From: Pelagomonas calceolata
Taxonomy: Eukaryota > Sar > Pelagophyceae > Pelagomonadales > Pelagomonadaceae
Direction of reading: 5' to 3'
DNA length: 64,000 nt
NCBI GenBank assembly: GCA_918797485.1
Contig: CAKKNE010000002.1
Span: 1,020,501 to 1,084,500, forward strand
Position numbers and translations under genes: made by a program. This document shows positions 1-64,000 of this stretch, piece after piece (position 1 is the stretch's first letter; every line of letters begins with the position of its first letter). The notes under the pieces are model-generated. The model saw nothing but the letters and a program-made list of their open reading frames with translations, had not been told where the DNA came from and searched no databases.

Positions 1-1
1 C

Positions 2-313
2 CTCGAGCACCTCGAGGGGCAGATTGGTGACGCGAAGAAAGAGTTGGCAACCTTGGAGGCGCGCGGCGCGAAACAGCGAGCGGAAGCGGAGGCGTCGGAT
101 GCGACGCTGCGAGGCATGGGCGCCGGCCACAACGCGGCGTCGCGATTGCAAGCCGTTTCGCACCAAGACGACACGGGCGGCGACGTCACCAAGGAGTCGC
201 GCCTCGCGGGTGCCAAGGGGTATACGCACGTCGACGACGACGCGGGCCAGTACGTCATCCTGACGCAGAAGCTCGCGGCGCTCGAGGCGCGACGACGGCT
301 CGTCGTCGGTTGA
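2..313 (+). CDS. C-terminal end of a coiled-coil protein (partial)
   Basis: The frame is open from the left edge of the window to a TGA at 311-313, so only the last 103 residues are present. The visible part is rich in Lys, Glu, Ala and Arg (for example LEHLEGQIGDAKKELATLEA) and has the heptad-like spacing of a coiled coil, followed by a loop with GYTHVDDDAGQYV and a second short helix. There is no domain I can name. No start codon can be assigned because the gene begins outside the window. It converges with the next gene on the minus strand, with 40 bp between the stops. Confidence 0.6.
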   Translation, partial: LEHLEGQIGDAKKELATLEARGAKQRAEAEASDATLRGMGAGHNAASRLQAVSHQDDTGGDVTKESRLAGAKGYTHVDDDAGQYVILTQKLAALEARRRLVVG

Positions 314-353
314 TTGATTGTTCATAGCCCTCCCCCCGATTAAGTCACAAGTT

Positions 354-1346
354 TTAATTCGCCGGCTTCGCGTCCGCCGACGGCCTCGCCTGTTCGGCGA
401 CGCGCCCCATGAGTACACGAACACCACCGATCGCGGCATCGCGCCAGAGACCAATCCCCTGAGGCTCCATGTAGAGGCTGTTCCTGAGCCGGAACGACCG
501 CGAGACCTCGATCGCGACGGCCGCGTGTGGCTCGTCGTCCAGCTCCTCGGCAGCGCTGTCGATGGCGGCAAGGACCTCGCTGACGGGCGGCGCCGCCGGG
601 TTCCGCGACGGCGTGAAACCGAGCCTTCGCTCGTCCGCGCTGAAGCCGATGGACGCCTCAAATGCGAGCTCGCCGACGTGCGCGCCGAGGATGTGGCCAA
701 GCAGTAGGTCTCCGTTCAAAGCGTCGACGGCACGCACCCTTCGCGCGAATTGGACCGTGCCCGGCGACCAGTAGTGCTCTTCGGCGTCCGGCTCCTCGCC
801 CAACTCGACGATTTCTGGGCGATCGGCCTTGAGCGCTGCCGCGAGCGCCGGCGCGCGCCTCAAACCGTCGCCGTGCTCTTGCCAGAACTGCGCGGCGACG
901 CCTTGCAGCGACGAGAAGTCCTCGAGTTCACCCTCTGCCGTTGGGGCTCTGTCCAGCGCCGCCACCTGCGCGTCGAGGCAGGCCTCGAGGACGCCGTAGG
1001 CGCGGTGCAGGACCGTCAGATGCGTCGTGCGGGTCCGCGGCGACGCCAATGATCTGAGAGCGCCCAACCGCAGGCGCCGCGCGTCGCGCCGCGAGTTGTG
1101 GATGCCGAAGCCGATCTTTTCGAGCAAGCGCTTGCGCTTGTAATGCGAGAGCGCATTGGTTTCGCTGGATAGGAGGCGTCGCTGTGACTGCAGCGCACTA
1201 CTGCTGGGCGCCGCGCCGCGCGCGAACACCCCGCGGGAGAGCACGCGTCGCTGAGGAGGCGGGAGAGCAGTGCTGAGCAGACGGCATTGCGGCGCTCCTT
1301 GCGCCACAGGAATGGACAGCCGCTGCGTGGCGGCTCTGAGCATCAT
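354..1346 (-). CDS. heme-oxygenase-like protein, organelle-targeted
   Basis: A 330-residue protein whose Arg/Ser/Ala-rich first 65 residues look like a mitochondrial or plastid leader. The later part follows heme oxygenase helix by helix: LHRAYGVLEACLDAQ resembles the LYHIYVALEEE helix, LRRAPALAAAL the LHRKAALEQDL helix, LLLGHILGAHVGELAFEA the HAYTRYLGDLSGGQ helix, and the end RSFRLRNSLY the final helix. Heme oxygenases open heme to biliverdin for phytobilins or iron recycling. The proximal heme-ligand His in the first helix is not visible (RDARRLRLGAL stands there) and the Gly-rich distal motif is changed, so it may be non-catalytic. The call rests on pattern similarity by eye. The start is two adjacent ATGs, 77 bp from a promoter element. 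Confidence 0.42.
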   Translation of the reverse strand: MMLRAATQRLSIPVAQGAPQCRLLSTALPPPQRRVLSRGVFARGAAPSSSALQSQRRLLSSETNALSHYKRKRLLEKIGFGIHNSRRDARRLRLGALRSLASPRTRTTHLTVLHRAYGVLEACLDAQVAALDRAPTAEGELEDFSSLQGVAAQFWQEHGDGLRRAPALAAALKADRPEIVELGEEPDAEEHYWSPGTVQFARRVRAVDALNGDLLLGHILGAHVGELAFEASIGFSADERRLGFTPSRNPAAPPVSEVLAAIDSAAEELDDEPHAAVAIEVSRSFRLRNSLYMEPQGIGLWRDAAIGGVRVLMGRVAEQARPSADAKPAN

Positions 1347-1422
1347 TTACCCGCGTATGACGACCGCGTTTCGGCCCTAGACGACGCGTGCGCTGGTTAA
1401 AAGCTTGCCTGGCCAAAACCGG

Positions 1423-1444
1423 CTAGTGTCTTACAGGTCGCTAG
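1423..1444 (+). promoter_or_regulatory. CTAG-bounded promoter element, copy 1
   Basis: Reads CTAGTGTCTTACAG then GTCGCTAG. It lies in the divergent promoter between the heme-oxygenase-like gene (77 bp to its ATG) and NDUFB7 (217 bp to its ATG). Confidence 0.75.
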
Positions 1445-1661
1445 GTGCGGAGATTAGTCGACAAATTGAGCCCAGCGGACGCGGGACGACCGTCCTCTCG
1501 CGCGCCGAAGCTCTCGGTTTAGTATATCCACTGCGGAGCTCGTCAGCAACCAAGCGCGGGCGCCCGGCGGACTCCCCTCAGCACATTCACCACCAGCGGC
1601 TGCAAGGTCGCCGCGCGCGACAGCAAATCCGCGCGCCACAGCGCCGCACCTACGCGCAACC

Positions 1662-1925
1662 ATGGGCGGCGGCCACGACCTGCCGACGACGCCTGCCACG
1701 CGCACGGAAATGGCGGATGCGAACCTTGCGGTCGCATACCGCGACGCCTGCGCCCACCTTCTTATCCCTTTGAACAAATGCCGGCGCAAGACGTTCTACA
1801 TGCCTTGGGAGTGCGGCCATCTGAGACATGAATACGAGCGCTGCCAGTACGTCGAGTGGCTCAAGCGGAGCAAAGACGAGACGGTCCGCGCGTCGGCCGC
1901 GGACGGCGGCGGCGGGCACCACTGA
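1662..1925 (+). CDS. NDUFB7: NADH dehydrogenase (complex I) subunit NDUFB7/B18
   Basis: An 87-residue protein with the twin CX9C motif of the CHCH family: C-AHLLIPLNK-C followed by C-GHLRHEYER-C, separated by RRKTFYMPWE. This spacing and the sequence around it (LIPLNKCR, YMPWEC, HEYERCQY) are those of NDUFB7, an accessory subunit of respiratory complex I on the intermembrane-space side, where the two disulfides are made by the Mia40 pathway. Length is slightly shorter than animal homologues (about 120-137) because the C-terminal tail is a short Gly/His-rich end. The ATG is the first in frame and the N-terminus lacks a cleavable leader, as expected for a Mia40 substrate. Confidence 0.9.
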   Translation: MGGGHDLPTTPATRTEMADANLAVAYRDACAHLLIPLNKCRRKTFYMPWECGHLRHEYERCQYVEWLKRSKDETVRASAADGGGGHH

Positions 1926-2350
1926 GAGCCGTCGCTTTCGCATTGTAACTATAAAACTAGTAATAGGAGTCCTGCGGGCGGGCGCGCGGGGGCTCGACGG
2001 CCTGATGTGCAGAGGAGCGCAGTGCCAATCGCGTGAGCCAGAGAGCTGCCAATATCGCACAAACCCATAGAAAATAGGCTCTCAACTAACGGTTTGCATC
2101 CCTTACGCCTGCAAAAAACACGACTTGCCTGACGTCGTGCTGCAGTGCCCAGCAGACTGCCAATTGAGGCATTGCTCTGTTAGACTGAAATAGCCCCACG
2201 ACTGCGCAACAACGCGTGAGCAACAGTTGAAAGTGCGCCACGGACCCCCCGACGCCGCTGCGCAAAGCGCCGAACTCGTACGGACGCCTGAACAAGGCGC
2301 CGACGACTCGCGTTACGACGGGGCAAAAAAAAAGCAAGCAGACGCCGACG
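1926..2350. other. intergenic region, NDUFB7 to HDAC
   Basis: 425 bp between two same-strand genes. No convincing ORF, no copy of the CTAG-bounded promoter element and no introner. The first 60 bp are AT-richer and probably hold the NDUFB7 3' end (TTGTAACTATAAAAC). Confidence 0.5.
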
Positions 2351-3972
2351 ATGGCGGCGCGCGCCCGCCGCGGCGACAACAGCAAGCGCACGCTCTTCGT
2401 CACGCACCCCCACTGCGCGGAACACCGGATCGCCCACCACCCCGAGCAGCCCAAGCGCGTCGAGGCGATCGAGGCGGCCGTGCTTGCGCACTTCGGCGAG
2501 CGGTCCGCGGACTTCGCGCATGATCCATCACCGCCCGACGCCACCGCAGAAGCTCTAGGAAGGTTCCACACGAAGAAGCACCTTTCGAAGCTCGAGGGTC
2601 TATTCGACAAAGTCGAAGAGAGCGCGCAAGCGCCGCTCATGGACCCTAGAAGAGGCCGGACCAAGAGAAGGACGATGTTGTCGATTGATGAGGACACGGC
2701 CGTCATGCCCCGTTCAAGGGCAGCAGCTTTGAGCGCGGCGGGAGGGGCCTGCCGCGCCGTCGACGCCGTTCTAGGGCAAGAAAATTATCACAGTGCGTTT
2801 GCCTGTGTCAGACCGCCGGGCCACCACGCCACACCTTCGAGAGCCATGGGTTTTTGTCTCTACAACAATGCTGGAGTTGCGGCGCTCCACGCGAGAGCGA
2901 CGTACGGCATTCAACGAGTAGCTGTGGTAGATGTCGACGTGCACCACGGCAACGGGACCGAAGCCTTCTTCCGGGACGACGCGGATCTGTTCTACGCGTC
3001 CTTCCACCAGTCGGGCGACGACTTTTATCCAGGAACGGGCCTCGCCAAGGGCGCGAAGCAGGGTGCGATCTCGGCGTCCCGTCGTGTGGAGGTGCCTTCA
3101 CTTCCTTGGATGGACTCGTGGCCATCTCACGATGACGTGGGTCGTTTCTGTTTCGAGTTTGAGGCCGCATCGAGACCGCGATGCTCCGCGCAGGTTTCAG
3201 TCGAGGGCGGGAACTGAGCGTGAACGGCGCCAAAGTCGCCGGCGAGACGGGAATAAACAACAACGTCGTGAACTGTCCTCTGGGGAGAGGGGCTGGCTTG
3301 AGAGCTATCAGACGGGTGATGGAGGAGAAAATTCTACCGGCCTTATCCGCTTTTGCGCCTGGTTTGGTTATCATATCATTAGGATTCGACGCTTTAGCGA
3401 AGGACCCCATCGGTGGTCTTAATTTAGATCCGCACGACTACGCGTATCTTACACGCTCTATACAGGATGCTGCACAATGTAAACTCATCAGTGTCTTGGA
3501 AGGAGGGTACGACGTGAGAGAAATAGCGAGGGGTGCGGTGGCCCACGTTTCCGAATTAGCGCGCCTAGCGAAAGGAGCCAAGCCCTCGGACGACCTGCGG
3601 CGGCTGCGGGGCGCGTCGGTCATTTCCGAACTCTCGTCGGGCGAGTCCTGGGGCTCGGAGCAGTCGTATGGCGACGAGGACGACGACGTGAACACGCTCG
3701 TGGCGAACATGTCGCTCGATTCCGTCGCTGATGGAGCGATGGCGCGGTCGCCTACCGCCAACCGAATGAGCATGGACTCGGTGGCCGAGCGGCCGGCGAC
3801 GCCGCCCCTGCTGCCGCAGCCGCCACCTAGACGGTCTCCTAGAGGTGTTTCTCCGGGAGTGTTACCTGTCGAGTACGGCGCCGACGGGAGTCCATTAAGA
3901 CGGTCGCCGCGCGTGTCGAACGGCCACGCCGTTGCTTCCCAGCCGCCGCCGGCGATGCCGCGGATAGAGTAA
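2351..3972 (+). CDS. class II-type histone deacetylase, one intron
   Basis: Two open blocks join to one deacetylase. Block 1 carries the HDAC core: CVRPPGHHATPSRAMGFCLY with the tandem active-site His pair, then VAVVDVDVHHGNGTEAFF with the Asp and His zinc ligands, and FYASFHQ. Block 2 carries IISLGFDALAKDPIGGLNL, which holds the third zinc-ligand Asp, and SVLEGGYD. All metal and charge-relay residues are present, so the enzyme should remove acetyl groups from lysines. An intron must lie near 3063-3193, the frame-compatible GT to CGCAG; the acceptor could also be slightly downstream. It has no introner ends. The last 130 residues are a Ser/Pro-rich tail with repeats of SMDSVAE type and no known domain. 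HHGNGTE favours class II over class I. Confidence 0.88.
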
Positions 3973-4501
3973 GATTTTAGCAAGACTCATACGCCGCCTC
4001 TGATGTCCCTGGAGGGTCGCCCTTCTTGGTGGGAAGCCTGCGCGGTGATCTTGTTACGGTGCTAGGACTAGTGGGTGGAGCCCCTGGGGGGGGAGAGAGA
4101 CCGCGTGTCACCGACTCCTCGGCGACGGACGCGGGCCGCGTCGATCATAACACTGGAGCACTTGTCGCCCTTGGGAAGCCCGCGCGGGGCGCCGCGAGGA
4201 AAGCGCCGACTGCTGTGAGCGCTACGGGTCCAAGACCTAGCACCGAGCCCTCCCGCGCCCCCCGGGCACCGCGGGGACCTCTGCGCTTGCCACATCTCGT
4301 GGCTAGTAGGATAATCTCGCGAAGGCTAGAGCGACACAACCGTCGAGCGCTGTCTGCCGGTAGGGCTGTAAAAGGAGGTGAAAAGGCTGCCCATTCATAA
4401 GGAAGAGGCCGGACAGCACCTCCACAGCGCGTCAACAGCCGGCGGGCACCGCAGCGCGCGACGCCGCCGCGGCGGGGCTGCCCTCGCAGCACGCACCAAC
4501 G
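3973..4501. other. intergenic region, HDAC to kinase, with a 3' motif
   Basis: 529 bp without a supported gene. It contains a copy of the GTTACGGTGCTAGGA motif 79 bp after the HDAC stop. The rest is GC-rich and shows no CTAG-bounded promoter element. Confidence 0.5.
4051..4078 (+). other. downstream motif GTTACGGTGCTAGGA, copy 1
   Basis: TTGTTACGGTGCTAGGA followed by CTAGTGGGTGGAG. The reverse complement of the same 30-bp stretch, including the GACTAGTGGG extension, occurs at 52205-52236 downstream of the PDCD4-like gene. Confidence 0.6.
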
Positions 4502-6664
4502 ATGAGGAGCTTCCGGAGCAACCAGCGCGGCCGCGTCCAGCCCGCGGAGTACGCCGGCGAGGTGACCAAGCCCCAACAGCGCTACGGTTCAAGACATCGG
4601 CCGCGCTCCGCCGGCGCCTCGTCTCGACGGTACGGGAGCTCGAGGTGGCCGAAGCCGCAATACCCCCAGTACCACCAGTACGCGAACGTCCCGGCCGGGA
4701 GGCCGTCCTCCGCCCACTACCAACAACGACCTAGGACCGCCGGGAGTCGGCCCTCGTCTGGTAATACGGCTAACGTCGACGCCTGGTTACGAGCGCGCCA
4801 CGGCACGGCGACCTACGGCCAGCCCCCGCAGCGGGCCTACGGCCAGTCGTCGGGGTATGGCCAACGCCCTAGGAGCGCCTCGGCGGCGTCACGTGCTCAA
4901 CAGCCGAAGAAAGAGGAACGCCGCGAATACTACCCCTCCTCGGTCCCGCCGAAAGCCGGCGCGCCGAGACCGTCGTCGGCCTCTTCCTCAAGACACCAAG
5001 TGGCCAATAATGACACGGCCCACGCGTTGTTGCGGCAGCAGCAGTACCAGCAAGAGCGCCAGGAGTACGTCCCGCCGAGCCAACAGCAAACATCAAGGCC
5101 GTCGTCCGCGGCCTACGCTCTCGGCACGGACAAGGGCTACGTTGTTGAGAGGGAGGTCTCGGAGCAGATCAAGAAGCCCCAGCGGCCCCAGTCGGCGAGT
5201 GCCGCGCGAGCGCCACCCAAGCCCCAAACGCAGACGCCGGCTTTTGCTGGCAAAGCCAGTCGCCCACAGAGTGCGGGCGCGACGCGACGGCCGGCGCCGC
5301 CGACGGAGTGGAAGCAGCCGTCCGTGGACGACAAAAATGCAGTGTTCAAGTCGGGCACGCAACGGCCGCAGAGTGCCGGTGGTGGTGTCCGTCGACGAAA
5401 CAACAGCCAGGAGGAACAATACCAATGCGCTCCGGACCAGCGGGACTATCTGGCTCGATTGTTAGTGCAGTCGACGCAGTCCAGAAGAGGTTTACCCGAT
5501 TTCTATTCGTTTGGCAAGGTGATCGGTGTCGGTAGTTTCGGCACGGTCCGCATCGCCTGGCACAAGCTCACGGGCCGGAAAGTGGCCATCAAGACCTACG
5601 AGCGCTCCAAAATGAAGGACCCGCAGCAGTGGAAGCGGGTCCAGCAGGAAGCGAGGGTCATGGAGAAGCTTTCTGATAGCACGTTGATCTGTCGCTTTCT
5701 CGAAGCTTTTGAGACCGTGGCGCCTCGCAGAGCGCATTTAGTGATGGAGTTCCTGCCTGGAGGTAATCTCTGCAGCTACGTGAAGGCCAAAAGACGTATA
5801 AGCGAAGGCGAGCTCCAACCGCTCCTGGTCCAGTTAGCGACGGCTTTAGATCATATGCATTCATTAAATATAGTGCACCGAGACATTAAGTTGGAGAACA
5901 TCATCTTCCTCGACGAGCGCCATAAGGTCGTGAGAATTATTGATTTCGGGTTTAGTACAAGATGTGCCCCTGACAGAAGATTGAGGTTGTTCTGCGGGAC
6001 GCCGTCGTACATGGCGCCGGAAATTGTTCGGAGGACGGAGTATCGCGGCAAGCCCATCGATCTGTGGTCGTTTGGTGTGGTGGCCTATGCTTGCTTGGGC
6101 GGGCACTTCCCCTTTGCGGCGCGGAGTCAGCCGGATCTTTATAGAAAGATCCTGCGAGGTACGTACCGACTGCCGGAAGGGTGTTCTTCTGGAGCTGCTG
6201 CATTGCTCCAGCAGTGCCTCGTGGTGGACGTGGCGCGACGGATAACGGCCCCCGATTTAAGACGGCATCCCTTCGTGACCGCCGGTTTACAGAACGGGCA
6301 GATGGCCGGCGGGCATGTTGGTGCTCTCACTAGATCGAGAAATCCGGAGCACGACCTACGACGGGAAGCTTCGCAACGCATCGAGGCCCTCGGCGTGCCC
6401 AAGGACGCGCTGCGCGCGGCGGTCTGTCGGGGCGAACACACGCCCCTCACGAGTTGCTACTACCTGCTCATGGACTCGTTGGGCATCCGCGAGCGGCCGA
6501 ACGAGCCCGCCCCAGCCGAGGTGGAGGCGAAGGCGGCGCCGGCCGCCTACCCCCAGAAGGCGGGCAAGGAGAACGCCGCGCCCGACGTCCTGGTCATCGA
6601 TCATGATGCCGTGAAGAAACCAGTCGACGCCGAGGCGGACAAGCCCCCCGCGCTCGTGGTTTGA
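4502..6664 (+). CDS. Ser/Thr protein kinase with N-terminal RPxSA repeats
   Basis: A 720-residue protein. Residues 1-325 are low-complexity, Gln/Ser/Arg/Pro-rich, and hold about ten copies of R-P-[RSQ]-[ST]-[AG] (RPRSA, RPSSA, RPQSA). Residues about 334-600 are a complete eukaryotic kinase: GVGSFGTV glycine loop, VAIK (K364), HRDIKLEN (D461), DFG (D481), GTPSYMAPE activation end and DLWSFGVVAYACLGG. The sequence is closest in feel to the CAMK/MARK group. It should phosphorylate Ser/Thr. The tail is acidic and Ala-rich. The repeated RPxSA sites could be docking or substrate sites, or a microtubule/ciliary localisation region as in other repeat-rich cytoskeletal kinases; that is inference. The start is the first ATG of the frame. 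Confidence 0.88.
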   Translation: MRSFRSNQRGRVQPAEYAGEVTKPQQRYGSRHRPRSAGASSRRYGSSRWPKPQYPQYHQYANVPAGRPSSAHYQQRPRTAGSRPSSGNTANVDAWLRARHGTATYGQPPQRAYGQSSGYGQRPRSASAASRAQQPKKEERREYYPSSVPPKAGAPRPSSASSSRHQVANNDTAHALLRQQQYQQERQEYVPPSQQQTSRPSSAAYALGTDKGYVVEREVSEQIKKPQRPQSASAARAPPKPQTQTPAFAGKASRPQSAGATRRPAPPTEWKQPSVDDKNAVFKSGTQRPQSAGGGVRRRNNSQEEQYQCAPDQRDYLARLLVQSTQSRRGLPDFYSFGKVIGVGSFGTVRIAWHKLTGRKVAIKTYERSKMKDPQQWKRVQQEARVMEKLSDSTLICRFLEAFETVAPRRAHLVMEFLPGGNLCSYVKAKRRISEGELQPLLVQLATALDHMHSLNIVHRDIKLENIIFLDERHKVVRIIDFGFSTRCAPDRRLRLFCGTPSYMAPEIVRRTEYRGKPIDLWSFGVVAYACLGGHFPFAARSQPDLYRKILRGTYRLPEGCSSGAAALLQQCLVVDVARRITAPDLRRHPFVTAGLQNGQMAGGHVGALTRSRNPEHDLRREASQRIEALGVPKDALRAAVCRGEHTPLTSCYYLLMDSLGIRERPNEPAPAEVEAKAAPAAYPQKAGKENAAPDVLVIDHDAVKKPVDAEADKPPALVV

Positions 6665-6838
6665 ATCCCCGCTTCGCTTCGGAAGAATAAGATTTCGTTT
6701 CGGAATACGAAGTACGTGCGTCGTTCCTCCGCGTCCGCGGCGCCGCGCCGCCGTCCCCGGCCCGCTGTTCTACCTGTGGACCCGCCGTCCAGGCGCTCAC
6801 GACCCAAACTGCACAAAGTCACCAACAACAATCTTACA

Positions 6839-7588
6839 CTACGACTCCTCCACAAAGGGCACCGGCTCGTCCCCGCCCGGCGCCAGCCGCCCACACGCGG
6901 CCCGCACGTACGCGTCGATCCGCTCGAACGGCGCGCGGTCGATCTCGATCGCGTCAATACGCCTCCTCAACACCTCGAGCGCGCCGTCGCGGCGGCGGCG
7001 TCGAGCGCAGCGCCCGACCGTCTCGTCGCAGAACTCGCCGAAGGCGTCGACGTCTTCGTCTAAGCTTCGAGCCGCCTCCAGGACAACTGATTCCTCGCCC
7101 TCTAAGCGCCGCGCCTCCGCCTGCACGACGTCGAGCTGGCGCCTTAACGACCGCGCCTCGCGGCGCGCCCGGTCCAGAGCGAGCGCGACGGCGTCCCGGT
7201 CCGTCGTATCAATCGAGGCCGGCGGATCCGGCAGCGACGCCTCGCCGACGGCGCGCGCGTATTTAAGCGCTCGTGCCCGCGCGTCCGCCGCCCGCCCGTC
7301 GACGGCCGCCGCGGCACGTGCGCAACACCGCGCGCAGACGGGATCACTTTCGTCGGCCGCGCCTCGCCTATGCTCCCTCAAACACCTCTGGATCGCCTCG
7401 GCGGCCGTCTCCGGTGCTCCTCCTCCTCCCGTCTCGGCGAAGGGGTCGCTGCCGCCCAGCGCGTCCAGTACCACGACGAACTGGTCGTCGACGACCTCCG
7501 GTAATGAAGTTGGGGGCCGCGGCGGCGGGAGCGGCTCGTTTGATAGCGGGGCTTTACAATTTGAACATGTGTGGCCCGCTGCGGCCAT
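6839..7588 (-). CDS. Beclin-1/ATG6-like protein lacking most of the BARA domain
   Basis: With the ATG at 7588 the protein starts MAAAGHTCSNCKAPL and has 249 residues. It has the Beclin-1 N-terminal layout: a CxxC pair (C-SNC), a linker, a second CxxC pair (DPVCARCCARAAAAVD, compare HPLCEECTDTLLDQLD), then a helical region with LDVVQAEARRLEGEE, which matches the QAEAERLDQEE stretch of Beclin. Beclin is the scaffold of the autophagy PI3-kinase complex. The C-terminal BARA membrane-binding domain seems missing or very diverged: the protein ends soon after the coiled coil. The frame is open 61 residues further upstream, but the short start is preferred because it aligns with Beclin and lies 199 bp from a promoter element. 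Confidence 0.5.
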   Translation of the reverse strand: MAAAGHTCSNCKAPLSNEPLPPPRPPTSLPEVVDDQFVVVLDALGGSDPFAETGGGGAPETAAEAIQRCLREHRRGAADESDPVCARCCARAAAAVDGRAADARARALKYARAVGEASLPDPPASIDTTDRDAVALALDRARREARSLRRQLDVVQAEARRLEGEESVVLEAARSLDEDVDAFGEFCDETVGRCARRRRRDGALEVLRRRIDAIEIDRAPFERIDAYVRAACGRLAPGGDEPVPFVEES

Positions 7589-7786
7589 CTCTTTTTGAGG
7601 TATGCGCCGCGCCGGCGGCTGCGAGAAGCAGAGCACAAATTCGGCTGTGGCCTGAGGGCCGTGAAGGCGTGCTCTATGCCAAGCTGGTGATCGCACTGAT
7701 GGAAGACGGCTTTTGATCCGTACAACACACCCGAATGACTGTGCCTGGCGCGATTCACGGCCGCGAAGCACTTTTTGGCTGTTTGC

Positions 7787-7808
7787 TAGTGTGTTACATG
7801 CCGCTAGC
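7787..7808 (+). promoter_or_regulatory. CTAG-bounded promoter element, copy 2
   Basis: Reads CTAGTGTGTTACATGCC then GCTAG. It is almost centred between the Beclin-like start (199 bp) and the start at 8004 (195 bp). Confidence 0.75.
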
Positions 7809-8003
7809 TAATCTCGGAGGGGGCTTGTGACCACGGCGTTTTACGCGCGCGCTAGACCCTGAAAGACAAAGCAAGCCAGCGGCGCAGCGCCTCAAGGATC
7901 AGAAGTCGCCGCCTGCGCATTTTAGGGTCCCCGCGTCAGCCAACCGCTGCGTTTTGCCCGGAGAGCCCAGCGAGTCACAGCCGGAAAAAGACGCGCACGC
8001 GCC

Positions 8004-8783
8004 ATGTCATCGCTCAAGGACAAGGTGGCTTCCATCACGAAGGCCTTCGGCCTGCCGGACAAGGGCTCGCTGCGGCAGAATGTCGACGAACTGTGCAAGG
8101 CGACCGACGTCACGTTCACGACCATGAAAGACACCGTCGACGCGCTCACGTGCGTCTGCGAGTTCGCGAATGAGGTCGTGCCGAAGCTCTGTGAAGACGC
8201 GGGGGTCGACGCGACGGGCAAGCTCGGCGACGACGTGGCGACGTTGAAGACTGAGATCGGCGTCGAGGCGGCCAAGTTTCCCCTGGCGCTCAAGGAGCTC
8301 GCGGAATCCATGGGCATCGACGTCAAGCCGGACAAGTTACAGAAGCTCATGCAGCTGCCGTGCTGCAAGGAGGCGGCGACGAAGAAACCCGCCGAGAAGC
8401 AAATCGACGCGCCGTGCGTCTGCGCCAAGGGCGTCGAGGAGTGCCGGAATTGCAAGGCGAAGGAGCATCCGTGCGTCTGCAAATCTCTATTGCTCGAGGC
8501 CATCGATCAGCCCGTCGCGCTCTGCAAAGCGACGAAACACGCGTGCCTATGCACGAGCCGTTTCGACGGAAAGTACTCGGCGAATCCCGGACACGGAGCA
8601 AAGTTGACCATGAACAGCGATTTTAGCACTCCCGGATATGGTACTTACTGTAATTTGCCGTGGAACTTATCGTCCGAGGGCGCGCCGCACCTCTGCCGCC
8701 AGCACAACGACGACGACGTCATCGAGATCGACGACGAGGAGGAGGACGTCAAGCCCGCGAAGAAGAAGTCGCGACGCAAGTAG
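8004..8783 (+). CDS. unknown Cys-rich protein with acidic tail and basic end
   Basis: A 259-residue protein I cannot assign. Residues 1-115 are predicted helical. Residues 115-185 hold many Cys pairs (CCKEA, CVC, CRNC, CVC, CLC), suggesting metal binding or structural zinc. The last 30 residues switch from a very acidic run (DDDVIEIDDEEEDV) to KPAKKKSRRK, a good nuclear localisation signal. The promoter is shared with the Beclin-like gene, and the gene converges with the carotenoid dioxygenase, 89 bp between stops. A chromatin or nucleolar role would fit the tail but is only inference. Confidence 0.7.
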   Translation: MSSLKDKVASITKAFGLPDKGSLRQNVDELCKATDVTFTTMKDTVDALTCVCEFANEVVPKLCEDAGVDATGKLGDDVATLKTEIGVEAAKFPLALKELAESMGIDVKPDKLQKLMQLPCCKEAATKKPAEKQIDAPCVCAKGVEECRNCKAKEHPCVCKSLLLEAIDQPVALCKATKHACLCTSRFDGKYSANPGHGAKLTMNSDFSTPGYGTYCNLPWNLSSEGAPHLCRQHNDDDVIEIDDEEEDVKPAKKKSRRK

Positions 8784-8872
8784 ATGCGGTTACCACGTCC
8801 GGATGTGGCGGAGGCGTCGCAGCGAGGCGGCGCCCACACGATTTTGACGAGTAAATACACAGTACACAATCA

Positions 8873-10558
8873 TTACTCAGGGACAAACGTCGTGTGGACG
8901 TTCCAGGGCCACAGCCCTCCGACGGTCGCCGTCCAGACCGGTCCGTCGCAGAAGCGCGCCGCGTCGAAGACGAGGAGCTCCGTCGCGTCGCGGGCCGTGT
9001 CCGTCACGAGCGAAAGCACCCAGCCCTCGCCGTCGTCGGCGTCCGAGCGGGGCACGTAGTACGGCTCACTGACGACGCTGTCGTCGTTCGTCTGCCAGAC
9101 CTCCTCTTTGTTAGCTATCAAGTCATACTTCGCGAGGGCGTTGAACGGGAACCAGCCGTCGGGCCGGACGCCGGCGGTGCCGAAGACCGCGCGGTTCGGC
9201 AGGCCGTCCCTTAACGGATGGAACGTCGGCATGTCCAGTTTCAGATCGGACAGCCGCGTCATCTCCAGGAGCTCGCCCGTGGCCGCGTCGGCGACGATTC
9301 GCCGGAGTGTGGGCCCGCCGTTCGAGCGGCTCCAGGGGATGGGATCAAAAGCTTGGGACCGCACGTCGAAGCCCATCGCATTTCCGAGGCTGCCGTACCG
9401 CTCAAACAACAAAACGTGCGCTATTAACTTGCCGTCTTCGAGCCAACAGGGCCCCATGTGAAAGACGCACGCGAAGGCGCCGAGGTCCACTTTGATGGTT
9501 GCGCCGCCCGTGCGGCTTACCAATTTCAGCGCGCCGTGCTGCGTCGCGTCAAACGCAAAGAGGTCCGTCGCCGGCGCGCGGCCCAGCTGCGCGGGATCGG
9601 GCGGTGAGTGGCGAGTCGCCGCGACACAGATTGAAGGCCTCATAGGACGCCGGACACGGACCGCGAAGTCGGGGATATTGTCGAGGTCGAACGCTATAGG
9701 AGATATAGGTAGCACGTAGTGCTCGTCCGTGATCGCGTAGTCGTGGACCACGAAGCTCCTATCAATATCCTCGACCTTCTTCACTTCGTTTCCGTGTTCG
9801 TCGAACTCCCAGAAGGTCGTGGTCGTCGTGTCGCCGAAGGCGTCGAACGCCGCCGCGGCCGCGATCAGGCGGTTCCGCCTCGCGTCGCGGCGCGTGTGCG
9901 CCAGCGGGTTCGCGCCCGCGAGCGCGCCGCCCATCGTTTCTACGCCCAGGGTCTCGAGGGTCGTCGCGTCGAGGCCGTACCAGGGCGCGTTGTCCGTGCC
10001 CGCGAACAAACGGCCGGCCCAGCTGCGCACCGCGAGCTGCGCGACGCTCCGCGTCGACGGCGACGCCGCGTTCAGGAGGTGGTCCGGGAACTTGTCGAAG
10101 TCCGCGACGTTCGACATGGCGCCTCGAACGAGCGGTCGCCGGAGCCGCGACTCCAGCTGCTGGCAGGGCGTCTCGACGAATCTCGTCGTCAGCGTCGCGC
10201 CGCCCTTTCCATCAAAAGTGAACGCCTTGACGAAGCCGTGCGCCTCGAACGGGTGGACGAGCCGGTCTCCCACCCGGCACGACGCGAGGCCGTTGACGTA
10301 CCACGTGCCTTTCAGGCCCGCGGGCGCGGCGCCGTCGCCGAAGGGCCGCGTGTCGGGCGCGAGCTCCGGCGCCGCGACCGCGACCTCGGCCCAGACGCGT
10401 TTCGCCTTGGCGTTTGCCGCGTCGAGGTCGACCGCTGCGGCCTTGTTGTTCGCCGCATCGATGTCGACAGATGCGGCGCGCCGCGCCATGCCACGCGCGG
10501 CATGGGTGCGGCAGCGCAGCGCTTGGGCGTGCACTAACAAGAATAGCGCGCAACGCAT
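8873..10558 (-). CDS. carotenoid cleavage dioxygenase (RPE65 family)
   Basis: With the ATG at 10558 the protein has 561 residues and begins MRCALFLLVHAQALRC, a hydrophobic leader consistent with secretory or plastid targeting. The family's seven-bladed propeller signatures are visible in order: GTWYVNGLASC near the N-terminus, FEAHGFVKAFTFDGKGG (the H-x-FDGDGM-like block), AHTRRD, FVVHDYAITDEHYVL, FHMGPCWLEDGKLIAHVLLF and a terminal WNVHTTFVPE. These hold the four iron-ligand His of carotenoid oxygenases, which split a double bond of a carotenoid with O2. The substrate cannot be told. The frame is open further upstream through the promoter element, which gives the spurious peptide LVSYRPLA; that part is not coding. 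Confidence 0.88.
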   Translation of the reverse strand: MRCALFLLVHAQALRCRTHAARGMARRAASVDIDAANNKAAAVDLDAANAKAKRVWAEVAVAAPELAPDTRPFGDGAAPAGLKGTWYVNGLASCRVGDRLVHPFEAHGFVKAFTFDGKGGATLTTRFVETPCQQLESRLRRPLVRGAMSNVADFDKFPDHLLNAASPSTRSVAQLAVRSWAGRLFAGTDNAPWYGLDATTLETLGVETMGGALAGANPLAHTRRDARRNRLIAAAAAFDAFGDTTTTTFWEFDEHGNEVKKVEDIDRSFVVHDYAITDEHYVLPISPIAFDLDNIPDFAVRVRRPMRPSICVAATRHSPPDPAQLGRAPATDLFAFDATQHGALKLVSRTGGATIKVDLGAFACVFHMGPCWLEDGKLIAHVLLFERYGSLGNAMGFDVRSQAFDPIPWSRSNGGPTLRRIVADAATGELLEMTRLSDLKLDMPTFHPLRDGLPNRAVFGTAGVRPDGWFPFNALAKYDLIANKEEVWQTNDDSVVSEPYYVPRSDADDGEGWVLSLVTDTARDATELLVFDAARFCDGPVWTATVGGLWPWNVHTTFVPE

Positions 10559-10680
10559 CGAATCGATGGATTGCGCACGTGCAGGGGATGAGAACGCGTG
10601 CGTGCGGTGTCTACAGAACCGCGTCTTTCGCTGCTTCCAGCTAGGATGGCCTCTCCCTCTCTTTTTGTGAATAATCGTTG

Positions 10681-10702
10681 CTAGCGGCCTGTAAGACACT
10701 AG
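10681..10702 (-). promoter_or_regulatory. CTAG-bounded promoter element, copy 3
   Basis: CTAGCGGCCTGTAAG then ACACTAG on the plus strand, i.e. the reverse orientation. It is 123 bp from the carotenoid dioxygenase ATG and 113 bp from the ATG at 10816. Confidence 0.8.
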
Positions 10703-10815
10703 CCTAAGTTGCACTGCAAAGAGAGCATTCTAGGTTTTGTGACGACAGGTTGGCTCCGCGCTAGACGCGTTCACATTAGCGCCCTCTTTCAAAGTAACAA
10801 TTCAACAAGCTCACA

Positions 10816-11221
10816 ATGACGTACGACACGATTCCCGGCGTCGTGATCTCTGAACCACCTCGCATACTATCGCAAGAACACACTCAAGTACCAGCCCCGC
10901 GTCGTCGTCGCCTTGTGCGTTGGTGTATTTATCGGCGCGCTGGGGACGGCCGCGTTGTTTTCAGTCGTGCCGGGGACCGGAAAGGTGGAACCCTCGGCGG
11001 TCGCCCGGCCCGCGACGGTCACCGTGACGGCCAGCCCGGGTGGCACCGCCGACCTCGCCGCGGCGGACGACGACGAGGACGACGACTTCGACTACGACGA
11101 CGACAAGGTAAAGTACAGGTGCGACGAGAAATGTCACATGAAATTGTTGCGAGCCTCTGAGTGTGTGCAGGAGACCGACGACGACGACGGCGACTGGAAA
11201 AAATGTTTCGGCCTGAATTGA
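10816..11221 (+). CDS. small single-pass membrane protein, N-terminus unresolved
   Basis: From about 10870 one frame encodes a basic segment (YYRKNTLKYQPRVVV), one membrane helix (ALCVGVFIGALGTAALF), a Thr/Pro-rich linker, an acidic stretch (DDDEDDDFDYDDD) and a Cys-containing end CDEKCHMKLLRASEC to the stop at 11221. This looks like a small type II membrane protein. The only nearby ATG (10816, MTYDTIPG) is in another frame and that frame is not open to the helix, so a very short intron (GT near 10840 to AG near 10876) or a different start is needed. No family is recognised. Confidence 0.5.
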
Positions 11222-11305
11222 CCATCAGACGACGTAAGGCCGGTGGCTGGCTTCTCGACCAACCCTCCCCGTCCCCCAATGTTCATAAATACAAACCTAC
11301 AACAA

Positions 11306-13398
11306 TTAATCACGCGGCAAAACCCCTTCCACATCAGACACATCCCCAACCCCACGTGCACGCCTTTGCAGCTCGAACCACAAAGCCGCCGACACGCGGA
11401 CGTCGTGGTCGTCGTCGGCGCGCCGCGAGGCCTCCCGGCTCTCCCGCGCCGCGGCGCCCGCACGCACGCCGAAACGCTCGAGGAGCCGCTCCACGTCGAA
11501 TCCCCGCGTTGTCATGGCCGGGTCCACGACCAGTAGAAATAGGCTCCGGTCCATCGTATGATAGTCGTCGGAGTCGATAGCGAGGTCACCGCCCGCTAAT
11601 CCGCCCGCCAGGACCTCGACGAGCAACGCCAAGAGCGCCCCTTTGATGCCTCCCGCCGGTAGCTGGGCGCCGCCGTCCAACGCCGCTGCGGCGTCGCGCG
11701 TAGGCTTTCCGTCCGCGTCGATCGCGACGCCCCGCGGCAATTTTGCACCCGCGGCCGCCGCGACCTCGATCGCCGCCCTAGAGGACGCGGCGAGCGCCAG
11801 ATCGACGACCACAGGCGGAGCATCTCTCCGAGGACACGCCCACGCGATGGGGTTCGTGCCGAGGCACGGCTCGGCGCTGCCCTCCACGGCGAGGTAGGCG
11901 GGCGTGTTGCACGCCAGCACCGCGACGAGTCCGCGCTCCGCCAGCCGCTCGACCCACGGCGCGAGTCGTCCGGAGACGCTCCTCGTGTTCGAAATTATAC
12001 CAACGGCCGCTCCGTGCGTTTCGGCCGCCGCCGCCGCCGCGTCGACCGCGTCCCTCAATGGGCCAAATGCCAGACCTCCACCTCCATCAACCTGTGCACA
12101 AATCACCAGTGAGTCAGGTGCCCTCGCGTCGATGGCGTGGAGGTCAGATATGCGTCGCGACATTTGATTTATGCACTGCCGTCAACTCGGACGACGACAC
12201 TTTTCTGGTCCATGAGGACTCGTACGTCGGGGGTCGCCGCAATGTCCCCTCGTCCCAAAGCATCGCAGACCTCCGCGATTCGTCGAAGCCCGTGCGCCGC
12301 GCGGCCGTCAACCTCAGCGGCAACGAACGCGTCCGCGGCCGCCGAGGCTTGGGGTCGCGACGACCCGCTCCGCTCGAGCGCGGCGGTCGCGACGGCGCGC
12401 GCCGCCGATGCCGTCACCGAGACCGTCACGTCGGCTTCAGCACCGCCGCCGCGCGGTAGCGCCGTGGTTCGCCACATGCGCCGCTTCGACGCGGACTCGG
12501 GTACGCCTGTCGCGGCATGCATCGTCCGCAGGTTGTTCCACACGACATAGTCTCCAGGCTCCCAAGCGTGCGCGTGGACGTATTCCGGTCGTGTGCACCA
12601 AGCGGCGAGGGCGTCGACGAGCTCAGATCCAGCAATCTCCTTGCCGGTCTCGTCGACGACATACGAGATGGCGTGCGGCGCCAGGTACAACGCACCGTCG
12701 TCCACGAGATGGTAGAGCGCCGGCTCGACGAGCGCCTCCTTCCTGGTTGCCGACAGCGTCTTCGTCGTCCCTCCAGCAAATCTCCGGAAGGAGGCGCTGA
12801 GCTGCTCGTAGGAGTGCGCGGCCCGTAGCTTCGCGAGTCGGGACCGGATGCGTGCGGGCAGGTCCTCGCAGGCGGCCACCGTCGAGCAGAACACCGTCTG
12901 GCCGACGCCGCCGCCCGGCGTTTCTAAGCAGTACATGGCCGACGCCAGCGGCCGCGGCGAGCGGAAGCTCTGGTCCGTGTGCCAGGAGGGCTTGCCCGTC
13001 TCCGCATCATATTGCCAATTCGTGTCGTCGGCCCGGCCTTGAAACACGCCCGACGAGGGCACCGTGGCGAACTCGTGCACGCGGCCCGCGTCGTCCACGA
13101 GGGTCTCGTAGCTACCGTCTGCGGGTGCCGCCTCGACGTCGCCGAAGACACTCGACAGAGTGATGAGCTCGTCGCAACTCAAGCCGCGCAAGCCTCTCAG
13201 CAGTAGGAGACCTCTCGACGCGGCGAAGGCGTCGCGCAGGGTTTTGTGCGCCTTCTCGGTGCGCAAGTCGTCTCGTGTAATTCCGCGCACCTCTAGTCCA
13301 AAGCTCGGGCTGAGGGGGTGCAGCTCGATGGCGTGCACTGCTGCGAATAGCTCGATGGTGAGTCCTGCGACGAGCAGCAGTCCGCATGACCCCCGCAT
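11306..13398 (-). CDS. fusion of TauD/TfdA-type dioxygenase and LDH2-type malate/lactate dehydrogenase
   Basis: Joined across an introner intron (12092-12186) the protein has 665 residues. Residues 1-22 are a hydrophobic leader. Residues about 25-315 are a TauD/TfdA Fe(II)/2-oxoglutarate dioxygenase, with SWHTDQSF (H140, D142), the distal H294 in RTMHAATG and R310. Residues about 325-665 are a complete LDH2/malate-lactate dehydrogenase: AEVDGRAAHGLRRIAE with the catalytic-type HG, VDGGGGLAFGPLRDAV, GTNPIAWACP and GGIKGALLALLVEVLAGGL. LDH2 enzymes use NAD(P)H on 2-oxoacids. The dioxygenase consumes a 2-oxoacid and the second module reduces 2-oxoacids, so the two could act on a common pool. The donor GTTGACGG and acceptor give an exact frame and an uninterrupted LDH2 motif. 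Confidence 0.82.
12092..12178. mobile_element. introner A, in the TauD-LDH2 gene
   Basis: In gene sense it runs CAGTGCATAAATCAAATG to GGTGATTTGTGCACAG, flanked by GTTGACGG and GTTGATGG (7 of 8 match). It carries the core CACGCCATCGACGCGA. Its termini differ from the usual GTGTGGAAATC by matching changes at both ends (GTGCATAAATC and GATTTGTGCAC), a subfamily variant. Confidence 0.85.
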
Positions 13399-13576
13399 TG
13401 CCGTCTCCAGTGCGTTTGCTTGTGTGAGCTCTCCGTGCTGTGTTGAGTCAATATTGGGTCAGCAGACCGCACCGATCGCGGAGCGCTACCAAATGCTTGA
13501 AGAAAATTTCTCGCAACAGGTCTTTGCAATCAGCACGACGGAAAGCCGCGAACAAGCGTTTTTTGCTGCGCGAGGG

Positions 13577-13596
13577 CTAGCGGTGTAAGACACTAG
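13577..13596 (-). promoter_or_regulatory. CTAG-bounded promoter element, copy 4
   Basis: CTAGCGGTGTAAGACACTAG, 20 bp, lacking two bases in the middle. It lies 179 bp from the TauD-LDH2 ATG and 163 bp from the ATG at 13759. Confidence 0.75.
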
Positions 13597-13758
13597 CAAG
13601 AAGCAGCCCATCGCAACGCCAGCGCCTGGACGCCATCCCAGGCGCCACAAGGCAGCCCGCAGGCACCCCACGCCTCGTGCGGACGCCCGACGTCGCCTAC
13701 GACCGGCCGGACGCCCGCAAGACCGGACCCAGGGCTGCCCCAAACGCCGCCAAGCAAG

Positions 13759-15105
13759 ATGGGCACAAAAGATGTGCTACCCAAGCACATCGTCGACGCG
13801 CACATGTACGACGCGATCTACGCGTCCATGGAGCACTCGCTGCAGGAAGCGCAGATACGGGAGGCCAAGTACCAGAAGGGCGAAGTGATACGAAAGAAGG
13901 AAGAAAGGTTGCGGGGCATGGTGAAGCTGCCCGTCGGCGAGTTCTACGCGAATACGCGCTTCGACCATGGGAGGGGCGGCGCCGAGGGCGTCATGCGGAG
14001 ACGCGTGGCCGATTTTCATGACGACGAACATGTTTGTTCCGCCAAGGTATGTTGCAACGGCGCGCCGGCAATAATTAGATGCATGTCCTGCGCGAAATTG
14101 GATCCGAGACGTAGGGGCCACTACTGCCAGGCGTGTTTTGACAGGAGGCACCCGCCCCATAGGGCCAAGCATGCCTGGATGCCGATTGAGAAGTCGGAGC
14201 ATCTGGGGCGGCAGTTGCAGCATCGGAACAAAGTGGCCGAGATCGAGGTGTTTGGGGATGACGTGGAGCGACTGCGACGTAAAGTGAAGGAGCAAACTGA
14301 AGATTGTGGGGAGATCGGTGATCCGAAACGGACGGTCCATTTGATACGAGACGCGGACGCGAAGTCGCAGGCCGTGAAGGTTCGAGTTGCGCGGTTGCGG
14401 CGAGCGTTGAGAGCACCAGCCTTGCGACCGGCCTCGGAGAGCGCGGTCGTCACGAAAGGACTATTGGCTCTATACAAGTCGAAGCAGGCCATGGGAGAAC
14501 CGCGCTCCGTGTCCGAGCGGGAGGAGACGCAATTGATGTTACCGCCGTTGACACCCGAAGCACCAAAGCAGAGGGACCGCGGTTTTAGTCAACTGGCCAT
14601 GTGGGAGGTGCTGCCGGAGCATGCGGCCGCGTCGCTCTTCGCGAATGCCTTTAGGAAGAAGAAGGCCCGGGAACGGATGTACGAGGCGGTCCAGAAGCGC
14701 TACATGAAGGTGTATGATGCCAATACTGGTTATTTCTATTTTGTGGATACGCAGACGCGCGTCGTCGCGTGGGAACCGCCAGCTGTCATGTGGAAGGACG
14801 AGCGCTTCAAACTTTCGAGTAGAAGGCACGGCGACCCGGTCATGACGAAGCGCCAGGCCATGGCCCGGGCGGCCTCTAAGATTCTGACTCCCCGAAGCTG
14901 GGGGAAGAAGTACGCGCCGCGGTCGAACCTGGACGCGATGGCCGAGGGCGACGAGGAGGAGGAAAGTACAGATGAGGAGGAGGAGGAGAAGTGGACGCGC
15001 ATCCCGGAAGACCACGAGGTGTTTGATCCCACGGGCGAGTACGAAGTGACGCGGGGGCGCGTGACGAACGAGGGGCCGGGCCACGGGCCGCCGCGGCGCG
15101 TCTAA
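13759..15105 (+). CDS. B-box/WW-type protein of unknown function
   Basis: A 448-residue protein. Residues about 95-140 have the Cys/His spacing of a B-box-like zinc finger (CSAKVCCNGAP, RCMSC, HYCQACFDRRHPPHRAKH). Residues about 315-340 form a WW-like module, YDANTGYFYFVDTQTRVVAWEPP, with the first Trp replaced by Tyr and the second Trp-x-x-Pro present. Between them are helical, basic segments. The C-terminus is acidic (GDEEEESTDEEEEE). Such WW/B-box proteins of algae are often ciliary or cytoskeletal; that is inference. The ATG begins MGTKDVLPKHIVDAHMYD. Confidence 0.75.
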   Translation: MGTKDVLPKHIVDAHMYDAIYASMEHSLQEAQIREAKYQKGEVIRKKEERLRGMVKLPVGEFYANTRFDHGRGGAEGVMRRRVADFHDDEHVCSAKVCCNGAPAIIRCMSCAKLDPRRRGHYCQACFDRRHPPHRAKHAWMPIEKSEHLGRQLQHRNKVAEIEVFGDDVERLRRKVKEQTEDCGEIGDPKRTVHLIRDADAKSQAVKVRVARLRRALRAPALRPASESAVVTKGLLALYKSKQAMGEPRSVSEREETQLMLPPLTPEAPKQRDRGFSQLAMWEVLPEHAAASLFANAFRKKKARERMYEAVQKRYMKVYDANTGYFYFVDTQTRVVAWEPPAVMWKDERFKLSSRRHGDPVMTKRQAMARAASKILTPRSWGKKYAPRSNLDAMAEGDEEEESTDEEEEEKWTRIPEDHEVFDPTGEYEVTRGRVTNEGPGHGPPRRV

Positions 15106-15650
15106 TGTTTGTGTTATTTTTCTTTGCGTCGCGTCGATGGCGTGCGCTCGTAGTTGCCGTACGCTTCGCCCTGCCGCGGTTCGTCCGATTCGTGGGCGGT
15201 CCCCGATTGTGAAACTTTGACTCGTGAGGTGTTTTTGCGATATGTTTTGATACCTTTGTTTACGCTCGCGGGGGGGATAGCTCGCGGAGTCCCGGTCTAC
15301 AAAACCCGAATTGATCGATTTCAGTTGTGTGGATTTGCCAGTTTTAGGCAGGTGCCACGCTGTTTCAAGGCTGAGACGGTGTTCAGGCCTAAGAAGATAG
15401 CGTTGGTGCTGTCTCGGACAAAGCTCGGTACCAGCTCTCGTCGGTCGAGGCGTCTGGAGCCTCCTCCAACCTGAGCCACCTGAGCCACCTGAGCCAGTAG
15501 CTCCGCATCTGCAGGCAGAGCAAGCTCGGAAGCTCGGCCAGCGCCAGGTGTAGCTCGGCAGGGCAAGCGCTCGACCTCGGCGGACGAAAGAGATCGGCGT
15601 CCTCTCCACGCCATCGAGCAGACGCTTGCACGCCGTCCGCGTGCGCCTGC
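15106..15650. other. intergenic region with 3' motif, short tandem repeat and introner fragment
   Basis: 545 bp. It holds the downstream motif GCGTCGCGTCGATGGCGT at 15126-15143, three tandem copies of TGAGCCACC near 15471-15497, and a solo introner-core-like stretch CCACGCCATCGAGCAGACGC at 15607-15626. No CTAG-bounded promoter element is seen and no ORF is convincing. Confidence 0.5.
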
Positions 15651-16340
15651 ATGGTCTGCAAGGTCTGCTTCCGGGCGTGGCGGAAGTGTTGCAACAGCAG
15701 AGACGCGGATAAAGCCAAGAACAAGAAGTACCGGCCCCCGCGCCACGTTGCTCCTGAGGAGTCGTCGACGCCCCAGGTCTACACGTCCCAAAAACCCCTC
15801 TTCGAGAGTTTTAGGTCCTTTAGCGAGATCGAGGACCAGGAAATCATGGCGCGTCGGCCGAAGCTCCCGACCAAACGCGTCTGCGGTCTGGGCATCGCCG
15901 GTGCTCTAGTAGCTCTGTACGCGATGCACGTCGAGCGCGCCATGGCCGATCCGTTCTACGAGCCCATGTGCGTGACGCGGTGGGGGAGCTGCGCCGCGGT
16001 GTTCAGTTCGGTCTACGCGCATCCTTTATCAAACTGGGGCCTCGTATCAAAGGGGTCGGACCTGGACTTCTCACTGGCGTTTTTGGGGATCCTGAACTAC
16101 GGCGTGTTCGCGCTCTTCCCGGTGTGGCCGCTGCAGCGGGCCGCCGCCGCGAAAGTTTTACTCGCGATCTCCGTCGCGTCGTGCCTCTTCTCCATCTATT
16201 TGCTCTACGTGCTCAAGGTGCTCCTCGACGACTTCTGCGTCGTGTGCACGACGTTCCACGTCATCAACTTCTCGACGCTGGTCTTCGGGGCCGTGCCGGC
16301 CTACAGGGCTACTACGGCGCCAAAGCCGAAGGGGGAGTAA
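15651..16340 (+). CDS. vitamin K epoxide reductase (VKOR) family protein
   Basis: A 229-residue membrane protein. The VKOR core starts about residue 76 (GLGIAGALVALYAMHVE, first helix), followed by the loop cysteines C107 and C114 (MCVTRWGSC), SVYAHPLSNWGLV, two more helices, and the CxxC redox pair C196-C199 in DDFCVVCTTFHVINFSTLV. All four catalytic cysteines are present. VKORs reduce quinones or the epoxide and pass electrons to thioredoxin-like proteins for disulfide formation. The first 70 residues are extra, basic and Cys-containing; an alternative start at M66 (MARRPKLPTKRVC) would give a protein nearer the usual 160 residues. The gene ends 20 bp from the stop of its convergent neighbour. 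Confidence 0.88.
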   Translation: MVCKVCFRAWRKCCNSRDADKAKNKKYRPPRHVAPEESSTPQVYTSQKPLFESFRSFSEIEDQEIMARRPKLPTKRVCGLGIAGALVALYAMHVERAMADPFYEPMCVTRWGSCAAVFSSVYAHPLSNWGLVSKGSDLDFSLAFLGILNYGVFALFPVWPLQRAAAAKVLLAISVASCLFSIYLLYVLKVLLDDFCVVCTTFHVINFSTLVFGAVPAYRATTAPKPKGE

Positions 16341-16360
16341 TCTTTTTGTTACAATATATC

Positions 16361-17368
16361 TTACAGGAACGACAGGATGAGGCGGAACATGGGCGTCGGC
16401 GACGTCGCGTAGAGGAATTCGGTAAAGCACGCGTCCTCGAAGCGGCGCGTGCGCTTCCGGCGCTGGCCCGTCGTCGCGCGATTCTTCTCCACGAGCGCGC
16501 GGCGGAGGACGTGGGCGCCGCGGACGTCCCAGTTGCGCGCGCGCCGGAGCGCGCCGGGCGCCGGCAGGTCCTCTTCCAGATCCTCGAACAATTGCAAGTA
16601 CATGTGGAGGACGATCTTGCTGAACTGGATATCAGGTCCTGGACATGGAGGACCCCAAGGGGGCCAGGGAGCGTTGTTTTGCCGGTCCGCAAAGAAGAAA
16701 TAACTCCACGTGAGGAGTCGGCGCCCGTCGAACGCCTCCAGAAGCATGTCGACGGCCGTGGACGTATTTGTTATCGGCCAGCTGGAGCGTCTCTCATACT
16801 TTTGACAGGCCGTCCCACGGAGGGGCTCGTCGATGGCGAACGGTCTGTACTCGTCTGAAAAACTCTCTTCACTTGCGAGCCAGGTGTCGTCCTCATCAGG
16901 CGTCGCCGCGGGAGCGACCTCGCCGAGATGCACCCTTCGCGCGAACGCCTCGAAGCACGCTGTGCGCGGGCAGACTTTGATGTCAAATTCCACGGGACTA
17001 TTATAAGAGCAGCTCGAGTACAGCATACAAACTTCGTCGTCGAAGACGAACAGGGCCAGTATTGGGTCTTGATCGGTGTTCAATGCCCCGGCGAGTACCG
17101 CGACGTCGAATGGTTCTTCTCCTCCCTCGTGCCACGCCGGGATCTCGAGCGCCTCGCCCGACGGACGCATAAAGAGTCGGGCTACGAGCTCGTCGGGCAG
17201 CTCTTCTCCTCGATGCGAGAGCAGCCACTCTTCCAGCAGCAATGTCCGGTTCGTGCCGCGCTCGTAAGCTCGTATGAGCTCCGGCGTGCTGCGTGCGACC
17301 CCAGCTGGGTAGACTCGGCAGCCATCATTGCATGTGAGGCCGACGCACTCCTTGCGGCAGCGATTCAT
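16361..17368 (-). CDS. unknown 335-residue protein
   Basis: No domain is recognised. The start MNRCRKECVGLTCNDGCRVY is Cys-rich. The middle is acidic with many aromatic residues (FVFDDEVCMLYSSCSYN, SYFFFADRQNNAPWPPWGPP) and the end is Arg-rich then hydrophobic (ATSPTPMFRLILSFL). No signal peptide or membrane helix is evident. The frame is open throughout, the first ATG is used, and a promoter element lies 112 bp upstream, so I take it as a real gene. It converges with VKOR with only 20 bp between stops. Confidence 0.65.
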   Translation of the reverse strand: MNRCRKECVGLTCNDGCRVYPAGVARSTPELIRAYERGTNRTLLLEEWLLSHRGEELPDELVARLFMRPSGEALEIPAWHEGGEEPFDVAVLAGALNTDQDPILALFVFDDEVCMLYSSCSYNSPVEFDIKVCPRTACFEAFARRVHLGEVAPAATPDEDDTWLASEESFSDEYRPFAIDEPLRGTACQKYERRSSWPITNTSTAVDMLLEAFDGRRLLTWSYFFFADRQNNAPWPPWGPPCPGPDIQFSKIVLHMYLQLFEDLEEDLPAPGALRRARNWDVRGAHVLRRALVEKNRATTGQRRKRTRRFEDACFTEFLYATSPTPMFRLILSFL

Positions 17369-17479
17369 CGCACTCCGCGTTAGCTCTCACTGCAGCGACA
17401 CCGCGCGCCGCGAAACCTTTGCTCAAAAGGCACCGCTACGCCCTCAAAACGCGACTGCACCTGCTTTGGAGAGGGATTT

Positions 17480-17501
17480 CTAGTGTGTTACAGGCCGCTA
17501 G
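17480..17501 (+). promoter_or_regulatory. CTAG-bounded promoter element, copy 5
   Basis: CTAGTGTGTTACAGGCC then GCTAG, between divergent genes. It is unusually close (52 bp) to the ATG at 17554 and 112 bp from the ATG at 17368. Confidence 0.78.
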
Positions 17502-17553
17502 CTCACGCCGCAGTCGAAAACAGTGTTAAGTACGTTGCATTGGCGCCGCAGCA

Positions 17554-18417
17554 ATGCTCCTCAAGCGCCTCTGGCCAGGCATGATGGCCGCGGCACCGCT
17601 ACAGCCGCTCACTCACACCACCTCGCTCTGCATCGTGCCACCCGACGACTCACCGGAGTGGCGCGCTGTGCAAGCGACGCGTCTCGAGATGCGCGACGCC
17701 GGCATTTATCGCTGGCCGCCGCACTGCAACCTGATCTATCCATTTGCGGCGAAACCGCGGCTGGCTGCTCGTGACGTGCGCCGCGCGTGTGCTGCGATAG
17801 AGCCGTTCCGCCTGCGGCTGACGGCTTACGGCACCTTCGGCGGCGCGAAACGCGGCGTACTATGGCTGCGGCCCGACGTCGTCGGCGGCGACACCGATGC
17901 GCTCGCCACGCTGCAGTCTACGTTGTGTGAAACTTTGGGCTACGAGACGCCGGCGGCGCGGAAGCGGTCGCTGCCGTTCGTGCCACACTTTACCTTGGCG
18001 CACTTTGACTCGCTCGCCGCCGCAGCGGCCGCGGGCGACGCGCTGACGTTTGAGCCCGTGGAGTTCGACGTCGATGCGGTGCACCTGCTGGAGCGAGAAG
18101 GGCACCAGGGCCAGTTCGAGATCGTGGAAAAGGTGCCCCTGGGCCGCGCGCCGCTCTGGCGCCTGCGGCGACTCTTCCGACGAAAGCGACGGTTCGTAGG
18201 CATGCCAACCGAGGCGCCCGATTGGGTGGCCGACGCGATGGCCGAGCGAAGCAGCAGGCGGTTCCGCGGCCGCGGGAAGCGTCGGCGCAAGCGGCGGTCG
18301 GCCGCCGAACGCGCGGCGATCAATGCGCGGACGCCCGAGGACATTGCTGCGATTCGGGCCGAGCGCGCGGCGAAGAAGAAGAGGGCGTCCGAGACTGAGT
18401 CCTCATCCGATGTGTGA
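17554..18417 (+). CDS. 2H phosphoesterase superfamily protein
   Basis: A 287-residue protein. Residues about 55-185 have the two-histidine fold: PHCNLIYPF as the first H-x-[TSN] motif and PHFTLAHF as the second H-x-T motif, with CIVPP at the start and VEFDVDAVHLLEREG near the end of the domain, as in 2',5' RNA ligase and cyclic phosphodiesterase proteins. Such enzymes hydrolyse cyclic phosphates or 2',5' bonds in RNA. The first motif has Asn instead of the usual Thr or Ser, which may lower activity. The C-terminal 100 residues are very basic (FRGRGKRRRKRRSAAERAA), which fits RNA binding or nuclear location. Confidence 0.75.
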   Translation: MLLKRLWPGMMAAAPLQPLTHTTSLCIVPPDDSPEWRAVQATRLEMRDAGIYRWPPHCNLIYPFAAKPRLAARDVRRACAAIEPFRLRLTAYGTFGGAKRGVLWLRPDVVGGDTDALATLQSTLCETLGYETPAARKRSLPFVPHFTLAHFDSLAAAAAAGDALTFEPVEFDVDAVHLLEREGHQGQFEIVEKVPLGRAPLWRLRRLFRRKRRFVGMPTEAPDWVADAMAERSSRRFRGRGKRRRKRRSAAERAAINARTPEDIAAIRAERAAKKKRASETESSSDV

Positions 18418-18829
18418 TATAACTGTCTATTGTTGTGGAATCCCGTAGTAAGCCAGGGTCCCGCCCTGTGATGTGGGTGCAAGGCGCGGAGTCTCTGCGT
18501 TGCCTCAGGTCGCGGTCGCCGACGGTAGACTCCGAACGCGACGACGCGCCGAAGGCGTAGGCGAACTGTCCCGAGAGGCGGAAACGGCTGCGAAGAGACG
18601 CCCTGGACTGAATTTGCGCGGGTTGAACCGAGTGCAAAAAACCCGTGACTTTCTGCCCGTGCTCGGATTTGCGGGACGCGCAACGCGGGGCTGAGCAAGT
18701 TCGTGCCCGGCGGGTGAGCCTCAACGTCTTATTTCAGTGCCCGGCGGCTGCGCGTGCAAAAATCCCGGCCCCTGGACGGCTGCTAGCCGACAAAATAAGC
18801 AAATACCCAGGGGGCAGAATTGCTGCAAA
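18418..18829. other. intergenic region, no feature found
   Basis: 412 bp between same-strand genes. I see no promoter element, introner or convincing ORF here. Confidence 0.4.
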
Positions 18830-20512
18830 ATGACCGCTCTCCGCGCCCTCCTCGTCGCCGCGACCACCGCCGCCCTGCGCGTGCCGACGCGCCGCGAGCT
18901 CCTCGTGGGCGGCACGACCTCGATAGCGGCGCCGGCCTTCGCCGACCCGCACGAGTTCGCGCCGTCCGTCGTCGAGGAGGAGTTCTCCACGGGCAAGACC
19001 GGTCTGTTGCTGCTCCCACCGGTAGCGCCCCTGCGCAACTCGTACACCTGGGTTAGAGCCGCCGAGGACGAGGCCGAGGCGGCAGGAATTCTGGCCACTA
19101 ATCCCGCCTTCAAGATGGCCGTGTCCAACTCACTCACTGAACGAGGCCTCAAGCAGGCGTCGGACGCCGCGAAGAAGCTCAAGGACTTGGGGATGGCCAA
19201 CCCGCGCATCTGGTACTGCACCGGGAGGTCTTCCACACAAACAGCCGATATTTTGTGCGACGAGCTAGGAATACCGCATGATAGAATGATGCCCGAGTAC
19301 GTCATGTTGGATGCGAGGGGCTTCGGCGCGCACGAAGGCATCAAGCTGAAAGAACTGGAGAAGCTCCACGCGCAGTACGACGCTAAAAGTAGGTACCTCA
19401 AGCCCGTCGAGGGCGAGGACGGCAGCTACGCCGAGTCCGTCGAGGACGCCTACGCGCGGATCCGGTCCGTGCTCTCGAACTGCGAAACCAGTAGATGCGG
19501 CGAGGAGATCGTCATCGTGGCTCCCGGCGCGGACCTGCTCTCCATCGCGTCGGCGATGTTGAGGGGAGACGACTTGCGGACGCATTTCAAAAACAAACCG
19601 CCGCCCGGCGCCGTCGTCCACTTCGGGGACATGGCCGCGACGGCGAAGCCCTGGACCCCGTCGAAGAGCAACGACCCGGGACCGGCCTGGGCGGCCGCCG
19701 AGCGGGACCGCCTCACGCGCGCGCACGACGACCGCGCGCTCGTCGCGCGCGCGCAAGCTCGAGGCCACCAGGACGTCGACCGTTTAGTGGATGCGCACCA
19801 GGACCACACGATACGAACGGCGCGCCTCGACGCGCAGGCCGCCGCGCGCCAAGCGACGGCGGACTCGCAAAACGAAAAGAACGCCGCGACGAAGGCCGCG
19901 GCCGAAGCGCGCAAGGAGCAGGCCCGCGCGCGGCGCGCGGCGCGCGTCGCGGCCGACCGCGAGCGGATCCTGTCGGCGCCCCAGAAGGCGGCGTCGGAGG
20001 TCTACAGAAAGCCAGAGGTTTCTCAGAAGCCAAAGCCCGCGGCCGCGCCGGCGGCGCCGAAGCCTCTGCGCCAGGCGCTCGCGACGCCGGCTCCCGCCGA
20101 GTCGCTCGAGCTGCTGCCCGAGGACGGCCTCCTCGCGGCGATCCCGCTGGCGCTCGCCATGGCCGCCGTCGGCGGGTCCTCGCTCGACTCGAAGGAGCAA
20201 GCGAAGGCGTCCTACGCCGCCAAGCCCCAGGCCAAGGAGGCGTGGCTCAAGTACAAGGTCTCCGCGCGGAAGCGCCGCGAGGCCGAGGCCGCCCAACTGA
20301 AAGCTGAGGAAGAGGCGGCCCAAAAAGCGGCGGCGGACGAGGCCGCGCTCGCGGCGCAGCGCGAGGTCCTCATCCACGCGAAGATGCCCGAGCTCGAGGA
20401 GCCGTGCGACCCGCTCGACGAGCTGTGCAAGGCGAACTACGAGAACGAGTCCGACGACGCGTGGCTGGCGCAGATCTCGGGGATCATTGCCGATTCGTCT
20501 TCGGAGGAGTAA
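18830..20512 (+). CDS. plastid-targeted histidine-phosphatase-like protein, probably inactive
   Basis: Starting at the ATG at 18830 the protein has 560 residues. The leader ends in RRELLVGGTTSIAAPAFA, a twin-Arg-type lumenal or plastid signal. Residues about 50-260 follow the phosphoglycerate-mutase/histidine-phosphatase fold: NSLTERGLKQASDAAKKLKDLG, then RIWYCTGRSSTQTADILCDELG. The catalytic RHG motif expected in the first strand is not present (LLLLPPVAPLRNSYTW is there), so it is probably a non-catalytic member. Residues about 285-530 are Ala/Lys/Arg/Glu-rich, coiled-coil-like. The end holds a Cys pair and acidic residues. The frame is open upstream but without leader character. Confidence 0.7.
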   Translation: MTALRALLVAATTAALRVPTRRELLVGGTTSIAAPAFADPHEFAPSVVEEEFSTGKTGLLLLPPVAPLRNSYTWVRAAEDEAEAAGILATNPAFKMAVSNSLTERGLKQASDAAKKLKDLGMANPRIWYCTGRSSTQTADILCDELGIPHDRMMPEYVMLDARGFGAHEGIKLKELEKLHAQYDAKSRYLKPVEGEDGSYAESVEDAYARIRSVLSNCETSRCGEEIVIVAPGADLLSIASAMLRGDDLRTHFKNKPPPGAVVHFGDMAATAKPWTPSKSNDPGPAWAAAERDRLTRAHDDRALVARAQARGHQDVDRLVDAHQDHTIRTARLDAQAAARQATADSQNEKNAATKAAAEARKEQARARRAARVAADRERILSAPQKAASEVYRKPEVSQKPKPAAAPAAPKPLRQALATPAPAESLELLPEDGLLAAIPLALAMAAVGGSSLDSKEQAKASYAAKPQAKEAWLKYKVSARKRREAEAAQLKAEEEAAQKAAADEAALAAQREVLIHAKMPELEEPCDPLDELCKANYENESDDAWLAQISGIIADSSSEE

Positions 20513-20567
20513 GCTTACTTAGGGATACTAACCCGTCGATTTCAGGGCTCGCGTTTAGGAAATCGCG

Positions 20568-20589
20568 CTAGCGGCCTGTAAGACACTAG
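20568..20589 (-). promoter_or_regulatory. CTAG-bounded promoter element, copy 6
   Basis: CTAGCGGCCTGTAAG then ACACTAG, reverse orientation, 87 bp upstream of the same-strand gene at 20677 and 55 bp after the previous stop. Confidence 0.8.
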
Positions 20590-20676
20590 GGATGCCAAGC
20601 AGATTTCAGAAGCTTAAGATCGCTGGGCTCGAGCCCGCGACCGCGAAGCAAGCGATCTAGTAGTGGAGCATCGATA

Positions 20677-21888
20677 ATGGCTGCCCCTCCCGGCACTATG
20701 ATGATCACCGTTCCGGCAAATATGCCGCCCGGTGGAACGCTGCAGGTCACAGCTCCAAATGGGCAGCCATTGATGGTGCAGGTCCCGCCCGGCCATGGCC
20801 CTGGCTCGACCTTCGCGGTCCGCGTGCCCGGCCCGCCCGCGCCGCCGGCGCAACCAGTGCTTGTCCAACCCCCGCCGCAACCGACCCCGGCACAAAACTA
20901 CGCAGCGCTCGCCGCGGCGAACGCGCCGCCGACGCAGACGGCGCCGCTGCCCACGCCCAAAGGTCCGTGCCTGCTCGTGGATCACATCGACGTCCCGGGC
21001 GACGGGTCTAGCGTGTTGAATCCCATGTCGCTGGGTGTGGATAGGGGCGGCCAGGCCTTCGCGGGCTACGTCGCGGACGACCTCGACGGCGCCGGCGCAA
21101 AGCCCGCCTACGCGGCAGTTATCTCGACGCGGGACTGGCAGAAGCACTGCCCGGCGGGACAAGACGTGCCGCAGGGCCTCGTGGTTCCCATATACCCATC
21201 GGCCGTCGATCAAAAGGGTCAGATCGAATGGACGGGCGCCGCCGTGGCAGAGCTCCACCTGGACAACTTGGTGACTCCCTGTTGCAAATGCAACGATCCT
21301 CTGTCGGCGAAGGTGACCAAGGACGGCCAGACCTACGAGATCGTGTCCGAAAGTGGAAGATGCATGAGATTGTGCGCTTGCATCCCGTGCCAGCCGTGCG
21401 TCTCCGACTCGGACATGACCCTTGGCGAAGGTGCGGCCCAGGTAAGGCTCAAGGGCGCGAAGACCAAGCCGTGCTGCGATTGTAACCGCAAGGACACGAC
21501 CGTCTTCCGACGTGTCGAGGGAGAGACCAAGGCGGGCATGCACCGGGCCGTCCTCAACACGGAGGCGGCGCTGGGCTCGTGCTTGGGCTCGAAGGGCACC
21601 CGCGAGCTCGTGCGGCACAAGCGCCACTCGGGAGAGTGGTTGCGCGGGCCACTCGGTGGCTACTACTCGGAAGAAAGCAAAAACGGCACGCCGACCGGGA
21701 GCCAGGCGTACAGCATCAGGCTCCCCGCCAAGAACGCGCTGCCACCCGAGGTGTGGTTCGCCGCGACGGTGTTCGAGGGGATCGCGTACCCCTACCACAA
21801 GATGCGCGTGCAAGGAGGAGATTGTAGACCTTCATTTGAACCGGATTATAGTGCCGGCGCGCCGTGCGGGATGGAGATGAACCGTTAG
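20677..21888 (+). CDS. Cys-rich protein with N-terminal proline/glycine module
   Basis: A 403-residue protein. Residues 8-50 form a module of the pattern VPANMPPGGTLQV-PNGQPLMVQVPPGHGPGSTF-V-VP, which resembles short Pro/Gly repeats common in stramenopile membrane-associated proteins. A Pro-rich linker follows. Residues about 200-280 hold eight to ten Cys in pairs (TPCCKCN, CMRLCACIPCQPC, KPCCDCNRKD), somewhat like the Cys-rich core of phospholipid scramblases, but no clear terminal membrane helix or calcium motif is seen. The function is left open. Confidence 0.62.
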   Translation: MAAPPGTMMITVPANMPPGGTLQVTAPNGQPLMVQVPPGHGPGSTFAVRVPGPPAPPAQPVLVQPPPQPTPAQNYAALAAANAPPTQTAPLPTPKGPCLLVDHIDVPGDGSSVLNPMSLGVDRGGQAFAGYVADDLDGAGAKPAYAAVISTRDWQKHCPAGQDVPQGLVVPIYPSAVDQKGQIEWTGAAVAELHLDNLVTPCCKCNDPLSAKVTKDGQTYEIVSESGRCMRLCACIPCQPCVSDSDMTLGEGAAQVRLKGAKTKPCCDCNRKDTTVFRRVEGETKAGMHRAVLNTEAALGSCLGSKGTRELVRHKRHSGEWLRGPLGGYYSEESKNGTPTGSQAYSIRLPAKNALPPEVWFAATVFEGIAYPYHKMRVQGGDCRPSFEPDYSAGAPCGMEMNR

Positions 21889-22035
21889 CGTCCACGGTCC
21901 GTCGCGGCGCACTTTCCCCGCCTCAAATTTTACCCCATCCCTACCCCTGGGCCTTCTTTCCCGTTTCGCGCGCAGCATACACAACCCGCTCGTCGCGGCT
22001 CGACGACTGACTTAATCCTTCTTAACAACTAGCTA

Positions 22036-23292
22036 CTAGGCGTCAGGCGCGCTCTCGATGAACCCCGGCTCGCCCTCCTGGATGGGCCGCGTCTTGATGA
22101 AATTGTCCAGGTTGCAGACGTACTTGGGTTCCTTCGTCGCCATCGCTCCCGTCGCCGGGTGGCGCGCGACGCGATACATGTCGACGTATCGATGGTTCCG
22201 AAGGATCCGCGAGAACGGTCGCGCTCTTCTTTCAATCGCGCTGGACAGCAGCGTCGGGTCGTAGTAGACCGCCGACAGCATCACCTGGTTCCCATCAATA
22301 TCTAACGCGGCGAGAGTGACAAACACGGTCTCGACCTTTTGCGCTCCGCCCGGATAGCCCGCGTTGAACGGCGAGGCCGCGTCCTTCACGCTGTGCCGTA
22401 GCGTGATGATATTGCATTGGTTCCGCCACGTCGCATAGCGGGACCGCACAAGAGGCAGATCTACGGTCTGCCCGCTCGACGTCATGCCTTGCATCGTGAA
22501 CTCCATGTTGTAGAGGAAGCCCATGCTCGACTGGTTCGAGTTGCGCAGCACCATGAAGCGCACTTGCAGGCTGTCGTCGTTGACCACGCTGTCCGGACTG
22601 AAGATGCCCGAGCGCGCCGGCCGGAGCGCGCGCGCGACGATCAGCGCCGAGGCGACACTCAAAAGTAGCCAGTGAATCCAGCCGTAGATCGCCAGCACGG
22701 TGATCTCGAGCGGCGTTGAAGCTTTCGTCGGCTGCCAGCCAAAAATCTTATCCGTGCTCAGCCGGACCGTCGTCAGCGCGAGGATGACGTTGTCCCGGAA
22801 GCGGACGTTTTGCTCTTCGATGACCTGCGCCAGCGTGAGCAGCGACCCGCAGAGTAAGATCACGAGCATTTCCGACAGGAGCTCGCCCACGATTAATTTT
22901 GACCAACTCAACTCGTGGACGAGACGAAACCATACGTCTTCTAGCGTCCCGAAGGAGAACACCGAAGCTTCGCCCTCTATGGCCACCGTGTACGGCGCCA
23001 GGATGTCCGCGTTGTGAAAAACGCTCGCGTCGAGCGTCTCGCGGCTCCGCAGGTCCGGCCCGTCCGCGCCGCCGGGAGCCGCCACCTTTGGAGCAGTCTC
23101 CTCGGTGGCGGGCGCGGGCGACACGCGCTGCTTGGCGGCATCACGGTCCGCTTTCGCGAACGCCGCGGCGAAATCGGGATGGCGGAACTCGCCGGGCGGC
23201 ACCGGCAGGCGGAGAGCACTTCGCACCGCATGCCTGCGGTTCCACGCGCCGTAGCCATTGAATCCCCAGGGAGCCTTGTGTTTTTTCGGCAT
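22036..23292 (-). CDS. inward-rectifier K+ channel-like protein with altered pore
   Basis: With the ATG at 23292 the protein has 418 residues. The Kir layout is visible: membrane helix 1 about residues 134-156, a pore loop about 167-190, helix 2 about 195-220 ending RALRPARSGI, then a cytoplasmic sandwich domain (LQVRFMVLRNSNQ, LYNMEFTMQG, LPLVRSRYATWRN, LRHSVKDAASPFN, the last like the H-x-ID-x-xSPL motif). The selectivity filter is not T-x-G-Y-G: TTVRLSTDKIFGW stands at residues 174-186. It may thus be non-selective or not a channel. Kir proteins set membrane potential. The promoter element is 122 bp upstream. Confidence 0.68.
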   Translation of the reverse strand: MPKKHKAPWGFNGYGAWNRRHAVRSALRLPVPPGEFRHPDFAAAFAKADRDAAKQRVSPAPATEETAPKVAAPGGADGPDLRSRETLDASVFHNADILAPYTVAIEGEASVFSFGTLEDVWFRLVHELSWSKLIVGELLSEMLVILLCGSLLTLAQVIEEQNVRFRDNVILALTTVRLSTDKIFGWQPTKASTPLEITVLAIYGWIHWLLLSVASALIVARALRPARSGIFSPDSVVNDDSLQVRFMVLRNSNQSSMGFLYNMEFTMQGMTSSGQTVDLPLVRSRYATWRNQCNIITLRHSVKDAASPFNAGYPGGAQKVETVFVTLAALDIDGNQVMLSAVYYDPTLLSSAIERRARPFSRILRNHRYVDMYRVARHPATGAMATKEPKYVCNLDNFIKTRPIQEGEPGFIESAPDA

Positions 23293-23413
23293 TTTTGTCC
23301 AACAACCGCTAGCCAGCTGCCCGCACAGCTCAATTTGGTAGCTGAGAGACGTCCAATGGCGGGCACTTGACCAATGCGGGCAGCCCGGGCAGCCACAGCG
23401 CCTGGATTTTTTG

Positions 23414-23435
23414 CTAGTATGTGTGGACACGCTAG
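23414..23435 (+). promoter_or_regulatory. CTAG-bounded promoter element, diverged copy 7
   Basis: CTAGTATGTGTGG then ACACGCTAG. It keeps the length of 22 bp and both ends but differs in the middle. It lies between the divergent starts at 23292 and 23611. Confidence 0.5.
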
Positions 23436-23610
23436 TTCCCGGGATTAGGCCGATCGAGAGACCGGTCGCGCTGCTCACGCGCGAGCTTGAGGCGGCAGTT
23501 GAAGGTCGCGAGTGCAGCGCCCACAGCCCAGGAGACAGCACGCGCTGTCGCTAGCCGAGCGAGCACCAATCAAGAGAGCTTAGGTCAAAAAGCTTCTCCC
23601 ACCGGCTGCG

Positions 23611-26133
23611 ATGCCGCCCAAAAAGAAGAGCAAAACGAGCACGCCGGCGACGCTCCCCTGCTTCGCCACCGCACGCTTGACGATCATCGGCGCGAACCCC
23701 GTCCAGCGCAAGATCTGGGCGAAATGCGGCGGCCCGACGTTTTTGAAGCCGAGCCAAGTAAACCAGCTCACGAATGACCGCGACTACGTCGTCGTCGCGG
23801 CGGCCGTCGACGCCTCAATCATCCAAACAAAAAAGGGCGCCGCGCTCGTCGTCACGGACCGCTGGCTCACGGCGTCGATCGAGCGCAACGCGCTGCAGGA
23901 CGCGGCCGCGCACGCGTGGCCCCCTCCACAAGAATCGACGGAGGTTACACTGATGCCGCCGCCGGGCTTTGAAAGGCCCGTGCGCTGCGTTGCGTACGAC
24001 TGCGACGCTGAGTGGGTCGCGGCCGTCCGCGGTTTAGTCAGGGACCACCGGCCCCACGTCGTGTTACTACGTGGCGCGTCGGGCGCCGACGCGTTGGGCG
24101 ACGGCTGGCGCGTCGCGGCCTCCTCCACATCAACTGCGATCCTCGCGCGGTGCGAGGGAACGAGTCTGGACGCGCCTGAGCATGCTTGCGCGTGGCGGTC
24201 GAGAGCGGGCGACGTCTTCGCCGTCGGCGACGATTTACGGAATTGGGCTTCTGATCGGCCCCGCGACGATATTTTGACGGTGTTCACCTCTCAAAACCTC
24301 GAGGCCGCGGGTTTGAGAGATGCCTACGCCTTATTAAGGCCGGGCCGGGCCGTGCCAGCAACGGCACCCACTGAAGCGTCCTGCGACTCGCTGCGCTACG
24401 GCGACGCCTTCGCTCAAAAATACGGCGACTCGAATCCACTAAGGAGGCCCGCTCCCCAAGAAACGATCCCGGGCCGCGCCGAGCTCTGGACGTCGTTTTA
24501 CGGCGGCGGCGTCCACCGGTTGTTGGACTGCTGCGCCGCGTCGCCCGACAATTGCCAGAGGTGGGGCCGCGTTCTAGCATTAGACGCGAAAAGGCGGACG
24601 GCCCTCCGCCCGGGACCCGCTGAAGATGACGTACCACGCGCCTCATCTGTTATTGTGTTTGAGGGCGACCATGACAATGAAGCGAAGAAGGAGGCCGGTA
24701 GAAGGACGTCCGCGCGGCGAGGCTGCATCCAGGCCTTTCCCAGCGAAGCCCTCAAGGAGCGCTCGCCTTTGCCCGTCACGAGACGGGTTTGTGCTGCTCT
24801 GTCCAAGGTCTTTAAGTTGGAGGCGGCGCGCTTAGGTGGTGATCGGAAGACGCGCAGGCCGGGCGAAGCCCACGGCACCTGCAACACGCAAGTATTGATG
24901 TTCGAGCGGGCCCACGCCATGGTGTTGAGCTGGCCGTATCAACTGCGGACGGACGAGGACGTCTACGAGAAACTAGTGGGAGAGCGGCCCTACATGTCTG
25001 TGGATGGGAGACCGGCGCGCACCGTCGCGCGAGCCCTTAATGGAGAGCTCGACACCTGGGAGGCCTGCGCCGAGTCGTTGCGAGAATCATCGTTAAATGA
25101 CCCCTTCGAGACTGATGCATTGATCGCTTCCGCAAAGATGGCCAAGGTGTTTGGCATTTCCGTGGGAGACGGTGTGGTTGATGCTGAGGAGAAGGAGGGT
25201 AAACTCCGAGGAGCGTACGAGGTCGTGCAATACCTGAGAAAGGCGGGATATGGACAAAGACCGTCGGTGGATGACGCCGTGGATGCCATGAGAGGGGATG
25301 AGAAATTCCGCGCGAAGCTCACGCAGTTCGCGAAGCACGGTCTAGATCGGCACGCCGAGTTCTTCGACGCGCCGTTGTCGGAAGCTGAGGTCTTGGAAGG
25401 TCACTCGCTCATCATGCGGGGGCTGCGGGGCGCGGATTCTCTCTGGAGGCGCTGCGTTCCCGATTATGATCACACGCAGTGGGTTGTGGTCCGGGTCGGT
25501 GGCGCTCGTCGAAGACTAGCGGGTGACTGCGGCCACGACATGGACTTTTTGGTCACGCACCCGCAGATTTGTTCGTACGCTCGGTTGAAGCCGGTGCTCG
25601 ATGCCATCTTGGTGGGACTGAACGCGGAGCGTTCTTCGGTAGATTACGGCAGCGGCCAGCAGGACCTCCCCATCACGAATTACGGCGAGCACGTCGGGTC
25701 TGTCTTAGCGCAAAACACTCCTGAAGAGTTATACAACGTGCCGGTGATCCAACAAATTCGACGGGAGATCACGGGCACGGGAAGCGGTTGGCAGCACTGG
25801 GACCACCTCGCTCGCCATTTTGGGGTATTTCATACGAAGGCCGGCAAAAGAAGGAGGCGCATCGACATCGTCGTGTCGTCGCACCTCGAGTGGCCGTTCG
25901 CTCTTCTGTCCTGGACGGGGGGCAAGGTCTACAATCGTCTGTTGAGAGACTACGCGAACAAGATCGGCTGCTCGCTCTCGGCGCACTGCCTCATGACCGT
26001 GCCCGCCGACGCGTCGTCTCCCCGATTGGTCCCTCAGGAGACGCACCCCGGGACGCCCGTGCCGCGGACCGAGGAGGACGTGCTGCGGCTGCTCGGCGTG
26101 CCGTGGCTGCCGCCTCATTTACGGGACGTGTGA
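23611..26133 (+). CDS. family X DNA polymerase (lambda/mu/TdT-like) with BRCT region
   Basis: An 840-residue, single-exon gene. Residues 1-110, after a basic MPPKKKSK start, look like a BRCT domain (YVVVAAAVDASIIQ, ALVVTDRWLTASI). A second weak BRCT-like or linker region follows. From about residue 430 the Pol X core is clear: AKMAKVFGISVGDGVV, a thumb-like region, then VVVRVGGARRRLAGDCGHDMDFLVTHP with catalytic Asp643 and Asp645, and KRRRRIDIVVSSHLEWPFALLSWTGGKVYNR with Asp752. All three metal-binding Asp are present. Such polymerases fill gaps in end joining and base-excision repair in the nucleus. It is larger than human Pol lambda (575) because of an expanded middle region. Confidence 0.85.
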   Translation: MPPKKKSKTSTPATLPCFATARLTIIGANPVQRKIWAKCGGPTFLKPSQVNQLTNDRDYVVVAAAVDASIIQTKKGAALVVTDRWLTASIERNALQDAAAHAWPPPQESTEVTLMPPPGFERPVRCVAYDCDAEWVAAVRGLVRDHRPHVVLLRGASGADALGDGWRVAASSTSTAILARCEGTSLDAPEHACAWRSRAGDVFAVGDDLRNWASDRPRDDILTVFTSQNLEAAGLRDAYALLRPGRAVPATAPTEASCDSLRYGDAFAQKYGDSNPLRRPAPQETIPGRAELWTSFYGGGVHRLLDCCAASPDNCQRWGRVLALDAKRRTALRPGPAEDDVPRASSVIVFEGDHDNEAKKEAGRRTSARRGCIQAFPSEALKERSPLPVTRRVCAALSKVFKLEAARLGGDRKTRRPGEAHGTCNTQVLMFERAHAMVLSWPYQLRTDEDVYEKLVGERPYMSVDGRPARTVARALNGELDTWEACAESLRESSLNDPFETDALIASAKMAKVFGISVGDGVVDAEEKEGKLRGAYEVVQYLRKAGYGQRPSVDDAVDAMRGDEKFRAKLTQFAKHGLDRHAEFFDAPLSEAEVLEGHSLIMRGLRGADSLWRRCVPDYDHTQWVVVRVGGARRRLAGDCGHDMDFLVTHPQICSYARLKPVLDAILVGLNAERSSVDYGSGQQDLPITNYGEHVGSVLAQNTPEELYNVPVIQQIRREITGTGSGWQHWDHLARHFGVFHTKAGKRRRRIDIVVSSHLEWPFALLSWTGGKVYNRLLRDYANKIGCSLSAHCLMTVPADASSPRLVPQETHPGTPVPRTEEDVLRLLGVPWLPPHLRDV

Positions 26134-26322
26134 TAAGAAGATGTGTAGTTCGTGGGCTCCCGATACGAAATGCCCATCCCGGGTTTTTGCTCTCAGGTCG
26201 GCCTTTGGTTTTTGCCATTGATCTCGGCGCCAGCCGTCGCGAAGACAAAAAAAACAAGCGGGACAGCAAGCCCTCTACTATAGCCACCCTCACCACGGCC
26301 ACCATCACCTCCACCGTTCATC

Positions 26323-26817
26323 ATGCAGAGTTTGCTCTCATTAAGTTTTATCATGGCCAGCTCCTCTCTCACCCCCAAGACCCATCTACGCCTGCCGGTC
26401 ACCACCACAAAAGTCGCGACGCTCACCCCGCTACGCGAGGAACAAATCCTGACGCCCCGGGAGCTCGTCAAGCCGGCCGAGTGTCCCGCGCGTCGGGCCG
26501 CGTCCGGTGCCTCAGCTCTAAAAAACGCTTTCGCCGACGCGAGAGCCGAGGGACGCGCGGCGCTCATCCCCTACCTCACCGCCGGCTACCCCACCAAGGA
26601 CGAGACCGTGGACCTCCTCCTCGCGACGCAAGCGGGCGGCGCCGACGTGATAGAATTAGGCGTGCCGTGCGGCGACCCCTTCATGGAACAAGTCCGCCGC
26701 GCGGCCGGCGACGTAGGAGCAAGGCGACCATCTGCCTATCCTCAAATTGAGCCGCAGCGTGAAGCGGGTGAACCCAGGTATTTTCGTAACCACTTGGCGA
26801 TACGCCCACATCTATGA
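26323..26817 (+). pseudogene. 5' fragment of a tryptophan synthase alpha gene
   Basis: The first 70 residues are a plausible plastid leader (MQSLLSLSFIMASS, Thr/Pro-rich). Then LKNAFADARAEGRAALIPYL, TAGYPTKDETVDLLLATQAG and GADVIELGVPCGDPFMEQ match the start of TrpA (the catalytic-Glu strand IELGVP and the DP of the next loop). After DPFMEQ (about 26692) similarity stops and the frame runs out at 26817 in sequence that is the antisense of an ankyrin gene. Two thirds of the TIM barrel is therefore missing. Either the locus is broken by a rearrangement or the remaining exons lie elsewhere; GTCCGCC directly after DPFMEQ could be an intron donor. Confidence 0.65.
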
Positions 26818-27001
26818 GCCGCTCGACCTCTTGTACGTTGCCGTCCTCGACCGCGTCCATGAGATTTTTTACGTCAAGCGCGTCCTCCGAGCCAAAGTCT
26901 GCGCCGTATTTGGACTTCCACAACGCGAGTTCGTCCACGCTTTCGCCGGCGTGAGACAGGGACACGGCGGCCAGCGCTATCAATTGAATGAGCTTAATCA
27001 T
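26681..27001 (-). pseudogene. 5' fragment of a secreted ankyrin-repeat protein
   Basis: With the ATG at 27001 the protein begins MIKLIQLIALAAVSLSHAGES, a good signal peptide. Two ankyrin-like units follow: LMDAVEDGNVQEVERLIDVG and HPLHAAAQFEDRQMVALLL. The unit breaks off at LLL (about 26714) and the frame then reads 10 residues of antisense TrpA sequence to a stop at 26681. The gene is therefore truncated at the same point as the TrpA fragment on the other strand. Confidence 0.55.
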
Positions 27002-27187
27002 CTTTGTGTCAGCTCGGACGTCGTCACGCCCGACGGGCGACGGTTTGGCGTCTTTCTTACGCACGGCAACAAGACTGCGCGCGCGCGCGGGTGTGAGCGA
27101 CGCTGAATATTGACCTAGAAAACCCGTTTTTTCTAGGGGGAAGTACTAGTATACATCTTAGTAGCAGGGGAGCAGCAAGTAGGGGAG

Positions 27188-29272
27188 CTAAGCGGACACA
27201 CCCCCGCGTTCTTCGAGGAGCGCGGTGATGAGTCGCTTGCACACGTGATTGGGTATGAGCGTGAGGTTCTCGAGCGGCTCGTTCGTCGTCGGCGACGTCC
27301 GCGCGCCGGTTTCAAACCACTCCTTTATGGCGCAGCGCTCGAACGTCGTCCCGTCCGCCGTGATCACCGGGTCCTTCATGAGCTCGCACGTGATCGGGCA
27401 GCACAGGTCCTCGGGCAGCTCGTCCCTAGAAATGCGCAGCCGCTCAATTTCGGCGCGGTGGTGGCGGAGCTCGTCCTCCAGCACGCTCTGGTGCGTCGCG
27501 ACGTCGTGCAGGATCGCCTCGGCCGACGCCTCGATCTTCTTCGCCTTGCCGGCCGACGGGCCCAGGATCGCGAGGCAGGCCCCGGGCGAGACGCCGAGGT
27601 CCACGAGGTCCGTGGGCTTGAGCGACGGCAGCACAACATCATCAATCTCCTGCGCCTCGAAGAGCGGGAGGAGTCGCGTCTCGCCGACGGCCGCGAGAAT
27701 CCGTGCCACCGTCTCGTAGCCTTCGCGCGCGATGGGCTCCTCCTCCTCCTCGCATTTCGACTCCTCAACGGACGTCTGCTTGCGGAGAGCGTCTTGGCGC
27801 TCCCGCGCGACGCGTAACCGCTCGGCTCGCAGTTCGGCCGCCGATGGCCCTTGCGGCACCTGGGCCGGCTCCGGCTCCGGCTCCGGCTCAGGCTCCGGCT
27901 CCGGCTCCGAGGTCGGCTCCGGTGCCTCCGGCTGGGCCGCCTCGGAGCGCTTCCTCAGGAGCCGTTTGGCCGCTTGTCTATCTTTAGCAGCACCTTCACT
28001 CCCGCAGGTCTTGTCTCGTAATCGATTCAACTCGTCGGCGTCCGCGGCCGACAGCGGTCGGTCCGGAAAATTCGCGTAGACCTCCACTAACCCTCGAAGC
28101 TTGGCCGCGGCCCGCTCCTCCGACTCGGACTCCGACTCCGACTCCTCTTCGGGCTCCGACTCTGATTCCGGGGCCGCGGCGCACGCCTCCTGGACCAACT
28201 TCTTGGCCGCGGCGACCTGGGCCGCGGTCCCCGTGATGGAGACGTGGCAGCCGTCGCCGGCCGCGCGCACGACGACCTCCGCGCCAGAAGCTTTGGCGAC
28301 GACCGCGCCGTCGACGCGGCAGTCCAGGGTCCGCTCCGCCGTGATGCGTTGGGCCTTGCGCTTCGCGCGGCGCCGGGACACGTCCTCCGACGCGTAGAGC
28401 GCCGCCTCACACCAAGCCGCGGCGGCCTGCAAGATCAGCGAGTACTTGAGCGTCCCGAGCAATAAACTGAGACAGTGCCACGTGTTGGCGCTGCCCCCGT
28501 TCGCGCAGCTGAACCGCAGGTGGGACCCCCACAACAAATGACCCGCGGGCAGCGCGCACCACACCGTCGACGACCGGCAGAGGCGCGTGTGCAGGAACGT
28601 AGAACCGTGTCCACAATACGTTTCCGCGGGTAAAAGTGGAAATCGATGCGCCCCAATGTTGCCCAGCAATACGCACACACACATCAACGCCGGCCGCTGG
28701 CGGTGCACGAGGCGCTGGAAGTGCGACCAGAGGCGATGAAGACCGTACGACTTCTCATACATAAACTCCAAGCACTCGGCAAATTTCACGGACGTGTAGC
28801 CAATCAGCGTGATCGTAACGGCGAAGAAGGACGTGAGGAAGAGCGTCTGCGTGGACCGCGCCCAGCCGCAGTAGGGCGGGAACACGGCGAAGAAGAAGGC
28901 GCCCGGCGCGCACAGGTCCGTCTCCACGATTGTTCTACGTGCGGTCCACCAGAAGGCCGCAGCCGGGCCCCACGCAAAGGCCGTCTGGAGGCGCGTCATC
29001 TCGTCCTGCCCCAGCAACTTCTCGACCGTCGACGCGCGGCGCTTGCCTTTCGTAGTGCGCTTGGGCGAACTCCCAGCCTCGCGCTCGAGCTCCTTGCGGA
29101 TGCGCTCGCGTCGTAAGGTGGCCTCTACCATGATTACCGCCTTTATCCCCCGGTAGAGGCCGTAGAAGAAGCCGGGGATGACCACATAAGCTAAGAAGAC
29201 GATGAACCAGCCCTCGAGCGTCCAGAGGTCGGGGGGCGGCGGCGGTGGGTGTTCCCACCACCACTTTCCCAT
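27188..29272 (-). CDS. membrane-anchored KH-SAM-U-box E3 ubiquitin ligase
   Basis: With the ATG at 29272 (MGKWWWEHPPPPPPDLW) the protein has 694 residues. The N-terminal 300 residues hold three or four membrane helices (GWFIVFLAYVVIPGFFYGLY, TLFLTSFFAVTITLIGYTSV and others). A KH-like RNA-binding segment follows (VVVRAAGDGCHVSITGTAAQ), then acidic Ser/Glu and Glu-Pro repeats, a SAM-like domain (VGETRLLPLFEAQEIDDVVL), a short coiled coil, and a C-terminal U-box: DLCCPITCELMKDPVITADG, CAIKEWFETGARTSPTTNEP. The U-box binds E2 enzymes, so this should be an E3 ligase on a membrane, perhaps tied to RNA through KH. The frame is open 135 residues further upstream but that part is Arg/Pro-rich and unlikely to be coding. 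Confidence 0.82.
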   Translation of the reverse strand: MGKWWWEHPPPPPPDLWTLEGWFIVFLAYVVIPGFFYGLYRGIKAVIMVEATLRRERIRKELEREAGSSPKRTTKGKRRASTVEKLLGQDEMTRLQTAFAWGPAAAFWWTARRTIVETDLCAPGAFFFAVFPPYCGWARSTQTLFLTSFFAVTITLIGYTSVKFAECLEFMYEKSYGLHRLWSHFQRLVHRQRPALMCVCVLLGNIGAHRFPLLPAETYCGHGSTFLHTRLCRSSTVWCALPAGHLLWGSHLRFSCANGGSANTWHCLSLLLGTLKYSLILQAAAAWCEAALYASEDVSRRRAKRKAQRITAERTLDCRVDGAVVAKASGAEVVVRAAGDGCHVSITGTAAQVAAAKKLVQEACAAAPESESEPEEESESESESEERAAAKLRGLVEVYANFPDRPLSAADADELNRLRDKTCGSEGAAKDRQAAKRLLRKRSEAAQPEAPEPTSEPEPEPEPEPEPEPAQVPQGPSAAELRAERLRVARERQDALRKQTSVEESKCEEEEEPIAREGYETVARILAAVGETRLLPLFEAQEIDDVVLPSLKPTDLVDLGVSPGACLAILGPSAGKAKKIEASAEAILHDVATHQSVLEDELRHHRAEIERLRISRDELPEDLCCPITCELMKDPVITADGTTFERCAIKEWFETGARTSPTTNEPLENLTLIPNHVCKRLITALLEERGGVSA

Positions 29273-29655
29273 CCTGTCTTGATGCCGGGTTCGGGCTGCC
29301 GCGTGGCGGCGCCGGGGGCAGCCCTTCGCGCTGGTTGGGGCGTGCGGCGGGCGCGGGGCGATGCGCGGCCACGTACGGCGGAGCGGCGGCGCGGCTGGGA
29401 GGCGGCGTGTAACGGCGCGGCGCGGCGGGGCGCTTGCTCGGGAGCTGCGAGAAACGGAGCCACCTTCACCATGGCCCCGCACGACATCTGATGTTGAAGA
29501 CGACAAAATGGCCTCCTTTCGATTCATAAGATGTCTCCTAGACGCCTGGCATACTGCCTCCGAGCGATGAAATCGACTTCCCGACATCCGCGGTTGCCCG
29601 AGGGCGTCTAGGCTGTGGGCTAGCTTCACGGCCAGATAGAGCAGAATAATTGGGT

Positions 29656-29862
29656 CTCCAAATTCACAATTCATCATAGTCGTCCACTGAGACCATTTCT
29701 TTACGAATAGCGGCCCGGAAGAGCCAAACTCGGAGCTAGCGTAATCGACATACTAGCAAATTTAAAGATACGCTTCGATAGCGTCAAAAGAATGACCCAA
29801 ATTCAGAATACATCCTAGTCGTTCGCCGAGACCAAAGATTTCAGCGTAGCGGCCCGGCAACA
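29656..29862 (+). repeat. diverged direct repeat pair, about 145 bp apart
   Basis: CCAAATTCACAATTCATCAT...AGTCGTCCACTGAGACC...ATAGCGGCCCGG (29659-29718) recurs as CCAAATTCAGAATACATCCT...AGTCGTTCGCCGAGACC...GTAGCGGCCCGG (29797-29856). Roughly 70 percent of the compared bases agree by eye. Confidence 0.6.
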
Positions 29863-30224
29863 TACCCTCGCGCCTCCCGCGAAGCACCGCCCGCGACATT
29901 CGCGGATGCGTCTTACGGCTCGCCAAAGTACACCAGCGATTGACGCCGCCATCTACCGTCCAGATAGTACATTATATCAACTCCAGCCGAGTTTTCATAC
30001 ACACTCGACGGAACCGGAGCCGACGGCCCGCGCCCGGAGGGCGGGAAAAGAATTCTACTAGACAACTCCCGAGTTTATGTTCGTTTCCTTCCGTTTGTTA
30101 GTGGTAGAGTCCATCCAACCCGCATCAGCGCGCACTGAGCTATTTTAGATATTCCGTTAGGGCCGCGCGATTCGTCGACTTCGGTCCCACGTGTTTGTAC
30201 AAATAAAGCCACATAACCTGCACC

Positions 30225-30600
30225 CGCGAGTATCAGCGACGCCACTATCCAGATGGACCATAACGCCGTTGTTCTATTCACAATCGACCGACTTGCCCGT
30301 TCTCCGCGGACGACGGTGCGTACGCGGGGCACTGGAAAGGCCCCAGACCGGTGGTTTATATAATAAATTTGCGTTTCAGGCGCTTCGGTCCCGGGAAGGG
30401 CCAGCTAACCGGCTTGATTGTATACTACATTGCTCTGAGACCCAAAGATGCTCGGCGCGGGTCGTCGGGCTCGCGACCCCACGATCGATCGTAAATGGGC
30501 GAATTGCTTGAACCTGCGACCGTCAGCCCGTCTATCATCACCATGGACCATGACGCGATCGTTTGTTCCATGATCGACCGACTTGCGCGGGGTCCAGATC
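30225..30600 (+). repeat. diverged direct repeat pair, about 290 bp apart
   Basis: A block with ATGGACCATAACGCCGTTG and ATCGACCGACTTGCCCG (about 30251-30299) recurs with ATGGACCATGACGCGATCG and ATCGACCGACTTGCGCG (about 30542-30590). On the minus strand the two translate to related peptides (ASRSIVNRTTALWS and ASRSIMEQTIASWS), which suggests a decayed duplicated coding segment. Confidence 0.6.
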
Positions 30601-31159
30601 AAGATGTTCACATCCCGAGCGTGGGCAGCCCAAAGTACCCTTCTCGCGGTGTGGATGTCATATACTTGTAATTGACTATCGGTGGGGTAGTATGGGGTCC
30701 GACGAGACCGCTATTACGATTCCTGGGGGGCCTCGGGTTATTGACGTTTTTGACGGGAACGGGGCGCGATCGGGCCCAAATTATTTACTTTTTTCGGATC
30801 CAGATCGGCCCGTGGAGGTCTCTCGGGGTAGGTCTGGTAGTGGGTAAGCGCCTGCACCGCATACGCCGCCGATGCGGCAGCCTAGGGCTCCCCGAGAGCC
30901 CTGGAACCCATTGCCAGGCTATTCAAGGTAGTTTGCCGCAGTGGTGAGAGAATTGGTCGATTATGCCCCGAGCCCGGGCGCATGCGGCGTAGGCGCTTGC
31001 CCGCGACTAGTGCCGACCCCGAGCACCCCCCGGGAGCCCTCGGGACCGCGAACCGACAGGCTTCCGCCGGCGCAGCCCATGCCCGCGGCGCCCGTCGACG
31101 ACCAAAATTTTTCTAGAGCCGCGCCCCGGCGCCGTCAAAACAGACTACACACGACCAAC

Positions 31160-31840
31160 TTAGGGCGAGCAGCACTTCGCCCCGACGAGGGACAGGTCGG
31201 GCCCACCTTTGGAATCCGCGGCCCACCCGAAAAATTCAGCGTCCTCGTCGAACCTGTGTGGAAATCAAAATTTTACGGCGCGTTCGTGCTGAACCATCGC
31301 GTCGTCCTCCACGCCATCGACGCGACGCCTGTTCGGTGCACCCGACACACTGGTTGATTTCCACACAGCCGACGACGTGCCCGGCGCGTCGGCCGCAATG
31401 TCTCCAAACGCAGTGCCGTCGCTCGCGAAGGTCTCCTCGACGTCTGCCCTGGGTTTGGCTGCGCGCTTCCGTCTAGCTGGTGACGTCTTCCTGGAAGCGC
31501 CCACGACCAGGCCCCCCGTGCCGTCCGCGAAGACCATCGCCGGCAAATCATCATCATCATCACTACGGTCCGAGAAGGCCCCCGGGCAACTATCAGACAC
31601 CGCGCAGCCGTCGACCGCCAACAGCTCTTCCCCGTGTTCTTCGGCCATCCTTACTCGCAGGTTCAACTGATCCAATAACCCAATGATGTCGACCTTGTCC
31701 GCCGTGCCATCAGATTGCTCGATCTCGGCCCAGATGTGGTCGTCCCAATGGAGGCCGGGCGTTGCCGCGGCCAGCGCTTGCGCTTGTTTTTTCGGGACCT
31801 GGTCGGGGAGGCTTTGCAAGGCCGAGGCGCCGGCGCCCAT
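31160..31840 (-). CDS. small acidic, possibly N-myristoylated protein
   Basis: Spliced across introner B (31254-31364) the protein has 189 residues. It begins MGAGASALQ, a good N-myristoylation signal. The body has helices (QAQALAAATPGLHWDDHIWAEI, DIIGLLDQLNLRVRMAEEHG), a poly-Asp run (DRSDDDDD), a basic patch (SRKTSPARRKRAAKPR) and an acidic, aromatic end (FDEDAEFFGWAADSKGG). No family is recognised; a membrane-tethered regulatory protein is a guess. The introner donor GTGGAAATC and acceptor give the only frame in which the tail stays acidic like the rest. Confidence 0.65.
31254..31368. mobile_element. introner B
   Basis: In gene sense CTGTGTGGAAATCAACCAG to AAAATTTTGATTTCCACACAG's last bases, containing CGCGTCGATGGCGTGG. 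It is nearly identical (about 95 percent over its right half) to introner E in reverse orientation, so both are young. The flanking 8-mers match poorly (3 of 8). Confidence 0.88.
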
Positions 31841-32091
31841 TTGTTCTATTTATCGCGGCGGCGTAAATGGGTGGAGAGGCTGCTTGTGGCCGGTGGATGG
31901 TGTTGTGGGGCTGCTGTGCTTTCACAGATGGTGGTGGAGGGGCTGCCCGCTCGCACCAACTTGTGTATCGCGGCAAGACGTGAAGCGGGCACGGTCTGCT
32001 GCGTAGGACTGCCGCTGGATTGGTCGCGTGCGCTGGATTGGTCGCGTGCGCTTGTCGAATGGCCTAAAATGCGGCGGCCGCAAACTGCTGG

Positions 32092-32113
32092 CTAGTGTCT
32101 TATTGGACGCTAA
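32092..32113 (+). promoter_or_regulatory. CTAG-bounded promoter element, copy 8
   Basis: CTAGTGTCTTATTGG then ACGCTAA; the last CTAG is changed to CTAA. It lies 193 bp from the LSm10-like ATG and 251 bp from the ATG at 31840. Confidence 0.68.
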
Positions 32114-32306
32114 GCTCGCGCGGATTAACTTTGCCAAAGGCCGGCATTTACTCGGGCCTCGCGATCATAATTGCTCGTCTCAGCCTCTCTCGTTGGTCTT
32201 TGCGACGACCGCTGCGAATTCTGCAGACGCGCCGCATCAATACGACCGCAGCAAACTCACTGCATGCTGCAGCCTTGACAGCCTTGTACGCCATTCGACG
32301 CGACAC

Positions 32307-32930
32307 ATGTCATCTCAGCAGCCACGCATCCCCAAGAAGCAGCGTGCTGCCGCGCCGCGGATGCCGGAGCAGCGGCCCGCATCGCGCGAGCGGATGCCGG
32401 ACCACGTGCCTGTGCCGCCGGCACCCCCTGATTTGATCTACAGCCGCCGGCGCGGCGGCCGCGCGCATCAACAACAACAACAAACTCCAGGCGACGCAAA
32501 GCGGAAGCGCAACGCGCGCAAGCGCCTGCCGCGGACGCACCGCACGCTCGCCGTGCTCCTCCAGGCCGTGCGCGACGAGCAGTTGACTTTTGAGATGAAG
32601 GACGGGACTTCAGTAGCGGGCGCTTTATATGAAGTTGATGCGAACCTGAACGCGACGCTGCGGGGCGCGACGCAGACGCTGCGGAACGGCACGCAGCGGC
32701 GGTACGAATCAGCTTACGTGAACGGGTCCGGCGTGCTGTACGTGCTCTTCCCGGCGCGCTGCGATCCCGTGCGGTCTTTAGACAGGTACCTCGACGCGCA
32801 GGAGCGCGTCGCGCGGACGCAGACGCGCTCGAAGCGAGCGGCGCCGGCCGCGCGCGCGCCGACGCCGGAAGCGATATCGATAGAGGCGCCGGCCCGCCAG
32901 CGCGACCTGGCCGACGGGCCGCGAATCTAA
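32307..32930 (+). CDS. LSm10-like Sm-fold protein
   Basis: A 207-residue protein. Residues about 70-150 are an Sm domain: RTLAVLLQAVRDEQLTFEMK, DGTSVAGALYEVDANLNATL (Sm1 with D-x-x-x-N) and YVNGSGVLYVLFPA (Sm2 with the G-x-x-V/I-x-Y-V/I core). The pattern LLQ...D...V-G...VDA-xN and the residues after Sm2 (DPVRSLDRYLDAQ) are most like LSm10, the Sm protein of the U7 snRNP used for histone mRNA 3' ends. The N-terminal extension is basic and Gln-rich and the C-terminus is basic. Another LSm family assignment is possible. The stop is 27 bp from that of the convergent FKBP gene. Confidence 0.62.
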   Translation: MSSQQPRIPKKQRAAAPRMPEQRPASRERMPDHVPVPPAPPDLIYSRRRGGRAHQQQQQTPGDAKRKRNARKRLPRTHRTLAVLLQAVRDEQLTFEMKDGTSVAGALYEVDANLNATLRGATQTLRNGTQRRYESAYVNGSGVLYVLFPARCDPVRSLDRYLDAQERVARTQTRSKRAAPAARAPTPEAISIEAPARQRDLADGPRI

Positions 32931-32957
32931 TGTTGTTCGTAAGATTACATGTTGTTA

Positions 32958-33695
32958 TTACAGCTCCATCTTCGCGAGGATCTTCTTGCGCTTGTTGACC
33001 CAGGCCGCGAGCTCGGGCCTCGTGCCGCCCGTCTTCATGTTCTGGAGCCGCTTGAGCTCCTTGGCGCGGTCGGCCTTGGACTTGGACGCCTGCTTGTCGA
33101 CGTAGGAAACTTCGCGCTCGGAGCAGCCTTTCTTCGTAGCGGGGTCGCACTTATCGGCCGGGACCGTCGGGCCGTTAATATTCAAAATCTCCATCTGGAA
33201 GACGAGCGGCGCGCCGCCGGGGATCTTGGGCGGGCTCCCGCTGTCGCCATATCCTAATTCAGACGGAATGTACATCTCCCACTTGTCGCCCTCGACCATG
33301 AGTTGCATAGCTTCCGTCCAGCCTTTGATGACCTGTGTGGAAATCAACCAGTGTGCACGCCGTCGAGCAGGCGTCGCGTCGAGAGATTCGCCGCGACATT
33401 TGATTTCCACGCAGTTAATAACCTGGTTTGGCGCAAACGACGTCGGCGAGCCGCGCTCATAGGAGCTGTCAAAGACCGTGCCGTCGATGAGCTTGCCCTC
33501 GTAGTGGCACTCGCACGACGTCGACGCCTTCGGGTGTGCCTCGCCGTCGCCGTCGCGCAGCACCTTATACATGAGACCGCTCTCGAGCGTGACGACGCCA
33601 TCTTCTTTAGCTTTCGCCTCGAGCCAGGTCTTGCCTTCCGGGCTCGTGCCCGCGTGCGCAGCGGCTAGTAGCAGGCATGCGATTGCCGAACGCAT
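32958..33695 (-). CDS. FKBP-type peptidyl-prolyl isomerase, secreted
   Basis: Removing introner C (33333-33422) gives a 215-residue protein. MRSAIACLLLAAAHA is a signal peptide. Residues about 40-150 are an FKBP domain: CECHYEGKLIDGTVFDSSYERG, then QVIKGWTEAMQLMVEGDKWE, then YIPSELGYGDSGSPPKIPGG and LVFQMEIL. The active-site Y, D, VI-W and Y-G-x positions are kept, so prolyl isomerase activity in the secretory pathway is likely. A Lys-rich helical tail follows. The intron phase-preserving insertion leaves the whole frame open even unspliced, so an unspliced form would have 30 extra residues right at the active-site VI-x-GW motif. Confidence 0.9.
   Translation of the reverse strand: MRSAIACLLLAAAHAGTSPEGKTWLEAKAKEDGVVTLESGLMYKVLRDGDGEAHPKASTSCECHYEGKLIDGTVFDSSYERGSPTSFAPNQVINCVEIKCRGESLDATPARRRAHWLISTQVIKGWTEAMQLMVEGDKWEMYIPSELGYGDSGSPPKIPGGAPLVFQMEILNINGPTVPADKCDPATKKGCSEREVSYVDKQASKSKADRAKELKRLQNMKTGGTRPELAAWVNKRKKILAKMEL
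33333..33414. mobile_element. introner C, in the FKBP gene
   Basis: 82 bp; in gene sense CTGCGTGGAAATCAAATG to GGTTGATTTCCACACAG. Flanks are GTTATTAA and GTCATCAA (6 of 8); both encode the same residues, so the duplicate has drifted only at silent positions. Confidence 0.9.
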
Positions 33696-33887
33696 TGTGG
33701 TAATGGATCAGTCTATATTTTTTAATGGATGCCGAAAGTGGGGACTTGCTGCTGTCACGCGCGAAGTTGCAAACTGATGGTTGCACACGTCTAACGAGGT
33801 AGTGAGAGCAGCGATGTGAACCGCAAACGTGTAACTGGGCAGTGTGTGCAGTAATAACTCCAAAAAAGTCCAGCTGGAACTTAATAC

Positions 33888-33909
33888 CTAGCGGCCTGTA
33901 AGACACTAG
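33888..33909 (-). promoter_or_regulatory. CTAG-bounded promoter element, copy 9
   Basis: CTAGCGGCCTGTAAG then ACACTAG, identical to copies 3 and 6. It is 193 bp from the FKBP ATG and 210 bp from the sulfotransferase ATG. Confidence 0.8.
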
Positions 33910-34119
33910 CAAGCACAAAATCGGCTGTCGCGAGGCTGTTAGGAGCGATAGGCATCCAAATTGCCTGTAGAGAAGCGCCTGACATAAGCGCCGAGCGACG
34001 CGACCTCAAGCCAAACACCAGTTGTCCGTCTCGACGCGGCAAAAATAGAGATTGCACAGAGCAGCTCAGGCCTGCAGTAATAACTCGCGACGCGGCACGC
34101 CATCGATGCAGGAAGTAGC

Positions 34120-35241
34120 ATGAAGATAGCGCTGCTCCTCCTCGCCGTCCAAGCACAGGAAACACCGACGCACTGCGGCCACCCCTGCCCGGCACGAGGC
34201 AGCCGCGGCCCGACGAAAAACGTCCACGGCTGGCGCAAGTGGAAGGACTTGGTGCACTACCACATCGCGAAGAACGCGGGCACAACATTAAGAAGCGTGG
34301 TCACGAAGCGCTACGGCGGCTTGGAGCTGCACGGGCCCGGCAAGAAGGCGTATGGAGAATACTTTAATGATGCCGGCCGCAAGTGGGCGGGCCGCTACTT
34401 CGTGGCCATGGCGCGCGAGCCCACCTCCAAGCTCATGTCGCAGTTCTTTTACGTGAGAGCGTCGCTCGGAGGTGATTTCGGCACGTGGCACCGGTGCGTG
34501 ACGTTTCATGAATATGTTGAGTCCAAAAGGGCGCGGCACAACCACCAGTTTTCCCAATTGGTCGCGGGTAGTAGATTAGCAGCTTGTGATCCGTCTCACA
34601 ATGTATCGTACTTCAAGCGCCCGCGGCACGAGGCCGGTATTACAAAAGCTCAAGATGTTTGTAAGGGAGGCGCTGCGGTCCTCAAGAGCCGCATCCTCGA
34701 GATCCTGAGACAGCCTAGATTATTTGTTGGTTTGGTGGAGGACTTCGACGCTTCATTAGTCTCATTGCAAAGAGAAACAGGTTTACCGGACGCGACGTAC
34801 TGCCACAAGCGCACGACGAAAGGTGCCCTAAACAAGCCGCGCCACTTGACGGAAGACACGCGGCACGCCTCATCAAGGCGCAACGAGCTGGACGAGATCT
34901 TCTACGAGGCGGCCCGAGAGGTGCACGCCTGGAAGCGGTGCTGCTACGGCGTCGACGACGCGGCCGTGGCGGACTTTCGTCGGAAGAATTTGGAGTTCCA
35001 GCACTCGACGGGCTGCCACGTGATTCATGATAGGAAACAGAAGGGTCTAGATAATAGAACGGTGGGAGACCCGAACTGGCACGGCCGCGGCACGGACCAG
35101 TACGGGGCCAAATGTGCGGCTTTGGATCCGAGAAAATACGCGTTGCCGGGCGACTCGGACCAGTGGCGGCCGAAGGAGGACTGGTGCCCGCCTTCCTCGA
35201 AGCTCGTGGACGGGGACTGCGTGCCTCGTGCTAGTGTGTAA
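34120..35241 (+). CDS. Golgi-type carbohydrate sulfotransferase (sulfotransferase 2 family)
   Basis: A 373-residue protein with a short signal peptide (MKIALLLLAVQA). VHYHIAKNAGTTLRSVV is the 5' PAPS-binding motif (compare HIPKTAGTT) and FVAMAREPTSKLMSQFFYVR is the 3' phosphate motif (R-x-P-x-x-R/K-x-x-S-x-F/Y). FVGLVEDFDASLVSL is the later conserved block. It should transfer sulfate from PAPS to a sugar of a glycan or polysaccharide. The C-terminal 90 residues hold paired Cys (KRCCYG, GCHVI, KCAAL, DWCPP, GDCVP), typical of a lumenal, disulfide-bonded domain. Confidence 0.82.
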   Translation: MKIALLLLAVQAQETPTHCGHPCPARGSRGPTKNVHGWRKWKDLVHYHIAKNAGTTLRSVVTKRYGGLELHGPGKKAYGEYFNDAGRKWAGRYFVAMAREPTSKLMSQFFYVRASLGGDFGTWHRCVTFHEYVESKRARHNHQFSQLVAGSRLAACDPSHNVSYFKRPRHEAGITKAQDVCKGGAAVLKSRILEILRQPRLFVGLVEDFDASLVSLQRETGLPDATYCHKRTTKGALNKPRHLTEDTRHASSRRNELDEIFYEAAREVHAWKRCCYGVDDAAVADFRRKNLEFQHSTGCHVIHDRKQKGLDNRTVGDPNWHGRGTDQYGAKCAALDPRKYALPGDSDQWRPKEDWCPPSSKLVDGDCVPRASV

Positions 35242-35264
35242 GTGGATGTTGTTGTTTTTCTGGC

Positions 35265-35280
35265 CGCGTCGATGGCGTAG
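35265..35280 (+). other. downstream motif CGCGTCGATGGCGT
   Basis: After a T-rich run (TTGTTGTTTTTCTGG), 23 bp downstream of the sulfotransferase stop. Confidence 0.55.
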
Positions 35281-35607
35281 GTGTGAGAGAGTCGCTTATT
35301 GAGCTAGCCCCTCGGGACCCTCACACGCAGGCGTCCAGCGGGTGCCCAGCCCGCACGTTGAAAATCGGGCGGCGCGGCGCGGCGCTGCGGCTGGCGCTGC
35401 ACGCGCAAAAGGGCCATCGCGCACTCTTGCGGCTGCACTGTGTGCACGTCGCACCACCCACAGTTGTTGCCGTGAGGAACTCTCCGAGGCTGCCCTTCGC
35501 GAACTCAGGACCTGTCCAGAGGGCAGCAGCCAAGACCTCACAGAGCCGCGGCCCGAGAGCTCGCACCACCGCGAACGCTTTCGACGCGCGACCACAACGG
35601 CCGGACC

Positions 35608-35997
35608 ATGTCGTCGACCGCCAAGCTCTTCTCGTCTCCCGGCTTCGGCCACATCGACCCGAGCGTCGAGCGCGGCCAGCTGCGCAAGGAGATCGACGCG
35701 GCGATGACTCGCGTCGACAAGTTGCTGAAGAACAGCAATATCGAGGCGGCCGAGCGCATCAAGAGGGTCGAGGACCTCAAAGACGAGATCAATCAGAAGA
35801 AGGCGCGCATCGCCGAGATCAAGGCGGCGGCGCGAAAAGCGTCGCGCGCGCCGACGCCGCCGGCGACGCCGCGCGAGCTCGCGCCCGTCGCGCCGCCGGG
35901 GTCGCGGTCGCCGCGGCCCGTCGTCCCGGTCCGGGTCGGCCCGCCCGGGCACACGCAGCCGTGGAGCCCGGACCGCGCGAAGGCGCTCAAGACGTAA
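35608..35997 (+). CDS. small coiled-coil protein of unknown function
   Basis: A 129-residue protein. Residues 20-80 form one strong coiled coil (QLRKEIDAAMTRVDKLLKNS, EDLKDEINQKKARIAEIKAA) and residues 80-129 are Pro/Arg-rich and disordered (SRAPTPPATPRELAPVAPPG). The start MSSTAKLFSSPGFGHIDP resembles no family I know. It converges with the PH-like gene with 15 bp between stops. Confidence 0.7.
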   Translation: MSSTAKLFSSPGFGHIDPSVERGQLRKEIDAAMTRVDKLLKNSNIEAAERIKRVEDLKDEINQKKARIAEIKAAARKASRAPTPPATPRELAPVAPPGSRSPRPVVPVRVGPPGHTQPWSPDRAKALKT

Positions 35998-36012
35998 TTA
36001 TTCAAGTTGTGC

Positions 36013-37089
36013 CTAGTGGTAGACGGGTCCGACGCCCGGCGCGACGCCCAGTGCCCCTAGCTCGGTCGCGTCTGCCGCCGTGACCTCGTGCTCGGGCTGC
36101 TTCGAGGCGAACTCCTTCCCGACCTTGTCGGCGTAGAGCGTCGAGTCCGTCCGCGGCGGCCGCGGGTGGCCCAGGTTGTCCTTGATGCGGTCGAGCGCCG
36201 CGAGCTCGGCGCCGGCCTTGACCTGCGCGGCGGCGCCGCGGTGACGGCGCTGCCGGCGAATCCGCGCGCAACCCGACCGTCGATGGCGTGCAGACACGGA
36301 GCTCGCACCGCCTTACAAAACGGCGCGACCTGGTCCTCGTCACTGAATTTGAGGACGTACTCGGCGCCGCCGTGCCTGTGCGGACAAGTCGACTTTCACG
36401 CCGCCATCGACGCGACGTCGCCTCGATGGCGTTTCGGTCCACGGACCCGAGTCGCTGGGATTCGACACAGCCTCGCGCATCTTCTTGTAAATGAGGACCT
36501 TGTGCGGGTCCGACTCGACCTCGGCCGCGAGATCCGCGAGGGGCACGGCGAACTTGGGCACGGCGCCCTTCGTCGAGCCCGGCGGGAAGGCGAAGAGGTG
36601 CGTGCCCTTGACGAGGACGTGGACGCCCTGGCGCGACGCGCAGCAGAAGCATAACGGCACGTCGCGTGCCAACTCGGCGTCGCCCTCGAAGTTGGCGCCC
36701 GTGCGGCCGCGGACGCTCTCGAGCGAGCCGAACTTTTGAGGTGTGCGCTTCGACGACGACAGTCCGAGTAAATCAGACGCGGACTTCATGAGGCCGCGGC
36801 CAAGCGAGCGCCGCGGCTTGACCGCGGGCTTGGCCGGCGGGAATTGTGCGGGCGTCTTGCCGGCGGGCGGCGTCGTTTTCTCCTCGGCGCCGTCGGCGGT
36901 GCCGTACTTGTCGAGGGCACCGGCCTCTGGCGCGTCGGCCGTGCGGTAGACGGCCTGCGGCGTGGCCGGCTTCGCGTCGTCGACCTCCGACAGCGTCGAG
37001 CCTGTCGGCGTCGGTGTCTTGTCGACCGGCGCGTCGGCCACGTCGACGTCGACGTCGATACCGTCGGTCTTGGATTCTGAGGCGCCCAT
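36013..37089 (-). CDS. PH-like, possibly N-myristoylated protein, two introns
   Basis: Joined from three exons (37089-36467, 36375-36309, 36222-36013) the protein has 299 residues. MGASESKTD is a good myristoylation start. Residues 10-120 are disordered and Pro/Ala/Asp-rich. Residues about 140-230 resemble a PH domain: CFCCASRQGVHVLVKGTHLF, KVLIYKKMREAV and, after the first intron, GGAEYVLKFSDEDQVAPFCK. The intron with introner D interrupts this domain and the phase is exact only with the internal GT donor. The second intron (36223-36308) has the introner core CACGCCATCGACGG but decayed ends. A lipid-binding signalling adaptor is plausible. Confidence 0.66.
36376..36470. mobile_element. introner D, diverged
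   Basis: In gene sense CTGTGTCGAATCCCAGCG to ACTTGTCCGCACAG, with inner CGCCATCGAGGCGACGTCGC and GTCGATGGCGGCG hairpin arms. The termini have drifted at both ends; flanks GCGCGAGG and GCACGGCG match at 5 of 8. Confidence 0.75.
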
Positions 37090-37313
37090 CTGTCTGCTAG
37101 CTACTTTTGACGCTGTCGAGCGAGAGTATCCCCGCCGGCGCAATCGGCTGCTTTATCAATGACCCCTCTTTATTGACCTATTTCTAGGCGATTTGTGGCC
37201 TAATCAACGCGCCAAAGTCAAGTGGGGAACGCAATAATTGGCGCAAGTCCGCGCAATCAACGGCGACTGCCAGTTTTGAGTCGCTAGGGTACGACGTGGT
37301 CTCAGGTTTGGAG

Positions 37314-37335
37314 CTAGCGGCATGTAAGGCACTAG
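37314..37335 (-). promoter_or_regulatory. CTAG-bounded promoter element, copy 10
   Basis: CTAGCGGCATGTAAG then GCACTAG, one change in each half from the commonest form. It is 224 bp from the ATG at 37089 and 112 bp from that at 37448. Confidence 0.75.
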
Positions 37336-37447
37336 CAAGCCTGCCGTGAAAGCGCGCGCGCCAAGCGCTGCTGGTACGCAGGCTGCAGACTGTGCAAAGG
37401 ACCAATAAATCTCTCGCTCGCGCTGCGCGCACGCATAGCACAAATCG

Positions 37448-39019
37448 ATGCCGCCCTCCACGGCGACGCATGTGATCGATGCCGTCGAGCGTCGCGTCGC
37501 GGCCGCGGTCGCCGTCGCCGGCGGCGGCGCAGCGCTCGCCACAGTGCTCCTACGTCTACTCCTCTGGCAACCCCTCAACATAGCTCAAGCGCTGTGCGTG
37601 GGCCTGGCCGTCGCGGCGTCATTAGCGGCCTCGATGCTGCTCGCCGGGCCCGTGGCCTTCGCGGCGCGCGAGCCGGCGCGGCGCGCAGCATTCTCAATGC
37701 TAGGCCGCGCGGCGGCGGGCGGCGCGGCGGGCGCGATCATGGGACGGGGCGTCGCCGGTGAATTGCTGGGAGGCGCCGTCGCGGGTCTCAGTGATGCGGT
37801 GGCCCGGGGCTGCATGACCCTCGGCACGCGGCCGGACCGCCGCATGGTTTCTGATGTATTGATAGCTTCGTTCATCGCTGCTTTACGGTCGGCGTGCGGC
37901 GCATCCCTCATAGCGCGGGCCTACGGCGACGAATCGAGATATGTTGAGCTGTGGATAAGGAGCGCATTAAGTGCCCTGGCGACGCACCTCCTCTGCGATA
38001 TTTCAAGAAGGTGGCTCGCCTACGCGTGCCGCCAGCCCATTGATATGAGAAGCATTGCCGAGCGCGTGCCCGATAGACGGTTCCAGCCGAAGACGGAGTG
38101 GTCAGTAGCGCTGGCCGTCGAGGCATCAGAATTAGGCGACCCCATCACGGCAAAGACGAAGCGAATCAATGCAACAAAAAAACGGAGCGGCTTCGTCGCG
38201 CGGTCGTCAGCAGACCCCTTCGCGGCCGCGTCGAGTCAGACGCAGCCCTGGCGCGTGCGCATTGATATGCGGCGGCAGGCGTTGCAGGCGGCCGTCACCC
38301 AGGCCTTCGCCAAGGAGACGTCCGTGGACTTTCGAAGTGCGTGGCTCGCGCCCTTTTCAGCGCTCGACCTCGCGTCGGGCGGGTTAATTCTGGGCGACGC
38401 GGCGCTGGACGCGTCGCATCGGCTGGCGAAGTGGCTTTCATTAAGGGCGTTGGGGGACGGGTTGTTGGAGGTTGCGGACGATTCTGCGAGGGACCGGGCG
38501 CTGGACGTCGCGCTGCTCGTGTTGGACGGCCTCACGGTACGTGTAGATTTAGCCACGAACCACGTGGAACGGGACGCGCTGGGTACTGTTAGGGAAGACA
38601 CGCTGGCCTGTGCGATCCGGAAGGGGCGCGCGACCCCGAAAGACCGGTCCTCGCTGCCGGCGTGGCTCCTCGATCTCATTGATCCGCGGCCGCAGCCGCG
38701 CGTCGGCAATCTGATGGTGTCGGCGGCCGAGTGTTCGGCCTGCGCGGCGGCCGCTCGTATCGTGGCCACGTGCTCTTCCTTCAAGAGGGACGGCGCGGCG
38801 CGCGCGGCGGCATGCCTGAACTCGCTCGCCGGCGCGCAGCGGGCGCTGGGCGGCGTGCCGCCGTCTCCAGATAGAGACGCGCTCATGCTCGACGTGGCGC
38901 ACGCGACCGATTCGTTGTGCGCGGCGTTCCGCTCTGATTTATCTCGCTTCGCGTTCGCGCCGGAGTACGCGTCGACGCTGCGGCGGCACGCGGATGCGGC
39001 GGCGTATAACTATAACTAG
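37448..39019 (+). CDS. unknown multi-pass membrane protein
   Basis: A 523-residue protein. Residues 15-180 hold five or six hydrophobic, Ala/Leu/Gly-rich segments (AAAVAVAGGGAALATVLLRLLL, AQALCVGLAVAASLAASMLL, AGAIMGRGVAGELLGGAVAG, DVLIASFIAALRSACGASLI). The rest is a soluble, helical domain with no motif I know. The arrangement of N-terminal membrane helices and a cytosolic helical half is like nucleoporin NDC1, but no NDC1 signature residue is evident, so this is only a suggestion. Confidence 0.62.
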   Translation: MPPSTATHVIDAVERRVAAAVAVAGGGAALATVLLRLLLWQPLNIAQALCVGLAVAASLAASMLLAGPVAFAAREPARRAAFSMLGRAAAGGAAGAIMGRGVAGELLGGAVAGLSDAVARGCMTLGTRPDRRMVSDVLIASFIAALRSACGASLIARAYGDESRYVELWIRSALSALATHLLCDISRRWLAYACRQPIDMRSIAERVPDRRFQPKTEWSVALAVEASELGDPITAKTKRINATKKRSGFVARSSADPFAAASSQTQPWRVRIDMRRQALQAAVTQAFAKETSVDFRSAWLAPFSALDLASGGLILGDAALDASHRLAKWLSLRALGDGLLEVADDSARDRALDVALLVLDGLTVRVDLATNHVERDALGTVREDTLACAIRKGRATPKDRSSLPAWLLDLIDPRPQPRVGNLMVSAAECSACAAAARIVATCSSFKRDGAARAAACLNSLAGAQRALGGVPPSPDRDALMLDVAHATDSLCAAFRSDLSRFAFAPEYASTLRRHADAAAYNYN

Positions 39020-39236
39020 CCCATGGCTTTCTTGCTTTCCTCCCGCGGTTCCTTGGATTTCCTTCCCGGACCTTCCGAGTCTCGAGTCGTCCCGGGCCGC
39101 GAACGCAGAACTTGCCAGAAGGAGGGCACAAGAGGCCCGGAGCAAGCCACGAAAGCTCATCACCCATCACGGGCGGACCTTTCTGCGGACGGGTACCCCG
39201 CGCCCAGCACCACTTAACCTCAGGCTCAGGCTCGTG

Positions 39237-39258
39237 CTAGTGTCTTACTGGCCGCTAG
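39237..39258 (+). promoter_or_regulatory. CTAG-bounded promoter element, copy 11
   Basis: CTAGTGTCTTACTGGCC then GCTAG, 180 bp upstream of the MgtE-like gene. Both neighbours are on the plus strand, so this copy serves only one promoter. Confidence 0.78.
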
Positions 39259-39438
39259 CGCGATTTCATTCACAGTTACTCGGGCTGCCAAGGAGCTGAA
39301 GCGGTGGTTGTTTCATTCGCCCAAGCGTTATTACTGCAGATCGCGATTAATTCTCGACTTCGGCGCAAAGCGGGTCACATCAGGTAGCTCCAACCGCTCC
39401 TCACAGAGGGAGAGAGAGCAGACATAGAGCAGCGCTAC

Positions 39439-40371
39439 ATGCGCGTGCTCCTCCTCCTCACAGCAGCAGGGAGTGCGCTGCGACCACCGAAGATGGCGAC
39501 CCTGAGACAGACGGCCCACGGCCTCGCCGCGAAGACCGTCGCCCGCGAGGACGCGACGACGTCTCGATTACTGGCCCTCGAGGCGGAGCGCCGCGAGTTG
39601 CAAGCCAGACTCGCCGCGAACGAGGAGCGGCAGCGGGCACTAGCTCTAGGCAAGGACGTCGAGCCCAAGCCGCCGCGCGTGCTCAAGAAGTCGTCTTCAG
39701 CGTCGTGCGAAGCGTCCCCAACGGTTTGGTCCGACGAGTGCGATATTGACTACGACGTCGAGGACTCGAGTCCAGCCCTGGCGCCGGACGAGTCGACGAC
39801 GGAGTTTTTACTAGGCGCCGCATCCCGGGGAAGCTGGCTGGTTGGTCTACTGGCGGCGCAGTCGCTGTCCAGTCTCGTCTTAGAAGCGAATGAGGTCGTC
39901 ATCCAGAAACACCCGGTCATCGTCTTCTTCCTGACGATGCTGGTGGGTGCCGGCGGCAACGCGGGCAACCAGGCGGCCGTGCGAGTGATCCGGGGGCTGG
40001 CGGTCGGCGCGGTCGTGCCCGGAGAAAATGGTGCGTCGTTCGTGTTACGGGAGGCGCGCATGGCCCTGGTGCTGGCTGCGGCGTTGAGTGTGGTGGGCTA
40101 CTGCCGCGTCATCGCCTTCACGGCGAACACGTCGTCGACCGAGGCGCTGGCGGTCGCGGCGTCGCTCTTTTTGATAGTGGCGCTCTCGATCGTGCTGGGG
40201 GCAGCATTACCCATCTTCCTCGAGAAGATCAATGCGGGCGCCTCGAATGCGGCGACGACGATCCAGGTGGTCATGGACGTCTCGGGCGTGCTCATCACGT
40301 GCGCGGTGTGCGGCTACCTGCTGGACGGGACGTCGCCTTTAGCGGTATTGCTGCCGGGGGTTGCGGGGTAA
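39439..40371 (+). CDS. MgtE/SLC41-type divalent cation transporter domain protein
   Basis: A 310-residue protein. An N-terminal leader and coiled segment (LEAERRELQARLAANEERQR) precede an acidic linker. From residue 120 on it has five membrane helices of the MgtE/SLC41 unit: RGSWLVGLLAAQSLSSLVLE, VIVFFLTMLVGAGGNAGNQA with the GGN-x-G-x-Q signature, IRGLAVGA, then two central helices and NAATTIQVVMDVSGVLITCA (the T-x-x-x-D-x-x-G motif). The family carries Mg2+. Only one unit is present, so a dimer would be needed; it has no CBS domains. A plastid inner-membrane location is possible given the leader. Confidence 0.82.
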   Translation: MRVLLLLTAAGSALRPPKMATLRQTAHGLAAKTVAREDATTSRLLALEAERRELQARLAANEERQRALALGKDVEPKPPRVLKKSSSASCEASPTVWSDECDIDYDVEDSSPALAPDESTTEFLLGAASRGSWLVGLLAAQSLSSLVLEANEVVIQKHPVIVFFLTMLVGAGGNAGNQAAVRVIRGLAVGAVVPGENGASFVLREARMALVLAAALSVVGYCRVIAFTANTSSTEALAVAASLFLIVALSIVLGAALPIFLEKINAGASNAATTIQVVMDVSGVLITCAVCGYLLDGTSPLAVLLPGVAG

Positions 40372-40397
40372 GGTGTGGAGTCTATTCTTTCGCCTGG

Positions 40398-40444
40398 GCG
40401 CGTTGATGGCGTCGAGGGACGCTCTGTTACGGTGCTTGGACAAG
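40398..40444 (+). other. both downstream motifs side by side
   Basis: GCGCGTTGATGGCGT at 40398-40412, then CTCTGTTACGGTGCTTGGAC at 40422-40441, 26 and 50 bp after the MgtE-like stop and in the same sense. Confidence 0.6.
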
Positions 40445-40459
40445 TGTTTGCTATTTTCG

Positions 40460-40481
40460 CTAGTGTCTTACATGCCGCTAG
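40460..40481 (+). promoter_or_regulatory. CTAG-bounded promoter element, copy 12
   Basis: CTAGTGTCTTACATGCC then GCTAG, 245 bp upstream of the ATG at 40727. Confidence 0.78.
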
Positions 40482-40726
40482 TAATCAAACCGCGGCCGAA
40501 TCAAAATTTACTGTGCCCGAGGCTACATACGGGCTCACTGGTGCTTGCTTGTTGCTCACTGTATACCAGCCGGCGCACCGCGAAAGACGCGGTCGAAAGG
40601 CTCGCTCAGAGTGCTGTGCTTGCTCAAAAATACATTGCTGCGTGCTAGACGCCGCTGTGCGACGCCAAACTCACAGAAGTAGCGCGCGCCGCCAATTTAG
40701 CCCGCCGCCGCCAGCAACTAGCTAAA

Positions 40727-42118
40727 ATGCCGCCGCCGCGCAACGCCAGCACCTACAACGCGCGCCCGCCGACGCGCGAGCGCGAGGAGCTCGCGAAGCG
40801 ATGCCTCGAGCGCTCGAAAAACGCTCTACTGGAATTTCAGAAGAAGAGCGCCGCATTGGGCGTCGCCGTGGCGCCGATGACGGCGCCGGACGGGACGACG
40901 GTGGCGTACGACCACTTCGAGGGCGTGCGCGTCGCGCCGCCGGTGGAGAACGCCGTCATCAAGCTCGTGGAGGAGACCGCGCCAGCAATGCCCGCACCGA
41001 AACCGCGGCTGCCGCTCTCGCCGAAGAACACGACCACGACGTCGTCCTGGAAGACGGGGTTCCTCGAAACAAAAAAGACGGACGCGCGCGGCCGCTTCGT
41101 CGCGCCGCCGCCCGCGCCACCCCGCTCTACTGTAACGTGGAAGGCGCCGCCGCCGAAGTCTCCGTCCGCGGACGTGGCGGCCCTGCCGACGCCGACGCTC
41201 GTCGGCGCGCTCGAGGCGGACCTCGGCGCGCGCCTGGGGACCACGCCACAACCGGAGCCGGCCGCGCGCGCGGCGCCGGCGTTCTCGCCGATGCCCGTCG
41301 CTCCCGTCGTCGAGCCGGAGCCGGAGCCAGTCGTTCCCGCGCCGGAGGCGCCGGACGCCGCGCCGGTGTCGCCCGCGCCCGTCGTCGAGCCGGAGCCGGA
41401 GCCGGAGGCCGAGCCGCCCGCCGCTCCCGCGCCGGAGGCGGCGCCTCCGAGCGACGCAGGGGCCACCAAGCCCGAAGCCGAGGAGGAGGAGGACCTTCAG
41501 GCCTTCCTCCGCCGGGGCCGGCGCCTGATCGCCGGGTCCGCCAGCGCCGCGGCCGAGCGCGAAGCACTCCGGGAGCAGGCCGCGGCGGCGGCGGCCGAGC
41601 GCGCGGCCCTGAGCGCGCGCCTCGCGGCCGTCGAGGCCAGCGCCGCCGCCGAGCCCGTCGCGGCCCCGGCGCCCGCCGCAAGGACCGCCGCGGAGCTGCT
41701 CGCCGAGGCCATGGCCACGATCGCGAACGACGAGACGCTAGCGAGCGAACCGAAGGTGCTGCGCGCGGCGACCAAAGCGGCGAAGGTCCTCACGGGCGCG
41801 CCGGAGACGCCGCCGCCCCCCGCGCCGCAGCCGGCGCCCGCGAAGCCCGCGAAGACGCCGTGGGTGCCGCCGCCGGCGCGGTCGCGGAGCCGGTCGCCGC
41901 CGCGGCCCCGGTCGCCGCGGCCCCGGACCGTGCCCGCGCCGCCGCTCCCCGTGCCGTCCTCTTCGCCGCCGGTGCCGCGCGGCCGCACCGCCGACGACAC
42001 GTGGCGCCGGACCGCGGCGGCGTGGCGCAAGCGGCTCGCGGCCATCGAGGCGACGCACAAACGGCTGCGCGCGGGGCCGTTCCCCGAAATGCGGGAGCGG
42101 CCCTTTGTTACTTCTTAA
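40727..42118 (+). CDS. disordered Ala/Pro/Glu-rich protein
   Basis: A 463-residue protein of very biased composition. The first 70 residues are ordered-looking (REREELAKRCLERSKNALLE). The middle has Pro/Glu/Ala repeats (EPEPEPVVPAPEAPDAAP and EPEPEPEAEPPAAPAPEAAP, a duplicated block) and an Ala-rich coiled coil. Near the end is an RS-like run (PPARSRSRSPPRPRSPRPR), seen in splicing-associated proteins, followed by a conserved-looking helix (DTWRRTAAAWRKRLAAIEAT). The other frames are also open here because GC content is extreme; this frame is chosen for its ATG, codon-position bias and the promoter element upstream. Confidence 0.65.
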   Translation: MPPPRNASTYNARPPTREREELAKRCLERSKNALLEFQKKSAALGVAVAPMTAPDGTTVAYDHFEGVRVAPPVENAVIKLVEETAPAMPAPKPRLPLSPKNTTTTSSWKTGFLETKKTDARGRFVAPPPAPPRSTVTWKAPPPKSPSADVAALPTPTLVGALEADLGARLGTTPQPEPAARAAPAFSPMPVAPVVEPEPEPVVPAPEAPDAAPVSPAPVVEPEPEPEAEPPAAPAPEAAPPSDAGATKPEAEEEEDLQAFLRRGRRLIAGSASAAAEREALREQAAAAAAERAALSARLAAVEASAAAEPVAAPAPAARTAAELLAEAMATIANDETLASEPKVLRAATKAAKVLTGAPETPPPPAPQPAPAKPAKTPWVPPPARSRSRSPPRPRSPRPRTVPAPPLPVPSSSPPVPRGRTADDTWRRTAAAWRKRLAAIEATHKRLRAGPFPEMRERPFVTS

Positions 42119-42195
42119 AGGCGGTCTTTTTGATCTTTTTGGCCGCGTCGGCGGCTTGTGCGAGTTTATATTGGGCTCAGAGGCTCCGCGCGTAG

Positions 42196-42213
42196 CTAGC
42201 TGTAAGACACTAG
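42196..42213 (-). promoter_or_regulatory. CTAG-bounded promoter element, short copy 13
   Basis: CTAGCTGTAAGACACTAG, 18 bp; the CGGCC after the first CTAG is lost. It is 121 bp upstream of the ATG at 42335. Confidence 0.68.
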
Positions 42214-42334
42214 CCAGCAGGGCCAATTTTTGGCTTTGCGGCGCACGGGCTGCCCTCGCCCGTATAGATGCTCATGCGCAACGCGAGATGATGGCTACGC
42301 CCCCTCGACGACGAATAGTGAGCGCTATCAAAAG

Positions 42335-43545
42335 ATGAGGCTGCTGCTGCTCATCCTTAGCACCACCACAACACTGGTGCAGCCACGCACCGAGTTCCTC
42401 AAGTGTGCGCATCGACTCAAGGCGTACGGCGCGGCATGGCTCGCGCGCACGGAACTCCTCGCGCGCCAGCCCCTGTCTCAGAACAAGGACGCTCTTGAAT
42501 ACGCCTCGTTCCACATATTAATATACAGCATGAGATTGGGCGCTACGGCACTGAAGGCGGTGGACGACAGCTGGTGGGTGAACCACATCAGTGGCTACGA
42601 ACACGGCGTCTTCAGGATGAAAGGAAAAGAAGCGTCCGACACGAATGTGAACGCCATGGTAGAAATACTCACAAACAAACTGTGTGTACCCAGAACGACG
42701 CCGCCGACGTCGACGTTAGCATTAATACCCTTCTACGGCGGCCTCACGCGGGACGGCGCGCGCGACCGCGGAATCGACGAAGAAACGCCGAACACGGGGA
42801 CGGCCCATAGCGTGTCGAGTGGCGCGACGAAGCTGAAAACGCTGAAAGCCGTGCTTTGTTCGGCTCTATCGTTCTGCAAAGCCGCTCTGGTTGGTGTCCG
42901 TGTGGAAATCAAAATTTTACGGCGCGTTCGTGCTGAATCGTTGCGTCGTCCTCCACGCCATCGACGCGACGCTTGCTCGATGGCGTGGCGATGCTGGTTC
43001 CTCATCGCTCGACGGGGCCAGCACGGCCGTGTCATCGCCGTGAAATGACTTCGTGAAGAATTATTGGGTGCACCCAACGCACTGGTTTGATTTCCACACA
43101 GGTCGGCGTCTGTACCCCCGGAGACTACGAGTCTGTTAATGAATTAATAAGGACGCTGCCCGCCGGTCAAGCGCGGGCCGTGCTGTTGAACTGTGCGAAA
43201 GCACCGGCCTACACCCCATATAAACTTCTACGAATGGTCCAGCGCCACGCCAAGGGAAATTTGAACGCGTCGCAAGTCGCGCCGGCCGCGCGCGGTGTCG
43301 TGCCGTGGCTATCGTCTCTCGAGTACGAATTCGTTCTCTACGACGAGGCGGACCAGACGCTCCACTTCGAAGGCACGGCGTTGCGCGACGTCTTCGACGT
43401 TCTGACCCAGCACCCCGATTACTACGTGGCCCCGCAGCGCTACGAGAAGGGGTGGGGCGGCATCCCGCGGTTCGTTCTTCAGGGGAACTTGTCACGGTCG
43501 ATGAACAAGTGCGAGCGATCCTTGCCGCGGCTGGCGTATACATAA
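42335..43545 (+). CDS. unknown secreted protein with introner intron
   Basis: Spliced across introner E the protein has 332 or 336 residues depending on the donor. MRLLLLILSTTTTLVQP is a signal peptide. The body has no motif I know; exon 1 ends ...LSFCKAALVGV and exon 2 begins GVCTPGDYESVNELIRTLPA and contains ALRDVFDVLTQHPDYYVAPQ. Splicing from GTTGGTGT (42890) restores ALVGVCTPGD exactly, while the internal GTGGAAATC donor (42902) adds four residues; both are in frame. The tail has a basic, Cys-containing end. Confidence 0.65.
42898..43101. mobile_element. introner E, longest near-intact copy
   Basis: 204 bp. CCGTGTGGAAATCAAAATTT at the left, TGGTTTGATTTCCACACAG at the right, with the palindromic core CACGCCATCGACGCGACGC...TGCTCGATGGCGTGG in the middle. 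Flanks GTTGGTGT and GTCGGCGT (6 of 8, silent differences). Orientation is opposite to introners B and I. Confidence 0.9.
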
Positions 43546-43679
43546 TGTGTAAGATACTTAGTACGAGTTCCCGTCACCGCGACTCCGAGTCGGAGACGAA
43601 GTGCGAGACACTTTGTGAGACGAGCCTGAGGGGCTTGGCGGACGTGGCGTCCACCAAGAGGGCGTTATTCTAAGTTAAT

Positions 43680-45305
43680 TTACGACGACTCGTCCTCGAC
43701 ACGCGGGAACACGGCCGACGGCTTCGGCAGAACAGTTCCGGCAGCGACGCCATCACGCCTTAGCGCGGCGAGATCCCGGTCGCCCTCCGCAACGCCTAGC
43801 AAGTCCAGCATTTTCGCCGCGGCGCCGGGCATGAAGGGCTGGTAGCTAATCGCGATACACCGGAGCGTTTCCTGGGCAACGGCCAGGACGACGCTCATAC
43901 GATCGGGGTCGCTCTTCTTGAGTTTCCAGGGTTCCTGGTTGTCAAAGTAGCGGTTCGCGTCGCGCACAACGGCCTCGACCTCGCCGAGCGCCTTGTTGAA
44001 GGCGAGCGCGTCCATGTGCGGCCGCATCGCGTCGGCCAGGGCGTGCGCCGAATCCAGCAGCGCCGTGTCATCTGCCGTCAGGTCAGATAATGCAGGCGTG
44101 CTTCCTTTCAAATTCTTACCGATCATGGAGCAACACCGCTGGCAGAGGTTGCCCACAGCATTCGCCAAAAATCCGTTACAGGCCGCGAGCATCGCCGTCC
44201 GGCTAAAATCGCCGTCGCCGCCGAAGGGAACCTCGGACAATAAGAAGTAGCGAGTCGCGTCGAGGCCGTAGTCGTCGATGAGCTCGGAAGGGATTACTAC
44301 ATTACCAAGCGACTTGCTGATCTTCTGGCCATCTTTTGTCCACCATCCGTGCGCGTATATCTTCTTCGGCACCGGCAGGCCCGCCGCCATGAGCATCGCC
44401 GGCCAGTAAATAGCGTGGAAGCGCAGAATGTCCTTGCCGACGACATGAGTGGCACCTCCCCAGGTCGCTTCCCAGTTGCCGTTCGGGAAGCCGATGGCCG
44501 TCAAATAATTCGTCAGCGCGTCGACCCAGACGTAGACGACGTGGTCCGGGTCGCCCGGCACCTGCAGGCCCCACTTGAACGACGTCCGCGAGATGGAGAG
44601 GTCCCGCAGCTCCTCCATTTTCAAAAAAGAGAGCACCTCGTTCTTGCGCGACTTGGGCCCGAGGATGTCCTCCTTCTCGTACAGCTCGATCAATTTGTCG
44701 CCCCAGTCGCTGAGCTTGAAGAAGTACGAGGGCTCCTTCGCGCGCCATTCAACCTCGGCGCCGGTCGGGGCCTTGCCGTCGACGAGCTCGCCCTCCGTGT
44801 AGTAGCACTCGTCGCGGACGCAGTACCAGCCCTCGTACGAACCGAGGTAGATCTGGCCGGCGTCCTCCAAGCGCTTCCACAGGGCCTCGACGGCCACCTT
44901 GTGGTCCGCGTCGGTCGTCCGGATAAAGCGGTCGTATTTTATATCAAACGAATCCGCCAACTCGCGAAACGTGTTCGACACGCTCGTCGCGAACTCCAAC
45001 GGCTCTACGCCCTTTGCCGCGGCGGACTCCTCGACCTTCTCGCCGTGCTCGTCAGTGCCCGTGACGAGCGTCGCCTCTCTACCATCCAACCTCGCGAACC
45101 TCGCGGCGGCGTCGCACGCAACCGACGTGTACGCGTGGCCGACGTGCGGCGCCGCGTTGACATAGTAGATGGGAGTCGTGACGTAGAGCGGGTCCGTCGT
45201 CGTGGCGGCGCGTCGCGTCATCAGCGCTGGCTGCCGCGCTAACGGAGCTCGCAGCGCCCGCGCCGTCCGCACCAGGAGCATGACAGCTGCAGTATACCGT
45301 CGCAT
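43680..45305 (-). CDS. methionyl-tRNA synthetase, organellar type
   Basis: With the ATG at 45305 the enzyme has 541 residues. The Arg-rich start (MRRYTAAVMLLVRTARALRA) is an organelle leader. Class I motifs are present: PHVGHAYT (HIGH-type, 54-57) and KISKS (328-332). The zinc-free connective peptide is short, LVTGTDEHGEKVE and KDILRFHAIYWPAMLMAAG are typical of bacterial/organellar MetRS2, and the anticodon-binding helical domain is complete (FNKALGEVEAVVRDANRYFD). It charges initiator and elongator tRNA-Met in mitochondrion or plastid. There is no C-terminal dimerisation domain. Confidence 0.93.
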   Translation of the reverse strand: MRRYTAAVMLLVRTARALRAPLARQPALMTRRAATTTDPLYVTTPIYYVNAAPHVGHAYTSVACDAAARFARLDGREATLVTGTDEHGEKVEESAAAKGVEPLEFATSVSNTFRELADSFDIKYDRFIRTTDADHKVAVEALWKRLEDAGQIYLGSYEGWYCVRDECYYTEGELVDGKAPTGAEVEWRAKEPSYFFKLSDWGDKLIELYEKEDILGPKSRKNEVLSFLKMEELRDLSISRTSFKWGLQVPGDPDHVVYVWVDALTNYLTAIGFPNGNWEATWGGATHVVGKDILRFHAIYWPAMLMAAGLPVPKKIYAHGWWTKDGQKISKSLGNVVIPSELIDDYGLDATRYFLLSEVPFGGDGDFSRTAMLAACNGFLANAVGNLCQRCCSMIGKNLKGSTPALSDLTADDTALLDSAHALADAMRPHMDALAFNKALGEVEAVVRDANRYFDNQEPWKLKKSDPDRMSVVLAVAQETLRCIAISYQPFMPGAAAKMLDLLGVAEGDRDLAALRRDGVAAGTVLPKPSAVFPRVEDESS

Positions 45306-45402
45306 GGATGCGCGGCGCCGGCGCGCGTGAGAAGCACGGCAGCGTGAGGACAAGCCAGAACGCCCAAACTATGGACGTGTGCGAGAGATGCGTGCTCACA
45401 GC

Positions 45403-45446
45403 CGCGTAGGCGTCGGGCACAGCTCGCGGTTGCTGTGCCTACGCAG
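45403..45446. repeat. inverted repeat in a divergent promoter
   Basis: GCGTAGGC...GGCACAG and CTGTGCCTACGC are complementary around a central CTCGCGGTTG, with a short bulge. It lies between the MetRS and DUF1499 starts, a promoter lacking the CTAG-bounded element. Confidence 0.5.
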
Positions 45447-45508
45447 AGCGTGTCGAGAGAGGCAGACCTAGTTTTTGGCCGCGGCCTCGTAACTCTCACA
45501 ACAAAGCC

Positions 45509-46075
45509 ATGCAGACCAAAGCACTTGTCGTTCTCAGCCTATCGACAGCGGGAGCGCTGCAGTTGTCGCGGCGCGACCTCGCCCAGGCCATTGGCATTGG
45601 TGCAGCCTCTACTCTTGCGCCCGTAGCGAACGCAGCCGACATAAAGGCCTGCCAGAAGGGCGCAAATAATTGCTGGTCCACGGCGTCGACGGATAAGACG
45701 TCTCTGAAGCCCTGGACCTTCCCTAACAAAAAGACCGCGGCAAAAGAGCTGCGCGCGGCGCTCGAGGCGTACCCCCAGGCGGGCCAGAACAAGGCCGACG
45801 AGGGCGGCTGGTCCTTCGCCGTCGACGAGCTCGACAAGTCGGGCTACGCGCGGCTCGAGTACAAGTCGGGCCTCGGGAACATGGCGAAATATTTCAACGG
45901 GGGCAAGCCGTTCGTCGACGACCTGGAGGTGCTGGTCGGCGCCGACAGCGTGAGCGTGCGCTCGTCGTCGCGCGTCGGCGACAGCGACCTCGGCGTCAAC
46001 GCGAAGCGCCTCGCGTACCTCGCGAAGGACCTGAAGGCGAAGGGATGGGATGTGGTGACTCCGCCCGTGAAGTAG
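45509..46075 (+). CDS. thylakoid-lumen DUF1499 protein
   Basis: A 188-residue protein. The leader ends in LSRRDLAQAIGIGAASTLAP-VANA, a twin-Arg signal with an A-x-A cleavage site, so the mature protein should be in the thylakoid lumen. The rest matches the DUF1499 pattern: NNCWSTAS, KTAAKELRAALEAYP, YARLEYKSGLGNMAKYFN, FVDDLEVLVGADSVSVRSSS and RVGDSDLGVNAKRLAYL. The domain occurs in plastid and cyanobacterial proteins of unknown role. Confidence 0.8.
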   Translation: MQTKALVVLSLSTAGALQLSRRDLAQAIGIGAASTLAPVANAADIKACQKGANNCWSTASTDKTSLKPWTFPNKKTAAKELRAALEAYPQAGQNKADEGGWSFAVDELDKSGYARLEYKSGLGNMAKYFNGGKPFVDDLEVLVGADSVSVRSSSRVGDSDLGVNAKRLAYLAKDLKAKGWDVVTPPVK

Positions 46076-46252
46076 GTGGTGTGTAAGAGCTATAGTTGAG
46101 TAAAAACGGAGACGCTCGGGGCTGATCAAAACGGGTTTTACAGCAACACAATCGCGCTAGTCGCGGTTTTCGCCGCTTTAGGTGCCGTGTAAGTGGCGCT
46201 TTGGCGCAAAGCTACAGCCGACTTCACAGCGCTCGCGCTACGACAGTCAAGC

Positions 46253-46898
46253 ATGGAAACTCAGGCCATGATCGCGACAGCTCTCTGCTTTGGGGTTGGT
46301 CTTATCTTGGTCTGCGCAGGCAACAACACGAGGAAGGAGAAGGTGAGGACCCAAGGTCGCCTCGCGTCCGAATTTACACCACTGAACGATGGACTGGTGA
46401 AACTGGGAAACTCAATCGCCACCCCCGCGAAGGCGGCGAAGCAAAAAGACGAAGATTCTCGCAATCTTTGGCGTCTTCTTCGTTCCGATGGCCTTTGTGA
46501 ACTCGGGTCTGCCAAGTATGCTAAAGAAAGAATCCAAAATCCTTAGCTTTTGGGGCGCGGTGATCAGCGGGAAAGAGTGGACGGTCATCGGAGAGCCTAA
46601 GAATCGCATCAAACCGAAAGACGCTTTCTACCGTATGTGCGCGGACGTTCTCATTAACTTCGTATATCCGACGTGCGTCCCGCGTCTCACTACGAGTATC
46701 TTCGCGATGATTTCCGGCCACAGGTTCCTTTTCATGGTTCTCCCCGTTTTCATTGCTCGCTCCGCGTCTTACATGGACGCGATAACCGCGGCGACCGGCG
46801 TCTTCTTTGCCGTGCAATGGGACGCGGAATCGGAGGGGGAAGAGTTCCGAGTCAAGCTTCCCATATCGGAGCCGGAACCCAACCGCAGCGAAGCATAG
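46253..46898 (+). CDS. membrane protein of low-GC composition, gene model incomplete
   Basis: Two frames share one gene. The first (from the ATG at 46253) encodes METQAMIATALCFGVGLILV, a membrane helix, and a basic segment. The second, from about 46445, encodes KKTKILAIFGVFFVPMAFVN, a further helix, then FLFMVLPVFIARSASYMDAI and an acidic tail to the stop at 46898. A short intron or a frameshift between about 46385 and 46450 must join them. The region is clearly less GC-rich than its neighbours and lacks the promoter element, which may mean foreign or recently acquired DNA. No family is recognised. Confidence 0.5.
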
Positions 46899-47007
46899 TC
46901 TTAGCCTGTGGTGGACGATAGGCCCGCACCCCGCGCGCCAACCCATGCTGTATAAAATTGCTTGCACGTACCCCCTTGTAGTAGCCCTTGAAATGAAAGA
47001 ACTTATC

Positions 47008-50000
47008 TCACCGCCAAGCCGGCGAATCCGCGACCGGCTGCTGGAGCACGCGCCGCGCCCGCCGCTTGATTTTCCCGGAGCGCGGCGGCGCCGGCGGCGG
47101 CGGCCCGTCCGCGCCGTCGTTGACCTCGTCCGCCGCAATACTCTCTATGAACGCGCAGATCGTCGAGTTGAACGTCTTCAAATTGTTGACCTTGCCGTCT
47201 TTTTGATCTAATGCCCGCCGCGCGATTTCCAAATCCTTCTCGAGCGCGTCGGCGCGGTCCCGCGCCCGCGCGAGCTCGCCCCGCAGCTCCTCCTCGGGTG
47301 CCGAGTAGCCGCCCGCGGCCCGCTTCGCCTCGGCGGCGGCGACGGCCCGGCGAGCTGACGCCGCGTCGCGCTGCGACGCGTCCAGCGACCGCGCCAGGGC
47401 GCGCAATTCCACGGCTACGGGCCCCGTCGCGCTCGCGTTCAGGCTCTGGAGCCGCTTCGCCAGCGTCTTCGCCGCTCTATCGGACGCGGCCAGGCCGTCG
47501 GCGACCCTTGTGAGTTCCGCGCCGGCCGCCTCGGCGGCCTGGCTCCGCTTCCGCGCTTGGACCTTGGTCTGGGATCGAGCAGCAGCACACGCGGCGTCGG
47601 CCGCGGCCTTGGCCTTTTGTACCGACACAAGCTCGGCGCGCGCCTTCCTGCAATCCTCGCGCGCCTTCTTCAGCTCGCACGCCAACGCGTCGCGCGCGGC
47701 GACGGCCGCGTCGCGATCCAGCGAGATGGCCTGCCGTTCCCCAATCAAACGCTCGCCGAGCTTCTCCGCGTCTCGCAAAGCCCTTTCAGCCTTCAACCTC
47801 ACAATCTCGGCCTCGTGGAGCTGCTGCGCGAGATGCGTCGCCCGCGCTTCCGCCGCGTCGGCGCGCGTGTCGGCATCTGATAAAGCTCGTTCCGTCCGCA
47901 GCCGACAGCCTTCCTCCTCCCTTAATGCATGGACGGCCTCCTCGGCGCGCTCCTCCGCATTGAGCGCGCGCGCCGCCGCATCCACCACTTTTTTATCAGC
48001 GGCAGTTTCCAACCTTTTGACTTGCTCGGGGAGCTCGCGCGCGATCGCCTCGACGCGGCCGCCCATGGCCTCCATCTCGGCCTCGACCTTGCGCGCCCGA
48101 TTCTCGTTCATCGCCGCCCGTTTCTGCTCCTTATCAGCATCGCGCGCCACCCGTAGCAAGTTAGACGAGACGTCCTCCGTCGCGCCTCGCAATGCGTCGT
48201 TCTCCCGCGACAACGTCAACAGATCATGAGCTAAATGTTCGGCTTCCATGTTCGAGTCATCCCTACCCCGCAGCGCGGCGCTCAAACGCTCGACCTCGTC
48301 CTCGAGCCTCAATGCTTCGCCGCGCGCCGACGCGACCGCAACCTCCGCGTCGGCCCGAGCTTCCGCCGCCTGTTCCGCGGCCTCCCGCACCTCCCGCTTC
48401 AGGGCCTTCTTGATCTCAACTAACTTAGAATCGGACTCGGCCATCCTCGCCCTTGCGTTTTCCAGCTCCGCGCGATGCCTCCTGACGAAGTCGTCCTTGT
48501 CTCGCAATTCAGCAAGGCACTTCTTGAGCTGCTCCTCCGCTTGGATGCGGCCCTTGTCGCTCTTGGACAGTTCTCGCCTAGCTTCGGCTCGGACCGCCGC
48601 CACAGCTAGTGCAGCTTCTCGCCTTAGAGTGTCCGCGGATAAGGACGTGGCCTTGTGGGACTCCAGCCGCTTCACGTCCTCCCTTAGTGACTCGCAGACG
48701 GCTTGTAACGAAGAAAATTCGGCATCTCTGCTCTTCCGCGCCTGCGCCAATTCCATCAGGGCCCGGCGGTCGCCATGATCCGCCCGCATCAGGTCGTCCC
48801 GTTCCTTCTCCAGGGCCAGCACGCGCGCCTCGGCCACCTCGAGGGCCGCCTTCGTTTTCTCATTCTCGGCGTCGGCTCGAGCTGACGCGTCCAGGGCCCG
48901 GAAGCCGTCGGCGTCCGCGTCCTGGAGCTGCGCTTCCTTCCTTCTTAGTTCATCGGTCAAGCGCGCGACTTCCGCCGTCACAAGATCTAAGGAAGCCTTC
49001 TGCGCGTCGCGGTCTCTTTGAATGGCATCAAAATTCTTGGAGAGCTGATCGTTGGCTCTACATTGCCTCAGTTCACCGTTTGCTTGCACATCAACTTCCT
49101 CCTGGAGCGCAACCAACTCCAACCCCAACCGCTCGCTCTCGAGTCGTAACTGGGCCGCCTCCGCGTGCGACGACCGCTGCAATTGATCCAAGGCGTCCTC
49201 GGCTTCTCTGCACCTAGCCTCCGCCGCCTTGGCGTGGGCCTCCGCCCGTCGCGCGTTCCGGACTTCGTCGGCCGCGCGGTCGTTCGCCGCTATTGAACGC
49301 TGCCGAAAGACTTCGCAGTCGCGCCGCGCCTCGCTCAAAGCGTCCGACGTTGTTCCAGCGGCTGCCACAGCTAACAGTCTCGAAGCGTCGCCGGCGGCCC
49401 GCTCCGCCCTTAAAGCTTCGAAGCGCTTCGCATCGGCGGCCGCAACTAATGCGGAAGTAGAGGCCGCCGCCGCGCGATCGCTGTCCGACAATCGTTTCGC
49501 GAAGACGGCCTCCGAAGCAGCCAGGGCTTTGCGCGTCGCCGCGGCGCCGGCGCGCTCCGCCTCGTACTGGGCGTCGTCGCGCTCCGCGGCGGCGTCGTCG
49601 GCGCGCCGCACGGCCGTGTCGATGGTCTGCCTGAGTCGTTTCTCGGACGCGTCGCGGGCCGCGCGGTTCGCGACGCGCTCCGCTAGCGTCGCCTCCCGCA
49701 TCGCATCATTGTGACTCGCTTCCGCGGCCGCGTACCGCCTCTCGTGATAGGCCGCGTCGCGCCTTCTAGATGCCTCGGCCTCCTGCCTCGCTCGCTGCAA
49801 AGCCGTCTCAAGTTCAGTAGCGTGCGTCTTGTGGGCTTCTCGTAACTTATTTTCGAACCGTTTCTGGGCGCCAGCGACCGCTGAAGCGTGCTCGATATCT
49901 CGAGCCTGCAGGGCCTTCTCATGCGCTCGACATAATTCATCGGCGTGCTCTTGATCTTTCTGGGCCCGCGAAGCACCTTTTTCGAGCTGGGCCTCCAATC

Positions 50001-51861
50001 GTGAGATTTGCCGGTCCCGGGCCCGCAGCTTCTCGTCAAGCTCTCGCTCCGAAATATCAATAGCCTCCTGCAACGCCTGCTTGGCCTCCTTCACTCGCTC
50101 GCTTTCCGCGCGCATGGTCTCGAAGTCGCGAGCCGACTGGTCCAACGCGTCCTCGAGCTCATTGCACCGAGACTCCCACTGCGTCGCCTTGCGCGCCGAG
50201 TCATTTCGTTGCCTCGATACGGTCGCTTCGAGCTCGGACACTTTGCGCTCGATGATCTGCGACGTTTCCTCGAAGTCTTGGGCCGACCGCTTCCACTCGG
50301 ACGCGTCCCGTTGAGCCGTCGTGAGTTCCGCATCTAGTTCTTGGCAGCGCCTCTCAGCATGATCGCAGCGCTCGGCTAACGCAGCTTCCCGTTCGGAGTA
50401 GGCGCCCTCCGTGCACGCGAGGTCGCTCCGGGCCTCCTTCAGTGAAGCTCTCACTTCGAGCAGCTCGCTCTTCACAACGTCGCGCTCGCGTCGCGCCTCA
50501 TCAACCGCGCCCCGAAAGGCCTGGGCGGCCTGCTGGGACATGTTCGCGGCCCTTTGTAAACGCTCGTCGCAGTCCCGCTTCAGATCATTTAGTTCTTGTT
50601 CACTCTGCGCCTTGTGCGTCCTCAGGGCTTGAGACGCCTCTTCACTCAAGCGGCGAGCCTGCGCCAGATCTTCTCCCGCACTTCGCTGGGACGCGAGCTC
50701 GTCCTTGGCCCTTCTGAGGGCTTCCGCTACTCTCTGCGCGAACACAGCCAGATCTTCGTCTGACGACGGGCGCTTCTCCGGCGACAGAGCGTTGGCGAGA
50801 CTCGACTGGGCCTCGCGCTCCTGGCGCCGTTGGCGCTCCAGCGCGTCCGCGAGCGACACGTTATCAGACGCGGCGACCGCGAGCTCGTCGTGCAGCGCGC
50901 GCAGCTCCGCGGCCAACAACGGCGTCGCGAAGGTTTCGTTCGAGTCGTGGCTCTTCGGGGCCGTTTGATCCCTATCATCATATTGAGGCATGGCCGCCAT
51001 CCTCGCGTGAGCCGAACCGGTGGAAGGGACAGGCATGGCCGTCTGCAGATCTTCTATTTTCGCGCACGTCGAAAACAGCGCGAGGTCCGCGGCGCCCTTC
51101 GCGTCGAGGGCCGCCCTCGGCGTGTCCTTCATAAATAACGACTTCGAGGGCTCTTTCACGGATGTGGTCTCGAACGTGGCTTTACAAGGATCAGGTCTCA
51201 TTTTGAGAGCTTCGACAATTCTAGAGAAGGGCCAATCTTTCGTGGACACAGAATCGATGGCCGTCAGCACATCACCAGGGCGCAAGCGATAGCGCGACGC
51301 GTCGTGGACGCGCACGACGACGCAGCCCACTTCACAACCGTCGCCGTCCAGTTCTTCGGGTTCGAACTCGACGCCTAGCGGCCCGCTCGCGAAGTCGACG
51401 GTCTTGGCACCTTCTGGCGTCGCCTCCTCCCTCCTCGATCGCAGCGTCAAAATATGCGACGCCGCCGCCGCTAGAGCTTCCGCCTTCGAGAACGGCGTCC
51501 CGTCCACATCTTGGGGCGGCGGCGTGTCTTTTAACTTCAACATATGCGCGGCAGCAGCAGCCATGGCCTCGGCCTTGCCGAAGGGCGTCTCGGGCTCCGT
51601 GGAGATGCGTCTCGCAATGGGTTTCGTGTCAGCGGAGGACGACCGCGCGGTGCTAATCGTCGAGTTGGACCGGGGCCGCCCGCGTTTGCTGTCGGCCGAG
51701 GCGCTGCGGCGCGGGCGCGGCGTCGTCTTCTTGGTCTTGACCGGCGTCTTCCTCAAAGTCTGGGACGGCGTGTTCTTGCGGTCGCTGAGGACGATGCGGC
51801 CGCCGATGGAACTTCGCCGGCGGCCGGCGCGCTGCGGCGTCGTCTTGGCGACGGCGGGCAT
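47008..51861 (-). CDS. giant PDZ and coiled-coil protein
   Basis: A 1617-residue, uninterrupted gene. Residues 1-80 are basic and Ser/Thr-rich. Two copies of the unit TPF-[GS]-KAEA-x-AAAA-x-H-x-L-x-L follow (about residues 91-140). Residues about 155-235 are a PDZ-like domain (GPLGVEFEPEELDG, YRLRPGDVLTAIDSVSTKDW). From about residue 300 to 1560 the protein is one long coiled coil with myosin/CCDC-like composition, ending in a Pro-rich, basic tail (PPPPAPPRSGKIKRRARRVL). Such proteins are scaffolds of centrosomes, cilia or Golgi. PDZ before a long coil suggests membrane- or receptor-anchored scaffolding. No motor or actin domain is seen. Confidence 0.85.
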   Translation of the reverse strand: MPAVAKTTPQRAGRRRSSIGGRIVLSDRKNTPSQTLRKTPVKTKKTTPRPRRSASADSKRGRPRSNSTISTARSSSADTKPIARRISTEPETPFGKAEAMAAAAAHMLKLKDTPPPQDVDGTPFSKAEALAAAASHILTLRSRREEATPEGAKTVDFASGPLGVEFEPEELDGDGCEVGCVVVRVHDASRYRLRPGDVLTAIDSVSTKDWPFSRIVEALKMRPDPCKATFETTSVKEPSKSLFMKDTPRAALDAKGAADLALFSTCAKIEDLQTAMPVPSTGSAHARMAAMPQYDDRDQTAPKSHDSNETFATPLLAAELRALHDELAVAASDNVSLADALERQRRQEREAQSSLANALSPEKRPSSDEDLAVFAQRVAEALRRAKDELASQRSAGEDLAQARRLSEEASQALRTHKAQSEQELNDLKRDCDERLQRAANMSQQAAQAFRGAVDEARRERDVVKSELLEVRASLKEARSDLACTEGAYSEREAALAERCDHAERRCQELDAELTTAQRDASEWKRSAQDFEETSQIIERKVSELEATVSRQRNDSARKATQWESRCNELEDALDQSARDFETMRAESERVKEAKQALQEAIDISERELDEKLRARDRQISRLEAQLEKGASRAQKDQEHADELCRAHEKALQARDIEHASAVAGAQKRFENKLREAHKTHATELETALQRARQEAEASRRRDAAYHERRYAAAEASHNDAMREATLAERVANRAARDASEKRLRQTIDTAVRRADDAAAERDDAQYEAERAGAAATRKALAASEAVFAKRLSDSDRAAAASTSALVAAADAKRFEALRAERAAGDASRLLAVAAAGTTSDALSEARRDCEVFRQRSIAANDRAADEVRNARRAEAHAKAAEARCREAEDALDQLQRSSHAEAAQLRLESERLGLELVALQEEVDVQANGELRQCRANDQLSKNFDAIQRDRDAQKASLDLVTAEVARLTDELRRKEAQLQDADADGFRALDASARADAENEKTKAALEVAEARVLALEKERDDLMRADHGDRRALMELAQARKSRDAEFSSLQAVCESLREDVKRLESHKATSLSADTLRREAALAVAAVRAEARRELSKSDKGRIQAEEQLKKCLAELRDKDDFVRRHRAELENARARMAESDSKLVEIKKALKREVREAAEQAAEARADAEVAVASARGEALRLEDEVERLSAALRGRDDSNMEAEHLAHDLLTLSRENDALRGATEDVSSNLLRVARDADKEQKRAAMNENRARKVEAEMEAMGGRVEAIARELPEQVKRLETAADKKVVDAAARALNAEERAEEAVHALREEEGCRLRTERALSDADTRADAAEARATHLAQQLHEAEIVRLKAERALRDAEKLGERLIGERQAISLDRDAAVAARDALACELKKAREDCRKARAELVSVQKAKAAADAACAAARSQTKVQARKRSQAAEAAGAELTRVADGLAASDRAAKTLAKRLQSLNASATGPVAVELRALARSLDASQRDAASARRAVAAAEAKRAAGGYSAPEEELRGELARARDRADALEKDLEIARRALDQKDGKVNNLKTFNSTICAFIESIAADEVNDGADGPPPPAPPRSGKIKRRARRVLQQPVADSPAWR

Positions 51862-52100
51862 GATTTGTCAATTCCTAGCTGTCCCGCGTGTCGCCTGAGC
51901 TGGCGCAGGGCCGCGCAGTCGTCTTTTGCCCACCAGCGGCTTTTTCAGTTTTGTTAACCCACACGAGTTGCGCGGGGCGAAATACGGGCGCCGATAGTCC
52001 CGTGCGACAGTCTGGCGTTGTGCAGCGCCACCACTGCGCAGCTGTACGGCAGCTCGCCGGAGCAGAGCTTGTGAACGGCGGGCAGCTCAAATCGAGTACA

Positions 52101-52117
52101 CTAGCCAAGCACACTAG
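52101..52117 (-). promoter_or_regulatory. possible CTAG-bounded promoter element, weak
   Basis: CTAGCCAAGCACACTAG, only 17 bp, keeps CTAGC at one end and ACACTAG at the other. It is 240 bp upstream of the giant coiled-coil gene. Confidence 0.35.
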
Positions 52118-52204
52118 CTTTCAGTCGGGGGGGAGCGGGAGGGGTACGGGGAACCCTGCGACGTAACTAGCCTCAGCCTCAGCCTCAGTCCTCCTTGCCA
52201 TGTC

Positions 52205-52267
52205 CTCCGCCCACTAGTCCTCCTAGCACGGTAACAATATATCTCCAAGTCCTAGCACCGTAACAGA
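52205..52267 (-). other. two reverse copies of the GTTACGGTGCTAGGA motif
   Basis: TCCTAGCACGGTAACA at 52221-52236 and TCCTAGCACCGTAACA at 52250-52265. Read on the minus strand they are in sense with, and 160-220 bp downstream of, the PDCD4-like stop. Confidence 0.6.
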
Positions 52268-52428
52268 GAAGGGCAGCGAAGTCAGTCTCAGGAGCAGTCG
52301 GAGCGCCCGGACTTTTATGTTGCCCATACGCCGTCGAGCAGACGCGCAAAACGCCAGCAAGTACTAGTGATATACGAAAAGGCGGCAGGTTACACTAATG
52401 GATACGTTTTGGGCCCAGGGAGGAATTT

Positions 52429-53619
52429 CTACTCAGAGATGACGCCGTCGCGCGCCGCACTTGATTCGAACTCCTTCAGTAGCTCCGAGGCGTTGGGCAC
52501 GTCGCAGGTCAAATCTTGCAAAGCATCGTTCAACCGCGCGAAGCCCCGTTTCGCTTGCGTCGTCGACACCACTTCCTCCAGTACTAATTTCTTCAGGAGC
52601 TCGCTCATGGCCTTCCTATCCGCGTCACCTTTCGGCAAGGCCGCCGTCACGGCCCGCTTGACGACCTCATGCCCGAAGGCCGGCGCCGCCAACTCGCGCA
52701 CGCACTTCGTCGCCTCCGTTAAGTCGTGACTGGTGAGATACTCGCCCACGAGGTCGTCTACCGCGTGCTTGAGCTCTCCCACGTCGCGGCCGTCGCCCGG
52801 GCCCCAGATCCTTTCTAGTTTCGACAGGGCGTGTTCCCTGCTCAACAGGCGTCTAGCTCGCGTAACTACTTCACCGCCGAGCGCCGCGAAGACGCGATCA
52901 CCGAGGTAGCGCGGAGGTAACGCTTCATCTACCACGCTTCTCACGAGGAAGTCACTCACAATCGTAGGAGCGTTCGGCGCATCAATAGACAAATCATCCA
53001 CGGCCTCGAATAACCGCTCGAAGCCTCTCCCTACATCTCGCTCCGAGAGCAGTCTCGGCGTCGACGCTGATAATAATCGCGACGCCAGTTCACATTCTTT
53101 GGCGCGTCGATCCAGCGCCTTCGATATCACCTTCTTGACGATCTCGAACGAGAACTCCGGGCACTGGAGCTCCAGGAGCGACCGGACGCACTCCTCGACG
53201 TCCTCGGACGCGAACAACTCGTCGATGCACTCCGATAAGCGCCGCTTGAATTCAGCTAAAGTGTACTGGGGACCGATTAATGAACAGCCGTGCTCCTGAC
53301 TGTAGGACTTGTGCGGTGCTTGTACAGGCACTTCGCCCGACACGAGGACGTAGTTGCCGTCGTCTTCGCCGCCCGACGAGTACATGGGGTCGCCCGCATC
53401 TAACGCCACGGCCGCAGGACTGGTAGTGCCGTCGTTCGTTCTATCTTTCCACTCGTACTTGTGGCCGCCCGAACCGCTTGGAGCTTTATGCCCGTGCTGC
53501 TTCGTGCCCGCGCGCAGCGTCCCGCCCTTGTGGTGGCCTCCCACCCTATCCTCTAACGGTTTAGGTACCTTCTTGTGGCCGTTGCTCGCGTTCGCAGGTT
53601 GTACTTCCGCCGCCGGCAT
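52429..53619 (-). CDS. PDCD4-like protein with two MA3 domains
   Basis: A 396-residue protein. Residues 1-110 are His/Gly/Lys-rich and disordered. Two MA3 domains follow: about 118-240 (YTLAEFKRRLSECIDELFAS, SFEIVKKVISKALDR) and about 285-396 (VGELKHAVDDLVGEYLTSHD, FGHEVVKRAVTAALPKGDAD, GFARLNDALQDLTCDVPNAS). MA3 domains bind the helicase eIF4A and block or tune translation initiation; plant MRF proteins have the same fold and act under TOR. Animal PDCD4 also has two MA3 domains. Key surface residues (D-x-PNA) are kept in both units. Confidence 0.88.
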   Translation of the reverse strand: MPAAEVQPANASNGHKKVPKPLEDRVGGHHKGGTLRAGTKQHGHKAPSGSGGHKYEWKDRTNDGTTSPAAVALDAGDPMYSSGGEDDGNYVLVSGEVPVQAPHKSYSQEHGCSLIGPQYTLAEFKRRLSECIDELFASEDVEECVRSLLELQCPEFSFEIVKKVISKALDRRAKECELASRLLSASTPRLLSERDVGRGFERLFEAVDDLSIDAPNAPTIVSDFLVRSVVDEALPPRYLGDRVFAALGGEVVTRARRLLSREHALSKLERIWGPGDGRDVGELKHAVDDLVGEYLTSHDLTEATKCVRELAAPAFGHEVVKRAVTAALPKGDADRKAMSELLKKLVLEEVVSTTQAKRGFARLNDALQDLTCDVPNASELLKEFESSAARDGVISE

Positions 53620-53649
53620 CGTGGTCCTACGCTGCGCCGTCGCGCTGCG

Positions 53650-53763
53650 CTATGCGTCCTCGACGCGGTTCGTGCGCGGCGCTGTGGCTACGCGTCCTCG
53701 ACGCGGTTCGTGCGCGGCGCTGCAGCTACGCGTCCTTGACGCGAATCGTGCGCGGCGTCGTCG
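53650..53763 (+). repeat. 38-bp tandem repeat, three copies
   Basis: Unit CTACGCGTCCTCGACGCGGT...TCGTGCGCGGCGCTG starts at 53650, 53688 and 53726. The first two differ by one or two bases, the third is more diverged. It lies just upstream of the PDCD4-like start. Confidence 0.85.
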
Positions 53764-54068
53764 CGAAGAATTTTGGACTTGGAGGGCTGCAAAGCTCTGG
53801 GCCTGATAACGAGCACAGGCGTCGTTGCGGGCGCGAGAAAGTGAAGGGGAGGGCTTTGCGGCGAGGTCGAGCTCCTGCTGAGGCTCGCGCAGGGCTGGAA
53901 AGTCCCGCGCTGTGGATTGCAAGGGGCTAAAGCCGTCGAGCTCTGCCTGCCTCCATGGGATTCGCGGCCCTCTGAATCATACGGGGAGTGGTCTTGGGGC
54001 ATTGAGAGGATATGGGAGAGCGAGCAGGGCAGGTAAGCCTGATCGGATTCGCGCAAAACCCGAACGTG

Positions 54069-54087
54069 CTAGAGACTTGCACGCTAG
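54069..54087 (+). promoter_or_regulatory. CTAG-bounded promoter element, diverged copy 14
   Basis: CTAGAGACTTGCACGCTAG, 19 bp. It keeps CTAG, the CTT core and CGCTAG. It is 93 bp upstream of the ATG at 54181. Confidence 0.5.
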
Positions 54088-54180
54088 CTGACAGCCTGCT
54101 CGGCTTTTCCCAACCAAGTGGGTCCGTAGCCGCAAGCAGAGAGTTAGAGTGGCGTTTCTGAGGCCTGCCCTACCGCAGCG

Positions 54181-56084
54181 ATGCGGCGCCAAAAGCTCGT
54201 CGCAGTGCTGCTGCTGGTGGCCCACACTCAGCACTGCACCGCACTGCTGGCACCGCAAGCGGCACGCAAAACCGCACCGCTGCGAGCCGTACGCATCGAA
54301 GGCCTCCTCGACGAAGACGTAATCAGCAAGCGAACAAATACGCACCGCTGCCTCAAGGAGCTGCGGAAAAGGGGCGCCGTCGCCGACGCCCTCGCAACAA
54401 ATGCAGTAGTAAAATCCCAATTCGGCGACCCCCTCGCGACGGGCGCCGAGGACGCCATCAAAATCAACAACGTGCTAGCCCAGGCGATCACGGAGACGGA
54501 TGCTCCCGACTACAATGGCGTGAACGCCACGCAGAGCTGGCGCCTCAAGCGCGGCCCGCTGCGGCTCGAAGGACTGACGAAAGTCAGCTTCGATAATGAT
54601 GGATGCGCTTCAATAATAGAGCTGGGCGTCTCGAACGTCAACGGGCTGGAAGTGGACGCGACGAGCGCGCAGGCGCGGCAGGCCCTCGTCGGTTTTTTGG
54701 GCGGCGCCTCCTCCGAGCGCTACAACGCCGTCGCGGACTTCGGCCAGCGGGCTTTGGCGACGACGCTGGGGCTCGTCTCGACCGCCTCGACGACAGATGA
54801 GGAGGACTCGAGCAGCGAGGGGCCGTGTGGAAATCAACCAGTTCCGGGGACGACGTCGCGTCGATGGCGTGGGGCGCCCGAAATTTGATTGCCACACAGG
54901 CGAAGAGGCGGCGCCGAACTCGTCGAAGCTCGGCGACGCGGCCTTCGACGCCTACGTTACAATCGACGCGACGGCGCGCGGCGCCCTGGCGTCGCTCGAC
55001 TTAGCGTTGGGCCGCGACGATGCCGCCGCGGACGCGGCCGCGCGCGACGCGTGTTCGCCAAACCTCCGAGTGTACGGGTTGGCCGGCGAGGAGGTCGCGG
55101 GTTTGGATGGCGACCTCGACGCCGTTTTAAGGACGTTGCGGGCGGCTCGCGGCGCTCGTTCGACACTAGAGAGCACGAACGCCCTCGAGACGACGACGGC
55201 GTCCGTGCGGAAAGCAAAAGCCGACGTCGAGGCCCGCTGCCTCGAAGCGACGGTGGTAATCAAGGCGGTACCGTCGCCGGGCGGCGCCTTCCTCGCGGCG
55301 GCGCTCGGCTTGAGCAACGCGACGGTCATAGAGGCCGACGTGGTGTACGACCTCGATAATCTCGCGACGGCCGTGACGCTCGAAGGTTTAAGGGTGGACG
55401 GCCGGGCGCTTGAGGCGCCCGGATTCTATAAGTGGGCCGCGGCGGCGCGCGCGGCGTTGGCCCCGGCCTGTGTGGAAATCAACAAGCTACGGAGCGTCGG
55501 CGGCGTAGGGCGCCCAAAATTTGATTTCCACACAGGCCCCGGCGGCGCCTCAAATAAAACCTGCGCCGCCACCCTCGAAGAAAATCGGCGAGCCCGACGC
55601 AGTCGCTATCCTCAGAGCGGCGGACGCGCTGCACGCGCTGCCGGACATGCTCATCGTCGGCGGATTAAGTGTAGACGCGTGGCTGGACCGCGCCGGTGTC
55701 GCGGAGGGCGTCGTCGCGACGGCCGGCCCTGCGCCCTTATTCCGCGGGCGGCGCGCGCTCGGCGACTCACTAAGGGCGGCCAAGGCGCTGCTGGCGCTGG
55801 GGCCGACGGCGACGTGCGCCGTCGAGCGCGTGTCGATCGAGAGGGACCGCTCGCTTACGGTAAAGATGACGCTGGCGCGGCCGGCCCTGCCGGATATTGT
55901 GTTGGTCGTGCGGCTGACCGTGGACGGCTCCATTAATGCAGTCGACACGACGTCGGTGACCGTCGGCGGCGCGGAGCTCTCGCCGAAGGCGCTGACGGAC
56001 GCGCTCGACCGCGCGCGGGCGCTGGCGACGGCGCGGCGGGACCTGGCGTCGCTCTTCTCCTCCCGGGGGGGCGGCGGGGATTAA
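54181..56084 (+). CDS. unknown plastid or secreted protein with two introner introns
   Basis: Exons 54181-54826, 54900-55471 and 55536-56084 give an exact frame of 588 residues. The leader MRRQKLVAVLLLVAHTQHCT is a signal peptide followed by a basic segment, as in stramenopile plastid targeting. The mature part is rich in Ala, Leu and Asp. Two regions look related to each other: LTKVSFDNDGCASIIELGVS, VEIDVVYDLDNLATAVTLEG-like and LTVDGSINAVDTTSVTVGGA, possibly three repeats of one domain (each ends LEGLxVDG or VGGAxLS). I cannot name it. Both introns are young introners. Confidence 0.68.
54823..54899. mobile_element. introner F
   Basis: 77 bp: CCGTGTGGAAATCAACCAG to AAATTTGATTGCCACACAG, core CGCGTCGATGGCGTGGGG. 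Flanks GCGAGGGG and GCGAAGAG (6 of 8). The phase is exact only with the internal donor GTGGAAATC at 54827, or a GC donor at 54815. Confidence 0.88.
55468..55535. mobile_element. introner G, perfect target duplication
   Basis: 68 bp, the shortest copy: CTGTGTGGAAATCAACAAG to AAATTTGATTTCCACACAG, flanked by GCCCCGGC on both sides (8 of 8). It shares GTAGGGCGCCC-type inner sequence with introner F 640 bp away, so one may derive from the other. Confidence 0.93.
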
Positions 56085-56107
56085 CTTGTTGGTTGTGTGT
56101 AAATCGT

Positions 56108-56124
56108 CGTTAGGTGCTAGGAAT
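56108..56124 (+). other. downstream motif GTTA-GGTGCTAGGA
   Basis: CGTCGTTAGGTGCTAGGAATG, 24 bp after the stop at 56084 and in the same sense; one or two bases shorter than the other copies. Confidence 0.5.
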
Positions 56125-56153
56125 GTGAGGCACAGTGTTTACAAAATCACATG

Positions 56154-56175
56154 CTAGTGTCTTACAAGCCGCTAG
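56154..56175 (+). promoter_or_regulatory. CTAG-bounded promoter element, copy 15
   Basis: CTAGTGTCTTACAAGCC then GCTAG, 186 bp upstream of the ATG at 56362. Confidence 0.8.
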
Positions 56176-56361
56176 CTATCACAGCCGCCCGCTTTGCATT
56201 TTAAGCACAAGGCTGCGCTACGCAGCGGCACGTCGATTAGCGATTTGAATCCGCGAAACAAGTGCCAAGACCAAATTTGCCAGCAAACGCGTCGTAAGAG
56301 CGCGCCCTGGGAGCAAATTTGCTCTTTTGAACTGAAAGACCAAGAGCTGCTGCGCGAATCG

Positions 56362-59300
56362 ATGGAGGCCCTGGTCAACTCCCTCGACACCGCCGCGCTG
56401 TCGCGCGAGCAGCTCGAGGCCGAGGTGACCAGGCTGCGGTCCGAGAACGGCCAGCTGCGGATGGACACCGACGATCCCTTCCAGCTCCTGCGCGATTTAC
56501 CAGAAGACGAACCGCGGCCGTCGCCATCGAAATTTAATAGAGGCAAGGCCAGCGCGTCCGGCGAGCGGCGCGCGAGCACCGCGCGCCGCGAGCCCCTCGG
56601 ACCGCCACCGCCGCGCCGCGGCACGCTCGACATCACGAAGTTCTTCGCCCCCGACGAGGCGGCGCGCTACCGCCGGTGCGCCGACAAGGGCGCCGCCGAG
56701 GCCGCCGTGCGAGCGGCTCGAGCCGCGGAGAAGGAACGCGCGAAGCCGCCCGACGTCATCGGGGAGTGGGCGGCGCGCCACCCCAGCAGCGGTGAGATCG
56801 CCCAATTAGGTGGAGAGATGGTCGCGGCCGTTAGCCGAGGCACGACGTCATTACCCCTGGACCAGCTCGTGCAGATGGGCTTTGAGCGAGGAGCGGCGGC
56901 CGCAACTTTAGTTGCTTGTAGTAATGATGTGGCCCAGGCCGCTACTCTGTTGACTGAGGCTTCTGAAATGGCACGTATAAAAAGGGAGGAGCATCTGCGG
57001 CGCGATAAGACGTGGCGCAAGCGTGGGCAGTACGAAGCCAAACAGGCGGGCCTCGACCACAAGGGCCCGCAGCATGTCGCTGCTCTCGCATTAACACAGC
57101 CGACGATCCCTCTGGCATTGCTGGAGGCGCCGTCCGTGGACTGCGTCTGGGACTTTATTGAACAGACGAATCAGGAGTACGACCGGCTGCACGAGGCTTA
57201 TGAGCGGCAGTTCTGGGGCGAGCGCATGGCTCTGTCGTCGTCAGACTACTCTCCTGAGAATGAGTCTGCTTCAAAGGAGGCCCTGGAGGCCTTCTTACGA
57301 GATTCTGATCGATTAGCGAAGTGCCATTCACTAAAAGAGGGCCTGTTCACGACGGAGAGACAGAAAAGAATACTAGACGGCTTCGTGCGCGTCTTTGATG
57401 CTTACCAGATGGACCCGGCCGCTGTGAGCATGAGAAGCGACTGCGTGCCTCTGGAACGGGCGCTCACGGAGGCCCGCAAAGCATTAATACTTTCGGTCGA
57501 CGGCCCGAAGTCGGCGCCGCAACTACGGACTCTGTTAAGGACGTCTGCCGATGAGAACACGAGGGAACGGGCCTGGAAGGAACTGCGGAAGGTCGGGCCC
57601 TGTATTGCGGACGGATTGTGCGCGTTAGTAAAAAGACGCAATGCGATGGCGCGCGCGCTCGGCTTCGAAGATTTTTACGACTACAAGGTCTCAAAAACTG
57701 AAGGCTTCGGGAAAAAGAAATTGTTCGGCATGTTGGACGCGTTGAGAGACGGCACCACTACTCTCAATGATCGAGCTAGAGCGTCACTATCCGAAGATGA
57801 TAGGAAGCCGTGGAACGTTTCGCGAGCAACTTCTGGAGACGAGGCGCAACTAGACGCCTACTTCCCCTTCGGCAAGGCGCTGGAGGCCTGGGGGCGTTCC
57901 TTCGCCCAGATGGGTATTCGGTATAGGGGGAGTACGATGACCCTAGATCTACTAGAAAGACAAAACAAGTACAGTAATGGCTTCTGCCACTGGCCTCGCT
58001 GTGCTTACGTGCGACGCGACCATTCGTTACGACCCTCGTCCACGAACTTCACGTCGTTGTGTGATCCTCTGCAGACCGGCTCCGGTAGAGTAGCGTTGAA
58101 GACGCGCGTGCCGGTGTGGAAATCAACCAGTGAGTCAGGTTGTCTTCGCGTCGACGGCGTCTGAGCGTCGTCGAGCCCTCCACGCCATCGACGCGACGTG
58201 TTTCCCACTTCTCGCTGAGTGAGAGCGGTCGCGTCTCGCGATCTCGGCACCGCGGCCATGTTTTCGGCTCAAACGCGGACACGACCGCCGAGCGATGCAC
58301 GCAAACCCCGAGAGACCCCGAGCTGAAGCTTGAACTCACGCAGGCTCATGCACGAGGCCGGCCACGCCGCGCACTTCGCGAACGTCGCGCAGGAGTCTCC
58401 TTTATTTGCGCAGGAACGAGCACCAACATCAATAGCCTACGCCGAAACCCAAGCCATGTTCCTGGATTCTCTTGTGAGTGACGCGTCGTGGCGGTGTCGA
58501 TACGCCCTCAATGCGAGTGGTGAGCGCTTACCCTTTGCGTTGCACGAGGCCGATCTACGCTCAAGGCACCCGTACCAAGTGTTTCAGCTGCGAGCGTTGC
58601 TGGCGGTACCCTACTTCGAGAAGGCGCTCTACGAGCACGCTGATTTGACGCCGGAATCCATCATAGCATTGGCCGATCAGGTCGAGCATGACATCGTCGG
58701 CGGCTTGGCCCCGCGACCGCTCCTCAGCGTGCCGCACATTCTGAGGGATGAGTCGTCGTGTTATTACCACGGTTATGTATTGGCCGAGATGGCCGTGCAG
58801 CAAACGCGAAGACACTTTGGGAGTAGTATCGTGGACAACCCGTCGGTCGGCGAAGCGCTCACGCAAGCTTATTGGAGGCCCGGCAACACGGCGGACTTTT
58901 TTGAGTTAGTAGAGAAATTGACGCATGAACCGTTATCTGGTAATGCGTGGATTAGCTCATTGAATAGGGACGTGGATGAATTAGTGGCGAGCGAGCGCCG
59001 AGCGTACGATGACGCTATCGTCACAAGAGAGGACGTCGACCTAGATATGAGGATTCGGATTGTGGACGGCGATGATGTCATAGCGGACTCGGACGAGTGC
59101 GGTTCATTTCTAGCGACGTGTCGAGTCTTCGAGGCGTACCTCGAGAAAAGGTATGGCGATGGTATGGATAGAGGTCATGTTATGAAGGAGACAATTGTAC
59201 AAAGAGAGGAAGTCCCTGTGGAAGAGCCGCGCCGCAAACGAAGTGCAGCAATAGCGTGGGGCCTCGACAGGCCCGACAAGGCGTCGGTCATCATCACGAA

Positions 59301-60783
59301 GGTTGGGTATGACATGGTCGAGTCCTTTCATATCGAAATGACGGAAGGCGACACGCTCGAGCAAGGTGGAAGGATCAAGGGTGAGACCGTTTCAAGTGTA
59401 AAGCCGTTCCGGGCGTATAAGCGACCGAAGCCGACGGATCGGACGGAGTGGACGCGCTGGAATAATGATCAGGAACTTCTGATCGGGCGGGGCGAGGACA
59501 CCCAACCGGAGGAGTGGCGCTTTAAGTTTGCCTGGCGCGGGTGCGACTTTGTGGTGGCGGGGCCGTCCTGTCTCGATCGAAGGAGGAAGAAGTTTCAAGA
59601 GGACAGTGAGAAGAAGCGGCTGAGGGCATTGCCGAAACGCATCAGAACGCTGGGCGACGCCGCTACCGACGCGTTTCTCAACGGCGATATGCAACGGGCC
59701 GCGGACTTGAGGACCGTCCGGTCTTCACTGGTCGAGGAACATGCTTCCCTGAAGGAGAAGCACCCCTCCGACAAGCTCCTCAAAAAACTGAAAGCAATAA
59801 ATGCGCGCATCGACATGGTCTCGAAACCGATTGGGGGCGCCGTCAAGGGTGGGTACGGGGATCAGGCCCGTTTTTGTGGAAGATCTCTCTTACCGTTGTT
59901 CGACGAACGGGACAAGCTCGAGGGCCAGCTCGCGGAGCGCCTCGGGTTAAAAAGAAAGATCCCGGAACTTCGCGACCGAAGTGGACTCGAGGCGAAAATG
60001 GCGTCGGACGGCTGGACGACGGAGGAATCGATGAGGGAAGATAATGGGCGCGTCGACCGCTTCTACCTGTCGCCGAGCGGCGGCAAGAAGCTGCGGTCGA
60101 TCCTGGAGGTCGCGCGCCACGCCTACCCGGAATTTCTCGTGGAGCCGGTCAAGAGCGACGAGGGCGGCCCGGCCCTCTGGCACGGCCGCGCGGGCCCCGT
60201 CGTGCCTTTGGCTGCGCCGGCGGTGCCCCAGGGCGGCCGCGTGCGCAAGCAGCCGCGGCTCCAGACGGGGCCGGCGCCCGCCCAACTGCGCCTCGCGACG
60301 CGCCAGGGCGGCGTCGCCCTGGGGCCGGCCACGGCCCTGCCGGCGTGGCGCGAGGCGGGCCTGCTGCGGACGGCTTCTGGGTATAACCCGCTCGTCCGCC
60401 TGCCCAAGAGCGTGCTGCCGAAGAGCCTCTTCCCTTCCGTAGAACTGCCTCCATCAAAGTGGCGGCCGGGCATGCGCGTCGTCGTTCCCGCGCGGGCCTT
60501 CGGCGAGGAGTGGGCTTTGGAAAACCCGGGCGACTACCCCGGGACGATCGTGGAGCTCGACGAGGAGTGCGCCGCGGGGCGGACGTGGCTCGTCGACTAC
60601 GAGGACGGGCCGACCTCGACGGACGAGGCCTTCTTCGTCGAGGCGCCGTCGCCGATGGAGGAGGACGAGGCCTCCGAGGCGCCGGCCGCGCCGCCGGACC
60701 CCGCGTACCAGGACCTCCCGCTCTGCCGCGACGAGGGGGAGGCGCTGCTGCGCGGCGCGCTCCAGGATTTGATGGAATTGTAA
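56362..60783 (+). CDS. UBA, M3 metallopeptidase and MBD-like fusion protein
   Basis: Spliced across introner H (58116-58343) the protein has 1397 residues. Residues about 155-200 are a UBA domain (LDQLVQMGFERGAAAATLVA). Residues about 240-820 are an M3-family peptidase with LMHEAGHAAHF (HEAGH, 588-592) and the third ligand in YAETQAMFLDS; the helical parts before and after are typical. Residues about 900-1190 hold chromatin-protein features: EEWRFKFAWRGCDF, a coiled coil, and MASDGWTTEESMREDNGRVD, YLSPSGGKKLRSILEVARHA, which follows the methyl-CpG-binding domain pattern. Near 1290-1350 is a Tudor/agenet-like piece (WRPGMRVVVPARAFGEEW, WLVDYEDGPTSTDE). The frame is unbroken from peptidase to MBD. 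It could be two genes fused, or a readthrough of adjacent genes. Confidence 0.75.
58112..58343. mobile_element. introner H, right end decayed
   Basis: 232 bp. Left end CGGTGTGGAAATCAACCAG, core CACGCCATCGACGCGACG, then about 140 bp without introner similarity ending in CACGCAG. Flanks GCGCGTGC and GCTCATGC (6 of 8). It splits the peptidase gene four codons before its HEAGH motif; only the internal GT (58116) keeps frame. Confidence 0.8.
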
Positions 60784-60785
60784 TG

Positions 60786-62269
60786 TTATGTGGAGATACT
60801 TAGCATCGCGCTCGCGGGCGCGACCACTCCCTCTCCCCAGCCGACCTCGCCGACGCCCGGCACGCAGGAGTACTGCTTCGCGACGTAGGGCGGCAGCATG
60901 TGCGTCAGGTCCGGCCGCCGCGGATTCACGTCGTAGAACGCAGACCAGCCGCACCGGTAGCGCGGCACGAAGGCGCCGCCCTCTCCGAGGAGCAGCGGCG
61001 CCGGCGCGACCGGAAACGGGGTGCACGGCGGGCACGTGTCGCGGTCGGGCGCGTCCGCGGGGCAGCAGACGGCGGCGACGGTAGTGAGCCGGTCGCGGCG
61101 CTCCCGCGGATAAGCCAGGCACGCCTGGACGTAGCGCACGCCATCTATAGTAGCATCCCAGCCGAAGTGCGTGTGGCCGAAGACGTGCACGTCCGGCTGC
61201 AGGCGCGCGACGCGCCGCTCGAGGAACGTCGAGCCCACGGCCTTCGCGAGCGCCGGCACGAACAGGTACCGCTTCTCAGGAACTAATTCAGGGCGCGGGA
61301 CGAAGTGCGAGAAGGTCACGAGCGGCAGTGAGGGATGTGCCCGGCGCAGCGCGGCGATGGCGCCATCATCGTTGCGCGCGTCCAGGGCCTCCGCGACCGA
61401 GTCATCCGTTTGCGAGAGGCCTGTGCATAAATCAAAATTTCACGGCGCGTTCCACGCCATCGACGCGACGCCTGCTCGATGGCGTGGCGATGCCGGTTCC
61501 CCATTGCTCGACGGAGCCAACACGGCCGCGTCATCGCCGAGAAGTGCACCCGACACACTGGCTGATTTCCACACAGAGACAGACCCGGGAACTTGCAGAG
61601 GTAAAAGTCCGAGATAACCTGGGATGCGGGCGGCAGGCCCGCCCAGCCCGTCACCTCGGGCTCGCGGTCGAAGGCCGCGTGGTGCCAGGCGCAGAGCGGC
61701 GCGACCACACAACCGCCCATGATGGCTGGTGTGCGGCGCACGCCGAGCTCGTCGCACAGAGCGTCGACCGCTCGCAATTTGCTGAGCGAGTCGGCCCAGG
61801 GCTCGCCGCGCGTGACCCAGACGTCGTGGTTGCCCGGGACAAAACTCACGTCAGCGAAGGCGCGCTTGCACAGTTGTAACGTCTCCCTTAGAATCGAGAA
61901 GCGCGACGACACGTCGCCGGCCAAGATGAGGCCGTCCCGTCGCAAGTCCGTCCTTGAACACATACGTTTTAACCAGTCCAGGTTCTCCCCATGGTCCGTG
62001 TGCACGTCGGAGAGGGCCCAGAGCCGCGGCGGCGGCTCCGGACCGGCTTCCGGCGGCGGGGGCGGCGGCAGATCAACTGGCGCGTCGGCGAGGCACTTCG
62101 CCGACGCCCAGCCTTTCAACGGCGCCAGCACTTCCCGCCGCGCGACGCCGTCGTGGAACGCGGACTCGCCGCAAGTCAGCACCGTCCCCTTCGGCAGCTC
62201 GCCTATGACGTCGGACGCCAACGAAGGCCCCGCTCGGACCAGCGCCGCCTTGTTCTTCACGATCAGCAT
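60786..62269 (-). CDS. SH3b-metallophosphoesterase
   Basis: Exons 62269-61573 and 61420-60786 give 443 residues. Residues 1-60 are a bacterial-type SH3 domain (LIVKNKAALVRAGPSLASDV, GWASAKCLAD). From about 85 the calcineurin-like phosphoesterase core is present: WALSDVHTDHG, GLILAGDVSS, FVPGNHDVWVTRG, then, after the intron, TFSHFVPRPEL and DVHVFGHTHFG (the GHTH motif). All metal ligands are there. The C-terminal 100 residues are Pro/Cys-containing. The ATG overlaps the LSm5 stop (TGATG) and the gene's stop is 2 bp from that of the convergent peptidase fusion. Confidence 0.83.
61421..61576. mobile_element. introner I
   Basis: 156 bp; in gene sense CTGTGTGGAAATCAGCCAG to TTTTGATTTATGCACAG, with the long palindromic core GCCACGCCATCGAGCAGGCG...GTCGATGGCGTGG. 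It mixes the GTGTGG left end with the TGCATAAATC variant right end. Flanks match at 5 of 8. Its inner part is about 92 percent like introner E in the opposite orientation. Confidence 0.88.
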
Positions 62270-62541
62270 CACTTCCTCGGTTGGGCATCGGGCGCCTCCG
62301 GATCGCCCCCGGGAACCATCATGGCCACGTTGTTGCCATTCAACAAAATCTGGTCGAGTTTTGTTTTTTCCCGACCGCGCGCCGTCACGACGTACTCCGT
62401 CACATCATCTAAGACCATATTAACAAATTCGTCGAAGCCGCGCAACGTACCCACCACTTCCTTGTCGCCCTTCATGATGACCCAGATCCTAGAACCGATG
62501 CACTTGTCTACCAACTCGAGGGGGAGGAGGCGGCCGGCCAT
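62269..62541 (-). CDS. LSM5: U6 snRNA-associated Sm-like protein LSm5
   Basis: A 90-residue protein that matches LSm5 closely along its length: [75 protein letters not shown]. Sm1 (G-T-L-x-G-F-D-x-F-V-N-M-V-L) and Sm2 (I-L-L-N-G-N-N) are intact. LSm5 is part of the LSm2-8 ring on U6 snRNA in the nucleus and LSm1-7 in mRNA decay. The stop overlaps the next gene's ATG on the same strand. The promoter element is 198 bp upstream. Confidence 0.96.
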
Positions 62542-62738
62542 TTTTTTGTCGTTTGTGGCGTGTTTGGTGCGGCGCGGCTGTCGAGATGTTGTCGCTGCTG
62601 CTGGATTGGTGCGGCGCAGCGCTTGTGGAGATGCCGTGGCGTGCTGTGGGCAACGCTGTCAGTCTGTCAAAGGCACGAGTGGTGCACGTAGCGCGTCGTA
62701 TTCGCTGGCGCGGCAATTTGGTCCCAGGAGGCTTTTTG

Positions 62739-62758
62739 CTAGTGTCTTTCAACGCTAG
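62739..62758 (+). promoter_or_regulatory. CTAG-bounded promoter element, copy 16
   Basis: CTAGTGTCTTTCAACGCTAG, 20 bp, 198 bp upstream of LSm5. Confidence 0.7.
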
Positions 62759-62782
62759 CCGCGCGCACGTACTCGGGTTTCC

Positions 62783-62816
62783 AACGCCATCGACGCGAAG
62801 GAATCCACACACAGCC
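62783..62816 (-). other. downstream motif with an introner-like end
   Basis: AACGCCATCGACGCGAAGGA then ATCCACACACAG, 16-49 bp after the stop of the cytidylyltransferase on the minus strand. It looks like the right half of an introner sitting in a 3' UTR. Confidence 0.55.
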
Positions 62817-62831
62817 ACCACAAAAAAACAC

Positions 62832-63875
62832 TTACGCGCGCGCCGCGTCCTTCCCCGCGTACCACTCGGCCTCGGCCGCGGCCTTCTTCCGGTGCCTCTT
62901 CAGTAATTGCTCCCGTCGACTTTCGACGCGCGCCGCGAGCGTCGATGAATTCAGAGGCGACGGCGAGGCGACCTTGCGCGCCTTGTCGCCCGCACCGGGC
63001 GGCGCGGTGCCGCCGTGGCACACTGTAGAAACGCGGAACGTCGACAACAGCTCCGGCGTGATGTTTAAGGGAGCGTCGATCAGCACGTCGTCGACGTGGC
63101 GGCAGGCCAAGACACTGAGGACGCGTTCCTGCAGGTTCATGAGCGGCAATCGATGACGTCTCTCTTTTACACATTCATCCCCATGGACACCCACCAACAG
63201 GTAATCGCCACATGCTCGACAGGCCTCGAGGAATTTTGAATGGCCGGGGTGGAAGAGGTCCCAGGCGCCGGCCACATACACTACTCTTTCCGTTGGACGA
63301 GGCGCCCGCAGGCCCTCGGAGAATGATGAAAGGATGCGCGCCGTGCCGAGGAAGGCCCGCGACGTGCCGTCCAATTTCAATAATCGACCAACTAAGTCGG
63401 TTGTGGACACGCCCTCCGTCCGCGGTATCGTTTTATACCTTCCCAGGTCCTTCGCGGCCTGGTAGACGTCCTTCCCGTCCACGATGCACGGGTCGTCGCC
63501 GTGCACGATGTAGTCGATACCCTTGTTCTCGAGCAGGTCTCTGACATACGCCTCGTTCATCACATAAGGGACATGAGGTACGACGTCGTCCACAAATTTA
63601 CAAGCTTTGACCGCGGCGCATCTTTCTTCATCTGTGAGTAAGGGTGGCGCGCCCTTCGCCTGCTCGATGGTGCTCGACGAGTTCACGCCCACGACTAGAC
63701 GCGTGCCGAGCGTGCGGCCCTGGCGGAACGCGTTCGCGTGCCCAAAATGCATCACGTCGAAGGCGCCGTCCATCCAGACGGTCGTTTCCTTTGTGGTCGA
63801 GCTTCCTAGGGCGGCGAGGGCCTGCTGCGTCTGCTCCGCGGCGTAGTCGAGCGCGTCTTGGACGAGGCTGGCCAT
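62832..63875 (-). CDS. PCYT2: ethanolamine-phosphate cytidylyltransferase
   Basis: With the ATG at 63875 the enzyme has 347 residues and two cytidylyltransferase domains, as in PCYT2: DGAFDVMHFGHANAF (HFGH, 43-46), RTEGVSTTDLVGR, then AGAWDLFHPGHSKFL (HPGH, 209-212) and a second C-terminal part ending STVCHGG. Two domains with R-T-x-G-V-S-T-T after the first are diagnostic for the ethanolamine branch of the Kennedy pathway, making CDP-ethanolamine. There is no signal peptide. The C-terminal tail is Lys/Arg/Ala-rich and coiled. Confidence 0.92.
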   Translation of the reverse strand: MASLVQDALDYAAEQTQQALAALGSSTTKETTVWMDGAFDVMHFGHANAFRQGRTLGTRLVVGVNSSSTIEQAKGAPPLLTDEERCAAVKACKFVDDVVPHVPYVMNEAYVRDLLENKGIDYIVHGDDPCIVDGKDVYQAAKDLGRYKTIPRTEGVSTTDLVGRLLKLDGTSRAFLGTARILSSFSEGLRAPRPTERVVYVAGAWDLFHPGHSKFLEACRACGDYLLVGVHGDECVKERRHRLPLMNLQERVLSVLACRHVDDVLIDAPLNITPELLSTFRVSTVCHGGTAPPGAGDKARKVASPSPLNSSTLAARVESRREQLLKRHRKKAAAEAEWYAGKDAARA

Positions 63876-64000
63876 CGCTGTCTCCTGCACTGTGGTTGCA
63901 GCGATTGACGGGTGATCGCTTTCGCAGGATTGACGGAGGCGTTTGGGAGGCCAAACTTAAACCGTTGCCGAACAGTGAGCGATAAGGGCTGTCTTTTGTC

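Follow-up and report, generated by a model that had tools for sequence, protein, structure and literature searches.

Introduction

What does a 22-bp sequence bounded by CTAG do beside gene after gene in a pelagophyte alga? Such an element recurs between genes in a 64-kb stretch of the Pelagomonas calceolata genome (C2:1020501-1084500; this whole stretch is called the window hereafter). A preliminary description of the window had taken it to mark almost every promoter, most simply as a general promoter element or the binding site of an abundant factor, with the solo end of a transposon as the alternative. The genome of strain RCC100 comprises 32.4 Mb in six nuclear contigs plus a plastid and a mitochondrion, with 63.6% GC and 16,667 genes (PMC9481584), and the sequence that we searched holds 32,445,274 bases in 8 contigs. 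Introner-like repeats are also present in this genome.

Results

Copies of the element in the window and across the genome

All 14 copies listed as main ones in the preliminary description exist, 13 of them at exactly the reported base and one at 7786 rather than 7787. Together with more diverged sequences they are given below.

1423..1444, plus strand: element in a divergent interval
7786..7807, plus strand: element in a divergent interval
10681..10702, minus strand: element in a divergent interval
13577..13596, minus strand: element, 20-bp form, in a divergent interval
17480..17501, plus strand: element in a divergent interval
20568..20589, minus strand: element in a tandem interval
23414..23435, plus strand: probable degenerate element in a divergent interval, CTAG ends kept and core diverged (score 14.0, within the control range)
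29736..29756, minus strand: probable degenerate element in a tandem interval, CTAG ends kept and core diverged (score 14.7, within the control range)
32092..32113, plus strand: element with right end CTAA, in a divergent interval
33888..33909, minus strand: element in a divergent interval
37314..37335, minus strand: element in a divergent interval
39237..39258, plus strand: element in a tandem interval
40460..40481, plus strand: element in a tandem interval
42196..42213, minus strand: element, 18-bp form, within a predicted intron and re-read as lying in a tandem promoter
54069..54087, plus strand: diverged element, 19 bp, in a divergent interval (score 16.1)
56154..56175, plus strand: element in a tandem interval
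62739..62758, plus strand: element, 20-bp form, in a tandem interval

The copy at 42196 was re-read in this way because the frame that lies upstream ends with a stop at 42116, after which an ATG is in frame at 42335. Among the sequences previously proposed as diverged copies, 54069 rises above the controls, none of which reached 16, whereas 23414 does not, and the possible copy at 52101 amounts to just two CTAGs 13 bp apart, at which no element scored. Within the window, elements occupy 9 of 11 divergent, 5 of 12 tandem, and 0 of 12 convergent intervals, plus the site at 42196. For an association with tRNA genes, ARAGORN found no tRNA in the window. As a separate observation, one protein encoded in the window returned 15 homologs in a protein search, all of them unnamed.

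The same element recurs throughout the genome. The exact pattern CTAGTGTCTTAC-N1-8-GCTAG occurs 2,192 times (1,094 + 1,098), against 0 + 0 for the reversed-pattern control, and the core TGTCTTACAGGCC with up to one mismatch occurs 1,260 times (627 + 633), against 16 (11 + 5). When up to two mismatches were allowed, the window alone held 11 core matches versus 0.79 expected, one of which (at 10306) is without CTAG ends. A search for the two-ended pattern with a spacer of 5 and up to three mismatches returned at least 1,335 + 1,270 sites versus 11 + 18 in the control, where the pattern counts are lower bounds. The left 12-mer is found 1,186 + 1,178 times (control, 0 + 1), and the right half is present for 2,192 of these 2,364 exact left halves (93%). 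Because 24 of the 44 elements that score at least 16 in 264 contiguous kb carry the exact left 12-mer, the genome counts extrapolate to a total of ~4,000 elements, roughly 3,700 to 4,400. Against these 44 elements, three Markov controls gave 0, 0, and 0, and the preliminary observation is confirmed.

Virus-borne spread was rejected: the exact pattern was absent from the viral contigs searched. Gapped-pattern matches there came from 6 stretches with one match each, at 34 to 47% GC, and look like chance in related sequence, because they fall into two groups whose flanks are almost identical in sequence.

Placement relative to predicted genes

To place the elements, gene starts in the 264 kb were taken from a simple model trained on the sequence, not from annotation; it yielded 140 genes, a density close to the published one. 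The 44 elements fall into divergent intervals (29), tandem intervals (11), and predicted introns (4). None that scores at least 16 lies in the 207.7 kb of predicted coding DNA, and none lies in the 55 convergent intervals, where ~7 would be expected by chance, given that convergent DNA makes up 7.7 of 45.5 intergenic kb. In each of the four predicted introns, a stop codon closes the upstream frame ahead of the element, beyond which the downstream exon offers an in-frame ATG; we therefore re-read all four as tandem promoters. All 44 elements are thus compatible with promoter intervals, four of them after this re-reading of predicted introns. The distribution is far from the even spread over coding, intronic, and 3′ DNA that had been named as evidence against a promoter role.

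Counted by interval, 28 of 54 divergent intervals have an element (two copies in one of them), as do 11 of 30 tandem intervals, compared with 0 of 55 convergent ones. There is usually a single copy per interval, which divergent genes share. They stand upstream of 67 of the 138 genes in the contiguous stretch, with the four intron cases excluded. The claim that almost every promoter is marked is overstated; the proportion has to be lowered to about half. Since the other half of promoters has neither the element nor a second motif of like strength (none was found among 6-mers and 8-mers), the element is not obligatory.

The five hits with scores of 15 to 16 comprise 2 coding, 2 divergent, and 1 intronic; in this score range, the three controls gave 2, 2, and 3 hits. 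A scan with the left 12-mer at up to two mismatches gave 47 matches, of which 2 were coding and 2 convergent, and these four are without the second CTAG end. Outside the 44 elements, pairs of CTAG spaced 16 to 19 bp apart occur 9 times in 37.8 kb of promoter intervals, and elsewhere 2 times in 207.7 kb of coding DNA, once in a convergent interval, and 2 times in predicted introns. Several of these pairs share CTAGTATGT or end in TACGCTAG, and it is thus probable that some additional promoters are marked by weaker forms of the element.

The distance to the gene is also constrained. For all 44 elements, the nearest predicted ATG lies 63 to 286 bp away, and 89% of them are 100 to 300 bp from an ATG, compared with 51% for random placement within the same intervals (0 of 5,000 randomizations gave a value as high). 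No element lies closer than 60 bp to a predicted ATG, compared with 22% in random placement. In the tandem cases (n = 15, including the four that were re-read), the SD of the distance to the ATG is 56 bp versus 163 bp for random placement (P = 0.001), and the SD of the distance to the upstream stop is 249 bp. This tighter spacing and the confinement to promoters support the reading as a general promoter element or factor site. Both orientations occur, as had been noted before: among 11 tandem cases, 6 elements point in the same direction as the gene and 5 in the opposite one. The base composition shows a fall in T toward the ATG, which is too weak for placing transcription starts.

These placements bear on two other readings of the element as a protein-binding site. 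It could be the site of an architectural or insulator protein or of a replication-origin factor, with promoter use being incidental and the transcription of neighboring genes depending on it indirectly. Such a site may well be long, rich in information, free in orientation, and often near the middle of divergent intervals, as the element is, but the phasing of the tandem copies to the downstream ATG and the empty convergent intervals argue against this reading, and several thousand copies would mean many origins for 32 Mb; we consider it unlikely. Alternatively, the element could belong to one specific, nongeneral transcription factor with a large regulon, for example for growth or the response to light. 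This would fit the restriction to about half of the promoters, but a regulon that covers 67 of 138 genes in one stretch would be wide, and the Pfam labels of 30 frames in the window show no obvious common function, so this reading appears improbable as well.

Elements on other chromosomes have a similar placement. Across 11 loci of C1, C3, C4, and C5, of which L001-L008 were selected by the motif and L030-L032 by place, we found 16 elements: 9 divergent, 5 tandem, and 2 in predicted introns, with 0 coding and 0 convergent among these 16. The terminal 10 kb of C1 (L009) were left out; this locus holds one match at 15.7 and none of at least 16. Six further elements in L039, L042, L043, and L044 comprise 2 tandem, 3 in predicted introns, and 1 at a contig edge. 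Outside the 264 kb, the model thus called 5 of 22 elements intronic, and only one of these five, in L044, could be placed between a stop and a start: an open frame of 1,168 codons ends 18 bp ahead of the element, and one of 137 codons begins 302 bp past it.

Anatomy and information content

With a length of ~22 to 28 letters, the element is unusually long for a DNA signal. Its consensus in the 264-kb set reads TTGCTAGTGTCTTAC-aggc-CGCTAGC, followed by a weak t, and conservation in this set is position specific and is lost 2 to 4 bp beyond the edges. The element consists of two CTAG-bearing ends joined by an elastic spacer. On the left, CTA is invariant (39 of 39 elements in the 264 kb, a count that omits 5 elements with an extra T, CTTTAC), and on the right, GCTA is (44 of 44). 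Differences in element length arise because the spacer between TCTTAC and GCTAG varies: among 100 sites listed out of the 2,192 two-ended matches, it measures 5 bases in 71, 4 in 17, 3 in 6, 1 in 4, and 6 in 2. The two ends read ~TWGCTAGYG on opposite strands and so form inverted half-sites, which suggests that a dimer may bind there.

The estimated information content (R_seq) was 37.5 bits over 24 positions when the spacer was left out (n = 39) and 41.5 bits when the standard spacer was included (n = 26). Locating 2,500 to 8,000 sites in this genome requires 13.0 to 14.7 bits (R_freq), and the sites thus carry ~2.7-fold more information than is needed for finding them. The set was picked by score, which inflates the R_seq estimate, and this bias is expected to be small because only 6 matches score between 15 and 17. 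An excess of information over the need for finding a site can mean that more than one protein reads it.

The anatomy can be set against the idea of a transposon remnant, in which the element would be a solo end or tiny leftover with a preference for CTAG targets that spread by copying. A CTAG at both ends and near-identical copies in both orientations are what such an origin would leave behind. Neutral decay should be even, however, and here the CTAG letters are almost invariant while the letters and the length of the spacer vary. Moreover, a search for target-site duplications of lengths 2 to 6, in which boundary offsets were tried, gave none above permutation, and predicted coding DNA is free of copies that score at least 16.

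A signal at the level of RNA (in a 5′ untranslated region, or for RNA processing or splicing) is suggested by the GTAAG on the reverse strand, since the reverse complement contains TGTAAGA, which resembles a 5′ splice site, and by the copies in predicted introns (4 of 44 and 5 of 22). This reading has the lowest probability of those we weighed and is remote, since the element can point either way relative to the gene (6 same, 5 opposite) and a single copy between divergent genes cannot be sense in both transcripts; in addition, one orthologous pair described below differs in orientation.

Retention in orthologous promoters of relatives

Among the GTDB species genomes, the stringent pattern turned up in three contigs of metagenome-assembled genomes (MAGs), apparently from marine samples. 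Together, the three MAGs contain 6 exact matches to the gapped pattern (control, 0). At 3 mismatches, the pattern gave 5, 1, and 2 matches versus 14, 10, and 10 for the reversed control, and such weaker matches therefore carry little weight. One contig (L039) aligns with C6 at 82% identity over 7.8 kb, nearly its full length, and a second contig of the same MAG (L042) is syntenic and 83 to 90% identical in blocks; a further contig of this MAG (L043) found no place in the genome. The other two of the three contigs match this genome over part of their length. Judging from these alignments, the contigs with the element would be contaminating DNA of a related alga. An occurrence in prokaryotes was likewise rejected as a candidate, because the element-bearing GTDB contigs match this algal genome and look like contamination.

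These contigs allowed a comparison of orthologous promoters, in which the element was kept in 6 of 6, once in reversed orientation. Identities of the six pairs are 21/22, 21/23, 19/20, 22/22, 22/22, and 20/22, the last being the pair in opposite orientation. As a yardstick for the flanks, random pairs of 40 bases gave 18.7 matches on average and a maximum of 25 in 200 pairs. By this measure, 4 of the 6 pairs have at least one 40-bp flank that does not exceed 25 matches and so falls in the random range: both flanks do for L039/L044 and L042:5350, and the left flanks do for L042:2197 and L042:4287, whose right flanks lie above it (28 and 29). For L041 and L040, flank identity is high (36 to 39 of 40; L040 shows 96% and 90% identity in its two blocks), and these two pairs therefore say little on selection. 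Left out of the comparison were L043:9064, for which no ortholog was placed, and three weaker MAG matches. Since the pairs were found via the motif, they measure retention and not the rate of gain.

Judged by these alignments, the element is under selection beyond its flanks. Its persistence where flanks have fallen to random identity, together with the lack of a target duplication, disfavors the solo transposon end that had been offered as the alternative, and we regard this origin as very unlikely. Taken together, the occurrence in both orientations, the confinement to promoters, and the retention against diverged flanks indicate a DNA-level signal under selection.

Discussion

From its sequence and placement, we think it probable that the element is a composite, orientation-free binding site of a general promoter factor. 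A putative factor with at least two DNA-binding modules would bind it, either as a dimer on the inverted ~TWGCTAGYG half-sites with additional contacts to TCTTAC or, as another option, as two proteins that read the element together. Once bound, the factor may exclude nucleosomes from the promoter and bring in the initiation machinery for one side or for both, so that a single site could serve both divergent genes. It would thereby act like the general regulatory factors of yeast or like ZNF143/THAP11.

The yeast factors Reb1, Abf1, and Rap1 have sites that are free in orientation and precede many unrelated genes, frequently in the interval between a divergent pair, but these sites are shorter and less rich in information, and their spacing is fixed, whereas the algal element holds ~37 to 41 bits and a spacer of 1 to 6 bases. 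TATA boxes, the Inr, and the oomycete Inr are found near gene starts genome-wide; they have a direction and a set position relative to the start site, whereas the algal element occurs in both orientations at 63 to 286 bp from the predicted ATG. The absence of a fixed orientation (6 same, 5 opposite) speaks against a core element of the TATA/Inr type. The animal ZNF143/THAP11 element is orientation-free as well. As with the algal element, the passages covered describe a highly conserved sequence in many promoters, with the signal of Ronin (THAP11) immediately upstream of transcription starts (PMC5695914). ZNF143 is described as stimulating initiation, and ZNF143 and THAP11, which are unrelated proteins, read nearly the same motif (PMC11118474). 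The Ronin consensus, given as CTGGGARWTGT (PMC5695914), differs in having no CTAG ends, and inspection by eye showed this word to be absent from the algal consensus on either strand. By analogy, the ZNF143/THAP11 elements and the yeast general regulatory factors would be the closest working parallels.

Among the literature matches listed, no title or abstract opening describes such an element. The main text of the genome paper (PMC9481584) does not contain the words motif, promoter, upstream, or CTAG, and a survey of stramenopile factor families (PMC4222949) names no such element in the passages covered. An 11-letter part of the core occurs once in a paper on bidirectional promoters of fish.

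More tentatively, and with doubt prevailing, ordinary core-promoter signals may have been replaced at about half of pelagophyte genes by a lineage-specific element of ~28 bp and ~40 bits with an elastic spacer, and two or more DNA-binding proteins, joined in a dedicated complex, would read this element and define bidirectional promoters. If this were true, the ~2.7-fold excess of information would reflect the reading of the element by more than one protein. Because one element accompanies about half of the promoters, it provides a way toward the missing general factor, allows promoter positions to be predicted for thousands of genes, and could serve as a promoter tool. How binding sites evolve to hold so much more information than their recognition requires is a puzzle that can be tested here.

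Gene order, open frames and element number

Throughout the window and its neighboring sequence (C2:1010501-1274500 of contig CAKKNE010000002.1), we observed that neighboring genes strongly alternate in strand. Our own gene model placed 54 of the 139 neighbor pairs in divergent, 55 in convergent and 30 in tandem orientation, where the tandem count is affected by the merging of at least four tandem pairs into single predictions, which would not abolish the divergent and convergent excess. Within the window, a Pfam scan found a TauD dioxygenase domain and the beginning of an Ldh_2 dehydrogenase domain in a single frame (12169-13398), and gave no match at an E threshold of 0.001 for a 1,617-aa open frame at 47008-51861.

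The rule of one copy of the CTAG-ended promoter element per interval has an exception on another P. calceolata chromosome, where two elements in the same orientation (L003:1496 and L003:1533) lie 37 bp apart in a single divergent interval.

Algal contigs and repeats

MAGs of the GTDB collection named Spirochaeta and proteobacterium hold algal contigs (L039, L040, L041, L042 and L043), of which L040 and L041 may be chimeric, because the alga match covers only part of their length. On L043, a ~98-bp repeat (4825-4922) has dozens of P. calceolata genome copies among the matches listed, most of these 83-93% identical and some in clusters.

The window itself contains five related repeats with the words GTGTGGAAATCA and CGCCATCGACGCGACG in both orientations:

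31253-31340, repeat
42897-43047, repeat
54815-54881, repeat
58104-58160, repeat
61420-61575, repeat

These are probably introner elements, a class reported from P. calceolata (PMC9481584).
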